From Sphaerolaimus hirsutus (taxonomy: Eukaryota; Nematoda; Chromadorea; Monhysterida; Sphaerolaimidae): a DNA stretch of 64,000 nucleotides. The notes below the pieces were generated by a model that saw only the letters and a program-made list of their open reading frames with translations, searched no databases and had not been told where the DNA came from. Numbering within the stretch: the stretch's first letter is position 1; the number at the start of each line of letters is the position of its first letter. Shown here piece after piece: positions 1 to 64,000 of this stretch. A program made the translations under genes and the position numbers. The stretch covers positions 10,475,206-10,539,205 of the forward strand of contig OZ038459.1 in the NCBI GenBank assembly GCA_964036195.1. The letters run 5' to 3'.

Positions 1-201
1 ACACAAATGAGCGTATAAGTGTATCTTCAATGCAAATTAGTAGTAATAAGTACATCATGTACATCGCATACATGATGTACATCATTCCTGAGGGGGGGTA
101 TTTCGAGGGGGGGTTATTATTTCCCCAGCCCATTTTGAGGGGGGGTTAATTCGAGGGGGGGTTTATTCAAGGGGGGGGGGATAATTCGAGGTAATACGGT
201 A
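1..201. mobile_element. CCGTATT-type TA element, right part
   Basis: The window opens inside an element whose right terminus reads GAGGTAATACGGTA at 188-201. Upstream are direct blocks of TTCGAGGGGGGG. The interior (1-90) matches the same place in the complete copy at 14740-15164. The left end lies outside the window. Confidence 0.75.
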
Positions 202-429
202 TATGAATATTTACCTATGTTTGTCCTAGGCGAAAGGGGTGATTCAATTTGCGAGACATAAAGAAGGTTGAAAGTCAAATTTTTTTGTCGTCAGACGTCA
301 CATGTAGTATAAAAGGCAGAAAGGCAGAAAGAAAAATCACTAAAAATAGGTTAAAAGTAGCCACAAATTGTTAAAAATGGCTAAAAATAGGTATATAACG
401 ATGTAAATAGCCGAAAACTGTGATTTTGA

Positions 430-655
430 AGGTGAAAAACTATAAATTTGGGGCTAATTTTCTCAGAAATCGCTCCACATATATGGGTAGCTGACCGATT
501 TGGGGGGGGGGCTCAGCAGGTAGTACCCAAAAATGTTGCCTCAAGATAGATAGATAGCTGAGCGGCCTATGGGATAGATAGATAGCTGGCGGATTTGGGG
601 GGGGAGGTTGCATCCCCCCAGCCCCCCCCCCCCCTCCTTGGAGACCCCTGAGTGT
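430..655. mobile_element. GATAGATAG-family element fragment
   Basis: This holds the repeated phrase GATAGATAGATAGCTG with G runs and ends in GAGACCCCTG. The same words make up the element at 9377-11276. The matching left end was not found, so it is called a fragment. Confidence 0.5.
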
Positions 656-1638
656 ATAGTCGCTCAAGGTGCTGCGACGCAGCTACCTACTAGTCACTGA
701 AAAAGTGGCACCATGTCAGCACTGAGCATTGTGGCGGGGCAAGCCGTGCTATTAGCACGCAAAGGAAGCACACCGTGACGTGATGCGCAAGTGATCAGGG
801 CGTTTTTCATATTTGAGCTGCGGCTTGCACACTGCATGTTGCGACCAATTCGCCAATTGCAAGCAAGATATTTTTATTATTTCTATAATCTAATGATGGG
901 CGGAATGTCTTGCCGCCCCTGTGCAGACTGCGGCGATTTAAAAGTGAAATTGAAGTAGAAACATGTAAATATGACGAGTATGACACTTTGCAATTCATCA
1001 CTCAAGCATACGTAAAATACCATATTAACATTATAAAAATGCGATTAGGATAGGTACATACCTATCCACTCAAGCGCAAACATTGTGTATTATTGATGGA
1101 TTACCACACAAACAGGAAGGTAAATATGTACATATATAAAAGGAGCTGGGAAACCGAATCAAGACAACGTGGGGACAAGCGGCGCACTTGATTCACTCGA
1201 AGCTCGCCGTTTGGTCGTCCTGAAAGTGTACACACACGCATTTATTATTCCGCGCATGCAATGAAATATTCCATGGGCCCGTGGAACGCAACACAGCTGC
1301 AGCGGCAATAACTATGTAATATTTTGTATTGACGCCGGCCCTGGCTGGACGGTGCACTGCATGCAGATCACAGCCAAACCGGCCGCGCCCACGGATTGAC
1401 AAACTCAATTTGTTTCCAGCGCGCACACACTTTCAAATGGCCGCCGACTTGCACGTATTCATCATTGCTTATCGTAAACCGCTGAAAGGGAGGCCCGTGG
1501 CACTTGGCATGGTGCCAGGATTTTTAATTAAAGTCCGTATACCGCGTTTTATGCTTGCCAGAGACCGATTTCACGTCCTCTACAATTTTTAAAATATACA
1601 CCATGTATTTACGCCATTGTCGTAAATATGTACATAGG
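656..1638. other. No feature recognised
   Basis: This is mixed-composition sequence. Short open frames at 807-1001 (-), 1193-1426 (-) and 1329-1592 (+) have no recognisable domain or splice context. I see no gene, RNA or repeat here. Confidence 0.4.
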
Positions 1639-2070
1639 TACCGTATTTCTTCTAATAGAAGGGCAGGTCTCCAACAGAAGGGCGTCTCCAATAGAAGGTA
1701 CACTTTTTCGACTTAATTTGGGACACAAAATAAACAGAAGGGAGGTCTCCAATAAAAGGTACACCAAGCGCTGGAATTGTGCCAAATGCATGAAAAAATT
1801 AAAAATACCAGCGGATGCCGTGCTTTGGTGGCTTTGATCCATTTATTTGATGCTATTTTTACATCAAATATTGAATGAACTCCATAAGTTATCATTCTAT
1901 GAACTGTCTGCGACGTAAAACTTTGAAAAACCTTGGCAGAACGTGAAAAAAATTCGCTGAAAAAAAGAAGGGCGGTCTCCAATAGGGGGGGGGCGTCTCC
2001 AATAGAAGAGCGGGTAAAAAAGTCTACGAAAAAAATAGAAGAGCGCCCTTCTATTAGAAGAAATACGGTA
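1639..2070. mobile_element. CCGTATT-type element, CTAATAGAAGGG subtype
   Basis: The inverted ends are TACCGTATTTCTTCTAATAG and its complement at 2050-2070. Each arm repeats a short module containing CTCCAATAGAAGG. TA at both edges fits a TA target duplication. No coding capacity is seen. Confidence 0.75.
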
Positions 2071-2185
2071 ACTCATATTTTACTGTCATTTACATAAAAC
2101 AATCGCTTATGTGATTGTATATGAAATTTTACTCTTGTAAAACAACTGACCTAATGCAATATTATCAGGTGCATGTAAACATATA

Positions 2186-2642
2186 TACCGTATTTCCTCG
2201 AAATACCCCCCCCCCTTCGAAATACCCCCCCCCCCTCGTTTGACTCCCCCCCCCTCTCGAGACCACTATGAAACAATCACCCCCCCTCGAAATACCCCCC
2301 AGATTGAGTGTAATGAGAACGTACATGACAAATGCTGCAGTTTGTGTTTTGCGTAGTGCAGAACACACGTTAAAGCAATGTCAGAATCACGTGAGAGCAG
2401 TGTTTATACCATCTACGTACTAATATTAGTTAGTATACAGGAGTCTATACATGTCAGTTATTGATGCATTTTTCTACCCCAGCGCACATCACAAACAACG
2501 ATTCTGTACTACCATTTCAAAAAAATTCTGGCGAAATAATAACTCCCCCCTCGAAATACCCGCCCCTCGTTCAACCCCCCCCCCCCCTCTCGGGAGCACT
2601 ATGAAACAATCACCCCGGGGGGTATTTCGAGGAAATACGGTA
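2186..2642. mobile_element. CCGTATT-type element, CTCGAAATACCCC subtype
   Basis: Termini TACCGTATTTCCTCG (2186) and CGAGGAAATACGGTA (ending 2642) form inverted repeats. Subterminal blocks repeat CTCGAAATACCCCC. The middle contains the conserved words GAACGTACATGACAAA and CAGAACACACGTTAAA seen in other copies. Confidence 0.8.
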
Positions 2643-3207
2643 TTTGAGTTCATCGTTGATTACATTGATTGCACATTCCATTTGGCCATTGTAAACATGT
2701 TTGTGAACAAAAACGGGAACGGAATAAATTTCACTAAAAACCTAAATACTCAAACAACGCAACAGTATAAACCGTTCAACACATACCCCCAGTTTATCCA
2801 TTGATTCAAGCAAATCTCTAATCAGCCGCTTACGGTAGCTTCATTTCGGCACATTCATGCGCGCCGCCGGCGGGCGGGCAGAGTAACGAAACTAGGCGCC
2901 TGTCGGATGTGTGACCAGTATATGTGATATTTTTTGCAATCCTACGCGTGGGTGGGCTTGGATTCGGGCACCGTAAACTTTGCAAATTAAATCAGAGGAC
3001 GGGCGCGTGACGTCGAAAGAAGTTTGATTTTCACGTATTTAATATAGTTTCAGCACGGGCCTGCGCGTTTTCTGATTACCCTAGTTATTATACTACGGTT
3101 ATGCAAATATTGCAGTGCACTGCGATGAAATTGCATATGTAACTATGTTTGCTGTGCTACTTCCAATGACATTTTTTCGTAGTCTCAAACGTTCAATGGG
3201 TTGAGTG
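2643..3207. other. Mostly unassigned; older repeat at left edge
   Basis: Bases 2643-2710 are the reverse complement of 7860-7932. The elements at 2186 and 7933 therefore sit beside the same sequence, probably an older repeat. Nothing else is recognisable. Confidence 0.45.
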
Positions 3208-3629
3208 TAGGGTGTCAACTAAACTTTGTTGAAATTTGCTAGAAACAGAAAAAAAATTTGCAAAATTTAGCAAAAATTGCATAAATTTTGTTGGAAACAG
3301 AAAAACTCCATATAATTGAAAACCTGCATGCAGTTTATCAGTTTTGCTGAAACAGAAAACAAAAAGTTGTGCCAGAAAAGGGAAACTGTGTCAGAAAGAC
3401 AGAAAATTTAGACGGAAAATTTAAAAAAGCAAAAACAAACAAACAGAAAATTGAGTCGAATAATGAAAAAGTGGAAAAACTGAAAATTTAGTCAGAAAAC
3501 GGAAAATGAACCGGAAAAACGGAAAAAAGACTAACAGTTTAGCAGGGAAAAAATTTGCAGCTGGAAAGCGGGAGTGGAGATGGACAAAATTTTGCCTGCG
3601 GAAAGCGGAAATGGAAAGTTAACACCCTA
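3208..3629. mobile_element. hAT-like MITE, GGAAA family
   Basis: Ends are TAGGGTGTCAAC and GTTAACACCCTA. The flanks GTTGAGTG (3200-3207) and GTTGAATG (3630-3637) form an 8-bp TSD with one mismatch. The body repeats GGAAAACNGAAA-like words. This matches the longer copy at 49491-51064. Confidence 0.8.
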
Positions 3630-3637
3630 GTTGAATG

Positions 3638-4070
3638 ACGCGATCAATTTGTCTAAGAAAATCCATTGGGTGAATTTACGCACTGATTGATCAATTAGCC
3701 ATCATAGCATTGAAAAAAAATCGCAGCATTCAAACTTTACAAAAATTCCAACATAATTGTAATCATAAAGTTATTGCAATTTCTACAAAAATTTATCTAA
3801 GATGTTTTACCAAGCTATACACAGATCAAAAAGGGTTAAAGTAAACATGCATCAAAGGCCATCACTTGATTGATACTTCATAGTTTGATACTACTGTTGT
3901 TGTTGTTCCAACCGTACAGATCTGAGTCACTCAGTTGGCTATTCAGCTACACAAATAGCTAGATGGTGGAATTTAATACGTGATTAGCCAGCCACCTATA
4001 AGATAGTCTTAATAGCGCACTCAACTCCGAGTGAATTCGGGCTGAAACCCGCCTACATGGAATCATCATA
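3638..4070. other. No feature recognised
   Basis: AT-rich unique-looking sequence with a short GTT/TTG run near 3895. No gene or repeat boundary is visible. Confidence 0.4.
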
Positions 4071-4454
4071 TACCGTATTTCCTCGAATTACCCCCCCCCC
4101 CCCCCCGGTGGGTGATTGTTTCAGAGTGAGAATTTTGAGGGGGGTTAAATGAGGGGGGTATTTCGAGGGGGGCTCATTATTTCGCCAGAAAAGCAAACGT
4201 CGAAAAACGCAACAATAAGCACCATGTATGAGAGTGTATGGACTTACATAAGTATGTAGATGGTATGAAACAGGTGTTAGCGTAACACAGTCATTGTTTT
4301 TCACGTCTGTTCTGCATTGCCCGGATCACAAACTGTGGCTTTTGTCGTTTACGCTCCCTTTACACTGAAAATGGGGGACGGGTATTTCGAGGGAGGGGGG
4401 CTAATATATTCATAGTGCCCATTTCGAGGGGGTGCACTTCGAGGAATAACGGTA
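4071..4454. mobile_element. CCGTATT-type element
   Basis: Left terminus TACCGTATTTCCTCGAA; the right terminus GAGGAATAACGGTA is slightly mutated. Long C and G runs lie just inside. The interior resembles the 6472-6928 copy in reverse orientation. Confidence 0.7.
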
Positions 4455-4656
4455 CATAGCGGACAGGGGTGAGTAGAACACACGACAGGCACAGGCGCCA
4501 GAAAACGATGGCGCTTGTCATTAGCGCCATCAACATTGCTGCTGGTAAGCATGATTGTCGACAGGTTTGTCACATGCCAGAAGTGGTATTATGAAAACAG
4601 CCGCTGACCCCTACCCCTGATACACCCTTAGTTGGTGTGCATGAGAAGCCCGTAGT

Positions 4657-4862
4657 GACAGTCCCACGCCCTGCAAAGTAAAGTGTAAAATGTCATTTAA
4701 AACTGTACATCAAACAAAAAATGAAATGATTGTAGTACCGAATTCTGCATGACAATTGTCACTTTACTTTACTTTTGTCATGACAATTGACACTTTGCTT
4801 GCATGACATTTTACATGACATGTGACACTTCACTTTACACTTTACAGGGCTTGGGACTGCCC
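4657..4862. mobile_element. GTAAAGTGTCA-type TIR MITE
   Basis: Inverted ends contain CAGTCCCACGCCCTG and CAGGGCTTGGGACTG. Between them are repeats of AAAGTGTAAAATGTCA type in both orientations. Relatives occur at 26268-26373 and 63278-63527. Confidence 0.65.
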
Positions 4863-5360
4863 CAACCCCAGGCCCCATAAGAGTATTTATGTGTGTGTCT
4901 GCCTATGCAAACAGTGGTCAATCTTGCATAAATTACTATATAACCACTCAGAACCTTTTATTTTGATAGCCTTTACTTCTCCTGATTATCAGTTTCAATT
5001 CATTAATGAGTAAATTATTGAGAAGTAGACTCCAGAGTTGTTAAAATACTGGTATTTTTGGAAAGCGTAAGCATAAATACACATTCCAAATTTTGAGTAT
5101 GGATACTAAAAGCATAAGGTATTTTTAAAATACCTAGGAAAGCGTAAAAAAGTGTAGGCGTAAAAATTTTTAAGTGTGTGCTCTTGCTGTTTAGTTGAGC
5201 ATTGCACAACGCCCTTCACTTATAGATGAATTTATCGATCATTTCTATTCAGTATTTCACATTTTATCATCAAACATCACATAACAATACAACAATTCGC
5301 ATTGTTCAACAACATGGGTCTCATAGGGTGATTGGGGGTTTCCCCCCAAAATGCTCCAAC

Positions 5361-6469
5361 TACCGTATTTCTTCTAATAGAACAGCATACCTCCAATAAA
5401 ACGGCACCTCCAATAGAATGGCAGGCTTTGGCACTTTTTTACACTCACGAAGGCAATAGAATGGCAGCCTCCAAAAGAACGGCACCTCCAATAGAACGGT
5501 AGGTAGAAATTAATTTTTAAGAGTGCCAGAACACAAAGATATACCTATGAGAAATCAGTGGTTAGAATATCCAGGTTGTTCAGAACTATGATTCAGGGGT
5601 TGTTTTCACATTTGGTTTTGTTTGAATTGATGATCTGATATTAAAATGTCGTTCATGTGTAGGGTTGGAAAAAAACTTTTTTTAACTCGATGTTTTTTTT
5701 AAAAAAACAACGTTTTTTTAAGTTCCCAGATATGACCTAGTGTCAAAATATATAGGTAAAATCAGACAGTGGCAATACTCTGTGATGTTATATATGACCA
5801 TATAATGGCTGTGGAGCCATGGGATAGCATTATAAGTGGTGATTTGTGTCAAAAATATCCATTTTTGTTGACATGTTCGTATATCGCCTTATAGTCAAAT
5901 GTTCATGACTCCGGGTGAAGTTTGGCACGGAAAAGTGATCAAACAAGGTTATAAAAGGAGGTTGTTGTTACTTTGGGAGTGAAGTTACACACTGTGGAGG
6001 TACATGGAAGCACTAGCACATTACCTCAATATTTTATACTACAGCAACATATGACGGCTTATTAACCCATGGTAGCACATAGAAATGGATGCTTTGATAC
6101 TAAAAATGCCACAAAACCAATGAAAACAACCGCCAATGTCAATTTGTGTGTAAAATTGCGCGCTTGCGCGCAAAAATTTTGCAAAATACCTAGTGCTTAG
6201 TACTAAAAATTTCGGCTGTTTAAAAAAAAACATTTCGGACGTCATGTTTTAAAAAAACAATGTTTTTTTTTAAACGTTTTAAAAAAACATCGGCCAACCC
6301 TATTCATGTCTCACTAAAACTACTATGTTCAAATGATAATTGTGTGAAAAAGTTTGATGAAATAAATAGAAAGGCAACCTCCAATTGAACGGCACCTCCA
6401 ATAGAACAGCAGGTAAAAAAGTTGACGAAAAAAATAGAACGGCGCCGTTCCATTAGATAAAATACGGTA
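5361..6469. mobile_element. CCGTATT-type element, AATAGAACGGC subtype
   Basis: Left end TACCGTATTTCTTC; right end AAAATACGGTA. Both arms repeat CTCCAATAGAACGGC modules. It is split by a hAT-like insertion at 5660-6302 and itself lies inside 5033-7475. Confidence 0.75.
5660..6302. mobile_element. hAT-like MITE, TTTTTAAAAAAAC family
   Basis: Ends TAGGGTTGG and CCAACCCTA are flanked by TTCATGTG/TTCATGTC, an 8-bp TSD with one mismatch. Subterminal regions are T-rich/A-rich hairpins with ACGTTTTTT. The interior carries TTGCGCGCTTGCGCGC (6156-6171). Close copies lie at 10396, 21399 and 61940. Confidence 0.85.
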
Positions 6470-6471
6470 TC

Positions 6472-6928
6472 TACCGTATTTCCTCGAAATACCCCCCCCC
6501 CCCTCGAAATACCCCCCCCCCTCGAAATACCCCCCCTCAAAATGGACACTATGAACTTATAAACCCCCCCCCCTCGAAATACCCCCCCCCCAAATTTAGT
6601 GTATAGAGAACGTAAATGACAAAGGCTGCGGTTTGTCATCCCGGCAATGCAGAACACACGTAAAAACGATGACTCTGTTATGTGAGAACAGTGTTTGTAC
6701 GTCTACACACTTATATATGTCTTTAGAGTCTTATAAAAGGCGATTTTTGTTGCATTTTTCGACGTCTGCGTACCTTTCAGACGACAATTTAGTACTGGGA
6801 TTTCAAAAAATTTCTGGCGAAATAATAACCCCCCACCTCGAAATACCCCCCCCCCTCGTTTAACCCCCCCTCAAAATTCTCACTCCGAAAAAATAAACCC
6901 CCCGGGGGTATTTCGAGGAAATACGGTA
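6472..6928. mobile_element. CCGTATT-type element
   Basis: Complete copy with TACCGTATTTCCTCG and its inverted partner ending at 6928. It has three CTCGAAATACCCC blocks on the left. The conserved interior CAATGCAGAACACACGT occurs near 6645. It starts three bases after the neighbouring element ends. Confidence 0.85.
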
Positions 6929-7605
6929 TTTATCCCAGAAGTTGCGCTCTTATTGATCCTGAGGCTCTGCTATATTTTGATACCCAACCCTCCAAAAAAT
7001 GTTTCACCTATTTAGCCCCAAATACTTTCTGCTCTACCGATTTACTATCTCCATTTATTATCTTCCAACTCAGACTTTGTGCTGTTGACGGCGACAACAT
7101 CGTCGTTGGAATCCATAATCCAACCCAAAATTCTCAACCCGATGCCACGATAATACTATATGACAGACTTTTTTTACTACACACTCATATTTTGAACCAA
7201 TTTGTACTTTTGTTGCTTTTTTCAGTGTGTTATTGCACACACGCAGTTAATATCATTACACATCTTCTCGTTCAATTCCTTTTTAGCAGTTTTACGCTTT
7301 TTCAAAAGCATAAAACTGGGTCGTGTGAAATTATTTTTACGCTTTTAGTGTCCGGGTAATTTGGCTGGGAAAGCGTGAAAAAGTGTACGGGTATTTTATG
7401 AAAGCGTAAGCGTAAATATAAATACCTATTTAGCTGGGTATTTCGGGTAAGCGTAAATACACTTTCGCAACTCTGGTAGACTCGACAATCCACATGATAA
7501 CCCTAAGATGTGATATTGTATGTAAAATCCATCTCAGCTATCTTGTGGATATGAAAATATTCAGCCATTATATAATAACCAGCGTTAAACCTATCTATCT
7601 ATCTA

Positions 7606-7829
7606 GCGCCACACACGTTGGATGTCAACTGAATTCGTGTCAACTAAATTTTAGTTAATGATGTGATTTCAACTTATCTATCTGATAGAGCATGCCTAGT
7701 TAATTTTACATCATGACACTTCATTTTCATTGTTTCTGTTAAGTGTGATGCTTTTTACAAACCTTTTGTATTATTTAGTTGATATTTAGTTGACGCGAAT
7801 TTGCGATGGCAACTAGCGTGTGTGGGCTC
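7606..7829. mobile_element. CACACACG-TAGTTGACA TIR MITE
   Basis: Ends read GCCACACACGTT and AACTAGCGTGTGTGGGC, with GTCAACT-type words repeated inward on both sides. It is one of about seven related 160-250 bp elements in this window. Confidence 0.6.
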
Positions 7830-7932
7830 AATGGCAAATATGTCTAACCATCACTAATCTGCACATTAAATCAAACTTGTTTACAATGGCCAAATGGAAT
7901 GTGCAATCAATGTAATCAACGATGAACTCAAA

Positions 7933-8114
7933 TACCGTATTTCCTCGAAATACCCCCCGGGGTGATTGTTTCATAGTGCTCCCGAGAGGGGGGGGTTAAA
8001 CGAGGGGGGCGGGTATTTCGAGGGGGGTGATTGTTTCATAGTGGTCTCGAGAGGGGGGGGGGGTCAAACGAGGGGGGTATTTCGAGGGGGGGGGTATTTC
8101 GAGGAAATACGGTA
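7933..8114. mobile_element. Short palindromic CCGTATT element
   Basis: Only 182 bp, almost all inverted arms: TACCGTATTTCCTCG and its complement, with two CTCGAGA-type G-rich blocks. It looks like an internally deleted version of the element at 2186-2642, whose flank it shares in inverted orientation. Confidence 0.75.
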
Positions 8115-9368
8115 TCCGGTTATGCTTCACTCATGTAGGTAAATCTTCATATAAAGTCTCTTAACTCCATCTTTTTTTAATTGTTATAATGCCGTGATAA
8201 AGTGAATCGGATTACGTGAATACTACAGCGATATCAAAAAGACGCTTTCAACGGCTTTCGATCACGTGATATGAATTGTAAACACAAGTTGCTTCGTAAC
8301 GAGTAAAGGCTGCATCAGCTGATCAGCATCAGCCCTGTGCCGGTACACATCTAGACAGTCTGCGGATAAACAGCGATTATCTCCACCTATACAATTGCGA
8401 AAGAACTGCACGCTAAGCATGCTTCAATGCAAAAGATAGGAGGCACAATCAGAGGCCTCAACGCCCTCATTTTTAGCCTGGTTCGCGTGTGTTTTTGCAC
8501 ACAAAGTGGACACTTTTTATCAGTACAAAATGCCCTTTAAATTCATAAACTTTCATTCTGTCTGATTCGTGTGCTGTTCACACAGTAAGAAGCCACTTTT
8601 TATTTTCACACAGAAATGTACTAAAAAAAATAAAAATGAGGGGGCGGTTGTGGCACGACTGCGCGTGAATTCGGCGCTCAACGTCAGAATGTCACGCCAC
8701 CGCAATGACCGCAGGATGAATGAATCCCCCTGAAAACTGTTTCACGTTGAGGCAGATCGCTTTTAAGGAGGTGTGTTTTTTTCGGTGGAAAACTCCCCAA
8801 CATTCACGTTAAACATTGTCACTTCTATCGCTGCTTTCTCATTTGGCATTGTTCCAACTTTATCGTTTTTAATCCCTAATAGTTATCTTGGTAGTGAATG
8901 GAAAACAGCGTAAACATTAGGGTTGACGATCATCCGCTGTGACGCAGATTACTTCGTTTGCTTTTGGTTGTTCATACGCGCGGTTGGCTTACTTGGCATT
9001 CGCCCGCGATTTGTTATAGTTCAGTGATTGGCGAACACTTTCTGGCGCATCTGTGGACAACGTATCCTGCAATAGCTTGTCGCGATTTGCATTTATTTTC
9101 GCCTGGTTCTACTATTTACATTAGTTTCGTTTTGTATGAACGGTGACAAAGCAAGCGAATCAAACGGAAAAAAGTGAAGAAATCTGTCATGGTTAGTTTT
9201 AGTTTTGGAAATTCTGCTTGCGTAAGCAGTATACCTTGCACGCAAGATTACACTTCGCAAATTTTTCTCCTATTTCAGGCACACTGTGCACTTTTTTTTC
9301 CAGTTCCCAGCAAATTTCAGCCTTTTTTGTTTTCTGGCAAAATAGCTGCACTTTTGTCGGTTCCTCGA
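8115..9368. other. No gene recognised; possible small TIR repeat
   Basis: Bases about 8471-8646 begin CGCCCTCATTTTTA and end TAAAAATGAGGGGGCG, so may be a small TIR element. Sequence 8420-8510 recurs inverted near 19505-19590. A short frame at 8958-9146 has no recognisable domain. Confidence 0.35.
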
Positions 9369-9833
9369 CAAACGTTCAGGAGTATCTTGAATTTTGACCC
9401 TCCGAGTGGTTGGATAGATAGCAAATGGCTCCTCCGGAGGGATAGATAGCTTTAAAATTTTCTGGGGGGGGGTGTGATGGTTCCATATATAGGCTTTTTC
9501 GGGGTGTAGAAGGGAGAAAAATCGCTAAAAGTAGGTGTAAAATGGGTCAAAATGGGTATACAAGACTACAAGAGCATATAAATAGTACTAAATATAGCTG
9601 AAAATAGGAGAATAGGAACCAGAACTATGATTTTGGAAGTGAAAATATATAAAAAGGTATGAAAAATAGCAATTTTGAGTGAAAATTGGGGTAAAGTTTC
9701 GCAAAAATTGCTCCAGATAGGTAGATAGCTAAGCGATTAGGGGGGGGGGGTTTAGGGGGTAGTAGCCCAAAGTTTTGCCTCCGGGATAGATAGATAGCTG
9801 AGCGGCCTCCGGGATAGATAGATAGCTGGGCAG

Positions 9834-11231
9834 TAGGGTTCAAACGATATATCATATCGGATATCGACCATTTATACATATCGAATATCGATATCGAAAA
9901 TTTTGAAAAAATATTGAATATCGATATTGAAAATTTTGAAAAAATATCGAATATCAATATCGAATATCGACCATTTTGTCGATATATCAAACCTGTATTG
10001 TGTCCCTAATTAAAGTCATTATTTTCATTTTGAGATATTTGTGATTGAACTGATTTACTTAAAGTATTTCATTTGATGAGTAAAAGTACAATATTTATGT
10101 TGTCATTTCTGTTGGTGCGCTGAATTTGAGGCCTGAAAATGCTGATATGCTATTTTTTGCAACATACATCAAGCAATTTGGTTATAAGTATGAACTGTAA
10201 TATTCACTAATTGTTGTTTGCCTGATACACTTTGATTCATCATGTTTTTCTTTCATTTTCTCCTTTTGACTGATGTAAACCTTTTAAAATCACTTGTACT
10301 ATTCACATTTCAGTAAAGAAATGATTAACCAACATTAATCATGTGTGCAACCACATGAAAATACAATATGCCGCTTGAAATTTGCCTTGCTATACTAGGG
10401 TTGGCCGATGTTTTTTTAAAACGTTTTTTAAAAAAACAAAACATGACGTCCGAAATGTTTAAAAAAAAAAAACATCAGCCGAAATTTTTAGTACTAAGTA
10501 CTAGGTATTTTGCAAAATTTTTCCGTGCAAGCGCGCAATTTCACACACAAATTGACATTGGTGGTTGTTTTCATTGGTTTTGTGGCATTTTTAGTATCAA
10601 AGTATCCATTTCTATGTGCGACCATGGGTTAATAAGCTGTGATATGTTGCTTTAGTATATAATATTGAGATAATGTGCTTCCATGTACCTCCACAGTGTG
10701 TAAAATCACTCCCAAAGTAACAACCTCCTTTTAAAACCTTGTTTCATCACTATTCCGTGCCAAACTTTACCTGAAGTCATGAACATTCGACTATAAGGCG
10801 ATATACGAACGATATGTCGACGAAAAATGGATATTTTTGACACAAATCACCACTTATAATGCTATCCCATGGCTCCACAGACATTATATGGTCATATATA
10901 ACATCACAGAGTATTGCCACTGTATGATATACCTATATATGTTGACACAAGGTCATATCTGGGAGCTTTTAAAAAAAAACGTTTTTTATTTAAAAAAAAC
11001 GTTAAAAAAAAAAACATCGAGTTAAAAAACGTTTTTTTTCCAACCCTATGCTATACCAAAAACAAATTGCAATATCGAATATCGAAATATTGAATGTCGA
11101 CCATTTTTTCATATCGAATATCAAATATCGATATCGAGGTTCCATATCGTATCAATATCGAATATCGAGTTTCAGAAAAAAATATTGAATATTGAATATC
11201 GATATTGAAAAGTCATATCGTTCGAGCCCTA
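9834..11231. mobile_element. hAT-like MITE, ATATCGA family
   Basis: Ends TAGGGTTCAAACGATAT and ATATCGTTCGAGCCCTA lie between perfect 8-bp TSDs CTGGGCAG (9826-9833, 11232-11239). Subterminal regions are dense ATATCGAATATCGA repeats. A third element is inserted at 10396-11048. Confidence 0.88.
10396..11048. mobile_element. hAT-like MITE, TTTTTAAAAAAAC family, innermost
   Basis: Ends TAGGGTTGGC and CCAACCCTA are bounded by the perfect TSD TGCTATAC (10388-10395, 11049-11056). It is the same family as 5660-6302 in opposite orientation and the deepest level of a three-level nest. Confidence 0.9.
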
Positions 11232-11390
11232 CTGGGCAGTTTGGGGCCCCCGACCCCCCCCCATTCGAGACCCCTGGGAACGTTTCTTTTTACTGTTTCT
11301 GTGCAAGTTTTGCTATCTGTTTGTCATTTTCCAGCATATCATTTGTCTGTTTTCCATTTTCTGGTAACGCAAAAGTTTTTCCGTTTGTGG

Positions 11391-11592
11391 TATACTCGGC
11401 GGACAGCACACCTACCTAGTATGAGATCCTACCATAATTTGATGAATTAAATCTTGTGATAAATTTCGTAATTAATTATTCCACAGTAGAAACAAAATAC
11501 AATTTACGATGAAGAGACTGTATAATTTTTATTTCATTATTCAGATGGGTTATCGTAAATTTTCATACAAAGTTTGATGTCCGCCGAGTATA
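11391..11592. mobile_element. TATACTCGGCGGACA TIR MITE
   Basis: Perfect inverted ends TATACTCGGCGGACA and TGTCCGCCGAGTATA, with TA at each edge. It has about 170 bp of AT-rich interior. The tips resemble those of the larger 45479, 53168 and 58728 elements. Confidence 0.75.
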
Positions 11593-11639
11593 CCTGTTCC
11601 ATTTTCCACCTGGACATCCCAGATGCAAGTTGCACCGTG

Positions 11640-12105
11640 CAACCGGGACCCCTGGGACTAATAAATTAGAAATTGTGAAATGATGCATTTGTGGCTTTTT
11701 GATTGCCTTGATTTGAAATATGCACTTCATTTTGACACTACATTACCATAACCCTGAAAATGAACCTCCAGGGCCAAAAATTTTCAAATCATTAAATGAT
11801 GCATTTGTGGGTTTCTGATTGTAGCGATTTCAAATATGCACTCCATTTTGACACCGCATTACTAAAACCCTGATAATGAACCCCTGGGCCCAAAAACTTT
11901 CAATTTGTGAAATGATGCATTTGTGGGTTTTTTATTGCAGTGATTTGAGATGTGCACTCCATTTTTACTCTACATTACCATAACCTTAAAGTCTAACCCC
12001 CAGGGCTAAAAAATTGAAAATTGTGAATTGATGCATTTGTGGATTGATGATAGCGATGATTTGAAATATTCATTCAATTTTGACACTACATTACCATAAA
12101 CCTGA
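11640..12105 (+). repeat. 120-bp tandem repeat, left arm
   Basis: The word GATGCATTTGTGG recurs at about 11682, 11802, 11922 and 12031, giving a period near 120 bp. The same unit runs inverted at 16081-19400. No coding signal is seen. Confidence 0.85.
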
Positions 12106-12390
12106 AAATGAGTTTACAGGGGTTTCCAAATTAGGGACTGAGTTTATGGGAGTTTCCAAATTAGGGGCTGAGTTTGTGGTAGTTTCCAAATTAGGGGCTG
12201 AGTTTAAGGGAGTTTCCAAGTTAGGGGCTGAGTTTACGGGAGTTTGCAAGTTAGGGGCTGAGTTTACAGGGGTTTCCAAATTAGGGGCTCAGTTTATGGA
12301 AGTTTCCAAATTAGGGGCTGAGTTTATGGGAGTTTCCAAATTAGGGGCTGAGTTTACAGGAGTTTCCAAACTAGGGGCTGCATTTACAGG
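12106..12390 (+). repeat. 30-bp tandem repeat, left arm
   Basis: Nine to ten near-identical 30-bp units contain GAGTTTA and CCAAATTAGGGGCTG. The 30-bp period keeps frames open and gives a repetitive decapeptide (LGAEFTGVSK-like), which I do not regard as a gene. There are no spacers, so it is not CRISPR-like. Confidence 0.88.
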
Positions 12391-12845
12391 ATTTAGAGGG
12401 GGTCCCCATGGGGTGCTATTTTTTGGGTGGTCCCCATGGGGACCATTACTTGGTGTTCCTCAGGGGGTGCTATATATTTTTTTTTGGGGGGGGGGGTCAA
12501 TTGGGGGTGCCATTTGGGAGGGGTCCCCAGGGGGGTGCCATTTTTTGGAGAGTCCCCAGGGGGGGCCATCTTTGGGTGGGTACCCAGGGGCTGCCATTTT
12601 TGTGGGGATTCCAAGGGGGTGCCATGCTAGGGGGGTCCCCAGGGGGTGCCATTTTTTGGGGGGTCCCTAGGGGGGTGCCATTTTTTGGGGGTACCTAAGG
12701 GTTGCCATTTTTTGGTGGTCCTCAGGGGGTGCCATTTCTGTGGGGTCCCTAGGGGGTCCCATTTTTGGGCAGTTCCCAGGGTCTGCCATTTTTGGGGGGT
12801 TCCCCGGGGGGTGCCATTCGGAGGGTCTCCCCACTGGGGTGTCAG
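12391..12845 (+). repeat. GC-rich ~30-bp tandem repeat, left arm
   Basis: About fifteen degenerate units built on GGGGTCCCCAGGGGGTGCCA. GGGGTCCCC is self-complementary. The same array lies inverted at 15500-15995. Confidence 0.85.
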
Positions 12846-12867
12846 TTTTTGCAAGCCTCTGAGAAGT

Positions 12868-13694
12868 GGGTTTTGTGGTTCTCTACAATTAATACCACAA
12901 GGATTTACAAACACAAAAAGAACAGCAAAGCACAAATGTAACCAATTTAAGATTACAACAAAGTTTGACACCTTGCATAAACCACACTATCATATCACAA
13001 AACCTATACCACACAGAATGCACACTGCACACCATCATACCAAATCGCAAACTGTCCACATTTTACTACTGAGTTTCATGCCCAACCAAGTTTACAAAAA
13101 TCCATTCCAAAACATTGCATCTTTGGTATTGGTCTTGTTATTGTTGGTACATTACATACTGCATTTCGAAACACATGCCTAGCATGTGGGCAAACTTAAC
13201 TAAAGTATCATATTTCCTCCAATGACAGAGGACCCATATATGTTTTCACCAACTTTTTACCCACCTTTCCATCGAAGACACCAGTCTAGACTTTAAGCCA
13301 TATTATAGGAAATACACCACTCTAATTAAGGTTGCCCACATACTAGCCATGTATTTTGATATGTGGTATGTAATGTAAATACCAACAATAACAAGACCAA
13401 TACCAAAGATGCAATATTTTGGAATAGATTTTTGTATAGTTCCTTAAAATGGTTGGGCATGAAACTCGATGGTAAAATGTGGACAGTTTGCAATTTGGTA
13501 TGATGGTGTGCAGTGTGCATTCTGTGTGGTATAGGTTTTGTGATATGATAGTGTGGTTTATGCAAGGTGTTAAACTTTGTAATTTTAATTGGTTATGTTT
13601 ATGTTTTGCTGTTCTTTTTGTGTTTGTAAATCCTTGTGGTATTAATTGTAGAGAACCACAAAACCCGACCGAAGGTCGGAGAGAATCCTGCTAG
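12868..13694. mobile_element. Long-TIR foldback unit 1
   Basis: Two inverted arms of about 330 bp (12868-13200 and 13328-13680) surround a 130-bp loop. The right tip carries hairpin CCGACC-GAA-GGTCGG (13665-13679), then AGAGAATCCTG and CTAG. The left tip lacks the hairpin. Bases 13206-13207 are an unoccupied target for the element in unit 2. Confidence 0.8.
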
Positions 13695-14435
13695 TCTATT
13701 TACATGTAGGATAGATAAACGTCTACCACTCATTCAACATCGCACTTTATTCAGTGGCTTGGCGGCATGCATTGTTTCCATCGTCAGCGTACCCGAATTT
13801 AGTTGGATGTTATAATACTGATGCATATTAGTGGCCGGTAAACACAAAGATTTTCCAGTTCTACATTTTTGTTTTTTTTCCGCCCGCTGTAGAGCGGGCG
13901 TGTCAAATAATACGCGTAATCCTAGATGCGTGATGTGATGGGTAGAATTAACTAACACTTAACTAATTGACTAAAACTAGCTATGCTCCAGTATTTTACA
14001 CCCTGCACGCGTGGTTCCCCCTGGAAGCGTGCCAACGATTTTTTACGCATGCGATTTTCACAGAAAGTTGAAAAAAGTCATCTCTGTTATAACGCTATAC
14101 GTTAACTCATTCACAACAATGAACTTTTTCATTTCTTATACAAAAATCGCCTGCTTTATCATCATTGGCACGCTTCCAACGTGGGACATAAATGAGTGCG
14201 AGGCAGAGTATCATGTCCGCCTAGTATACTAATAGAATTACTAATTAACTAAAACTAAACTAAACTAGGTAGGTGGGTGGCTGGTTTAGATGTGTACTAG
14301 GCCTCAGTCGATAGCATCTATTCGTTGGAAAACTGCAACATTATACAGTCAAGAAATTCGAACCGCCCCGACACGTTTTTTGAGTGAGCCAATTAGTATC
14401 ATTATTTCGTTCTGATTTCCGATTAGGATAGCGTA
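13695..14435. other. Spacer between foldback units
   Basis: This holds no recognised gene. ATGTCCGCCTAGTATA at about 14213-14230 resembles one end of a TATACTCGGCGGACA MITE, without a clear partner. Short repeats of ACTAACTA/ACTAAACT type occur near 13950 and 14240. Confidence 0.4.
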
Positions 14436-14666
14436 TACCGTATTTCCTCGAAATACCCCCCTCAAAATCAGCACTGTGCTAACATAAACCCCCTCGAAAT
14501 ACCTCCACCAAAAATGAGCGTAAAGAGAATGTAAGTGCCAAAAACTTCAGTTTGTGATCTGTGTAATGCAGCACACATTTTAACGCTTGAACGTCTTAGG
14601 TGACGCTTAAAAAAAGTGTATGCTAAATAGTACAGAGCTTATATTTACCAGATCTTCATACTTATA
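14436..14666. mobile_element. CCGTATT-type element, left part
   Basis: TACCGTATTTCCTCG begins at 14436, followed by one CTCGAAATACC block and the conserved interior word GTTTGTGATCTGTG. The right end is missing where foldback unit 2 starts. Confidence 0.65.
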
Positions 14667-15487
14667 CTAGCAGCATTCTCTCCGACCTTCGGTCGGGTTT
14701 TGTGGTTCTCTACAATTAATACCATTGGAGGAAATATGATACCGTATTACCTCGAAATACCCCCATGGGGGTTTATTATTTCGCCAGCAAAATTTGAGGG
14801 GGGTTTATTCGAGGGGGGGGGTTTATTATTTCGTCAGAAATTTTCGTAAGGATTGTAGTAAATAGTAGGCATTTGCATACCCAAAACAGGTAATAAATGT
14901 GTCCAAACAGGATATATTTGGACATAAAAACGTAGATAGCTACACAAACTAGTCTATGTGTAGCTGCAATGCAAATTAACAGTAATATACATCATGTACA
15001 TTGCATACATGACGTATTTATTATGTACATGACGTACATCATTCCGAAGGGGGGGGGGGGTATTTCGAGGGGGGGTTTATTATTTCCCCAGCCCATTTTG
15101 AGGGGGGGTTAATTCGAGGGGGGGCTTTAATTCAAGGGGGGGGATAATTCGAGGTAATACGGTAGTTTAGTTAAGTTTGCCCACATGCTAGGCATGTGTT
15201 TTGAAATGCGGTATGTAATGTACCAACAATAACAAGACCAATACCAAAGATGCAATGTTTTGGAATGGATTTTTTGTAAACTTCTGTAAAATGGTTGGGC
15301 AGTGTGCATTTTGTGTGGTATAGGTTTTGTGATATGATAGTGTGGTTTTTGCAAGGTGTCAAAATTTGTTGTTATCTTAAATTGGTTAAATTTGTGCTTT
15401 GCTGTTCTTTTTGTGTTTGTAAATCCTTGTGGTATTAATTGTAGAGAACCACAAAACCCAACTGAAGGTTGGAGAGAATCCTGCTAT
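14667..15487. mobile_element. Long-TIR foldback unit 2
   Basis: The left tip starts CTAGCAGCATTCTC and includes hairpin CCGACC-TTC-GGTCGG (14682-14696). The right tip has CCAACT-GAA-GGTTGG (15458-15472) and ends CTAT. It is the same element as unit 1 but internally shortened, and carries a CCGTATT insertion at 14740-15164. Confidence 0.8.
14740..15164. mobile_element. CCGTATT-type element with proven TA target
   Basis: Ends TACCGTATTACCTCG and GAGGTAATACGGTA. The homologous unoccupied site in foldback unit 1 (around 13206, reverse strand) reads ATATGATACTTTAG; here ATATGA is followed by TA-element-TA, then GTTTAG. This shows directly that one TA is duplicated. Confidence 0.92.
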
Positions 15488-15499
15488 AGGTACCCACTA

Positions 15500-15995
15500 C
15501 TCAGAGGCTTGCAAAAACTGACACCCCAGTGGGGACTCCCCTCCAAATGGCATCTCCCAGGGAACCCCCCAAAAGTGGCACCCCCTGGGAACCGCCCAAA
15601 AATGGGACCCCCTAGGGCCCGACAAATATGGCACCCCCTGAGGACCACCAAAAAATGGCACCCCTTAGGGACCCCCCAAAAATAGCACCCCCTAGGGACC
15701 CCCCAAAAATGGCACCCCCTGGGGACCCACCCAAAGTTGGCTCCCCCTGGGGACTCTCCAAAAATGGCACCCCCTGGGGACCCCCCCCCCCCCAAAATGG
15801 CACCCCCTATGGACCCCCCCACAAAAAAATATAGCACCCCCCTAAGGACCAACAAAAAATGGCACCGCTGGGGACCACCCAAAAAATGGCATCCCATGGG
15901 GACCCCCTTGAAATGGCACCCCCATATGTGCCTCCAAAAAATGGCACCCCCTGGAGACCCCCCAAAAATGGCACCCCATGGGGACCCCCTCTAAA
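15500..15995 (-). repeat. GC-rich ~30-bp tandem repeat, right arm
   Basis: Inverted counterpart of 12391-12845, with units of ATGGCACCCCCTGGGGACC type. Open frames through it on both strands are by-products of the repeat period. Confidence 0.85.
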
Positions 15996-16080
15996 TCCTG
16001 TAAACACAGCCCCTAGTTTGGAAACTCCTGTAAACTCAGCCCCTAATGTGGAAACTCCTGTAAACTCATTTTCAGGTTTA
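15996..16080 (-). repeat. 30-bp tandem repeat, right arm
   Basis: Only about three units of the 30-bp repeat (CAGCCCCTAATTTGG type), against nine or ten in the left arm. The arms have therefore expanded or contracted independently. Confidence 0.8.
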
Positions 16081-19000
16081 TGGTAATGTAGTGTCAAAAT
16101 AGAATGAATATTTGAAATAATCTCTAGCATCAATCCACAAATGCATCAATTCACAATCTTCAATTTTTTAGCCCCAGGGGTTAGACTTAAAGGTTATGGT
16201 TATGTAGAGTAGAAATGGAGTGCACATCTCAAATCACTGCAATAAAAAACCCACAAATGCATCATTTCACAAATTGAAAGTTTTTGGGCCCAGGGGTTCA
16301 TTATCAGGGTTTTAGTAATGTGGTGTAAAAATTGAGTGTATATTTGAAATCGCTACAATCAGAAACCCACAAACACATCATTATATGATTTGAAAATTTT
16401 TAGCCCTGGGGGTTCATTTTCAGGGTTATGGTAATGTAGTGTCAAAATGAAGTGCATATTTCAAATGAGTGCAATCAGAAACCCAAAAATGAATGATTTC
16501 ACAATTTCTAATTTATTTTCAATTTTCAATTTAAGGCTTACAGTAATGTAGAGTTGAAATTGAGTCATTTCGAATCAGTGCAATCAGAAACCTGCAAAAT
16601 GCATCATTTCACAATTTGAAATTTTTTGGTCTAGGGGTTCAATTTCAGGGTTTTAGTAATTTAGTGTCAAAATGAAGTGCATATTTGAAATTGCTACAAT
16701 CAGAAACCCACAAATGCATCATTTTATGATTTGAAAGTTTTCAGCCCAGGGGGTTCATTTTTAGGGTTATGGTAATGTAGTGTCAAAATGAAATGCATAT
16801 TTCAAATGAGTGCAATCAGAAACCCAAAAATGAATGATTTCACAAATTGAAAGTTTTTGGCTCCAGAGGTTCATTTTCAGGGTTATGGTTATGTAGTTTC
16901 AGGGTTATGTAGTGTCAAAATGGAGTGCATATTTCAAATCAGTGTAATCAGAAACCCACATTGAATCATTTCACAATTTCTAATTTTTGAAGCCCTGGGC
17001 ATATTTGAAATCGTTACACTCAGAAACCCACAAATCCATCATTTTATGATTTGAAAGTTTTTGGCCCAGGGGGTTCATTTTTAGGGTTATGGTAATGTAG
17101 TGTCAAAATGAAATGCATATTTCAAATGAGTGCAATCAGAAACCCAAAAATGAATGATTTCACAAATTGAAAGTTTTTGGCTCCAGAGGTTCATTTTCAG
17201 GGTTATGGTTATGTAGTTTCAGGGTTATGTAGTGTCAAAATGGAGTGCATATATCAAATCAGTGCAATCAGAAACCCAAGAATGAATGATTTCACAAATT
17301 GAAAGTTTTTTGGTTCCAGAGGTTCATTTTCAGGGTTATGGTCATGTAGTTTTCAGGGTTATGTAGTGTCAAAATGGAGTGCATTATATATCAAATCAGT
17401 GCAATTAGAAACCCACAATGCATCATTTCACAATTTGAAAGTTGGCCCCAGGGATTCAATTTCAGGGTTATGGTAATGTACTGTCAGAATGGAGTGCATA
17501 TTTCAAATCATTGTAATCAGTAACCCACAAATGCATTATATCACAATTTATATTTTTTAGCCCCGGGGGCCTCACTGAAGGATTATGGTAATGTTATTGT
17601 TAACTTCGATAAACTCAGCCCCTAATTTGGCAAACACCCATCAACTCATCAGTGCAATCAGAAACCCAAGAATGAACGATTTCACAAATTGAAAGTTTTT
17701 GGTTCCAGAGGTTCATTTTCAGGGTTATGGTCATGTAGTTTTCAGGGTTATGTAGTGTCAAAATGGAGTGCATTATATATCAAATCAGTGCAATTAGAAA
17801 CCCACAATGCATCATTTCACAATTTGAAAGTTGGCTCCAGGGATTCAATTTCAGGGTTATGGTAATGTACTGTCAGAATGGAGTGCATAATTCAAATCAT
17901 TGTAATCAGTAACCCACAAATGCATCATATCACAATTTATATTTTTTAGCCCCGGGGGCCTCACTGAAGGATTATGGTAATGTTATTGTTAACTCCGATA
18001 AACTCAGCCCCTAATTTGGCAAACACCCATCAACTCATCAGTGCAATCAGAAACCCAAGAATGAACGATTTCACAAATTGAAAGTTTTTGGTTCCAGAGG
18101 TTCATTTTCAGGCAAGGGCGTACGCAGGGGGGGGGGCGGGGGGGGCGGCCGCCCCCCCCGTTCCCGGGCCGGACACAAAAATTTGCCAGGAATGGCACTT
18201 TTCTAAAGCGATTTTGTAGGCAAATTTCAAAAAATTTTGCGCGCAAGCGCGCAAACCCCACCCCATTGTTATTGTGTATTTTCAGGAGCCCGAAAAGCAT
18301 CATAAAAGTGTCCAACATGTGTCTTAGTCCTATGTATAGGTCTAAATCGATACCTATAGAGTATACGTTGGCGCCAGCGCCAACGCCAATACTGCCATGG
18401 CGCTGGCGCCTACAAATGGCGCCAGCGCCATGGGACCATTCCTTTACTATAGGGCCAAATTTTAGGGGGGGGGGGCGCCGCCCCCCCCGTTCGCCGGGCT
18501 CCGTAAACAATCCGCCCCCCCCGCTCAAAAATCCTGCGTACGTCCCTGTTTTCAGGGTTATGGTTATGTAGTTTTCAGGGTTATGTAGTGTCAAAATGGA
18601 GTGCATTATATATCAAATCAGTGCAATTAGAAATCCACAATGCATCATTTCACAATTTGAAAGTTTTGGCCCCAGGGATTCAATTTCAGGGTTATGGTAA
18701 TGTACTGTCAGAATGGAGTGCATATTTCAAATCATTGTAATCAGTAACCCACAAATGCATTATATCACAATTTATATTTTTTAGCCCCGGGGGCCTCACT
18801 GAAGGATTATGGTAATGTTATTGTTAACTTCGATAAACTCAGCCCCTAATTTGGCAAACACCCATCAACTCATCAGTGCAATCAGAAACCCAAGAATGAA
18901 CGATTTCACAAATTGAAAGTTTTTGGTTCCAGAGGTTCATTTTCAGGGTTATGGTTATGTAGTTTTCAGGGTTATGTAGTGTCAAAATGGAGTGCATTAT

Positions 19001-19400
19001 ATATCAAATCAGTGCAATTAGAAATCCACAATGCATCATTTCACAATTTGAAAGTTTTGGCCCCAGGGATTCAATTTCAGGGTTATGGTAATGTACTGTC
19101 AGAATATAGTGCATATTTCAAATCATTGTAATCAGTAACCCACAAATGCATTATATAACAATTTATATTTTTTAGCCCCGGGGGCCTCACTGAAGGATTA
19201 TGGCAATGTTATTGTTAACTCCCATAAACTCAGCCCCAAATTTGGCAAACACCCATCAACTCAACTCCCATAAACTCAGCCTCTAATTTGTAAACTTGTG
19301 TCAACAGCCCCTTATTTTTAAACTTCTGTCAACTCAACCCTAATTTATAAACACCCATCAACTCAACCCTGAATTGAAAACTCAGCCCCTAAAAACTCAA
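16081..19400 (-). repeat. 120-bp satellite with 382-bp higher-order repeat
   Basis: More than twenty degenerate units contain TTTCAGGGTTATGG and CACAAATGCATCATTT. From about 17281 to 19250 they form a higher-order unit: GATAAACTCAGCCCC-type markers recur near 17610, 17992, 18830 and 19219. Spacing is about 382-389 bp except for the interval widened by the hAT-like insertion. Confidence 0.85.
18113..18548. mobile_element. hAT-like element, CGTACGCAGG family
   Basis: Ends CAAGGGCGTACGCAGG and CCTGCGTACGTCCCTG lie between perfect TSDs TTTTCAGG (18105-18112, 18549-18556). It carries G and C runs, GGCGCC-type palindromes and TTTTGCGCGCAAGCGCGC near 18236. It interrupts one satellite higher-order unit. 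Confidence 0.9.
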
Positions 19401-19625
19401 GTTCACCCCCTATACATGTGCAATTGCATTCTTGGGAAGCAACTTTGCCATCTACTAACCCTGTTTGTCAAGATTGTAACATGTTTGTAAAGGGCATTTT
19501 GTACTAATAAATAGTGACAGCATTGTGTGCAAAAACACACACGAATCGGGCAAAAAATGAGGCTGTGATTGTGCCCCTATCTTTTGCATTAGGCATCCTT
19601 TGCACGCAGTTCTCTCGAAAATATA

Positions 19626-19840
19626 TAGGTTTAGATACTTATCATACTTATACACTTAGTGTATACATACTTGTACATGTCGGTTATTGTATCATTTTCT
19701 TACATCTGCGTACGTTACAAACAACGAATAAGTACTCGGAGTTCAAAAAATTATGTCAAAATAATAACCCCCCTCAATAAACCACCCGTCAAAAATTGCA
19801 CTCCAAAAAAACCCTGGGGGTATTTCGAGGAAATACGGTA
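19626..19840. mobile_element. CCGTATT-type element, right part
   Basis: Ends GAGGAAATACGGTA at 19840, with the conserved interior CTGCGTACGTTACAAAC. The left terminus is absent, probably a truncated copy. Confidence 0.65.
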
Positions 19841-20500
19841 AACTCAGAGATAATGAGTCGGGTAGCCAAAAACCTGTCGGGTTTATTGCGTTGGCGTCAC
19901 AGATGCAACAGATGGAGGGACTTCCCTACTCGAATGCCGGGAAGTTTAGAAGATATAAATAGTATGCAAAATTGCATGCGACATCGCGTTTTGGGCAATC
20001 AACATAAGTGCAAACGATAAACATCCGAATTATTAAAAATGTCACCGAATGTCAACGTTTGATTGTTATTTCAAAATTTTATGTCCATGTTTTTTCCATG
20101 TCCTTCCGGGAAATTTTCTTTTTTCTTTCAAAATGGGAATTCGAAAAGAAAAAGGAACCTGTTTTTTTTCTGTTGATACCGTAATTTTAGCGAGCAACAA
20201 ACGAACGCCACCGTATTGAGTTGTTGCAAAATGTCTCCGCTGTTGCGTAAAATGGAGGTTTTTCAATCCGCCGTTCAAATTCTGGCATGCAGTGTATGTG
20301 GCATTGAAATCAGTGTCATGCATCAACAATTTCGTCAATGTACTCATGCTGTACTCTCTTTCGACGCTCAAGATGAACAAATAAAAGGAATACAACTTCT
20401 GGGAACGACTGAGTAGTCCTCACAATTAAAAAAGAAAGACAAAAACCGGGATCAGTTGCTGCTTTTCGACCAAATTTGTTGCCGCCGAACTTTGAACGTG
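19841..20500. other. 5' flank of NADAR gene
   Basis: No gene is recognised. Two overlapping opposite-strand frames (20066-20395 - and 20216-20416 +) have no known domain. No convincing TATA box or initiator could be assigned. It probably holds the promoter and 5' UTR. Confidence 0.35.
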
Positions 20501-23500
20501 ATGGCTACCTTCGCTTCGGATTCGGAGTACAAAACACCGGCCACTTTGAAGAAATCGGATGCTATGCGCGAGCGCAACAGGAGCACCTTCAGACCGCCGC
20601 CATCGCGTAAGTTGGCACTCGGCCAACTTAGTAGATATGAATCGTAGGGTTCTCCTGCGTTACGATCGTGGTTTGGGGAAGATAGACGTGTGAACATGTT
20701 GCCCTAAAATGTCACTGATAGCCTGACGTTAATTCTTGTCCTCCCATGATGAAACTTTAAATGTTTGTCCTCGCTTGATTTAAGTTGAACATTTCCCGCT
20801 AATATGGGGAAGTTTTCGCTGCAATCGCACCAACCCTCGCCCCGCAGTGGCGTCGCAAGCGTCCTACCAGGACCGGCGGCGCATGGCCGAGCTGTCGGCG
20901 GACTTCACGTCGGACAGCCTGTCGGGCTACGCGTACGGCTACGACTTCGCGCGCAGCCAGCGGCACATGGCCCTGCCGCAGTACTTCGCCCGCGGCGAGG
21001 GGGTCATCGAGCACAGGGGCCCCAGCAGGAAGGAATGGCTCATGCAGTTTGAGAAGGTTGGATGCATTGCTTGGATGGTTTACCGTGTTGCCGATGGGGT
21101 TCGGGAGCGTTTTGTTTCAAATGTAGAAGAAACGTAGGGTTCAAACGGTGCTGACTTTTCGGGATCGGGATTGGCTTTTTGATATTTCAGAATCGTGATT
21201 GGGGTTTCGGGATCGGGATTGGTGTTTTGAGATTTCGGGATCGGGACCGGGATTGGCATTTTTTCACGATCGGGATTGAGATCTTTGAAAAAGTGCTCAT
21301 TTTGAAGAGTTTTCGCTAATTTACCGGAAAAATGGGTCTAAAGACACGCACGAATGCCTGAAAAGATGCATAAATTGGTAATTGAAGGTAGTGATGGCTA
21401 GGGTTGGAAAAAAACGTTTTTTTTAACTCGATGTTTTTTTAAAAAAACAACGTTTTTTTAAAATAAAAAACTTTTTTTTAAAAGCTCCCAGATATGACCT
21501 TGTGTCAACATATATAGGTATATCAGACAGTGGCAATACTCTGTGATGTTATATATGACCATATAATGGCTGTGGAGCCATGGGATAGCATTATAAGTGG
21601 TGATTTGTGTCAAAAATATCCATTTTTCGTCGACATATTGTTCGTATATCGCCTTATAGTCAAATGTTCGTGACTTCAGGTAAAGTTTGGCACGGAATAG
21701 TGATCAAACAAGGTTATAAAAGGAGGTTGTTACTTTGGGAGTGAAGTTACACACTGTTGAGGTACATGGAAGAACATTACCTCAATTGTATATAGTACAG
21801 CAACATATGACGGCTTATTAACCCATGGTAGCACATAGAAATGGATTCTTTGATACTAAAAGTGCCACAAAACCAATGAAAACAACCACCAATGTCAATT
21901 TGTGTGTGAAATTGCGCGCTTGCACGCAAAAATTTTGCAAAATACCTAGTGCTTAGTACTAAAAATTTCGGTCGATGTTTTTAAAAAAAAAAAAACGTTA
22001 AAAAAAAACGTTTTACAAAAACGTCGGCCAACCCTAGTGATGGCCAAGGTTTTCAAAGGTTTTTTAATAATAAAAAACGTTTTTTTTAAACCTGACCATC
22101 AAAACCATTTTTTAAATAAAAAAATACTTGGCCAAAAATTTTTGTACTGAGCACCATGTATTTTATTATTTCACCTGTACTTTACCATTTGTGGTGGTTT
22201 TCATTGGTTTTGAGGCCTTTTTAGTGTAAAAGCTTCCATTTGTTTGTGCTATATCTCATCCCCCAAGGCCTGCTAAAGGCTGCAGCCCCCCCTTTCCCGG
22301 GGCGAGACCGGAAACCGGGGGTTGAATAGATAGCAAGCCGTTCCTTTGGAGGGATAGAAAGCTGAAATTTTGATTTTTTTATGGGTTGCAGCGCGAGTTT
22401 TTCAATATATAGGCTTTAAGGTGTAGATTTGTAGAAGGCCGAAAAATGGACGCTCGAATTGGTAATTTTGATGGTGAAAATGGACAAAAGGTTGAAAATT
22501 GATGATTTTGAGCAAAAGGAGTGCAAAATTTCTCAAAAATAGCTGTCATTTGGGGTGGTCAGGGGACAGTAGTCAAAATTTGTGCCTTGGGATCAGGGAT
22601 GGCTGGGTTTTTCAAAAAAAAACAACCTTTTTCAAACCCCCGCTTTAAAAAATACCCATGTCGTTGAAAAACAACAACAACAACGTTTTTTTCATCCCTT
22701 GGGATAGATGATAGCTGAGCGATGCCTGGGATCAGGGGTGGAACAACGTTTTTTAATGACCGACCCCGTTTTAAACTGTTCAAAATCTCAAATTTATGGT
22801 TATGGGTTTTTATTGTTTGGGGGTGGGGTAATCACTAGGGCTCCAGCCAGCCCTTTTGCTTCGGCGCCAGTGCCGGGCGCCAGCATATTGGCGCTTTTAA
22901 ATCACTTCACCAGTGTGCACTATCTTCAGATCGCCCCCATCTTTATAGGTTTCTCAATGCCGGTTTTTTGTTTCGACAATATCAAGTTGACTTTGTGCTC
23001 GCCTCGCAGGTGGTCGACATGCCCGACGGCATCGGCCGGATGACGTTCAAAGTCGACCCCGAGACGGTGGTGTGCTTCCACGGCCGGCACTGGCTGTCCA
23101 ACCTGTACAAGTCGCTGTTGGTGATCGACGGCCACGTGTACCCCACCGCCGAGCACTACTACCAGGCGTGCAAACTGTACCTGCTGGGCGGGCCGCACTG
23201 CTCCAATCGTGGGTTTTGTGTCGCGGTAGATAGTCGGTTGTGGAAAATCGCGTGGGGGAGTAACCTGAATGGATGTAACATGGCGTTTCAAATTAATTTG
23301 GTCGCTTGCGTTGGGACAACACGCCTAATTGTTGGTCTTGAAGAAATATACAGCTTCATGTACGGAGCCGACTTCGTGTTATCTAATTTGAATGATTGGG
23401 CCCAGTAGCACACGCTAGTTGACATCGCAAACTCGTGTCAACTCAATCTCAAATATAAAATAAAATTTTGAAGCATCACACTTACGGAAACGATGAAAAT

Positions 23501-26500
23501 CAAGTTTCATGATGGAAAATTAACAATGTTCTATCAGATAGGAAATTTGAAATGACATAATTCGCTAGAATTTAGTTGCCACAAATTCAGTTGACATCCC
23601 GCGTGTGTGGCACAATTTGAGTTTTTAATTCGCTTCTTTTTGCATCCACATGCTGGCCCTCCAAATTAGCACGTTGCCAGACTGATACGCCAATTTCCTT
23701 TCGTCTTCTCAGGCATCCGCAACATCAACGACGCTGGGCAGGCGAAAATCGCCGCCAAGGAACTACTGCGCACGGTGGTCGGCATGCAGCACATGGACCA
23801 GTGGAAGATGACCGACGGGCCCAAAATAATGCAGCACGCGCTCATCCACAAGTTCGTGCAGCACCCGGAGCTGCGCCAAAAGTTACTGGACACCGGCGAT
23901 GGTTTGCTCGTGCACGCGTTTGAGGGCGACAAGGTTTTCGGCTCTGGCACTAAGGTTGAGGATTTTCAGGAGTGGGCTAAGGAGAACAAGGGGGAGACCA
24001 TCACGGTGAGGAGGGTATGCGGGGATTCTAACTTCGGCTTGACGAGCGTCATATTAAAGTGCTTAAACATTATCGACTACCGAAAAAACATTGTTCTGCT
24101 TTGAACGCACATCAGTTCACCTGAATGAATTGTAGTTGACGGACACGCCAATTCGGTAAACTCAAATGCCCCCAAGGATGATTTATTAATATTCAAAATG
24201 CAAGTATTCATTTATTTGACTCAAAAATTTCAAATAGTAATTTCGATTCAGGTGCCCCGCCGGCTGGACGACCACACGCTGTCCTACTGCCCCAAGGTGG
24301 CCAAGGGCAAGAACGCGCTCGGCGTGCTGCTCATGATGGTGCGCGCCGACATCCGGGACTTCTTCGACAAGCAGAATGATGGCGGCAAGATCGACCCGGA
24401 CGATCCCGTTATGTGTGTCGCGTTGGAGGCGTTGAAACTCACGCCCAAGGTTTGGAGGGGTGAATTTTGATCGTTGTGTGACCGGACTGGTGACTAGGGT
24501 TATTCGGTATGGCCTTCGAAAAAAACGGGTGTCTTGCTTTTGATAGCGGAAAGATGGGTATCTCGGCTAGGGTTCAAACGGGATTGACTTTTCGGGATCG
24601 GGATTGTTTTTTTGAGATTTCGGGATCGGGATTGGCCTTTCGGGATCGGGATCGTTGGAGTTTTTTCGGGATCGGGATATAGGCCTAAAAATTGGTTTTC
24701 AGGGTTGTTTTTTCCTGATATTTTCACAGAATGACCCAAAACACATAACACAATGGATGCCAAATACGTTGTATTAAATTGGCATCCAAAACAATGCTAT
24801 AAATTCATTTAGGCACTGCGCAATGGGCTGCCTGGTATTGTCATTCACACCACTGTCTACCATATGTGCATGTGTTTAAACCTTCAACTATCATAATGGC
24901 TACTGTATCGAGTCCATTTGTAGTGGTGTCCATGCCCACGCAACAGAGCATAGAGGGAGGTGGGGAAATGCGCGCTTGCGCGCAAAAAGTTTTGCAAACT
25001 GCATACAAAATGGTCCTTTAAAAGTGCCATTTCTTGCACCTTTTATGGCTGTGAATTTTCCGGGGTCGTGATTGGGGCATTTTTTCGGGATCGGGATTGG
25101 GATTTTCAAAGTCTCGGGATCAGGATTGGCTTTTTCAAATTTCGGGATCGGGATTGAGGTTTCGGGATCGGGACCACAAAATCCCGAAATTTCTCGGGAT
25201 TCGGGATCGGGATCCCGTTTGAACCCTAATGGGCCCACACACGCTAGTTGACATCGACACCAAATTAGGGTTCAAACGGGATTGACTTTTCGGGATCGGG
25301 ATTCACTTTTTGAGATTTCGGGATCGGGATTGGGGTTTCGGGATCGGGATTGGTTTTTTGAGATTTCGGGATTGGCCGGGATTGGGGTCACGGGATCGGG
25401 ATCGGGATTGGGATTGGCATTTTTCCGGGATCGGGATTGGGTTCTAGGGATAGAGATTTTGGCCATTTTTCTGGCATTCACAGTTGTTCATAAAGGTCTC
25501 AAAACACTGTTGGATGCCAGAAAAGTGACATAAAATTGACGCTGGGGGTTTGCCTGCACATTTCTGCATGCAAAAACGTCATTATTTCACTTTTTATAAT
25601 TTCCACTAATTTTTCCGGGATCGGGATCCCGGACTTCGGAGTTTCTCGGGATCGGGATCGGGATTTGAAAATTTTCGGGATCGGGTTCGGGATTGGTATT
25701 TTTGGATTTCGGGATCGGGATTGGGGTTTCGGGATCGGGATCGGGACTGGTAAATCCCGGAATTTCACGGGATCCGGGATCGGGATCCCGTTTGAACCCT
25801 ACACCAAATGTCAACTGGTGCCGATCCCGATTCCAAGTTTGCTGACGAGCCGACGAACGACGTTTCAACGCAAGCTTTGAATTGGGAACGGAACCAGTTG
25901 ACATTTGGTGTCGATGTCAACTAGCGTGTGTGGGGCCAATCGCTGGGATTTCAAAAAATTCTGGTCAAATAATAATCTCCCCTGAAACCCCCCCCCCCCC
26001 TCAAAATTTCCACGCTGAAAAATTAACCCCCGGGAGGTACTTCGACGAAATACGGTAATTACATAAAATTTCAACCCAATTAATAAATTTGTTTAATCAC
26101 AGGTGGAAGAAGAGAAGAAATCGCGCAAGGAAGCGTGGGAAAAGAAACAGAAAGAGAAAGCCGAGAGGGCTGCTAAGGAAGGGGAAACTGATGAGGATAA
26201 GGAAAAGGAGAAGGATAATAAGGATAAGGTGAACTTTTTTGTTCAATTAGTCCAGGCTGTGCACTGTGGGCAGTCCCAAGTAAAGTGCCAAAATTCAGAA
26301 TTAAAATGTTTTATTTTTGGTTTTGTTGACATTTTACATGGCGTTTGACACTTACAGGGCTTGGGACTGCCACCTGGTTTTGCCATTTCTTACGTGCACT
26401 TTTTTAGAGAACAGCTTTTTTATGCACGGAATCACTTTCGTGTTCGGTCAAGTCTGGGGTTAGAACCTTTTGTTGTCAGCATTTAAAGAGTCTTAAATCG

Positions 26501-27621
26501 CGATATTCATTATCAATGCGAATCAGGGCCGTATCCAGGGGGGGGCGGGGGGGGGGGCTGCAGCCCCCCCCCCCTCCCGGGGTGAGACCAAAAAGTGACC
26601 GGAAAATGCGACTTTTTCAACGTCAGCGTTAAAAATTTTGCGCGCAGGCGCGCATTCTTCACCAGACATAAGGTATTATCATCTGATTTGCTCTATGTGG
26701 CCACAAATCATTATAAATACCGCAAATCCTCGAATAAGACCCCCACCCTCGAATAACGCCTCCCTTGAATAACTCCCCCCTGTTGGCGAAGCGAGGAAAA
26801 AATAACTCCCCCCCTCGAATAACACCCCCCTCTTGAATAACTCACCCCTTTGTATGAAAATGATACAATACAAAAATACAAAAGAATATAAGCCTACAGC
26901 AGCGACAGCAGATACATGATGTGTATGAAATGTATACACTCTTTTTGTTGTTTTTGGACGGTTAAATACATGAATTACATGAGTTTACAGTACATCCATG
27001 CGGTAAATTAAATCCAAGTTTTCTGAGGAAAAAATAACTCCCCCCCTCGAATAACTCCCCCCCTTGAATAACTCCCCCCTCCAAAACGTCTGAGGAAAAA
27101 ATAACTCCCCTGGGGTCTTATTCGAGGATTTAGGGTACACTTAATGTTGTGTTTTTTGCTGTTTTGTATGTATATTTACATACATATACAGCATTCCATG
27201 GCGCTGACACTAACGCCAATGGCGCCATGGCGTGGCGCCTACTAATGGCGCTAGCGCCATGGCGCCATTCCGCCACTATGTAGCTAATATTTTAGGGGGG
27301 GGGGGCTGAGCCCCCCCCCCCTCGCCGGCCTCCGTAAACAAGCAGCCCCCCCCATCAAAAATCCTGGATACGTCCCTGATGCGAATGTTTTTCGCAATTC
27401 ATAGTCCGAATTGCGGCCAAAATAAAAAGCGCGAAGTGTGAATTGGGAAAAAAGTTCATAAAAACATGCGAAAATGTTTGTTCTGGCATTTTGTTTGTCT
27501 CAGTACACCATGAGAACTTTCTTCCGAATTTTTCCAGGAGTCTTCCAAATCCAAATCGACCGTATCCGCGGCGCTGAGCGGCAAGAAATCTTCTAAAGGG
27601 TCGAAAAGCAGCAAGGATTGA
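20501..27621 (+). CDS. NADAR/YbiA-like domain protein, 7 exons
   Basis: Exons: 20501-20606, 20848-21056, 23010-23208, 23713-24005, 24252-24449, 26103-26228, 27538-27621, all with GT-AG borders and compatible phases; stop TGA 27619-27621; 404 residues. The ATG at 20501 begins the only frame that joins exon 2. The NADAR core spans about residues 125-300: LSNLY (134-138), YPTAEHYYQACK (149-160), DQWKMTDGPKIM (200-211), LDTGDGLL (230-237), FGSG (247-250) and LGVLLMMVR (292-300). Known NADAR proteins (e.g. YbiA) cleave N-glycosidic bonds of ribosylated substrates, and some remove ADP-ribose; the substrate here is unknown. An aromatic-substituted VFGSG stands where WG.G is common. The N-terminus (1-105) is unassigned. 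Exons 6-7 add a Lys/Glu- then Ser/Lys-rich tail. Introns hold many transposons. Domain call is confident; exact ends are inferred. Confidence 0.85.
21135..21300. mobile_element. CGGGATCGGGATT hAT-like fragment (intron 2)
   Basis: Starts TAGGGTTCAAACGG, then repeats TCGGGATCGGGATTGG. No inverted right end is seen before the next element at 21399, so it is truncated. Confidence 0.65.
21399..22036. mobile_element. hAT-like MITE, TTTTTAAAAAAAC family (intron 2)
   Basis: Ends TAGGGTTGG and CCAACCCTA are flanked by the perfect TSD GTGATGGC (21391-21398, 22037-22044). It is in the same orientation as, and nearly identical to, 5660-6302. Confidence 0.9.
22594..22697. mobile_element. Very short hAT-like MITE (intron 2)
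   Basis: A 104-bp insertion beginning CAGGGATGG and ending TTTTTTCATCC, between copies of CTTGGGAT (22586-22593 and 22698-22705). It lies in a GATAGATAG-family remnant (about 22255-22745). Confidence 0.65.
23395..23616. mobile_element. CACACGCTAGTTGACA TIR MITE (intron 3)
   Basis: Left end ATTGGGCCC...CACACGCTAGTTGACA; right end GTTGACATCCCGCGTGTGTGG. It occupies much of the 504-bp intron between exons 3 and 4 of the NADAR gene. Confidence 0.7.
24568..25228. mobile_element. CGGGATCGGGATT hAT-like element (intron 5)
   Basis: Inverted ends TAGGGTTCAAACGGGAT and ATCCCGTTTGAACCCTA enclose two CGGGATC arrays and a central block with TGCGCGCTTGCGCGC (24969-24983). The 8-bp flanks do not match, so the two ends may come from a rearranged pair. 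Confidence 0.7.
25229..25940. mobile_element. CACACGCTAGTTGACA MITE, interrupted (intron 5)
   Basis: Left end GGGCCCACACACGCTAG; right end CTAGCGTGTGTGGGGCC. It is split by the hAT-like insertion 25266-25801, which duplicated CACCAAAT of this MITE. The uninterrupted relative at 29536-29706 shows the pre-insertion order. Confidence 0.8.
25266..25801. mobile_element. CGGGATCGGGATT hAT-like element with TSD
   Basis: TAGGGTTCAAACGGGAT and its complement are bounded by the perfect TSD CACCAAAT (25258-25265, 25802-25809). The subterminal regions are almost entirely CGGGATCGGGATTGGG-type repeats. Confidence 0.9.
25945..26057. mobile_element. CCGTATT-type element, right part (intron 5)
   Basis: Right end CGACGAAATACGGTA at 26057, with C-rich blocks upstream. 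The left half is missing. It ends 46 bp before exon 6 of the NADAR gene. Confidence 0.6.
26268..26373. mobile_element. GGCAGTCCCAAG TIR MITE (intron 6)
   Basis: Starts GGGCAGTCCCAAG and ends CTTGGGACTGCC, with AAAGTG/ACACTT words inside. It is a short member of the family seen at 4657-4862 and 63278-63527. Confidence 0.65.
26524..27378. mobile_element. hAT-like element, CGTATCCAGG family (intron 6)
   Basis: Ends CAGGGCCGTATCCAGG and CCTGGATACGTCCCTG lie between perfect TSDs ATGCGAAT (26516-26523, 27379-27386). It includes TTTTGCGCGCAGGCGCGC near 26637 and GGCGCCATGGCG palindromes. A CCGCAAATCC element is nested at 26718-27137. Confidence 0.9.
26718..27137. mobile_element. CCGCAAATCCTCGAATAAGAC subtype of TA element
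   Basis: Ends TACCGCAAATCCTCG and CGAGGATTTAGGGTA, with TA at both edges. The arms repeat CTCGAATAACTCCCCC. This is a variant of the CCGTATT group with different subterminal modules. Confidence 0.75.
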
Positions 27622-28063
27622 ACGTGAGAAAAACGTAAATATATGAGTGAGGTGTTTGGGAATGATGTTTTGACGTTGCATTTTTCTTGATTTGTTTTTC
27701 ATTGTCTTCTGCTTTTCAATTTGTCTGTTATTTTGTTTTTCCTATATGCTAGTTTGGTGCAGTCCAACGTTCGAGGGGCTGATTTTAGTTGACGTTTTTC
27801 CTTTGCTAGGCGTCTCTTAGGATTGGGTTAGAATATGCCCATTTTAGGCACATCTCTAAGCAAATGAGTGAATGGTTGGTTATGGATTTGCATCAATTGG
27901 TGTGTTTGGCGAGCCCTAGCTGATTTAGAATTTAGCCTGTGTTTGTATTCTCTGTGGTGGCGTTTATATTGCTCTTTCGTTTGGTGTTTTTACATGATGT
28001 TGCGGCAGATGTGTTGTGCATTCATGCCCATAACTATAAAAAATAATTGAAAAAAACATTAAA

Positions 28064-28069
28064 ATAAAA
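28064..28069 (+). terminator. Candidate poly(A) signal, NADAR gene
   Basis: AATAAA about 440 bp past the NADAR stop codon, in an A-rich stretch. The sequence only allows this as a candidate. Confidence 0.35.
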
Positions 28070-28796
28070 AAAACACGAAAAAAAACTTTAGAATCATTCC
28101 TTATACTACCCTTTTTCGTGTGTTATCATTTTCATTTTTATATTTTTTTATCGCAAAACAATATTCATTAAAAACAAAAACAAACAAAAAATTCAAAGGC
28201 TAATTTTATCAAACCATACAACAAAAACCCTAAATATAGGAAGTTTCGGGCACAAATGCATGATTTCTGTCTTGAGTGATCTGTGACAGAATTTCATGCC
28301 ATAGCGGGTCTTTTTTGGGCCAGCTTTCAGATCAAAACTTGTATCGTGCGTATTTACGTTGTGTTTCTAAGATCACGGTGATTTTTGTTGATCGATTTGT
28401 TGATTACGTTTTTGTGTACGTTTCCGCGGATGCGTGTGCTACGTGGTTGTGAGTTCTAACGCGTGAAGGAGTATTATTACGTCATCAATTCCCTAGTTCC
28501 CGGCGATTAAATAAAATAATCCCTTCAAAAAAAGTTCACGCTGAGCATGCGCATCGACTGAATTTGATTGTTTGTGTGTTTTTTTGTCAGTATTAAGGGT
28601 TTCGCGTTTTTATTTCGGGATCTTTCTATATGATGTCTGGCTAGAATACGGTTTGGAAAGAATTTTTTTGATTGAAATGTGCCCTGAAACGATGAATTCT
28701 GTTGGCCGGTTGTATTGAATATGTTAGACAAATAAGTATGTGTGTGCTGAACGCATAAACACAACTTAGTTGAGAAATGCACGAGTATGGATATCC
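28070..28796. other. No feature recognised
   Basis: AT-rich 3' flank of the NADAR gene. No repeat termini or coding frame with a known domain. Confidence 0.4.
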
Positions 28797-29044
28797 TAAT
28801 GTGCCTACACACACTAGTTTTCACCGTGACTTCGTGTGAAAACTGAAATTTTTTCAAATGCAAATGAATTCGGTTGAATGATTTAATTTTAATTAAATTT
28901 GAATATAAATACATGAAAGTAAAAGTTTGAAAATTTGAAAACTGAAACACGTATAGCATACGATAAGAGTAGGCTGAATGTCGCCATGTCGCCATTTCAG
29001 TTTTCACACGTGTCACGGTGAAAACTAGTGTGTGTAGGGCCATT
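28797..29044. mobile_element. ACACACTAGTTTTCACC TIR MITE
   Basis: Ends GCCTACACACACTAGTTTTC and its complement near 29020-29043 form an inverted repeat of about 30 bp including GTCACGGTGAAAAC. It is a diverged member of the CACACACTAG group. Confidence 0.75.
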
Positions 29045-29083
29045 ATGCTGAAAAATAATAAATTTCAACATCATTTTGTGACC

Positions 29084-29274
29084 ACACACTAGTCACTACT
29101 GTCGAAACACACGAAACTGGTGGATATTTTTCGAACACTTCAGTTTATCATTTTGAATCTTCGTCAGCAGTAGTTGACGGACCTTCATTCCGGTGAACTT
29201 ATATGCATTCAAAGCTTATTTATCGTTTTCTGAAATTTCGGCTGTAAACTAGCGTGCGTTGGGCCATTGTTGAA
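29084..29274. mobile_element. CACACACTAGTCAC TIR MITE
   Basis: Left end CCACACACTAGTCACTACTG; right end AAACTAGCGTGCGTTGGGCC. Tips match the CACACACTAG group but the interior is different. Confidence 0.55.
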
Positions 29275-29535
29275 CTGAGGTGTGGCGCAGAACAATTTTA
29301 TCGCCTGTATCCACCACAAACAGTCTTCAATGGGTGTTTTTGACACATCCTATCATCTCGCCTTATTTCGCGAATGAGGTGAATAGAGGTGTTACAACGT
29401 AAATACATGAACCGGAGTTGCAAAATGCGAACTGGAGTTGCACCAGTTGCACGTAAACAAAAACCTATGAAACAAGTCGCAGCCAATTTTTTCTATTCGT
29501 GTGTTTTGCGTGTTGGCACACATTTTTGTCCTCGT

Positions 29536-29706
29536 ATTGATCCCACACACGTTAGTTGACATCGACAGCAAATGTCAACCGGTTCCCATCCCAATTCGAA
29601 GCTTTTGCATTCGAAGGTCTATCGTCGGCTCGTCAGCAAACCTTGAATTGGGATGGGAACCAGTTGACATTTGGTGTCGATGTCAACTAGCGTATGTGGC
29701 ACCAAT
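29536..29706. mobile_element. CACACGTTAGTTGACA TIR MITE, uninterrupted
   Basis: A compact 171-bp copy with ATTGATCCCACACACG and CGTATGTGGCACCAAT ends and internal inverted words GGTTCCCATCCCAATTC. It is the uninterrupted equivalent of 25229-25940. Confidence 0.75.
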
Positions 29707-30103
29707 ATCGCGACTGTCGGATCTGATGGTGCCCAAGCCCCGATAAGTAATCTTATCAGTTTCTTTTTGAACGCCGTGCAGTGATCACATTAAAGTTCAA
29801 AGCTCACTTTTCAGCTCAATAGGAAAACACGTACTAAAATGGAATCCTATGTATTTTATCTATTTACGCCATCCGAACTTGCTACCGGATTTTCTCCACG
29901 CCTATTGACACTTCCAACGCAATGTCAAGTGATCAATTTGCCCACCCTCGAGGTGTAACAATATTTATGCATGTTCACTTGTCACATGGATGTTTGTGCC
30001 CCGCGTCGGGCGACTGTTTTCGTCAGATTTTGCCAAACTTCAGCCAGCCAAAGTGCGTGTAATTGATGAATTGGTCATGGAAAGTGGTTTGACGCTGGGT
30101 GCG
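29707..30103. other. No feature recognised
   Basis: Unique-looking sequence between a MITE and the hAT-like element at 30112. No supported gene. Confidence 0.4.
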
Positions 30104-30111
30104 CTGCCGCT

Positions 30112-31448
30112 TAGTGATGGAATGTCGCCCTTGGCGCTTGGCGCCATTTTCGCTGGCGCCAATTTGGCGCCCGGCGCCATTGTTTTGGATGGCGCCAGAA
30201 ATAGCGCCAAAATTCCGCTAATAAATGTGACCAAATAGGACATTTTTGGACATTGTATTGTAGGTCGTTACACAAAGCAGTCCCATGTACAATATGTACT
30301 ATATTTCCTTGAAATACCCCCCTCGAATTAACCCCCACCCCCTCGAAATACTCCCAGGTTTTTTCGAGCTGAGTAAAAAATTACACCCTCTCGAAATACC
30401 CCCGTCTGGAATTAGGTACATCATGTACACAATGTACATGATGTATTGATCGATGCCAATATGCATCACAGCCACACATAATAAGGCTAGTTTGTGTGGC
30501 CATCTACATTGATACATCTAACAATATCCTGTTTTGTACCTTTTATTACCAGTTTTGGGTAGGTAAAAAGCCCATTTTTACTACAGTGTCCAGTGACGAA
30601 AAATGTGGCGGTGACGCAGTGATTGTCACCGCCTGCTTTTTCGATGTCACCGCAAGAAAACTGCAGTTTGTGATCTGTATATTGCAGAACACACATTAAA
30701 TGCAATGACTGAGTTATGTTAGCCAGGGGTTACCTAGATTTCGACACTCCGGGGGTTGGACACATGGCAAATCGCTCCTCAAGAGGGATAAATAGCTGGA
30801 AAATTTTCTGGAGGGGTGGCGGGGTTGGGGTAGGGTTTCGCGTGGGTTCAATATATAATATATACAAATATTGGTGTCACTGCCTCAAAAATGCCTGTCA
30901 CTCACTGTCACCGCCAGAATTGTGGACCTTTTTTCATCTATGACAGTGTCTCGAAAATTTCTGAGGGAATAATACAGCCACCCCTCGAATACCCCCCCCC
31001 TCAACATGCCCCCTCGAAATTTGTACTCTGAAAAAAAACCCTATGGGTATTTCGACGAAATACGGGTTAGCTGCGGCGATGTAGATTGGCTGGCAGCCAT
31101 TAAAACATCATGTTCACTGCAAACATGCTGTACTTTATTACAGAGGGGGTGTCGAGTGGGGGTTATTTTTTCCCCAGCTCGCTCAGACCTGGGCGTATTT
31201 CGAAGGGGAATTAATTCAAGGGGTATTTGGAGGATATACGGTAGCATATTGCTCTTCTAAAAAAGCTTCTGTTACGATATATCTGCTAAAAGAGTGCATT
31301 TTATCGCCCGGCGCCATTTTTTCTGGCGCCCTTTGGCGCCTGGCGCCATTTTTTTAGATGGCGCCGTGGCGCCATTTTCTCTGGCGCCCGGCGCCATCAT
31401 TTTGAATGGCGCCATGGCGCCATTTTTCCTGGCGCTTTTCCATCACTA
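30112..31448. mobile_element. hAT-like element, GGCGCC palindrome family, copy 1
   Basis: Ends TAGTGATGGAA and TTCCATCACTA are flanked by CTGCCGCT/GTGCCGCT, an 8-bp TSD with one mismatch. Both subterminal zones are packed with GGCGCCATTTT and CTGGCGCC palindromes. The interior contains a CCGTATT-type insertion also present in copy 2 (62476-63855). Confidence 0.88.
30297..31075. mobile_element. CCGTATT-type element inside hAT-like copy 1
   Basis: The left end is mutated (TACTATATTTCCTTG); the right end is CGACGAAATACGGG. A GATAGATAG-type fragment (about 30725-30850) lies within it. Boundaries are approximate because both tips have decayed. Confidence 0.55.
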
Positions 31449-31456
31449 GTGCCGCT

Positions 31457-32108
31457 AACCGAGTGGGTAAATATAAATATTTACCTATTTGTAAATACGT
31501 TCTGTATGTCGTACACATTTGTCCATAAATAGAAATCATTGTGAGGGTCCGCCCTGGGTGCCACCAGGATATTTCTGTTCCCCTATCCCGGAAGTATTTA
31601 GGTATCTTCTTGCTTAAGGTGTTCACCTATTGTGTTTACTTTCTGAATAAGACCGTGTAATCTGAATGTGTCGACTTCAAAAGTTAAGCGGCCAAAATCC
31701 GCGTCAAAGTTTCTGATGTTAAGATACAATGTTAACTATTTACTTACTTTATGCGCTATTTACATTCATAACATGCATACTTTATCAAGGTGTTTGGAGG
31801 ATGTTAAATACGCGCTGGAAAATGTTAAATAATGGGTGTTAACACCCATAATCAGTTATGTTTTTCCGCCACTGCCGGAAATAAATACGATGCACTTCAT
31901 TCTGCGCAGTCACCGCAGAACATGTTTCCTTATAATGTACTTCACATAAATGCATACTCGTGATGAAATACTCGTAAGTATTCCATGCATGCGCAACTAA
32001 GAAAAGAAAGCGGCGCGACCACTTTCAGACATTCGTCAAAACGCTTTTTGCCGAACAAACGCCGCGAGAGCGGAAATGGGTTGAAGTGGCTGCGCGGCGG
32101 TGAATAGC
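31457..32108. other. 5' flank of secreted-protein gene
   Basis: No repeat termini or domain-bearing frames. It may include the promoter of the gene at 32109, but no core element stands out. Confidence 0.35.
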
Positions 32109-35100
32109 ATGCGGCATCTGCTGCTGGCGGCGGTGTGCTGCGCGGCCGCCTTTCATCTGTGCTGCGGGCAGCAGTTGCAGCAGCGCGACAGCATCTTCGA
32201 CGTGTCCACCACCGAGCAGAAAGAGCGCTGCCCTTCCGGCCACAGGATGGTTGCGGTGGATAGGAGCAGGTCAGTCCAGGCGCTCTCTTTGTAAACTGCT
32301 TCCACGTCAAGTTTGGCACCAATTTTTTTTGTGTGTGACATTGCGAGGGGTGTAGGAAGACAAAATTAGGAGGTGTAGCTCACTCATATCGACCCCTAGT
32401 ATACTTCCATCAAAATTCTTAAGGGGGCATTTTTCGATGATTGTTCTTTATGTACTTTAAAGCGTTAACCCTACCCTAGAGGGCACTGTAAAAGGTATAC
32501 CAAGTTTTCAAATGTCTAATAAAGAAGTGATGTAAAGTAAGTTATTCAATAAAAATTCGTTTGCATGTGAAAACCATCTAAAGCATAACTCTTGATACGC
32601 TTTACCTTGAAAAATATTTGCATGCACATGCGACGCGTAGATCAAAATCAAAAAGATCAAAAAATCAAAATACCGAGTAACGTACAGATGAAAATAATCA
32701 TCCACAGATCATCCCCCACGGCCAGTGGCAGCGACAAGTTACCTACATCCTCAGTGACTCTTTCTGGAATCGAATGCAGCCCCCTGCAGCGGGCCGAATG
32801 TACTCGAGACTGCGCCTGGCGCCATTCGTGCCGCCTGGCGCCCAGCTGGTGCCGCTACAGCGAAGGCAGGAGGACTTATGTGGCTGGCGCTAGAATGAAC
32901 CACAATAGTGGCAAGTTGGAGTTTTACTGCTGCGCCAGCTTTGCGGCAAGTTTTGGTGAGTTCGGAAAGTTTTGGGTATTTACCTACCGTATTACCTCGA
33001 ATTATCCCACCCTTGAATTAACCCCCCCTCGAATTAACCCCCCCTCAAAACGGGCTGGGGAAATAATAAACCCCCCCTCGAAATACCCCCCCTCCGGAAT
33101 GTACATGATGTATTTAATACTACTTATTTGCATCGCAGCTACACTTATACGCTCATTTGTGTATAAATGTACATCGAAAGCCCCAATATAACCTATTTTC
33201 TCACATTTATTACCGTTTTTGTCTGGGAAAAAGCGTGATCTTTAGTATGAATCTCACGAAATTTTCTGGCGAAATAATAAAACCCCCCTCGAATAAACCC
33301 CTCCCCTCGAATTAACCCCCCCTCAAATTATGCTGGCGAAATAATAAACCCCCATGGGGGTATTTCGAGGTAATACGGTAATTTGAAACTATGAGTGTAT
33401 TTTATCAAAGATGTTATTGCCCTCTACGCCTATTACTGCTTTTCGCGATTGCCAATTTGTGAATGACCCATGACACCAAATTCCATATATTCTGGCACCT
33501 TTCCAACACCACAGTCCACTAACCAACCCACTTACCCCGCTCAGACATGTGCAGCTGGTCGCGGGCGCGCCCGTTGCGCGGCGACGGCAGCCTGGCGCAC
33601 TTGGCCGCGCTGCAGGTGGTTTCCGGCCACGCGCCCGCCACCGACGCCGTACTCAGGGACTTCATAACCGACCCCTATGGGGGCAAAGTGACTGAATACA
33701 GGGTCGAGGTGAGGTTTTTTTTGATGGGTTTGTCGATTTAGCCTCTTACAGTTTGTGTTTGGCTGAATACACTGCTGCTTTACTAGTGCTCGAGGCTCTG
33801 CTTTTGGTTTTATTAAAATATTTACACTAATTGCAAAGAAAAATCGTCGCCGGGAGTGTGCAAAAGCTGTGATATGGTATGTGGAGTTGGGTATGAAATT
33901 TCGGTTGCTTGTTTGCTCTTTCTCGCCCAACATAAATTTTTGCAATATGTTGGCGGTCCATTTTTCGGTAGTAGGGCGTTGCCCGACGAATATGAATATA
34001 TGTGCAAACTATTTATAATCCCATCTATAACCCAAATACCGTATTTCCTCGAAATACCCCCGGGGGTGATTGTTTCAGAGTGAGAATTTTGAGGGGGGGG
34101 GGCTTATTATTTCGCCAGAATTTTTTTGGACTTTCAGTACTAATTTGTTGTTCGTAACGTACGCAGACGTGGAAAAATGCATAAAAAATCACTATGTATA
34201 AGACTCTATTGACTTGAATAAATATGTAGTTGGTATAAACAATGTTCTAACGTAACACAGACGTTGTTTTTAACGTATGTTCTGCATTGCCCGGATCACA
34301 AACCGCAGCTTTAGTCATGTATGTTCCCTTTACATACAATTGGGGGGGGGGTATTTCGAGGGGGTGGGTAATTATTTCATAGTGTCCATTTTGAGGGGGG
34401 TATTTCGAGGGGGGTATTTCGAGGAAATACGGTATGCACCAAAACTACATCTTGCCCGCATCCGCAGGTGTGCAAAGTAAGCCGAGAGCGGGCCCGCTGC
34501 GCCGTGTCGCACATGCCGCCGTCCGAGCAGCGCGCTTTCCGCCTGCTGCTGTTCAGCGCGGCCAGGGCCGACCAGTTGGCCACGTGCCAGGAGCGCGCGC
34601 TCAACGAGGCTAGCGTGCACGCGCTCAGGCAGGACATGTTCGAGGAAAGACAGGTGGGTTCAGGATGGTCATTTAACCATCGAATGCCAAGATGTTCTAA
34701 AAATAGTGCTTTTTATGCAACTTTATTCGTATTTACGTGTCTGTCAAATGTGAACACATTTGCGTCTTAACCAGGGTTGGTTTAAGTAAAATTATTTTTG
34801 CTAAAATTGTAGTAAAATTGTATAAAAATTGTATTTTATTTTAATTTTATTCTTCAATATTCCATTTAATTTTTTTTTATTCTTCAATTTTCCATTTTAT
34901 TTTAATTTTATTTTTATTTTCTGAGATTTTGCCAACCCTGGTCGTAATCATCATCCGTCGTAATAATCATAGTCGTAATCACCCTTCATCGATATCAGCC
35001 TGGCCGGATCAGAAATGTTGGTTGTGATGTATTTCCGTAACGTGAACGCTTTGTCGTCGTAAAGGTGACCCACACACTAGTTGACACAAGTGTGCCGACA

Positions 35101-36368
35101 GGTCTGTGTCAACTCAGATTTCGGCTTCACGCGTCGCAGCGCTATCTCACAATGTCACTTGACGTAATATTCATTTGTCAACATTGCCGCCTGTGCATTT
35201 GGAGATCGCGCTGCGATACGTGAAGCCGAAATCTGCGTTGAGACAGATCAGTTGACACACATGTGTCAAGTATTGTGCGGCCTAGGGTTGGCAAGCGATT
35301 TTTTTTAAGCGATTTTTTTTAAAAAAATTTCGATTTTTTTAAAAAAAAATCGCAGCACCCGTACCGATTTTTTTTAAAAAAAATTGCTGGCAAAAAATTT
35401 TGGTACTCAAGCACTAGGTAAAATGCAAAAATTTTGCGCGCGAGCGCGCACTTTCATGCAAACAATCCACAAGTTGCTTTTTTCATGGCTTTGACAACCA
35501 ATTTGGGGGGTGTAGTACCCATTTATGTGTACTTTTAAGCGTGTAAGGTAGGCTGTGAATTATTTTAGGAAGTATTCATAGTTATGCTTTGTGTTGTCAC
35601 ATCAAACATTTATGCAAAATGCATCCATGTTCACTTCCAATATCATTTATATTTTGTTCTGAGCAAGAACATGCTATTTCTGCAAATAAAATTGCAAATT
35701 GTCAATGAAGTGTGATTCACGTCACAAATATAACAATTTAATTACATTTACACTAAAAATAACTGACTTTCAAGCTTTTCTGAAGCTCTACTGTACTTAT
35801 ATTAGCACAGAAAGTATAAGTGTGCACTCCCTACCAATTTATATGGCTTTTATTACCCCCAGAGGCGATTTTATGCAGAAATGGGGCTAATTTTGACCCC
35901 AGCGATTTTTATTAAAAAAATCGATTTTTTTTAAAAAAAATCGATTTTTTTTAAAAAAAATCGGGGTCGTTAAAAAAAATCGATTTTTTTCCAACCCTAG
36001 TGCGGCCGCCAAAGTACGCTACGATATAGGTAAATGTGATGTGTGATGAGATGACGAGATTGTCAACTGACGCGACAGCGATGAATGTGAGAGCTGCAAT
36101 TGACGCCATTGGCGACAGGTGCACAGCGTCAAGTCACCGCAGTGTACTATCATTTGACGGTTACTTTCAGGAGCTGCCGCCTCCAGCGCCACCAACGACC
36201 ACGGCTGCGCCAACTTCCAGACGAGCGGGCGACTCCGCCACCACGACAACTACCCAGGCGGCACCTCAGGTGGGTAGTCTTCTATTACTACACCCGCAGT
36301 TGCAGTTTGCAGTTTGCAGCTTGGACAGTTTGCAGTTTGCACCCATACGGATTTATGTCACATGTTGA
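32109..36368 (+). CDS. Secreted Cys-rich protein, 5 exons, unrecognised
   Basis: Exons: 32109-32269, 32708-32955, 33545-33708, 34468-34653 and 36171 onward, with matching phases (2, 1, 0, 0) and donors such as GTCAGT, GTGAGT and GTGGGT. Residues 1-20 form a signal peptide (MRHLLLAAVCC...CCG), predicting export. Residues about 55-136 carry a Cys cluster (IECSPLQRAECTRDC, then SCRLAPSWC and YCCAS). Exons 3-4 add more Cys and an Arg/Ala-rich region. Exon 5 gives a Pro/Thr-rich tail (PPPAPPTTTAAP) that could be O-glycosylated. The frame is open to TGA 36366-36368 (318 residues). Alternatively, donor CAG|GTGGGT at 36269 is used and joins an unseen exon; acceptor 41389 would add four residues and a stop. 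I do not recognise the family. Confidence 0.65.
32985..33380. mobile_element. CCGTATT-type element (intron 2 of secreted gene)
   Basis: TACCGTATTACCTCG at 32985 and GAGGTAATACGGTA ending 33380; complete copy of the TATTACC subtype. It starts 29 bp after the exon 2 donor. Confidence 0.85.
34037..34434. mobile_element. CCGTATT-type element (intron 3 of secreted gene)
   Basis: TACCGTATTTCCTCG and GAGGAAATACGGTA ends, complete. It finishes 33 bp before exon 4, so the splice acceptor region lies close to a transposon edge. Confidence 0.85.
34772..34940. mobile_element. Short T-rich hAT-like MITE (intron 4)
   Basis: CAGGGTTGG and CCAACCCTG ends with flanks GTCTTAAC/GTCGTAAT (six of eight match). 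The interior repeats ATTTTATTTTAATTTTATT. Confidence 0.65.
35066..36010. mobile_element. CACACACTAGTTGACA MITE, interrupted (intron 4)
   Basis: Left end GACCCACACACTAGTTGACA. The right part has GTTGACACACATGTGTCA and continues after the insertion as GCCGCC. It contains the hAT-like element 35283-35999, which duplicated its GTGCGGCC. Confidence 0.65.
35283..35999. mobile_element. hAT-like MITE, GATTTTTTTTAAAAAAAATC family
   Basis: TAGGGTTGG and CCAACCCTA ends with perfect TSD GTGCGGCC (35275-35282, 36000-36007). Subterminal hairpins repeat CGATTTTTTTTAAAAAAA. The interior TTTTGCGCGCGAGCGCGC (about 35432) matches the shared palindrome of other families. Confidence 0.9.
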
Positions 36369-36494
36369 GCGTGTACTCTTAAGCCGGAATTAGAGCTCAG
36401 CGTCGATTCGACGTGAAATGACGACGTGAAATGACGTCGTGAAATTAATTACACGAGTGTGGATCATGCTACGGGTCTACAATTTTCTAAGGAT

Positions 36495-36500
36495 AATAAA
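36495..36500 (+). terminator. Candidate poly(A) signal for secreted gene
   Basis: AATAAA 127 bp past TGA 36368. Its last two bases are the first bases of the foldback element at 36499, so the insertion may have created or completed it. Speculative. Confidence 0.35.
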
Positions 36501-37949
36501 CACCTTACCGGACAAGTTCACCACCCATTTTTTAATTTCACTTCAGATGCAATATCTCTGGCTATGGGAGTGATATAAAGCTAATATTTGGTGGGTATAT
36601 AGTCTTAACACCCCACTACTCCGTATCAATGGGGGAAGGTGCGGCGACTCACTACAGGGTGGGTCGCCCTACATGCAAACATTTTTTGTGGCTTTTTCGG
36701 TGTCCCAAACAAGTTCACCACCCACTTGATTGGCTAAACTACACGGGCCATATTTCCAGCTGTGAAAGCGATAGACTGCTGAAATTTGGGGGATGTCTTG
36801 CAAACAACCCCCTCTCGCAATACACTAGTGGGCGGCTGGCGACGACCCTCTACTGCATGGGTCGCCGCATATAAAGTCGTTCATTTTTTAAAAACAACCC
36901 ATGTCTCACAAACACATTCGCCACCCAACTGCATTATAAAAAAATGTTGTGAGAACATACCTGATAAAAAATGAGTCAAATTTGAACCCTAGTTCTGCTC
37001 ATTATAATTTTTTCAGTAGGGCACCCACCCGTCCCATAAACAGCAGACGGAAAATTTCACTTTATACCAATTTTTTGTTTCACACTCAAAAAGTTGGTTT
37101 ACAAAGTTCACTAGGGAAGGGTCCAAGGTTGAAAGTTACGTAAACAACATGACCTCTAAAATGCCTGCATAAGGAAATTTATTTGGGGTGAATGAAAAAG
37201 TGAAAATTTTGTCAAATTTTGTTCCTGTGATTATGTGATTATGACGTTGTTATATTCACCCCAAATGAATTTCCTTATGGAGGCATTTTAGACGTCATGT
37301 TGTTTACGTATCTTTGAACCTTGGAACCTTCCCTAGTGAACTTTGTAAACCAACTTTTTAAGTGTGAAACAAAAAATTGGTTTAAAGTTAAATTTTAGGC
37401 CTGCTGTTTATGGGATGGGGTGGGTGCCCTACTGAAAAAAATTTCATGAGCAGAACTAGGGTTCAAATTTGACTCAATTTTATATCAGGTATGTTCACAC
37501 AACATTTTCTTTATGATGCAGTTGGGTGGCGAATTTGTTTGTGAGACTTGGGTTGTGGAAAAAAAATGAACAACTTTATATGCGGCGACCCATGCTGTAG
37601 TGGGTCGTCGCCGGCCGCCCACTAGTGTATTGTGAGAGGGGGTTGTTTGCAAGACATCCCCCAAATTTCAGCTTTATACCAACCTCACAACTGGGGATAC
37701 AACTCTAGAAGTGAAGTTAATCAAGTGGGTGGTGAACTTGTTTGGGACACCAAAAAAGCCAAAAAAATTGTTGTATATAGGGCAACCCACCCTGCAGTGA
37801 GTCGCCCCATCTCCCCCCATTGAAGCAGAGTAGGGGGGTGTTACAACCTTATATATTCAAAGTTTCAGCTCTATAACACCCCCATAGACCGAGATATTAC
37901 AACCGAAGTGAAATAAAAAATGGGTGGTGAACTTGTCCGGGAAGGTGTT
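36499..37949. mobile_element. Foldback element AACACCTT-CCGG, copy 1
   Basis: Two inverted arms of about 650-700 bp run from AACACCTTACCGGACAAG to CTTGTCCGGGAAGGTGTT, with TA at 36497-36498 and 37950-37951. The arms repeat AAGTTCACCACCCA and GGGTCGCC words. No coding capacity. The second copy (54403-55602) lies in a retroelement. Confidence 0.85.
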
Positions 37950-38104
37950 TATATGAATCAATACCTTAATCGTGTCCAATACTGAGTGTTATCAGCCACA
38001 ACTAGAGCGAATTGAAAAATTCAATTTTTATCATTCCACGTCATCATTTTACGTCAGGGAACAACTTGACATTTCACGTCATACTATTGCAAGCAATAGT
38101 CTGA

Positions 38105-38304
38105 NNNNNNNNNNNNNNNNNNNNNNNNNNNNNNNNNNNNNNNNNNNNNNNNNNNNNNNNNNNNNNNNNNNNNNNNNNNNNNNNNNNNNNNNNNNNNNNN
38201 NNNNNNNNNNNNNNNNNNNNNNNNNNNNNNNNNNNNNNNNNNNNNNNNNNNNNNNNNNNNNNNNNNNNNNNNNNNNNNNNNNNNNNNNNNNNNNNNNNNN
38301 NNNN
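38105..38304. other. Assembly gap (200 N)
   Basis: Exactly 200 N, probably a placeholder length. Any exon or repeat here is invisible. Confidence 0.99.
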
Positions 38305-38639
38305 AACTCCATTTTAGAAAAAAAACACTCAAAAATTGAAATACCTTTTTCCAGTGGTCTGCCAGAAGAAGTTGGAGTCTCGTGCAAGCAACACATGGTT
38401 TTCATATAATACATGAAACTTTTTCGTTTTTGGAACAATTTACATAGATTTTTTACGATGACGTCATTATGAAGTCTTTTGATAACAAAACTGTAGAACG
38501 AAGAAAACGGTTTGATAAGTGATGATGCATCCTTCATAATTTTATACGTTAAATGTGTAAAAAAATTTCTTCTAAAAAAATACACAAATAAACACAGATG
38601 TGTTACTCAATGACTGTTTCAATTGTTTGCTTTTACAAC

Positions 38640-39700
38640 AAACATCAGGGGCTAGTTCCTCAAGTGGTAAAGTATAGAGCAGAATCTGAAGAGTAAAGTA
38701 AAATGACATATGTCAAGTAAAAGTAAAGTAAAAACTGAAGAGTGACGTAAAGAGTAAAGATTTTTGGAAATAAAAGTAAATAAATAAATTTTATTATGTT
38801 TATATCTTTATAGCTTTATATCTTTATATCACTTTAAACTATTTGGTTTCTAATTTTATTCTTATCTATGTAATTTTTTAAGTTTATTTATATAAAAATC
38901 AAATTAGATTATTTTTATATTTTAATTTAATTTTTGTAATATTTTTTTATTTTGGTAAGTTTTTTATTATTTTGATTTTAGGTTACATTTATTCGTAAAA
39001 CAAATGGATACAATTGATTTTTTTTGAAAATTGAAATCAGTCAGTTTACAGGGGGGAGTTATTCGAGGGGGGGACTTATTCAAGGGGGGGGGGACTTATT
39101 CGAGGATTTACAGTAGCTTTTTATCATTTTAAATTATTCACTTTTCAATTTTATTCTTATTTATTTTATTTTTATAATTTATTTTTAAATTTAATAAATT
39201 ATCTTTATATTTAAATTTAATTTTTGTAATATTTTTTTTGTTAGTTTTTATTATTTTGATTTTGGTTTGAATTTATTTGTATTTAAAAAGTTGAAACAAA
39301 TTATTTTTTTTGTTTGAAAATTGAAATAAATAAATAAGTTTATTAATTGTATTTTAGCTTTTTATTGTTTTAGTTATTTGCTTTTAAATTTTATTCTTAT
39401 CTACTTTTTATAATTTAATTTACAATAAAATCAAAAAAATGAATTATATTAAAATTTAATTCTTGTAATATTTTTTTCATTTTGGTTTTTTATTTATTTT
39501 GATTTTAGTTTAAATTTAATTTAAATTTAATTTTTATAATTTTGTTTTTATTCAATTTTTTTAACACAATTTCTGATTGGTGTTAATTTTATTATTATTA
39601 TTCATTATTGATTATATTTATTTTACTTTAATTTTCATTTTTTTGTTTAAATTTTACTTTATAGTAGCTGGCGTATAATAAAAAATTTGGTAATTTTCCA
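38640..39700. repeat. T-rich degenerate tandem repeat
   Basis: Three diverged units of about 240-300 bp share TTTTATTCTTAT and AATTTAATTTTTGTAATATTTTTT. Bases 39050-39113 hold a CTTATTCGAGG remnant of the CCGTATT group. No genes. Confidence 0.65.
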
Positions 39701-39924
39701 ATTACATTTTCCAATAATTATGATAGCTTTCACATCCTGTACTCAACATTTTCCATATTCATAGTCAAAGGTGTGGTATTTATGTTATACTTCACAGTTG
39801 TGGTATTATGGACCACACACACCACACATTTGTGGTTTTCTAAATCATGACATCATTTTTGATATGAATAATAGATATCCTAATGGGCCCGTGGCCACCA
39901 AAAAGAAGTATATCCCATAAAAAA

Positions 39925-40381
39925 TGGCTAAAGCCAACAAAAAGTGGATGCCATGTCCAAACATGTATGCTTTTGAAGGCAGAAAAGTAATATATCATAA
40001 ATATCTTGCCATTCTATGATTGAGCTATCAAAAGTAATATATCATAAATATCTTGCCATTTTACGATTGAGCTACCAAAAGAAGTATATCAAGGTTAATT
40101 TATACCTTTATTAATGGTATAGGCTATCAACACAGCAAATTGTATCCTTGTGATACAATTTGCTGTGTCGATAGCCTATACCATTAATAAAGGTATAAAT
40201 TAACCTTGATATACTTCTTTTGAAAGCTCAATCTTAAAATCGCAAGATATTTATGATATATTAGTTTTGATAGCTCAATCATAGAATGACAAGATATTTA
40301 TGATATATTACTTTTCTGCATTCAAAAGCATACATGTTTGGACATGGCATCCACTTTTTGTTGGCTTTAGCCATTTTTTTT
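39925..40381. repeat. Near-perfect 457-bp palindrome
   Basis: Left arm words AATGGCTAAAGCCAACAAAA and CAAGGTTAATTTATACC recur as reverse complements in the right arm. The centre is near 40146-40150 (CAAATTGTATC...GATACAATTTG). Likely a MITE or foldback unit of unknown family. Confidence 0.8.
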
Positions 40382-40516
40382 TTGAATTTTTACCATTTTA
40401 CCAGGCTATCATTCACTCCCATGAAAAAACATCTGTGTTGTTTACCTAATAAACAGCATTTAATCATCATCATTCACCACTGATAAAAACCGATAAAACA
40501 TTGCGCCCCCAACACC

Positions 40517-41373
40517 TAGGGCTTGAACTTGACTCGACTCGACTCGTGACTCGAGGGTAAAATTGGGTACCGACTCGACTCTCCCGACTCTACCAGAAAA
40601 ATATGGCCCTGACTCGAGACTTGAGGTTTTTCCCTGACTTGACTCGAAATTTTGGCAAAATCGGAGTCGGGGTTCCCATTGAAAAATGTCCAAAAATTTC
40701 AGTTTTGATATGAATTTTTTTACATATTTTTCAAAAATTTGGCGCACAAGTGCGCATTTCCACACCATATGCAAGATACCATATTTCCTTGAAACACCCC
40801 CTTGAAACACCCCCCCCTCGAAATACCCCCATGTGTTTTTGAGCTGAGGAAAAAATACCCCCATCCCTCAAAGTACCCCGTCTGGAATATCATCATCAGG
40901 TACATCATGTATGCAATATACATGATGTATTAATAGAGGCCAATTTGCACCGCAGCTACACACCTGATTTGTGTAGCAATGTACGTTGATATGTCCTTAT
41001 ATAGCCTATTTAGTCATGTTTTTTTTACCAGTTTTGGGTATGTAAAGGCCCATTCTTTACTACAATCTTTACGAAAATTTCTGGCAAAATAAGAAAAGCC
41101 CCCTCAAACTATCCCCCTTGAAATTTCCAGTCTGAAAAAAAAAATTGACTTCATGAGTGTGTGTGAGAACATCGGTATAAAAACCAGTATCTGAAATTTC
41201 TGCTAGAATCATGCAAAAAAGTAATGAATCTGACTCGACTCGAGACTCGAGATTTTTGCCTGACTTGACTCGAATTTTCACTGACTCGCCCGACTCGACT
41301 CGCTGACATGACCGGATAAATTTTGGGGTTGTGACTCGAACTCGAGTTTGAAAAAATCTAGTTTCGAGCCCTA
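40517..41373. mobile_element. hAT-like element, GACTCGACTCG family
   Basis: Ends TAGGGCTTGAAC and AGTTTCGAGCCCTA are bounded by CCAACACC/ACAACACC (one mismatch). Subterminal zones repeat GACTCGACTCGAG. The interior has GGCGCACAAGTGCGC near 40741 and a CCATATTTCC remnant (about 40775-41135). Its right TSD ends seven bases before the transporter exon. Confidence 0.88.
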
Positions 41374-41388
41374 ACAACACCCCCTCAG

Positions 41389-41633
41389 ACATACTCGCTT
41401 TAGTGGTGCCCCATCTGGATCTGCTAATGGCTTTCTCTGGAACCGCTGTGGCCATTTTGGGATTGACTGTGCCGGCAACAATGAATATTTTGGCACATTA
41501 CGATAGAAATGAGAAAATGACATTGCCTTTTTACATTTTGCACGTATTTTTGGTGATTTTCGGCCTTTTTATTTATCTAGTAGGCATCATGATCGCTTTG
41601 ATTGATCTTGTGGATAGGTGGGATGCCGAGTGA
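41389..41633 (+). CDS. Last exon of SLC36/Aa_trans-type amino acid transporter
   Basis: After CCCCTCAG the frame reads (D)ILALVVPHLDLLM, then two hydrophobic spans (about VVPHLDLLMAFSGTAVAIL and FLVIFGLFIYLVGIMIAL) and ends DRWDAE at TGA 41631-41633; 81 residues. In SLC36 proton-coupled amino acid transporters the last helices have a VPNL-LISL-G---LIFP pattern and a final GLFG--GTY--I helix; the match in pattern and position is good but is judged by eye. The exon starts at codon phase 1, so it cannot follow exon 5 of the upstream secreted gene in this frame. No other transporter exon is visible; the rest may be in the gap, outside the window, or lost. It could be a genuine last exon or an orphan. 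Confidence 0.6.
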
Positions 41634-41743
41634 ATGTATAAATTTATGGCGCTACAGCGCCATTTTCATTTATCGCGCCTAACACCCAGTGCAAATCTAT
41701 TAATGGTGCCACTACTACACCCTGAAAAGCGTATATTTTGGCA

Positions 41744-41749
41744 AATAAA
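41744..41749 (+). terminator. Candidate poly(A) signal, transporter exon
   Basis: AATAAA 111 bp after the stop codon of the transporter exon, a normal distance for a 3' end. Confidence 0.45.
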
Positions 41750-41789
41750 AATAGGCATCATATGGGGAGTTTCATTCTAAAAATGCATA

Positions 41790-42090
41790 TACCGTATTAC
41801 CTCGAATTATCCCCCCCCCTTGAATTAACCCCCCCCTCGAAATACCCCCCTAAAATTCGGCTGAGGAAAAAATACCCCCCCCCCCTCGAAATACCCCCCC
41901 TAACATTGAGTGTAAAGAGAACGTACATGACAAATACCGCAGTTTGTGATTTGTACAATGCAGAACACACGTTAAAACTGAAGATTGAGTGACGTTAGGG
42001 AAGGCTTTATGTGTATACACAGTTATATATACCTATAAAGACATATACATCTATGTAATTATTCGATTTTTCTACATCCGAGTATGGGAA
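41790..42090. mobile_element. CCGTATT-type element, left part
   Basis: TACCGTATTACCTCGAAT at 41790, C-rich blocks and the interior CAATGCAGAACACACGTT. The right arm is absent beyond about 42090. Confidence 0.7.
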
Positions 42091-42235
42091 ATTGGGAACA
42101 AATCTGAACATTTGAAATTAAATGGTTAATAACTTCTTAACGGTGCATCGTAGGATAAAACGAATCACATCACTGCAAAGCCCGTGTCTAAAAGTACCTA
42201 TATCTAAATTTTCAGATCAATATATGCACGCAGAA

Positions 42236-42690
42236 TGAAAATAGAAGGTGAAGCGACAAATAAAATGTCACCGATAAATCTATTATTTTCATGTTTTTTA
42301 TTGAAAATAAATGTTGAATACTAGAATTATAATCAAAAATTTTCTCATATGGGAGATGTTTAATTCGAATTTGAATGAAAAACGTTTGATGAAAAATGGT
42401 CCGCCGACAAATCAATTTCACGGTGCTGCCATAAAATCTATTTGTCAGCGGTCATTGCATGAAATGGCCATTGACAAATTGATTTTTGGGCATCACCGTG
42501 AAATTGATTTGTCAGCGGACCATCTTTCATCAAACGTTTTTCATTCAAAAAAGAATTTAACATCTCCAATATGATAATTTTTCATTCAAATTTGAGTATT
42601 CAACATTTATTTTCAATAAAAAACTTGAAAACATGAAAATAAAGCATTGATTGGTGATTTTATTTGTCTTATCACCTTCTATTTATTGTT
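42236..42690. repeat. 455-bp imperfect palindrome
   Basis: Arms share AAATAGAAGGTGA, CAAACGTTTTTCATTCA and GGTCCGC.GACAAATCAATT in opposite orientation around a centre near 42460. No terminal duplication identified. Confidence 0.75.
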
Positions 42691-42695
42691 ATGCT

Positions 42696-43665
42696 GTAAA
42701 TCCGGCTTAAAGATTGATTGTGTGTCAGGATGTGATGAAGCCACTGAAATTAGCCATCTCTGCCACCAATTCCGTCAACTCCAAGACTGAAATGAGTGAT
42801 GGTCTTTGTAGTGGTTGGATTTTCCATTGGAGCCAAAACGTTCACTTGTCGACAGCCAATTTTATTAGTTTTGTAGTAGCGTGTGAAAGGAGGGGTTTCA
42901 AGGTTGTTTCAGGTACTTTATTGTCGATCAGAAACAGCGCAATTGTAATACAGAAGTTTCATAGTTAATTCAGGCAAGCTTTCCACTTAAAGTTTCTATT
43001 GCCAGTATCCAATGTGGGGATAATTCTATCTAGTTATTTCGAAGTGTCAGAATATCAAAGTTAGAGAGTGTAGTAAAAAGTCCAAAAGTTGCAGAACACG
43101 GAAAATTGTATCAATATACCATTGACAGTAATCCTACAATTATAATGGACAAAATGCAGTACATTTTACCGAGACAGTTGGCTTGTATAGCGCGCACACA
43201 TTTCTACATTTACGGTACATAAATACCAAGTACACATTGGGATGGAGGAAACCATAAATCTTGCGGGGTGAAGAAATCGGCAAACTAGAGCTTTCTGCTA
43301 ATCTATTCACTTTGTCAAAATGGGTGTTGATGCAAATTGGAAACTAATTTGGTAGTAATGGAAACTACAAATAGTAGTGTAAATGATCCTACATTATATG
43401 AGTGAAGTAGATGTGTGGGAAACTCAAATAATCACTTCCTGTAACGTAGAATTGATATTGGGAAAAAATGGGGACTTAATTGAGGGTAATGTAATGTAAT
43501 TAAATAATGGTAATCGAATAATAAGGTAATGAAATAGTCAGATGAATTAAATGGACTTAATGAATATCATAATTGAATTCAGCGTCAAATTCTACAGATA
43601 AAATACGCTAAATACTTTATGTGAACAGGGGACAAATTTAACTAAATATCTTGCACGCTGGGCTG
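42696..43665. other. No feature recognised
   Basis: AT-rich sequence. A short frame at 42725-42968 follows a possible acceptor (GTCAG) but has no known domain, so no gene is called. Confidence 0.4.
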
Positions 43666-45060
43666 TAAACTCGGCAGACTTTTTGCTATACAATAGTCAG
43701 AATGACGTCAATTTGCTGGAATTCGGCCAATAACAAACAGGGTAAAATATAATAAAAGATAAAATGTGCAATGTAAATGACGAAATCTTTGCATGTTCTA
43801 AAGTCAACGAACTTTTCGCTATACAGGTTTGTTCCGTTTACATACAATTGAGAATGTATTAATTGAACATTTGAACGGATAGATTTAACTCCGTTTTCGC
43901 TGATTTTATCCATTCTGACCTTTTAATGGCAGAAAAATTGACATACATCTTTTTGGATAAGTGCCAAAATTTCGTACTGTGTTTGTGGCGCGTGTCTGGG
44001 ATGACTTCTGCATTGCGTTGGACAATTGCATTGTATACAATTGTATAGCAAATACCGTATTACCTCGAATTAACCCCCCCCTTGAATTGACCCCCCCCTC
44101 GAAATACCCCCCCCAAAATTCGGCTGAGGAAATAATAAACCCCCCCCTCGAAATACCCCCCCTAAAATTGAGTGTAAAGCTAACGTACATGACAAATACA
44201 ACAGTTTGTGATCTGTACAATGCAGAACACACGTTAAAACTGATGATTGAGTAATGTTAGGGAAGGGTTTAAGTGTATATACAGTTGTATACAGTTATAT
44301 ACGCCTTTAAAGACATCTACATCTATGTATTTGTTTGATTTTTCTACGTCTGAGTATGGGGAATTTCCGAAAATTTCTGGCGAAATAATAGACCCCCCCC
44401 TCGAATAAACCCCCCCCCTCGAATTATCCCCCCCTCAAATTTTGCTGGCGAAATAATAAACCCCCTGGGGGTATTTCGAGGTAATACGGTAGTATTTAAA
44501 CTGACTTTCTACTCAGAAAATTGTCAGACTTTCTACTCAAAAGCGTTTTTTGTGTGGTTTTATCTCGCCACTCAACCTGTAAACTCGTAAATAAAAACAA
44601 AAATCACATGAACCAATAAAATCGAAATGCAAAATTTGTACTCACCAACACTTTTATTGTTCCAATCCGATGGAACGTCCATTTTTGATATAACTCGTTT
44701 TTCACTAATGGGTAATATTATTCCTAAAAAAGCAAACATGGGACAGTAAAACATGCTTAGATGTCACATTTGAGCGTTTTTAGGATTTTAAAACATTTTG
44801 ACCTGATAAAAATGACTGTTTTGATTGAATATTAGACATTGTGATTAGATTGATAATTTTCAATGAATATAGGCCCATTGAATTATCTCTTTGAGACGAG
44901 TGAATGTTGCAAATTTCGGCAATGCCGTAACACAGGCAGAGCGGCAGAAATTTTTTTTTTATCTTAAATAGGCAGCGAACGTAAGTTTCGCCTCGCTGAC
45001 ACTCAGGGAAGAGAAACATAAGTGGAACAAACTTGTAGAATATCATGTCTGCCGAGTATA
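43666..45060. mobile_element. Possible TAAACTCGGCAGAC TIR element
   Basis: TAAACTCGGCAGAC at 43666 and GTCTGCCGAGTATA ending 45060 could be the two ends of one 1.4-kb TA-target element carrying a CCGTATT insertion. The subterminal bases do not pair well, so the ends may belong to different elements. Confidence 0.35.
44053..44491. mobile_element. CCGTATT-type element
   Basis: Complete copy, TACCGTATTACCTCG to GAGGTAATACGGTA. The interior shares GAGTGTAAAG...TGACAAATACA with 41790 and 46302. Confidence 0.88.
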
Positions 45061-45478
45061 CTTAAATGACACTTCCCAACAGAAGTTAATAGTGGCAGAT
45101 GGTAAACAAAAATGTATTTACCTAAATATCGTCAACTAAGCATTTACATTTTACAGGAATTGATTTTCTCAAACTTCAAGTAAACTATGTAAATGTATAT
45201 TTAATTGACCAGAAAATTATGGCGAATCGAATGAACCTAATTTTGTCTTCATAAACCTAACTACAACATAATTGACCTTTTAACCTAAATATTCTCAATA
45301 AACTTTCAAATGATTTATGAAACATGTTGTATACTGAATATTTTCGATGAAATGATCTAAGTAACATAATAAATAATTATGGACAAATATGTAATAAATC
45401 CTAAATATCAAATCTCCGTATTCTCCACTATATGAAACCACCACGGTCAGCACACAGGGAAGTTATTGCACTTTTAAG

Positions 45479-46048
45479 TAAACTCGGCGGACATGAAACG
45501 AATCAGTGATTCGGCCCTTCGTTACCAATGACGTGTGTTTTTTAATTCGAACTTGAATGGACGGATTCCATTTGGTTCATGATACATTTGATTCAATCCG
45601 ACTTTTTATGCGAGAATGATGTGAATTTGATAGACAACTCGTTATAGAACGTCGGATTGTTAGGTCTTAGGTAAGATCTTACCATCGCAGTCCCGACAAA
45701 TTCATTCAAAAAATTACGTATGAACTTACCGCTGCGTCAAAGTTACTGAAGCGTTTTATACGAACGAAGTAAAAGACGCATGATTTCCGTTCGCGTCAAC
45801 GATAATAACCGCGGAATGCAATTAAGTCAACATATGTGTCAACTCGTGTGTGGGCTGCCATTAGCAACCAATTGCGGTCGCTTAATCGCATTCCGCAGTC
45901 ATTTTTGTTGACGCTGACGGAAATCATGCGTCTTTCATATTTGATAACATTCTCGCAAACGGTAACTTGGACGTGTGCCAACTACGAATATACGCAGTTG
46001 TACGAAAATTCCTTAGACCATTGACTTCTATAATGTCCGTCGAGTTTA
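45479..46048. mobile_element. TAAACTCGGCGGACAT TIR element, copy 1
   Basis: 570 bp, ends TAAACTCGGCGGACATG and ATGTCCGTCGAGTTTA, with TA at each edge. Inside are ACGTCCAAGTTACC-type words and a CACACACGAGTTGAC module. It is inverted relative to 58728-59297. Confidence 0.8.
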
Positions 46049-46191
46049 TTTCAGGACAAGAACAATAACAAGAACACCATCTCAGAAAGGAAAACTTGAA
46101 TAACTTTTTTCTAACTCAACCAATCTCGCTGAAAATTGAACTAAGGGTACATTCAGACATGGGCTTTCCAATGATGTTATGGGTTTTCATA

Positions 46192-46985
46192 TACCATATT
46201 TCCTCGAAATACCCCCCCCCCCTCGAAATACCCCCTCCCCAAATTGCGTGTACAGAGAATCTACATGCCAAAACTGCGGTTTGTGATCTGGCAATGCGGA
46301 ATACCGTATTACCTCGAATTATCCCCTTGAATAAACCCCCCCTCGAAATACCCCCCCTTAATTTCGGCTGAGGAAATAATAAACCCAACCCTCGAAATAC
46401 CCCCCCTAAAATTGAGTGTAACGTGAATGTACATGACAAATACCGCAGTTTGTGATCTGTAATATGCAGAACACACGTTAAAACTGATGATTAAGTGATG
46501 TTAGGGAAGGTTATGTTGTGTATATACAGTAATATATGCCTATAAACACATATAAATCTATGTGATTGTTCGATTTTTCTACGTCTGCGTATGGGGAATT
46601 TCCGAAAATTTCTGGCGAAATAATAGACCCCCCCTCGAATAAACCCCCCTCGAATTATCCCCCCCTCAAATTTTGCTGGCGAAATAATAAACCCCCTGGG
46701 GGTATTTCGTGGTAATACGGTATATGTTAAAAACAATGACTGTGTCACGTCAGAACAGGGTTTACACCATCTACATACTAAAATAAGTGTATAGACGTAG
46801 TGTATATACATGGTGCTTATTGTCGCATTTTTCGACGTCTGCGTACGTTACAACCAACATTTTAGTACTGGGGGTTCAAAAAATTTCTGGCGATATAATA
46901 AGCCCCCTCCCTCGAAATCCCCTCCCCTCGTTTAACCCCCCTCAAAATTCTTACTCTGAAACAATCACTGAAAAACGTTTCGCTT
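46192..46985. mobile_element. CCGTATT-type element, interrupted and right-truncated
   Basis: Starts TACCATATTTCCTCG. The interior CAATGCGGAA is broken by a second CCGTATT copy (46302-46722) and resumes at TGTTAAAAACAATGAC. The right terminus was lost where the AATAGAACGGC fragment begins. Confidence 0.7.
46302..46722. mobile_element. CCGTATT-type element nested in a relative
   Basis: Complete, TACCGTATTACCTCG to GTGGTAATACGGTA. It is inserted at a TA within the conserved interior of another CCGTATT copy, so members of this group transposed at different times. Confidence 0.85.
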
Positions 46986-47095
46986 TAAAAAAGAACGGCA
47001 GCCTCTAATTAACGGCACCTCCAATAGAACGGCAGGTAAAAAGGATGACGCAAAAATAAAACTGCGCTCTTCTATTAGAAGAAATATTTACGGTA
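46986..47095. mobile_element. AATAGAACGGC subtype, right part
   Basis: CTCCAATAGAACGGC modules lead to CTTCTATTAGAAGAAAT and the end TTTACGGTA. Only the right arm remains. Confidence 0.65.
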
Positions 47096-47134
47096 TTCAT
47101 GCACTTTCATTTGACACTGAGATTTTTTATAACG

Positions 47135-48397
47135 TAAACTGGTGGCAAATATAAATGGGAAATCAGGTACCTCATTTTTCATAACTATCTCACAGGGAAA
47201 CGTGCAGCCCAATATGGCTGCCATTTATTGTGGGGGTGCCCACAACATTTGCCTACATAGATGCCAAGTGGCACCCCCTGGCACCCCCCTGTTCTCCTGC
47301 TACAGATTGATGAATGTTTTTTTCCAATTTTTTCCTGGCAAATATAAATGGGAATTTTCAAAAAACACAAAATACAGCTGCAGTAAAGTGCACAGCCAAT
47401 TTTTTTTTCTGCTGCCAACACAAGTGATGAATACACTTGTGTTGGTGGTTGGTGCCTTTTCAATAAAAATAAAATTACTTATGGCTTGCCCACAGCCATT
47501 TGTTGACTGCTGGTCAGTTGGGAGTATAATTTGGCACCTGGTCCACTCACCCCCACAAAACTTTCTCCCAGCAAGCAGGCATGGAAAACCATGACAACAA
47601 TGATTTTAAACTTTGTGATTATCAAAATTGTAGTTGTGATTGAAAAACTGTGATTTTCAATTTTCTGGGCATGACCTCTTCATTTGTTTATCCCAGTCAC
47701 ACTAGATACAGGGCACATTGCCCATTGGCCCCTTTAGGTTTTTATCAAATAATTAGTGTCCACATTGGGTGGGCACAAGTATTTTTGTCATTTGCGTCAA
47801 GACACTGCAGCCACCAGACACACTGTCAGTTGAGTGCCCCCTCTACGCAGGGCCATTTTTATCATTGGCTATAAAAAATACTTGAATGCAAAAATGGAGC
47901 CCAGGAGCAGCCATATGTTGCCCCTGACACCAAACAAGCCAATTCTGGCCCCCATGTGCTCCATGAATAGCTTGGAATAGTGGATTGTTCACTTTTTCAA
48001 ACCTACATTTTTCTCCAAAAAAATTTCATGTTTGATCAACAATGCCACCATTGTGTGGGGCTTCCGGGGGTTCTGACTGGGTAGAAAAGTTGCACATGAT
48101 TACAATCTACCAATGTCAAAAGAACTTTTTGGTCTCTAATGTCCAGAAAAAAATTTATCAATAATTTTTGTTTCATCAGGAACAAAAATTTGTATGGAAG
48201 TCCCATTTATATTTGCCAGAAAAAAACATGAAAAAAATTCTTTCTGCATCAAGGGTGGCCTGAGGGGGGTGTCCCCTAGGGTATATATAGTAAATACTTG
48301 GGGGCACCCTCACACAAGATGAAAGCCTAATAGCTTGCATGTGGGATTTGTAAAATACAAATAAGTGATTTTCCCATTTATATTTTCCACCAGTTTA
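47135..48397. mobile_element. TIR element with AAACTGGTGG ends
   Basis: Inverted ends of about 30 bp contain AAACTGGTGGCAAATATAAA and its near complement, with TA at both edges. The word CAAATATAAATGGGA recurs at about 47145 and 47340, and inverted near 48205 and 48375. No coding region recognised in 1.26 kb. Confidence 0.6.
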
Positions 48398-48404
48398 TAT
48401 CATC

Positions 48405-48855
48405 TACCGTATTTCCTCAAAATACCCCCTCCCCTCAAAATTCCCTGAAAAAATTTCTGGGCCAGATTTAATTCTCCTTACAGATTTGTAGGGTGTAGAT
48501 TACCCTACAGATTTGTAGGGATAAATTTTCAACGTTCCATCAGGTCGACGCACACGCACTGAGAGCAAGACACTTCATGAAACACATGAAAGTTTGCCTT
48601 GACGTCGCCGATATTGCAAATTGTAGTATTTGATTGAATTACTACAATTCAATCAAATACTACAAAATGATGTCGTTTACTTAAATTTAGGCCCGGAAAT
48701 CACGATTTCGTCATTTCTTGACAGTGGGCCAAGTCTTTCTTTTTGAATATTTTATCGGGCGCTACTGCCGCCGTCACGTGATGGAGGCTTGCTGATAGTG
48801 ATGGATTGGCGCCATGGCGCTGGGAGAATTAAATCTGGCTCCTGGGGTATTTCGA
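48405..48855. mobile_element. Decayed CCGTATT-type element
   Basis: Starts TACCGTATTTCCTCAAAAT; the right end is only GGGGTATTTCGAG before another terminus. Between them are ACAGATTTGTAGGG repeats and the palindrome GTAGTATTTGATTG/CAATCAAATACTAC (about 48625-48665). Confidence 0.45.
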
Positions 48856-49056
48856 GTACCGTATATCCTTGAATAAGACCCCAGCGGAGTTATTATATCG
48901 TCAGAGGTTTTGGAGGGGGAGTTATTAAAGGGGGGATGTTATTATAGGAGAGGAGTTATTTTTTCCTCAGAATTTGCACATTATTCATTGTATGAATGCA
49001 TTCCATCAACTCATGTAATCCAGGTATTTAACACTTCAACAACAACAAAAACAAGG
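48856..49056. mobile_element. CCGTATATCC-type element, left part
   Basis: TACCGTATATCCTTGAATAAG start, then GTTATTA modules as in the 26718-27137 subtype. No right end. Confidence 0.5.
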
Positions 49057-49472
49057 TACCGTATTACCTCGAATTATCCCCCCTTGAATTAACCTCCCCT
49101 CAAATTAACCCTCCCTCAAAATGGGCTGGGGAAAAAATAGCCACCCCCCTCGAAATACCCCCCACCTTCAGAATGATGTACATCATGTACTTAATCAATA
49201 TGTCATGTATGCGATGTACATGAGGTATTTATTACTGCTAATTTGCATTGCAGCTACACAGACTAGTTTGTGTAGCTATCTACGTTTTTATGTCCAATTA
49301 GTTCCTGTTTGGACACATTTATTACCTGTTCTGGGTACACAAATGCCTACTATTTACTAAGATCCTTATGAAAATTTCTGACGAAATAATAAAAAAACAC
49401 CTCGAATTAACCCCCCCTCGAATTAACCCCCCTTCAAATTTTGCTGGCGAAATATTTCGAGGTAATACAGTA
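49057..49472. mobile_element. CCGTATT-type element
   Basis: TACCGTATTACCTCG to GAGGTAATACAGTA. The interior matches the 14740-15164 and 1-201 copies (GATGTACATCATGTAC, GCAGCTACACAGAC). Confidence 0.85.
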
Positions 49473-49490
49473 TCTGAAAGTGTAGAATAC

Positions 49491-51064
49491 TAGGGTGTCA
49501 AATTTCCGTTTCCGTTTTCCGTTTCCGCCTTTCCGCAGGAAAATTTTTTACCTTTCCGTTTTCCGTTTTCCGGCAGCTGAAAAATTTTTACCTTTCCGTT
49601 TTCCGTTTTCCGGCAGCCGAAAAAATTTTACCTTTCCGTTTTCCGGCAGCTGAAAATTTTTTACCTTTCCGTTTCCGTTTTTCCGGCCCATTTTTCCATT
49701 TTCCGGCTGAAAAATTTTTAGCTTTCCGTTTCCGTTTTACCAGGCCATTTTTTCCATTTTCTGCCTCGATTTTCAGTTTTCTGGCTCTTTTCCATTGTTT
49801 TTCCAATCTGTATTTATCTTCAATTGGCTCATCCCATTGTGTTGTTTTTGTCTCTTGGAGCAGCATTGACAACTGCGATTTCAGGGTCAGTGAAACAGGT
49901 GCTGTGAACCCAATTGAGTCATATGCTGACACCAATAATTTATTCAAGTTTTGTCTGGTTGGTGTTGTGATGCTGTCAATTTGCAATTTTGGTGTTGATA
50001 TTGCCAGCATGTCCATTCGGTGATTTTATTTCATGCCCATTACTGCGACAATTTTATTCACCTTTGGACTCCTGTCGTTTTCTGCTATTTCATTCATGAC
50101 TGATCTGGAGTTTGACAGCCATCATTGGTCAAATAAAGCTTTGACTTTGTAATATAGTTCTAAAGCTTCAACTTCATTTGTGACACTCATGATGAAGTTA
50201 TCGACGTAAATGTTGTTTATTATCATCGCCAACTGGTTTCGTTCCCCTTCATTTTCTTCATATTCATTCATGTTGTTTATTGTCACATTTAAATGGTATT
50301 TTATGACTGCTCCCAAAATTGCTGGGCTGCAGACAAGTCCAAACAGTATGCGTTTAAAACAAAGTACTATAAAGTTATTTTCAGTTACTGGTTTTGAGGC
50401 ATCTTTCAGCCAGAAAAATCGTGTGTAGTCTCTAGCTTGGTCATGCAATCCTATTTGAAAAAATGCCTTTTCAATATTGGCAATTAATGCTAGATTGCCT
50501 GCCCTGAACCTCAGGAGTAGGCCCAGTGCGTATGGTGTTGTAATTGGTCCTCTAAAAAGGCACTCATTGAAACTGGGCTTACCTGACGACCCATCGTACA
50601 CGATTCTGCATGATGTCGATTTGCCCGGCGTGATTACTGGCTGGTGTGGCAGGTAATGAATCCCCTTGTTGTCTGTTTTGTTGTCACAGATCTCAATTAT
50701 TCCCTTTTCTAGTTGGTCGTCCAAAACTTTCCAGTATTGTTCGAATAAGTTTGGATCTTTGTTGAATCTTCTTATCAGTGATTTAAACCGCACCAAGGCT
50801 TCTGCTTTATTTTTTTCCGTTTCCGTGAAAATTTTGCTTTCCGTTTTCCGTTTTCCGGCATTTCATTTTTCCGTTTTCCGTTTTCCGGCCGACAATTTTT
50901 TTTTACCTTTCCGTTTTCCGTTTTCCGCTGAGTGAAATTTTTTTACCTTTCCGTTTTCTGTTTTCCGGCAGAAATTTTTTTTTTACCTTTCCGTTTTCCG
51001 TTTTCCATAAAGTGAAAAAAATTTACCTTTCCGTTTTCCGTAGAAAATTTTTTTTGACACCCTA
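49491..51064. mobile_element. hAT-like TTTTCCG element carrying a Pao fragment
   Basis: Ends TAGGGTGTCAAATTTCCG and TTTTTTGACACCCTA lie between perfect TSDs TAGAATAC (49483-49490, 51065-51072). Both flanks of the cargo are CCGTTTTCCGTTTTCCGGC arrays in the same orientation. Between them (about 49780-50812) is BEL/Pao coding sequence on the minus strand. The short copy at 3208-3629 lacks cargo. Confidence 0.9.
49780..50812 (-). pseudogene. BEL/Pao retrotransposon reverse transcriptase fragment
   Basis: Reading right to left: YLPHQPVI, SCRIVYDGSSGKPSFNEC, LFRGP, LLLRFR, ANIEKAFFQIGL, DYTRFFWL, LFGLVCSPAILGAVIKYHL and YVDNFIMSV, in the order and spacing of Pao reverse transcriptases, followed by the ASIYDPLGF...P-type region (SAYDSIGFTAPVSL, WDEPI). 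The usual metal-binding YVDD motif appears as YVDN, as is typical of this clade. In-frame stops near 50119 and 50030 break it. There is no gag, integrase or LTR, so it is an internal fragment that probably arrived inside the surrounding hAT-like element. Confidence 0.88.
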
Positions 51065-51072
51065 TAGAATAC

Positions 51073-51351
51073 TGCGGAAAAAGCCATAGACACAGAGTGA
51101 TTTCAATATAGGTATTGACTTGTCTCAAATAGATTCTCATTTTTTTGCGTGTCCTTTAATTAGTGAACGCATGATATTCGTTTTCGAATTTTGCAATAAC
51201 TAAAAATCTGCTAACTAAATACGACACTAATTAAAGCGCGCCATTTCTCAGCAAATGAGATAAAGCTGTAAGTAAGGGCGCCAGAATCAATAAGTGGGTA
51301 CAATACCCTGCGTGTGCTAAATATGCTTCTACAAGACTGTGGTACAGGGGC
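51073..51351. other. No feature recognised
   Basis: Short unassigned stretch between the hAT-like element and the retroelement-like frames. It could be the 5' end of the latter. Confidence 0.3.
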
Positions 51352-52605
51352 TTGAACAGAGAAGTTGCCTGTCAGGGCCCAATAACAGTAGTGGATTTTT
51401 CACAGCTAAAGTTGAGCTCGAGGGGGAAAATATCGAAATTTTTGAAAGCGGCTATATCAAAGGGCAAAATACCCGAACAGAAACCTATGCGCAGCCCGGC
51501 CCTGAATAACACACTCTTGGCACCTCTGAGTGTTTTGCGCCGTCTGAAAGTCTTGCTGCCTTTGGTCCACAATAGGGCTATCGCCAAAGCGACGGTAGAG
51601 ACATGTTTGTGGAGATTGACGATTTTCTGGTGGCACCATGCAAAAATGCGGCATATTTTTTCAATGTGTTTTTGACTGGAGATAGCACCAGTGTTCCCCT
51701 GAAACTGGAAATGATCAGATGTGCTGAAAGTGAAAACATGAAATTACTAGTTGACTCAACGGGGACGATCTACACGGGCCAGCGCCTAAACTGCATTGGC
51801 ACTGCACTGAAATACAATATGATGAAGACATTATATAACGAGGTGATTGTGCGCGCGGTTTTGGATAGCTCTGATTTGGAGCTATGCTTGGCTAGATGCC
51901 AAGCTGGGGCTTCTGTCAGGGAAAATTTCCTGCAGCCAGTATACACTATATTTGAGCAAATGCGTAATTCAGACTTCAGAGGCTTTTCAGCTGCAGCCGC
52001 ATGGCAGGGTCATTCTGAGCCTAATAGGCGCCAATAAGGTGTCAACAAAACATTTGTTATGGAACACTGAAATGGAAACGGAAAATTTTGTACAAAATTC
52101 GCTAAGAAAAAGTTTAGCATTTGATGAAAAATGGGTAAACGGAAATGGGAATGTACCTATTCAAGTATTTTTCATAAAACGGAGTCGGAAACAGAAAAAC
52201 ATTTGGTTATGGAAAGTGGAAACGGAAAACAGAAAATGGAAAGTTGACAACTTAGGCCCAACATTGCCTGACTACAATCACTCACTATGGTGTGAACAAC
52301 TGGCTGCTGAAATGTTCTACTTTTTCCTCGATCTTGAACATGCACTGCGTGATTTTTTGGGTGCGCGTGACAAAAAATTGATGGTTCTGCCAGTTATGGA
52401 TTTCTGTATGGCTAAATACTCTGAAATGGGGCTTTCCTCACCGGCGGAAACCATGAGACACATGATTTCACGGGATGGTCTGCATACCTCCAAAACAGGA
52501 GTCAAGGTGATAAGCTACCTGTTAATCCGGACACTGAAAACCATGTGGGTTGGGATCTTTATGACAATTCTCTGTTCAAATCTCTATCTATGACATTACT
52601 CCTGC
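51352..52605 (+). pseudogene. Decayed frame with SGNH/GDSL-hydrolase-like blocks
   Basis: Across two frames I see FLTGDSTS (about 51660-51690; block I GDS), VILSLIGAN (about 52000-52035; GxN-like) and SRDGLHTSKTGVKV (about 52465-52510; DxxH-like). SGNH esterase domains occur in the first ORF of some CR1-like non-LTR elements, which suits the retroelement downstream. The frame shifts between blocks, and a GGAAA-type repeat (52035-52254) interrupts it. Assignment is by eye; it could be another decayed protein. Confidence 0.4.
52035..52254. mobile_element. GGAAA-family insert in SGNH-like frame
   Basis: Ends TAAGGTGTCAAC and GTTGACAACTTA resemble the TAGGGTGTCAAC termini of 3208-3629, with ACGGAAA words inside. 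Flanks GGCGCCAA and GGCCCAA may be a damaged TSD. Confidence 0.55.
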
Positions 52606-52608
52606 CGT

Positions 52609-53013
52609 TTGTATGGCAAATATTGGTGCATAATTGCTAATTATATGCATCCAAGCCGGGAAAAAGTTTTTACGATATACCAACTCGCAGGTTACGGCGA
52701 CGCGAAAACGTCGCTAACAATTGAAAAAACACCTGAAGAAAAATCAACGTTCGAATATGAGTTTCCTGGAAAAATAAGGTTGGTATACATGGTGATTACG
52801 CATAAAAGTACAGTTTCATCCGTGAATTGCGAAATGATGAGGTGTATATACATTTACAGGGACAGTACTGCTAGGATAAATTATGAACTGGTCCTAATGT
52901 GGCTTAACAATTACAACGTCAATCCTGGAACATACATACTTCTACGCAACATACAAATCGCTCTTTGCTCTAAATTATCTGCTGATATATGTAAAATCGA
53001 TTCAGTCAGGTAG
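52609..53013 (+). other. Open frame of unknown origin
   Basis: A 134-codon frame between the SGNH-like and CxxC-containing fragments. No motif is recognised. It may be non-coding spacer of the retroelement. Confidence 0.25.
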
Positions 53014-53079
53014 CGATCTTGATAAATCTTTATAATACAGAAAATTCTAAATTCTCCAAAACGTCAAATTTAATTGCAA

Positions 53080-53994
53080 TTACAGTTATCGACATTCGCT
53101 GTGTGGTGTGCAAGCTGTGGCGGAATAACTATTTATCGCATGATGATGTTGTAAACCGCTGTATCAGTAAACTCGGCAGACATGAAACGAATCAGTGATT
53201 CGGCCCTTGGTTACCAATGACGTACGTTTTTAAATTCGAACTTGAATGGACGGATTCCATTCGGTTCACGATACATTTGATTCTATTCGACTTTTATATG
53301 AGAACGATATGAATTTGATTGGCATATCGTTATTGAAAGTCGGATTGTAAGGCCTTAGGTCGGATCTTATCGTCGCAGCCCAGACAAATTCCTCCGAAAA
53401 AGTACCGTATGCATTTGGCACACGTCCAAATTCCTTGCGTTCCCTAACAAAAAGTTGCACGACGCACGATTTCCTTTCACGTCACCGATAGTGGTTGCGG
53501 AATTACCAAAGTCAACACAAGATTCAACGAGTACGTGCGTCGCCATTAGCGGCAATTTGCGGTCGCTAAATTGGATTTGAACGCGAACGCGAATGGTGTG
53601 TCGCGCGTCTTTAAACTTGATTGCATGAAACGCAAGGAACTTGGACGTGTGCCAAGTTTAAATATTCACACTCGTACAAAAATCCCGTAGAACAATGACT
53701 TCCAAAAAGTCCGCCGAGTTTAGCCATCTTTTCATGAATTTGTGCAGCCTATCCAAATTTAGATACGCAAACTTTCTATTTATGTGTATTTTGAAATTTG
53801 TTAATTTCTTGTGGATGCAAGCTATTTTCAACACAAATACTGCTACAATTTTGCATACGTGCGTACAACCTAGAGGTGATAATTCACAAACAGAAATATC
53901 CTGTGCTAGACATATCGAAAATTTTGGAAAAAATGAAAATGTAAATGAATCGCAGCAAGTATGCAAAATTGACAAGGCGTGTCCAGATGTTTAA
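53080..53994 (+). pseudogene. Frame with CxxC motif, interrupted by a TIR element
   Basis: The frame IRCVVCKLWRNNYL...VNRC (53090-53165) stops at the TIR element 53168-53722. If that element and one TA are removed, it runs on into SSHLFMNLC and is open to 53994. It could be a zinc-finger part of the neighbouring non-LTR element's ORF1; function unproven. Confidence 0.4.
53168..53722. mobile_element. TAAACTCGGCAGACAT TIR element, copy 2
   Basis: 555 bp from TAAACTCGGCAGACATG to AGTCCGCCGAGTTTA, TA at each edge, same family as 45479-46048. It interrupts an open frame; the net insertion is 553 bp with TA as target duplication. Confidence 0.8.
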
Positions 53995-54402
53995 AGTTCA
54001 TGGGTATGGTCGTCCTGTAACTTTTTTTAAAACAACCAACCTGTTACTGAACAGGATATCAAGCCGAACATGAACTTCTCGAATAAAAAAAGTGTTGAAA
54101 ATGTGAGCTGGCTGAATCTGAACATTTTACTTATATTTCTTTTTATTACACTTCATTTAACTTGCAGATGCTCAAATGCTAACATTGTGTGTGTTTTTAT
54201 GGATTTGATCACAAGATGTTTACAGATACTTAGCTTAGTATTTTTTTTTGTTCAAAATAGTCGTATGATTGGGTTTTTGAAAAAGAAAGTAAACATCAGT
54301 TTGTTCACATTTTGCCTAATTCTATGTCTAGAGGTGGCACCTGCGAATGCGCAGGGGGGAGGAAATAACTCCCTCCTTATCCGAAATGCTATGGATCATA
54401 TA

Positions 54403-55602
54403 AACACCTTCCCGGACAAGTTCACCACCCATTTTTTTATTTCACTTCGAATGCAATATCTCCGTCCATGGGGGTGTTATAAGGCTGAAACATTGTGTAT
54501 ATAAAGTTGTAAAACCCCCTTACTCCCCAACAATAAGGGGAGGTGCGGCGACTCACTACAGAGTTGGTCACCCTATATGCAACAAGTTGGGTGGCGTTTT
54601 TGGTGTCCCAAGCAAGTTCACCACCCACTTGATTAGCTACACTTTGAAGGCTATATCTCCAGCTGTGAGGGCGGTAGAAAGCTGAAATTTGGGGGATGTC
54701 TTGCCAACAACCCCCTCACAATACACCAGTGGGGCGGCTGCCGACGACCCACTAAAGCATGGGTCACTGCATATAAATTTGATAATTTTTTTACGAACAA
54801 CCCAAGTGTCCCAAACAAGTTCGCCACCCAACTGCATTATAAAAAAATGTTGTGAGAACATACCTGATATAAAATTGAATCAGATATGAACCCTAGTTCT
54901 GCTCATTCAGTTTTTCTCAGTAGGGCATGAATTTCCTTATGGAGGCATTTTAGAGGTTATGTTGTTTACATAACTTTGAACCTTAGATCATTCTCTGGTG
55001 AACTTTGTAAACCAACTTTGTAAGTGTGAAACAAAAAAAATGGGTTAAAGTGAAATTTCCATTCTACCATTTATGGGACAGGGTGCCCTACTGAAAAAAA
55101 ATTTTTTATGCTGAAATAGTGTTCCAACCCGATTCAGTTTTATATTGGGTATGTTGTTGCAACATTTTTTAATGCAGTTGGGTGATGAACTTGTTTTAGG
55201 ACACTTGGGCTGTTTTTAGAAAATGGTCAACTTTATATGCAATGACCCATGCTTTAGTGGGTCGTTGGCAGCCGCCCCACTGGTGTATCGTGAGGGGGGT
55301 TGTTAGTAAGACACCCCCCAAATTTCAGCTTTATACCGCCATCACAACTGGATATATGGCATTCGTAGTGTAGCCAATTAAGTGTGTGCTGAACTTGTTT
55401 GGGACACCAAAAACTCCAAAAAAATTGTTGCATATAGGTCGACCCACCCTGTAGTGAGTCGCCGCACCTCTCCCATTGTTGAGGAGTAGATGGGTCTTAC
55501 AACTTTATATATACAAAGTTTCAACTTTATAACACCCCCATGGATGGAGATATTGCATTTGAAGTGAAAAAAATGGGTGGTGAACTTGTCCGGGAAGGTG
55601 TT
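54403..55602. mobile_element. Foldback element AACACCTT-CCGG, copy 2
   Basis: 1200 bp, from AACACCTTCCCGGACAAG to its complement, TA at 54401-54402 and 55603-55604; homologous to 36499-37949. It splits the LINE frame: 1202 bp net, and excision rejoins the upstream frame (NSLLIRNAMDHI) to the endonuclease start (SLNILYQNVRNLR). Confidence 0.88.
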
Positions 55603-55604
55603 TA

Positions 55605-56465
55605 CTATCACTCAATATCCTATATCAAAATGTGCGAAATTTGAGAAATCAATCGTTTTCACTTCTGGACACCATTAATAAGTCATGTGTAGATGTTTTA
55701 TGCTTTACCGAGACACAATTCAGAAATGCTGCTGAGTGTGTTACAATAGGGGGATTTAACACGCTACACTTATTTAAAGAAAAATTGTCAACTGGTGGGC
55801 TATCTATCTATATTCGCAAGGGGTTACAATATTCTCTAAACAAAACAGATTCGGTAATCAGAGATAACGTGCTAAGTGTCAAAATATTAAATGCTTACAA
55901 CTAGTTCAATGACTGCGGTACCTCGGTGAACATTGAGCAGAAACACTTGAATAAAGAGTGCAAAAAGGCTGAAAATGTTGAAAATAAAAAATGTCCCATA
56001 AGAAATAAGGGTAAGCACCTAAACATTATAGTTGTTTATTTAGAAAATAATAGTAAGGTGATAAAATCACCTGATAATAGGCAACTGAATGAGCAGATAT
56101 TGAAACAGGTTGCACTTAAAATAGATATAAACAGACGGCAAGGGGAAGACACCTTAATAATTGGCGACTTAAATGGCCACATAGGATGTGACACATTGGG
56201 GTGTATTGGCAATGATCCAACAATAAACAACAATGGACATCTCGTGAGAGAATTCATGATGTCCACAGGGTTACTACTGGAAAACAAAAAAATGCAGGGT
56301 AGATGGACGTTTCAAAGATCAAATGCAAAATCAATAATTGATCTGTGTTTCTGTGACAGTTCCTTTGCAGTTACAAAGGGAGTCATTGATGAAACTGGTG
56401 ATTACAGTAGCATACAATCGGATCATAATGCTATCTTCCTCACCATTACGTATGAGGGGGTATAG
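55605..56465 (+). pseudogene. LINE endonuclease (EEP family) region
   Basis: Motifs in order: ILYQNVRNLR (start), DVLCFTETQF (catalytic Glu), IIGDLNGHIG (Asp/Asn), SIIDLCFCDS and SDHNAIFLTI (catalytic Asp/His). One in-frame stop lies at 55902-55904; otherwise the frame is continuous to 56465. Its role in life was to nick target DNA to prime reverse transcription. Confidence 0.85.
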
Positions 56466-56632
56466 AAAAGAAGAAAAGCAGCCCAAAGTGTCCAAAATCA
56501 GAACAAGAGAAAATAGAGTTTCCAACTATTTTTCCAGAGTTTCCAATAGACAATCCAACTACCTACCAAAAACTAATAAATGCTATACACAAACTATCGA
56601 TTGCAAAATCTGATGGAATCCGGGCAAGGAAA

Positions 56633-58133
56633 GTGCCAATTGCAATAGAGAAACAACACAAACAGATAGCCAAAGTCAGAAGAAAATTACAAAGACTACA
56701 ACAATCAGCGTATACAGATCAGAGTAATGTGTCGATCGAAAATATTGAACTAGAGAAACTGAAAGTGGAGTTAAAAACAGAAAGAAAGAAATTAAGAGTT
56801 ATGAATAGGCTACAAGAAAGAGTAACTAAAGAGAGGGAAATAGTGTCATTAGCCAAAGGCTCAAAAAAACAAAACATAAATGATTTATTCAAAAAGGTAA
56901 ACACAATTAGAGGTGCAAATAATGATGTACCACAGACAATTGTGAATAGAGAAGGATCTGAAGTAAACACAGCGGAGGGAATGCGAACTGAACTTGAAGA
57001 TGCATGGAAAATAGTTATACATCCTAATCCGGGGGCCGAACTGGCAGATGTAGGGATGATAAAAGGTATAAAGTCATCAAGAAAACAAATAAAAACACTT
57101 TCTAGCGAAATCTCTGTATTGGAGGTTGAGAAATGTATCACTAGATTGAAAAACAACAAACCAGGAGGAACAACAGGTGTATACCATGAGCACCTGAAAT
57201 TATTTAGTGACCACCATATAGACCTGCTGGTACAACTGTTTAATGAGTAGTTCAGTGGGAGTAAATTACCCGAAGATGTGACTGTGTGTAAAATGATTTT
57301 GCTTCACAAAAAAGGAGATAAGGGGGATTTGAGAAGTTACAGATCTTTAGGACTATCTTGTAACAAAAAAAGGTCTACATGGGGGTCCTCAACCAAAGGC
57401 TTATACAATGGTTGGAGGATACAAATGCATTGACAGAGATGCAGGGTGGTTTCAGACCTAACAGACATACACTTGACAATGTGCAGATATTGAAGACATG
57501 CTATAACTATGCAAAGATCAACGGAAACCAGTTTGTGACATGCTTCATTGATGCAGTCAAAGCATTTGACAGAGTAGATAGAGACAAATTGCGGCTGAAA
57601 ATGGAAATGATGGGAATACCTAACAATCTTATCAATGCAATATCAAATGTGTATATACAAATAAAGGCAAAAATGACATATGGTGGCTATGAGAGTGGCG
57701 TACTAGGTTACCCGATAGGAGTAGCACAAGGCTGTGCACTTAGTCCAACACTATATGCCATATACCTCCATGATTTAGCAACAGAGCTGGCAGAAACAGG
57801 GATGGGGGCTAAATGTGGCAAGAATGGCAAAAAGATACCTGGGCAGATGATATCATTCTGAAGGCTAGCCAAAACAGAGAGTTAGAGAGGCTAATGGAAG
57901 TATTCAGCAAATGGGCTTGGAAATGGAGTGTGAGTATTAACAGCACAAAAAGTGAGGTGTTGAGATGGGGAGACAACAACATCTCTGAGAGGGATTGGTT
58001 CATACATGTGGGGGATCCATGTGATCATAGGAAAGAGAAGATAAATGAAACAAGCCAAATCAGATATCTAGGAGTTTACATTAACAAGGGCAGAGATCCT
58101 TTCAGATATCACAAAGACATTAGAGTGGTTTAG
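56633..58133 (+). pseudogene. LINE reverse transcriptase region
   Basis: After a Lys/Glu-rich spacer come LLHKKGDKGDLRSYR (57300), QGGFRPNRHTLDN, FIDAVKAFDRVDRDKL (fingers/palm), PIGVAQGCALSPTLYAIYL, and WADDIILKA (57835-57865; catalytic Asp pair, Trp in place of the usual Tyr/Phe), then RYLGVYI. Frameshifts at about 57300-57380 and 57812-57835 and a stop at 57248-57250 make it inactive. Confidence 0.9.
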
Positions 58134-59583
58134 ATGCGACAATTGAGCTCACTAGCTATAAATGCCGCCAGAAAAACAATCTCACCATTATATAATAGTA
58201 AAATAACATGGAAAGCCTATGTGGAGCCAGGGAGCATGTATGGTGTTGAGATTACTGGTCTGGATAAAAAACACCTGCAAACAATGTATAAAATATATGT
58301 ACAAACAATGAAGAAAATATGCAACCTTCCAGTCAGTAGCAGCACATCTTCATTGCTACATGACATGGATGGTATATTACCATCTGACAAATACATGCAG
58401 TTGGTGTTAACTAATGATGCCTACATGTAAAGAGTAAATATGGATTGCTGGCTGTACAGAGCAGCACTAGTTGATAGAGAAATGGCAGGCAAGGCTAGAC
58501 TTGCTATAGACAACACAAATGAAACACTTGTTACTGAAGCCAAGATAGCTTTTGGCATAGAACTAGAGACAAGAAATCTGAGAAACGAGGATATCAAACT
58601 AGTTTTATATAGACAAAGACAGTCGAGAAACCAAGAAAACATGGCAAAACAGACAGCAGTACATTATAGAGGAGGTAACTCATCTAGACTTGAGATCAAG
58701 GGGTTACATTACAATGAACATGCGTGGTAAACTCGACGGACATTATAGAAGTCAATGGTCTAAGGAATTTTCGTACAACTGCGTATATTCTTAGTTGGCA
58801 CACGTCCAAGTTACTGTTTGCGAGAATGTTACCAAGTATGAAAGACGCAGGATTTCCGTCAGCGTCAACAAAAATGGCTGCGGAATGCGATTAAGCGACC
58901 GCAATTGGTCGCTGATGGCAGCCCACACACGAGTTGACACTTGTGTTGACTTAATTGCATTCTGCGGTCATTATCGTTGACGCGAACGGAAATCATGCGG
59001 CTTTTACTTTGTTCGTATCAAACGCAACAGTAACTTGGACGAAGCGGTAAGTTCATACGTAATTTTTTGAATGAATTTGTCGGGACTGCGACGATAAGAT
59101 CTTACGTAAGACCTAACAATCTGACTTTCTATAACGATTTGTCTATCAAATTCACATCGTTATCGCATAAAAAGTAGGATTGAATCAAATTTATCATGAA
59201 CCGAATGGAATCCGTCCATTCAAGTTCGAATTAAAAAACATTCGTCATTGGTAACGAAGGGCCGAATCGCTGATTCGTTTCATGTCCGCCGAGTTTATGC
59301 AGCTAGAAGCAATGCATTAAGAACACGTACAAAGGAAGGCAAAAAACTGTGCAAAACGTGTTCATCAAGCCTAGTTAAAATACCGGCTGACCTTACCCAT
59401 ATCTTGTATCTATGCAAGGCCAACACACTTCTACGTGATGAATTGAGTAAGGTATGCGTACTCTGTACGGTGCCTTGCAAGTGGGATATCAACCTGTTAC
59501 AACCCAATGTCTGCCATGCCTATAGAGAATGTTGTAGTAGGATGATACGCAAGAGTATGGTGCAACTAGAAGGGGTAACTTGA
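58134..59583 (+). pseudogene. LINE C-terminal region with CxxC...H...C
   Basis: Follows the reverse transcriptase in the same frame, after stops at 58131-58133 and 58428-58430. After the 58728-59297 insertion it resumes with ARSNALRTRTKEGKKL, CKTCSSS and DLTHILYLCKAN, the Cys/His arrangement often seen at LINE ORF2 C-termini. Ends at TGA 59581-59583. Confidence 0.8.
58728..59297. mobile_element. TAAACTCGACGGACAT TIR element, copy 3
   Basis: 570 bp, ends TAAACTCGACGGACAT and ATGTCCGCCGAGTTTA, TA duplicated. Removal of 568 bp joins the codons for HYNEHAW to YAARSNAL in one frame, giving an exact boundary and TSD. Inverted copy of 45479-46048. Confidence 0.92.
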
Positions 59584-60124
59584 CAGAAAGACTAATATAG
59601 AGATACAAAATCCAACATTCTACTTAGGGGGGAGCGTAACCCGCTAGCCATAGACATAAAATGGTCCAAAATTCTAGCGGTAACAGTGAGTGACAGGCTA
59701 TTTTGTCGCAGTGACACCATTATGTAATTATATACTGTGTTTCCTCGAAATACTCGCCCCCCCTTGAATTAACCCCCCATGAAATATTCCATCTGAAATA
59801 AGGTACATGATGTATTCAAGGTACATGATGTATTTGCATCCATTTTGCATCGCAGTATACGCTACGTATATATGTGTACGTATATATATTACATACATTT
59901 GTGTACGTATATATATATTGTGTACGTGTATATATTTACGTTTACTGTATTTCTTCTAATAGAAAGGCATACCTCCAATAGAATGGCAGGTTTTGTCAAT
60001 TTTTTACAAACACGAAAAGCGCCAAAAGCGCCATGGCACTTTTCATGGACATGGCGCTAAGCGTCATAGCATGGTAACACCATGCGCCAAAAGCGTCATG
60101 GCTCTTTTTGCTTTGAATGCATGG
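59584..60124. other. LINE 3' flank and decayed TA-element ends
   Basis: 59735-59800 holds a mutated CCGTATTTCCTCG left end. 59865-59945 is a GTACGTATATATAT microsatellite. 59945-60000 has a TTCTTCTAATAGAAAGG left end. 60005-60110 has GCGCCATGG-type palindromes. No gene. Confidence 0.5.
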
Positions 60125-60132
60125 ATGTACAC

Positions 60133-61171
60133 CAGAGTTGTACAAATACTGGTATTTTTGGAAAACGTAAACGTAAACGTAAATACCTTTTCCAAATCAA
60201 AAGTATAAATACTAAAACGTAAGGTATTTTTAAAATACCAAGGAATACGTAAAAAAAACGTAAACGTAAAAATTTTATACATGTAGTATTTGTCATTTTG
60301 CTTTGGAAAATACCATTATTTTCAGCCTTACACGGGTCAATTGATGATTTCCATACAATATTTTTATGTTTTTAGCACTACATGCTCACCATAATGAACT
60401 ACATCGAGTCAGACAACTATAACAAATCATAATCTAACACAAACAATGGTGATATAAACATCAAAATTGAGCAAAAGTTACACCTTTTTGTCATTCAATC
60501 TGATCAATAACTTGCTCAAATGTTTCCATATCCCAAATGGATCCTTTTACCAAATTTCAAAAGCCCAGCATGGCAATGGACGCTCTACAGCACTGTTTCA
60601 GTGCATTGCAACTTTTCAAAGCGTTTGTTTAGCCTATTTTGGAAAAATGTCTCATAAAATATACTATGACATCTGCCATACCTATATGAAGACGGAACCT
60701 AAAATTGTGTAAAAAATTTTCATCATGAATATTACATTTCTTTCACTATTTTGTTCATAATCTGTTGTCAGTTTATGACAAAAGACAGTTACATTTTTAT
60801 GTGCGACATTGACTCCAGTCAGTAAGCAATAGTGGCTATGTATTGGACTGTATTTTATATTTGAGGTATTGTCTGTAATCATTCTAATCGATGCACTGAA
60901 GTGTTCGCCACATCATTCTGATCATTTTAAGTGCTCAAGCATCATAATCGGTAGAAAATTCATGGAAATATGCAGTTCCGTCCGAGGGCACGGCCACTAA
61001 GAAACTACTTAATATCGGAATTTTTACGTTTTCCCAAGTACCCGGGTATTTCGGTCAGGAAAACGTAACAAAACGTAATGGTATTTTTGGAAAACGTAAA
61101 CGTAAACGTAAATATAAATACCCGAATAACCGGGTATTTTGGGTAAACGTAAATACGTTTTTCCAACTCTG
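60133..61171. mobile_element. hAT-like element, AACGTAAACGTAAA family
   Basis: CAGAGTTG and CAACTCTG ends with perfect TSD ATGTACAC (60125-60132, 61172-61179). Subterminal repeats GAAAACGTAAACGTAAA on both sides. Same family as 5033-7475 but without nested insertions. No transposase found in its 1.0 kb. Confidence 0.92.
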
Positions 61172-61367
61172 ATGTACACTACCGTGCAGAATAGTTGGGA
61201 ATAGTTTTCATTATAGAGAAACAGTAGGCTGGTGGTCCACCACACTTTCTGGGAAGATTAAACACTTAAAAATGATCAGGACAACCTGAAAATTCCATGT
61301 TTGAGGTCGAGTCAGTGATGTATAAATTCCGTATCTCGATTTGACCCGGTTAGCCAACCCCCAGGAT

Positions 61368-61609
61368 CAGTGGCGTAGCCAGGATTTTTGAGCGGGGGGG
61401 GGGGCGGATTGTATACGGAGCCCGGCGAACGGGGGGATGTATTTACGCTAGTGAGCACACTTTACTGTCTTTCTTTGCAACCAACCCCCCCCCCCCCAAT
61501 TCGAGACCCCTGATGTGCAAAACATTCGGATACCATAGGTGGGTATCCTGGGCAGTGGCGTAGCCAGGGGGGGGGGCGGCCGCCCCCCCCCCCCCTGGCT
61601 ACGCCACTG
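61368..61609. mobile_element. hAT-like CAGTGGCGTAGCCAGG element
   Basis: CAGTGGCGTAGCCAGG and its complement are flanked by CCCAGGAT (61360-61367, 61610-61617). An extra copy of the left terminus at about 61554 faces the right terminus in a tight 56-bp palindrome. Confidence 0.75.
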
Positions 61610-61935
61610 CCCAGGATACCCACCTATGGTATCTGAATGTTTTGCACATCAGGGGTCTCGAATGGGGGGGGGGTTGGTTGCAAAGAAAGACAGTAAAGTG
61701 TGCTCACTAGCGTAAATACACACATGCCAATTTGCAGATAATTTGAGCCTGTCATTCAAGATTTACCTATATGCATTTTGAAACTAATTTCAGTTGACGG
61801 TTCGGTTTTTGTTTTGAAACCAAACCAAAAACAGAAATTCATTTTCAAATTTGAATGACAGGCTCAAATTATCTGCAAATTGGCATGTGTGTATTTACGC
61901 TAGTGAGCACACTTTACTGCCTTTCTTTGCAGATA
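61440..61935. repeat. Three-arm inverted repeat
   Basis: TTTACGCTAGTGAGCACAC appears at about 61442 (+), 61704 (complement) and 61893 (+). 61440-61735 folds around 61583 and 61683-61932 folds around about 61810, so the middle arm can pair with either side. Confidence 0.85.
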
Positions 61936-61939
61936 TAAT

Positions 61940-62386
61940 TAGGGTTGGCCGATGGGTTTTTTTAACATGATGTCTGAAATGTTTTTTTTTTTTTAAAACA
62001 TCCGCCGAAATTTTTAGTACTAAGCACTAGGTATTTTGCAAAATTTCGCGCGCAATTTCACACACAAATTGACATTAGTGGTTGTTTTCATTGGTTTTGT
62101 GGCATTTTTAGTATCAAAGTATCCATTTATATGTGCTACCATGGGTTAATAAGCCGTCATATGTTGCTGTAGTATATAATATTGAGGTAATGTGCTTCCA
62201 TGTACCTCCACAGTGTGTAACTTCACTCCCAAAGTAACAACCTCCTTTTATAACCTTGGTTGATCACTATTCCATGCCAAACTTTACCTGAAGTCATGAA
62301 CATTCGACTATAAGGCGATATATGAATGATATGTCGATGAAAAATGGATATTTTGGACGCAAATCACCACTTATAATGCTATCCCT
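61940..62386. mobile_element. hAT-like TTTTTAAAAAAAC MITE, right-truncated
   Basis: TAGGGTTGGCCGATG start and interior match 10396-11048 up to GCTATCCC, where the copy stops. Confidence 0.8.
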
Positions 62387-62757
62387 TATTAGCTAAATAT
62401 TTAAATGCTTCCACCGCTGCGGCTATGAACCCCTGCCCAGCGGGTCGCGTGAATATTTTTTATGCGTGTCATATGTAGTGATGGAATGGCGCCATGGCGC
62501 TGGCGCCATTTAATGGCGCCATCTGGCGCCTGGCGCCATTATTTCGAATGGCGCCATGGCGCCCTTGGCGTTTGGCGCCATTTTCGCTGGCGCCATTGTT
62601 TTGGATGGCACCAGAAATGGCGCCAAAATTCCGTGAATAAATGTGACCAAATAGGACATTTTCGGACATTTTATCGTAGATCGTTACACAAAGTAGTCAT
62701 TGTATTTTACCATATTTGGTACCATATGTATTTAGCCATCTACAAATTTGATACATC

Positions 62758-63155
62758 TACTGTATTTCCTCGAAAAACCCCAGGGGGTTTATTTTTTCAT
62801 AGTGAGATTTTTGAGGGGGGTTAAACGAGGGGGTTATTACTTTGCCAGAATTTTTTTGAAATCCCAGTACTAAGTTGTTGTGTGTAACATACACAGACGT
62901 CAAAAAATGCAACAAAAACCACCATGTATCCGCCAAGACTCTATAGACTTACCTAAATATATCCTGTTTTGTCACTTTTATTACCAGCTTTGGGTAGGTA
63001 AAAGCCCATCCCTACTACACTCTGTCTCAGACATTTCTGGGGAAATAATACAACTACCCCTCGAATAAACCCCACACCCCACGAAATGCCCCCCCCCTCG
63101 AAATTTTCACTTTGAAAAAATAAACCCCCTATGGGTATTTTGAGGAAATACGGTA
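62758..63155. mobile_element. CCGTATT-type element inside hAT-like copy 2
   Basis: Left end TACTGTATTTCCTCG, right end GAGGAAATACGGTA. The surrounding AGCTGCGATGTA and GTTACACAAAG words match copy 1, so the insertion predates the split of the two hosts. Confidence 0.75.
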
Positions 63156-63277
63156 TAGCTGCGATGTAAATTGGCAGCCATAGAAACATCATGTTCTTTG
63201 CAAACATGATGAACCTTATTACAGACGGGGGCGTCGATTAGGGGTTAATTTTTCACCTGCTCGCTCAGACCAGGTGG

Positions 63278-63527
63278 CAATCCCAAGCCCTGTAAAGTGT
63301 AAAGTAAAGTGTCAAATGTAAAGCCAAATGAAAAGTAAAGTGTCAAATGTAAAGTCAAATGCAAAGTAAAGTGTCAAATGTAAAATCAAATGCAAAGTAA
63401 AGTGTCAATTGCCATGCAAAGTTCAGTAATAAAATCTTTTCTTTTTTGTTTTGATTGACACTTTACTTTGCATTTGACTTTACATTTGACACTTTACTTT
63501 ACACTTTACAGGGCTTGGAATTGCCCC
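63278..63527. mobile_element. GTAAAGTGTCA TIR MITE
   Basis: GGCAATCCCAAGCCCTG and CAGGGCTTGGAATTGCC ends enclose tandem AAAGTAAAGTGTCAAATGT units in both orientations. Copy 1 of the host element has no insertion at this place (near 31193). Confidence 0.8.
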
Positions 63528-63902
63528 CTGGTGGTATTTCGAAGGGGAATTAATTCAAGGGTTTATTTGGAGAAAATGTGGTAACATATTGCTCTTCTAA
63601 CAACGCCTCTGTTATGATATACATGCTAAAATAGTGACTTTAATCGTTGGCGCAATTTTGGCGCCCGGCGCCATTTTTTCAGATGGTGCCGTGGCGCCAT
63701 TGGCGCCTGGCGCCATTTTCTCTGGCGCCCTTTGGCGCCCGGCGCCATTATTTTGAATGGCGCCTGGCGCCATTTTCTCTGGCGCCCTTTGGCGCCCGGC
63801 GCCATTATTTTGAATGGTGCCTGGCGCCATTTTTCCTGGCGCTTTTCCATCACTAGTCATATGCAAATTTGGCGCTGATGTACAGCCATTCCTTTACGCT
63901 TC

Positions 63903-64000
63903 TACCGTATTTGCTTGAATAATCCCCCTGGGGGATTATTATTTCGTCAGACTTTTTTGAGGGGGGGATTATTCGAGGGGGGGAATTATTCAAGGGGAGG
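63903..64000. mobile_element. CCGTATT-type element, left part
   Basis: TACCGTATTTGCTTGAATAAT at 63903 followed by G-rich ATTATTCGAGGGG blocks; it runs off the window end. Confidence 0.7.

What the first reader, a model, noticed from the sequence alone, without database searches (positions are those of the whole stretch)
3208..63855. hAT-like families each carry a private short-repeat subterminal code
Seen: elements with 8-bp TSDs have subterminal zones built from a family-specific motif: TTTTCCGTTTTCCG (3208, 49491), ATATCGA (9834), CGGGATCGGGATT (25266), GACTCGACTCG (40517), AACGTAAACGTAAA (5033, 60133), GGCGCCATGGCGCC (30112, 62476), T8A8 hairpins (5660, 10396, 21399, 35283). Known: hAT transposases such as Ac bind short subterminal repeats. 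Inference: these may be diverged transposase-binding arrays that look like microsatellites, one code per transposase lineage.
Basis: partly seen in the sequence, partly recalled or inferred. Interest (0 to 1): 0.72.

Follow-up and report, generated by a model that had tools for sequence, protein, structure and literature searches.

The report
Jumping genes with one-way end barcodes
Several families of hAT jumping genes in this genome carry, inside each tip, a block of short repeats that is nearly exclusive to the family and, in the best-studied families, reads the same way at both ends; relatives with identical tips use a different repeat word, as expected if the block is a docking address for a matching enzyme.

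Summary
The window holds 15 elements with inverted tips and 8-bp duplications (0.68 expected by chance), plus one at 40517. Related copies across the 348-Mb genome show that the subterminal repeats are real, abundant and close to private to each family. hAT dimerisation domains lie inside four tip clans, and one 6-kb element also encodes a BED finger. (1) In the non-palindromic families best sampled the arrays are polar: the motif reads on one strand at both ends although the tips are inverted (clan A 20 of 20 elements, clan TAGGGTTCAAAC 20 of 20, a control group 0 of 7), always opposite to the transposase fragment (14 of 14). (2) One identical 13-bp tip carries at least three mutually exclusive codes (CGGGAT, CGATAT, CGGGACC); the letters differ in the motif copies while the tip and the nearest spacer stay. 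(3) Array-only elements of 58-278 bp occur in these codes and in clan A, as collapse between same-strand arrays would give. Best reading: transposase-binding arrays that change code in concert and mark left versus right end. Binding, and the match between motif and BED domain, could not be tested.

The parts
3208..3629 (-). clan A element (TAGGGTGTCAA tips), old copy; motif CGGAAA on + strand, decayed at CpG
   Evidence: TSD GTTGAGTG/GTTGAATG, tips 1 mismatch; decay counts
49491..51064 (+). clan A element, code TTTTCCG (=CGGAAA on -), 36 TTTCCG copies in the two 300-bp ends, all on + strand; interior holds a reverse-transcriptase fragment
   Evidence: TSD TAGAATAC perfect; polarity; relatives L009-L026; RVT_1
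9834..11231 (+). clan TAGGGTTCAAAC, code CGATAT (ATATCGA on +), with a T8A8 element nested inside
   Evidence: TSD CTGGGCAG perfect, TIR 2 mismatches; same-strand 62 vs inverted 15 shared 8-mers
25266..25801 (+). clan TAGGGTTCAAAC, code CGGGAT, same strand at both ends
   Evidence: TSD CACCAAAT and 12-bp TIR perfect; 26 forward vs 3 reverse in the ends
40517..41373 (+). TAGGGCTTGAAC element, code GACTCG, 15 forward 0 reverse in the ends
   Evidence: TSD 7/8; same 33 vs inverted 7
5033..7475 (+). clan CAGAGTTG, code variant GCGTAA; contains nested 5660-6302
   Evidence: TSD GTAGACTC perfect; same 23 vs inverted 16
60133..61171 (+). clan CAGAGTTG, code ACGTAAA; CGTAAA 10 forward 1 reverse in the ends
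   Evidence: TSD ATGTACAC perfect; (same 42 vs inverted 18)
30112..31448 (.). clan TAGTGATG, palindromic code GGCGCC
   Evidence: TSD 7/8 CTGCCGCT/GTGCCGCT; same 20 vs inverted 14
62476..63855 (.). clan TAGTGATG, palindromic code GGCGCC with strand-biased flanking letters
   Evidence: TSD GTCATATG perfect; same 38 vs inverted 16
5660..6302 (.). clan TAGGGTTGG, palindromic T8A8 arrays
   Evidence: TSD TTCATGTG/TTCATGTC; no polarity, 16 vs 17
10396..11048 (.). clan TAGGGTTGG, T8A8 arrays, nested in 9834-11231
   Evidence: TSD TGCTATAC perfect; 17 vs 13
21399..22036 (.). clan TAGGGTTGG, T8A8 arrays
   Evidence: TSD GTGATGGC perfect; 13 vs 16
35283..35999 (.). clan TAGGGTTGG, GCGATTTTTTT/T8A8 arrays
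   Evidence: TSD GTGCGGCC perfect; 31 vs 34

Best explanation
These are hAT DNA transposons, nearly all of those examined non-autonomous. Their subterminal zones are arrays of a 6-7-bp word, each code made of its own word. Shown: the arrays lie inside bounded, TSD-flanked elements, and in four clans such elements carry hAT transposase fragments. A code is nearly exclusive to its family. In clan A and the TAGGGTTCAAAC clan the word reads on one strand at both ends, with fixed direction relative to the transposase gene where one is present. Elements with the same 13-bp tip carry different words in the tip-adjacent copy and in the array alike, while keeping the tip and the adjoining spacer. Inferred: the tip is read by the conserved catalytic part of the transposase, and the word by its BED finger. 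The same-strand layout makes left and right end non-equivalent, so that the transposase pairs a left with a right end. Because both arrays lie on one strand, copying and recombination can spread a changed word through the element, so a lineage switches code and becomes deaf to its sister's enzyme. The same layout lets arrays collapse to short array-only elements.
For: hAT identity: 15 elements against 0.68 by chance; perfect TSDs of 64 deduplicated elements, pooled over both strands, lean to GTCnnGAC; PF05699 domains inside the elements; L077, a 6,006-bp element with perfect TSD CCTTGGCG, gives dimerisation domain E 4.9e-17 and a two-exon BED finger E 8.2e-5, above the family cut-off, and its C-terminus matches Hermes in the PDB at 7.8e-13. 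Private codes: clan A 696 CGGAAA in 24 elements and at most 3 of any other tallied word; three TAGGGTTCAAAC codes exclusive of each other in 21 of 21 elements but for 2 stray copies; of 3,241 CGATAT-type tips, 1,312 are followed within 34 bases by CGATATCGATAT and 0 by CGGGATCGGGAT. Word change with tip and spacer kept: 25266 and L087 differ in the first 38 bases by GG-to-AT in all three motif copies and one T. Polarity: clan A 20 of 20, TAGGGTTCAAAC clan 20 of 20, control group 0 of 7; of 38 paired CGATAT tips among the first 100 listed, 32 have exactly one end of the first type, 0 have two, 6 had no exact match; ORF strand opposite to the motif 14 of 14. Literature: Hermes has BED domains that bind subterminal repeats, and symmetrised LE/LE elements were inactive (PMC10368747, passages); Herves binds its own repeated motif (PMC3143072, passages); Ac binds AAACGG, which the clan A array spells (PMC3260210, passages).
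Against: No binding was shown. No BED domain could be tied to clan A or the TAGGGTTCAAAC clan; 7 of the 10 BED matches in the genome lie in one cluster on C1. Spacers too are shared more on the same strand in 17 of 19 elements tested (exceptions L016 and L087), so polarity may be a relic of one duplicated array and not selected. Palindromic codes cannot mark the ends through the motif itself: T8A8 gives 96 vs 96 over five elements, TAACGATGG 222 vs 181, while the GGCGCC clan has a moderate excess through flanking letters, 371 vs 170. Clan CAGAGTTG is only partly polar (5 of 7, one at three-fold). The GGCGCCA word is shared with the CARGGRCGTA group. In L077 the strand call rests on two ACGTAA copies.
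Confidence: 0.6

Rival explanations
1. Array-first relic: each family began as one tandem array between two tips, and filler or a transposase gene was later put inside it. Same-strand orientation and shared words at both ends follow from that history, and selection on end identity is not needed.
For: Spacers, not just motifs, are shared more on one strand (17 of 19 elements). Array-only elements of 58-278 bp exist in codes CGGAAA, CGATAT, CGGGAT and CGGGACC.
Against: Polarity is fixed relative to the transposase gene in clans with clearly different tips (14 of 14) and is present, weakly, in the 6-kb L077 element. A word that differs at the tip and in the array alike, with an unchanged tip and adjoining spacer, is not explained by history alone. 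Array-only elements may be collapse products.
Confidence: 0.22
2. The arrays are ordinary microsatellite or minisatellite growth by slippage inside inert elements, with no function.
For: Copy number varies between copies, and several arrays score as tandem repeats.
Against: The arrays are concentrated in the element ends, near-exclusive to a family, compound (motif plus A/T spacer), and present in nine of nine clan A elements that were found by their transposase domain and not by the word. The word differs between sister codes at the tip and in the array, not in the adjoining spacer.
Confidence: 0.07
3. Same-strand orientation is kept because mirror-image arrays would form long hairpins or double-stranded RNA that destabilise or silence the element.
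For: Inverted sharing is scarce in clan A (1,682 same-strand vs 73 inverted) and in the TAGGGTTCAAAC clan (1,079 vs 121).
Against: The T8A8, TTCGAA and GGCGCC families have self-complementary words at both ends and occur repeatedly in the stretches read.
Confidence: 0.09
4. The arrays are read by a host protein (for example a CpG-methylation-sensitive or silencing factor) and not by the transposase.
For: 12 of the 13 words tallied contain a CpG against 16% of window 6-mers, and the CpG is the main decay site in the old copy 3208. The words were picked by eye and several are related.
Against: A host reader does not predict a different word for each transposon lineage.
Confidence: 0.06

Closest known systems
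Ac/Ds (maize hAT)
   Same: Short TIR, repeated 6-bp transposase-binding word AAACGG within about 200 bp of each end, variable filler in non-autonomous copies (PMC3260210, passages). The clan A array spells AAACGG; the 8-bp TSD and the likeness of TAGGG tips to Ac's are recalled.
   Different: Here the words form dense same-strand arrays, and sister families with one tip carry different words.
Hermes (housefly hAT)
   Same: BED fingers read short subterminal repeats; symmetrised left/left ends were inactive (PMC10368747, passages). L077's C-terminus matches Hermes.
   Different: In the passages read, Hermes repeats are 4-bp words (AAGT/AAGC), 17 and 14 in the two ends, with a quasi-palindrome at the left end; its ends differ by layout, not by a polar tandem array.
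Herves (mosquito hAT)
   Same: One motif, CG/AATTCAT, repeated at both ends and sufficient for transposase binding (PMC3143072, passages).
   Different: No code variants under one tip are described in the passages read.
Kat1 (yeast domesticated hAT)
   Same: A hexamer repeated between the TIRs whose polarity is said to differ between the two ends (PMC4763223, passages).
   Different: One hexamer at the mating-type locus, six exact copies; no family of codes in the passages read.
Tag1 and Tol2 (hAT)
   Same: Transposases bind short subterminal repeats (named in the passages).
   Different: PMC3143072 says that the Ac and Tol2 motifs differ between left and right ends; here the word is the same at both ends and its direction relative to the tip differs.

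Membership tests
hAT superfamily | 8-bp target-site duplication | tested here: met
   chance level
hAT superfamily | short terminal inverted repeats starting (C/T)A(G/A)NG | tested here: met
   (this start was also the search criterion)
hAT superfamily | C-terminal dimerisation domain PF05699 in the element | tested here: met
   clans A, TAGGGTTCAAAC (CGATAT), CAGAGTTG, TAACGATGG. None of the 28 matches inside CGGGAT, CGGGACC, GACTCG, CGGTTC, T8A8 or GGCGCC elements
hAT superfamily | BED zinc finger | tested here: met
   only in L077, after joining two exons by hand, E 8.2e-5; the genome-wide search listed 10 matches, none tied to the other clans
hAT superfamily | RNase H-like DDE catalytic core | tested here: inconclusive
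   L077 reading pieces contain DIWSQKG and DNGSNM, which resemble hAT catalytic motifs as recalled; no Pfam hit
Ac-type subterminal transposase-binding repeats | short word repeated near both tips | tested here: met
Ac-type subterminal transposase-binding repeats | bound by the element's own transposase | not testable with these tools
   needs protein and DNA
Foldback elements | tandem arrays in inverted orientation at the two ends (definition recalled) | tested here: not met
   arrays are same-strand in clans A and TAGGGTTCAAAC

The most novel reading that the evidence does not exclude
A hAT lineage has split its end recognition into two layers: a frozen tip for the catalytic core, and a fast-changing polar word array that both names the lineage and marks left versus right. 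Same-strand arrays let the word be replaced throughout the element, so that sister families in one genome become mutually deaf. This is a natural orthogonal address system, whose words centre on a CpG that methylation might switch.
Probability: 0.3. Interest if true: 0.82.

Novelty: new variant of a known kind. Interest (0 to 1): 0.62.

Why it matters
How a transposase tells its own elements from near-identical relatives, and left end from right end, has been worked out for a few elements (Hermes, Ac, Herves). Here one genome offers at least three mutually exclusive codes under one identical tip, with thousands of tips for two of them (8,581 and 3,241), and a fixed polarity. Specificity switching and end identity could be tested by swapping only the word or only its direction.

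Tried and rejected
Rejected: chance matches; simple microsatellites; 3208 as a + strand TTTTCCG element; my first reading that codes follow tips one to one, overturned. Not reached: full-length transposases of clan A or the TAGGGTTCAAAC clan, hence no comparison of BED residues with words; the organism's name; no structure prediction was run. Genome counts for TAGGGTTCAAACGGGACC, for CGGGAT tips with a CGGGAT array, for CGGGAT tips with a CGATAT array, and for the other end type of CGGGAT never came back, so the genome-wide cross table is half filled (only). Rows dropped: duplicates by identical end sequences (the window element 25266 is absent from the 20 for that reason); the group 'other' is not shown, and it has same-strand excess in 8 of 11, among them 40517. 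Sampling: the first places on contig C1, the PF05699 hits and the window, not a random draw. The clan A copies were fetched by their word and one search listed only + strand places, so presence of the array and overall orientation were selected there, though agreement between the two ends was not; the nine clan A elements were found by the domain. Elements were sorted to the three TAGGGTTCAAAC codes by their commonest word.
Full report
Setting. The window is bases 10,475,206-10,539,205 of contig C15 of a 348.5-Mb assembly in 762 contigs.

Check of the observation. A mechanical scan for hAT-like tips with inverted repeats and an 8-bp duplication found 15 elements against a mean of 0.68 (maximum 3) in 60 resampled sequences. 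The end zones hold the stated words, with two corrections: 3208 is a decayed copy with the word on the other strand, and 5033 carries GCGTAA.

They are hAT. Of 28 PF05699 matches in the genome, 22 lie inside bounded elements with these tips: nine in clan A (L029, L030, L033, L034, L048, L049, L050, L053, L056), three in TAGGGTTCAAAC/CGATAT (L039; L037 and L038, both in L079:3798-6985), three in CAGAGTTG (L031 in L077, L032, L035 in L081) and seven in a further clan TAACGATGG (L041, L042, L044, L045, L046, L052, L054), of which L044 and L045 are neighbours on C626 with the same duplication. The other six (L036, L040, L043, L047, L051, L055) were not enclosed in what I held. L081:3874-4876 has the duplication CCCAAAAC on both sides. 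One element, L077:244-6249, is 6,006 bp with a perfect duplication. Its minus strand encodes a BED finger over two exons (E 8.2e-5), pieces that resemble the hAT catalytic core, and a dimerisation domain. Dimerisation fragments of clan A and the CGATAT code share 22-26 of 46-50 residues, those of A and CAGAGTTG 14-17 of 48-49, so similar tips go with similar enzymes.

Private words. Counting 13 words in the ends (up to 250 bp each, tips left out) of the classified elements gives a nearly block-diagonal table: clan A 696 CGGAAA, with 18 CGGAAA elsewhere; GACTCG 15 in its element and 1 elsewhere; CGGTTC 23 in its element and 7 elsewhere; CGATAT 210 in its code and 7 elsewhere; the CGGGAT and CGGGACC codes 188 and 41, with one stray copy of each in the other. 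The exception is GGCGCCA: 97 in clan TAGTGATG and 30 in the CARGGRCGTA group.

One tip, several codes. TAGGGTTCAAAC occurs 16,617 times (reversed control 37). 8,581 continue GGGAT and 3,241 GATAT. Of six elements read because their tips were not in the GGGAT list, two were CGATAT (L082, L087) and four showed a third code, CGGGACC (L083-L086). Put side by side (18 elements), one end type reads TAGGGTTCAAACG-word-ACTTTT-CG-word-CG-word in CGGGAT and CGATAT codes, and closely so in CGGGACC. Between 25266 and L087 the first 38 bases differ by GG-to-AT in all three word copies and by one T. The tip and the adjoining spacer stay; spacers further in vary. Genome-wide, 1,312 GATAT tips are followed within 34 bases by CGATATCGATAT and none by CGGGATCGGGAT. 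Small departures exist: L039 has CGAGAT at one tip, L084 CGAGACC and L085 CGGCACC. Other tips also carry more than one code: TAGGGTTGG has T8A8 and CGGTTC (L078; L11/0 R12/0); TAGTGATG has GGCGCC, GGCGCTT and CGGTGCC; CAGAGTTG has ACGTAAA, GCGTAA and, in L077, ACGCGTAC-like words.

Polarity. Tips are inverted, but in the best-sampled non-palindromic families the array reads on one strand at both ends. Shared non-palindromic 8-mers between the two ends: clan A same-strand 1,682 against inverted 73, 20 of 20 elements; TAGGGTTCAAAC clan 1,079 against 121, 20 of 20; 40517 33 against 7; L078 50 against 3. Six further CGGGAT elements were fetched later: five agree and the sixth, the 58-bp L089, has words in one half only. 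The CARGGRCGTA elements, used as a control, give 46 against 62, 0 of 7 with an excess. T8A8 gives 96 against 96, TAACGATGG 222 against 181, TAGTGATG 371 against 170 (7 of 7, through letters around the palindrome); CAGAGTTG is intermediate (167 against 84, 5 of 7). Pairing of tip lists without further letters gave 38 CGATAT elements among the first 100 tips listed: 32 with exactly one end of the first type, 0 with two, 6 without an exact match. In the 14 elements tested that hold a transposase fragment, it lies on the strand opposite to the CG-word in all 14 (9 clan A, 2 CGATAT, 3 CAGAGTTG).

Collapse products. Of 30 paired CGGGAT tips among the first 100 on C1, lengths run from 58 to 1,357. 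L089 is 58 bp with a perfect 8-bp duplication, though of low complexity; L088 is 58 bp without one. Array-only copies of 100-278 bp with perfect or one-mismatch duplications occur in four codes (L011, L026, L048:2878-3016, L057, L072, L073, L082, L091). Direct arrays allow such collapse after insertion; mirror arrays would not. This is inference.

Mechanism. Published hAT work shows BED domains reading short subterminal repeats, and in Hermes inactive left/left elements (passages of PMC10368747); Herves and Ac each read their own repeated motif (passages). I infer that these arrays are such sites, that polarity makes left and right differ, and that the word can be replaced throughout an element because both arrays lie on one strand. 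The chief doubt is that spacers are shared on the same strand too (17 of 19), which an array-first origin would also give. Binding and BED-word matching are untested.

CpG. Twelve of the 13 words tallied contain CG against 16% of window 6-mers, and CpG transitions dominate the decay of the old copy 3208. In younger clan A arrays they are the commonest single changes of TTTCCGTT (14 and 16) but closely followed by two others (13 each). The words were picked by eye and are partly related, so this is a lead only.

Novelty. Seven library searches listed no title or abstract start on polar subterminal arrays or on several codes under one hAT tip; PMC4763223 mentions polarity of repeats in Kat1 in one sentence of the passages seen. 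Most subscription journals are not in that library.

Noticed in passing
window 50122-50862 (-): A reverse-transcriptase fragment (RVT_1, E 3.4e-05, below the family cut-off) sits inside the clan A element 49491-51064; five of six other long clan A copies tested hold it at 96-99% identity (L009, L012, L017, L019, L025; not L021), so a hAT element seems to have captured and amplified it.
   Followed up: partly
window 11648-19382: Large inverted structure of satellites: 116-bp, 30-bp and 27-bp arrays mirrored around about 14 kb (longest arms 516 nt, 93% complementary).
   Followed up: no
window 2190-2638, 6476-6924, 7937-8110, 34041-34430: Another putative inverted-tip family, GTATTTCCTCGAAATACCCC, with CCCCCTCGAA words inside, sometimes nested in hAT elements; its duplications were not tested.
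   Followed up: no
L009:948-1871 and 1880-3719: A TAGTGATG element and a clan A element stand back to back in one target, all three flanks being GTCAAAAC: it looks as if one hAT inserted into the duplication of another.
   Followed up: no
G000 C1:7466186-7680097: Seven of the ten BED-finger matches of the genome lie in one 214-kb cluster on the same strand, perhaps a host multi-BED gene family.
   Followed up: no
L089 and L088: 58-bp elements made of little more than two tips and a few words; L089 has a perfect 8-bp duplication of low complexity, L088 none.
   Followed up: partly
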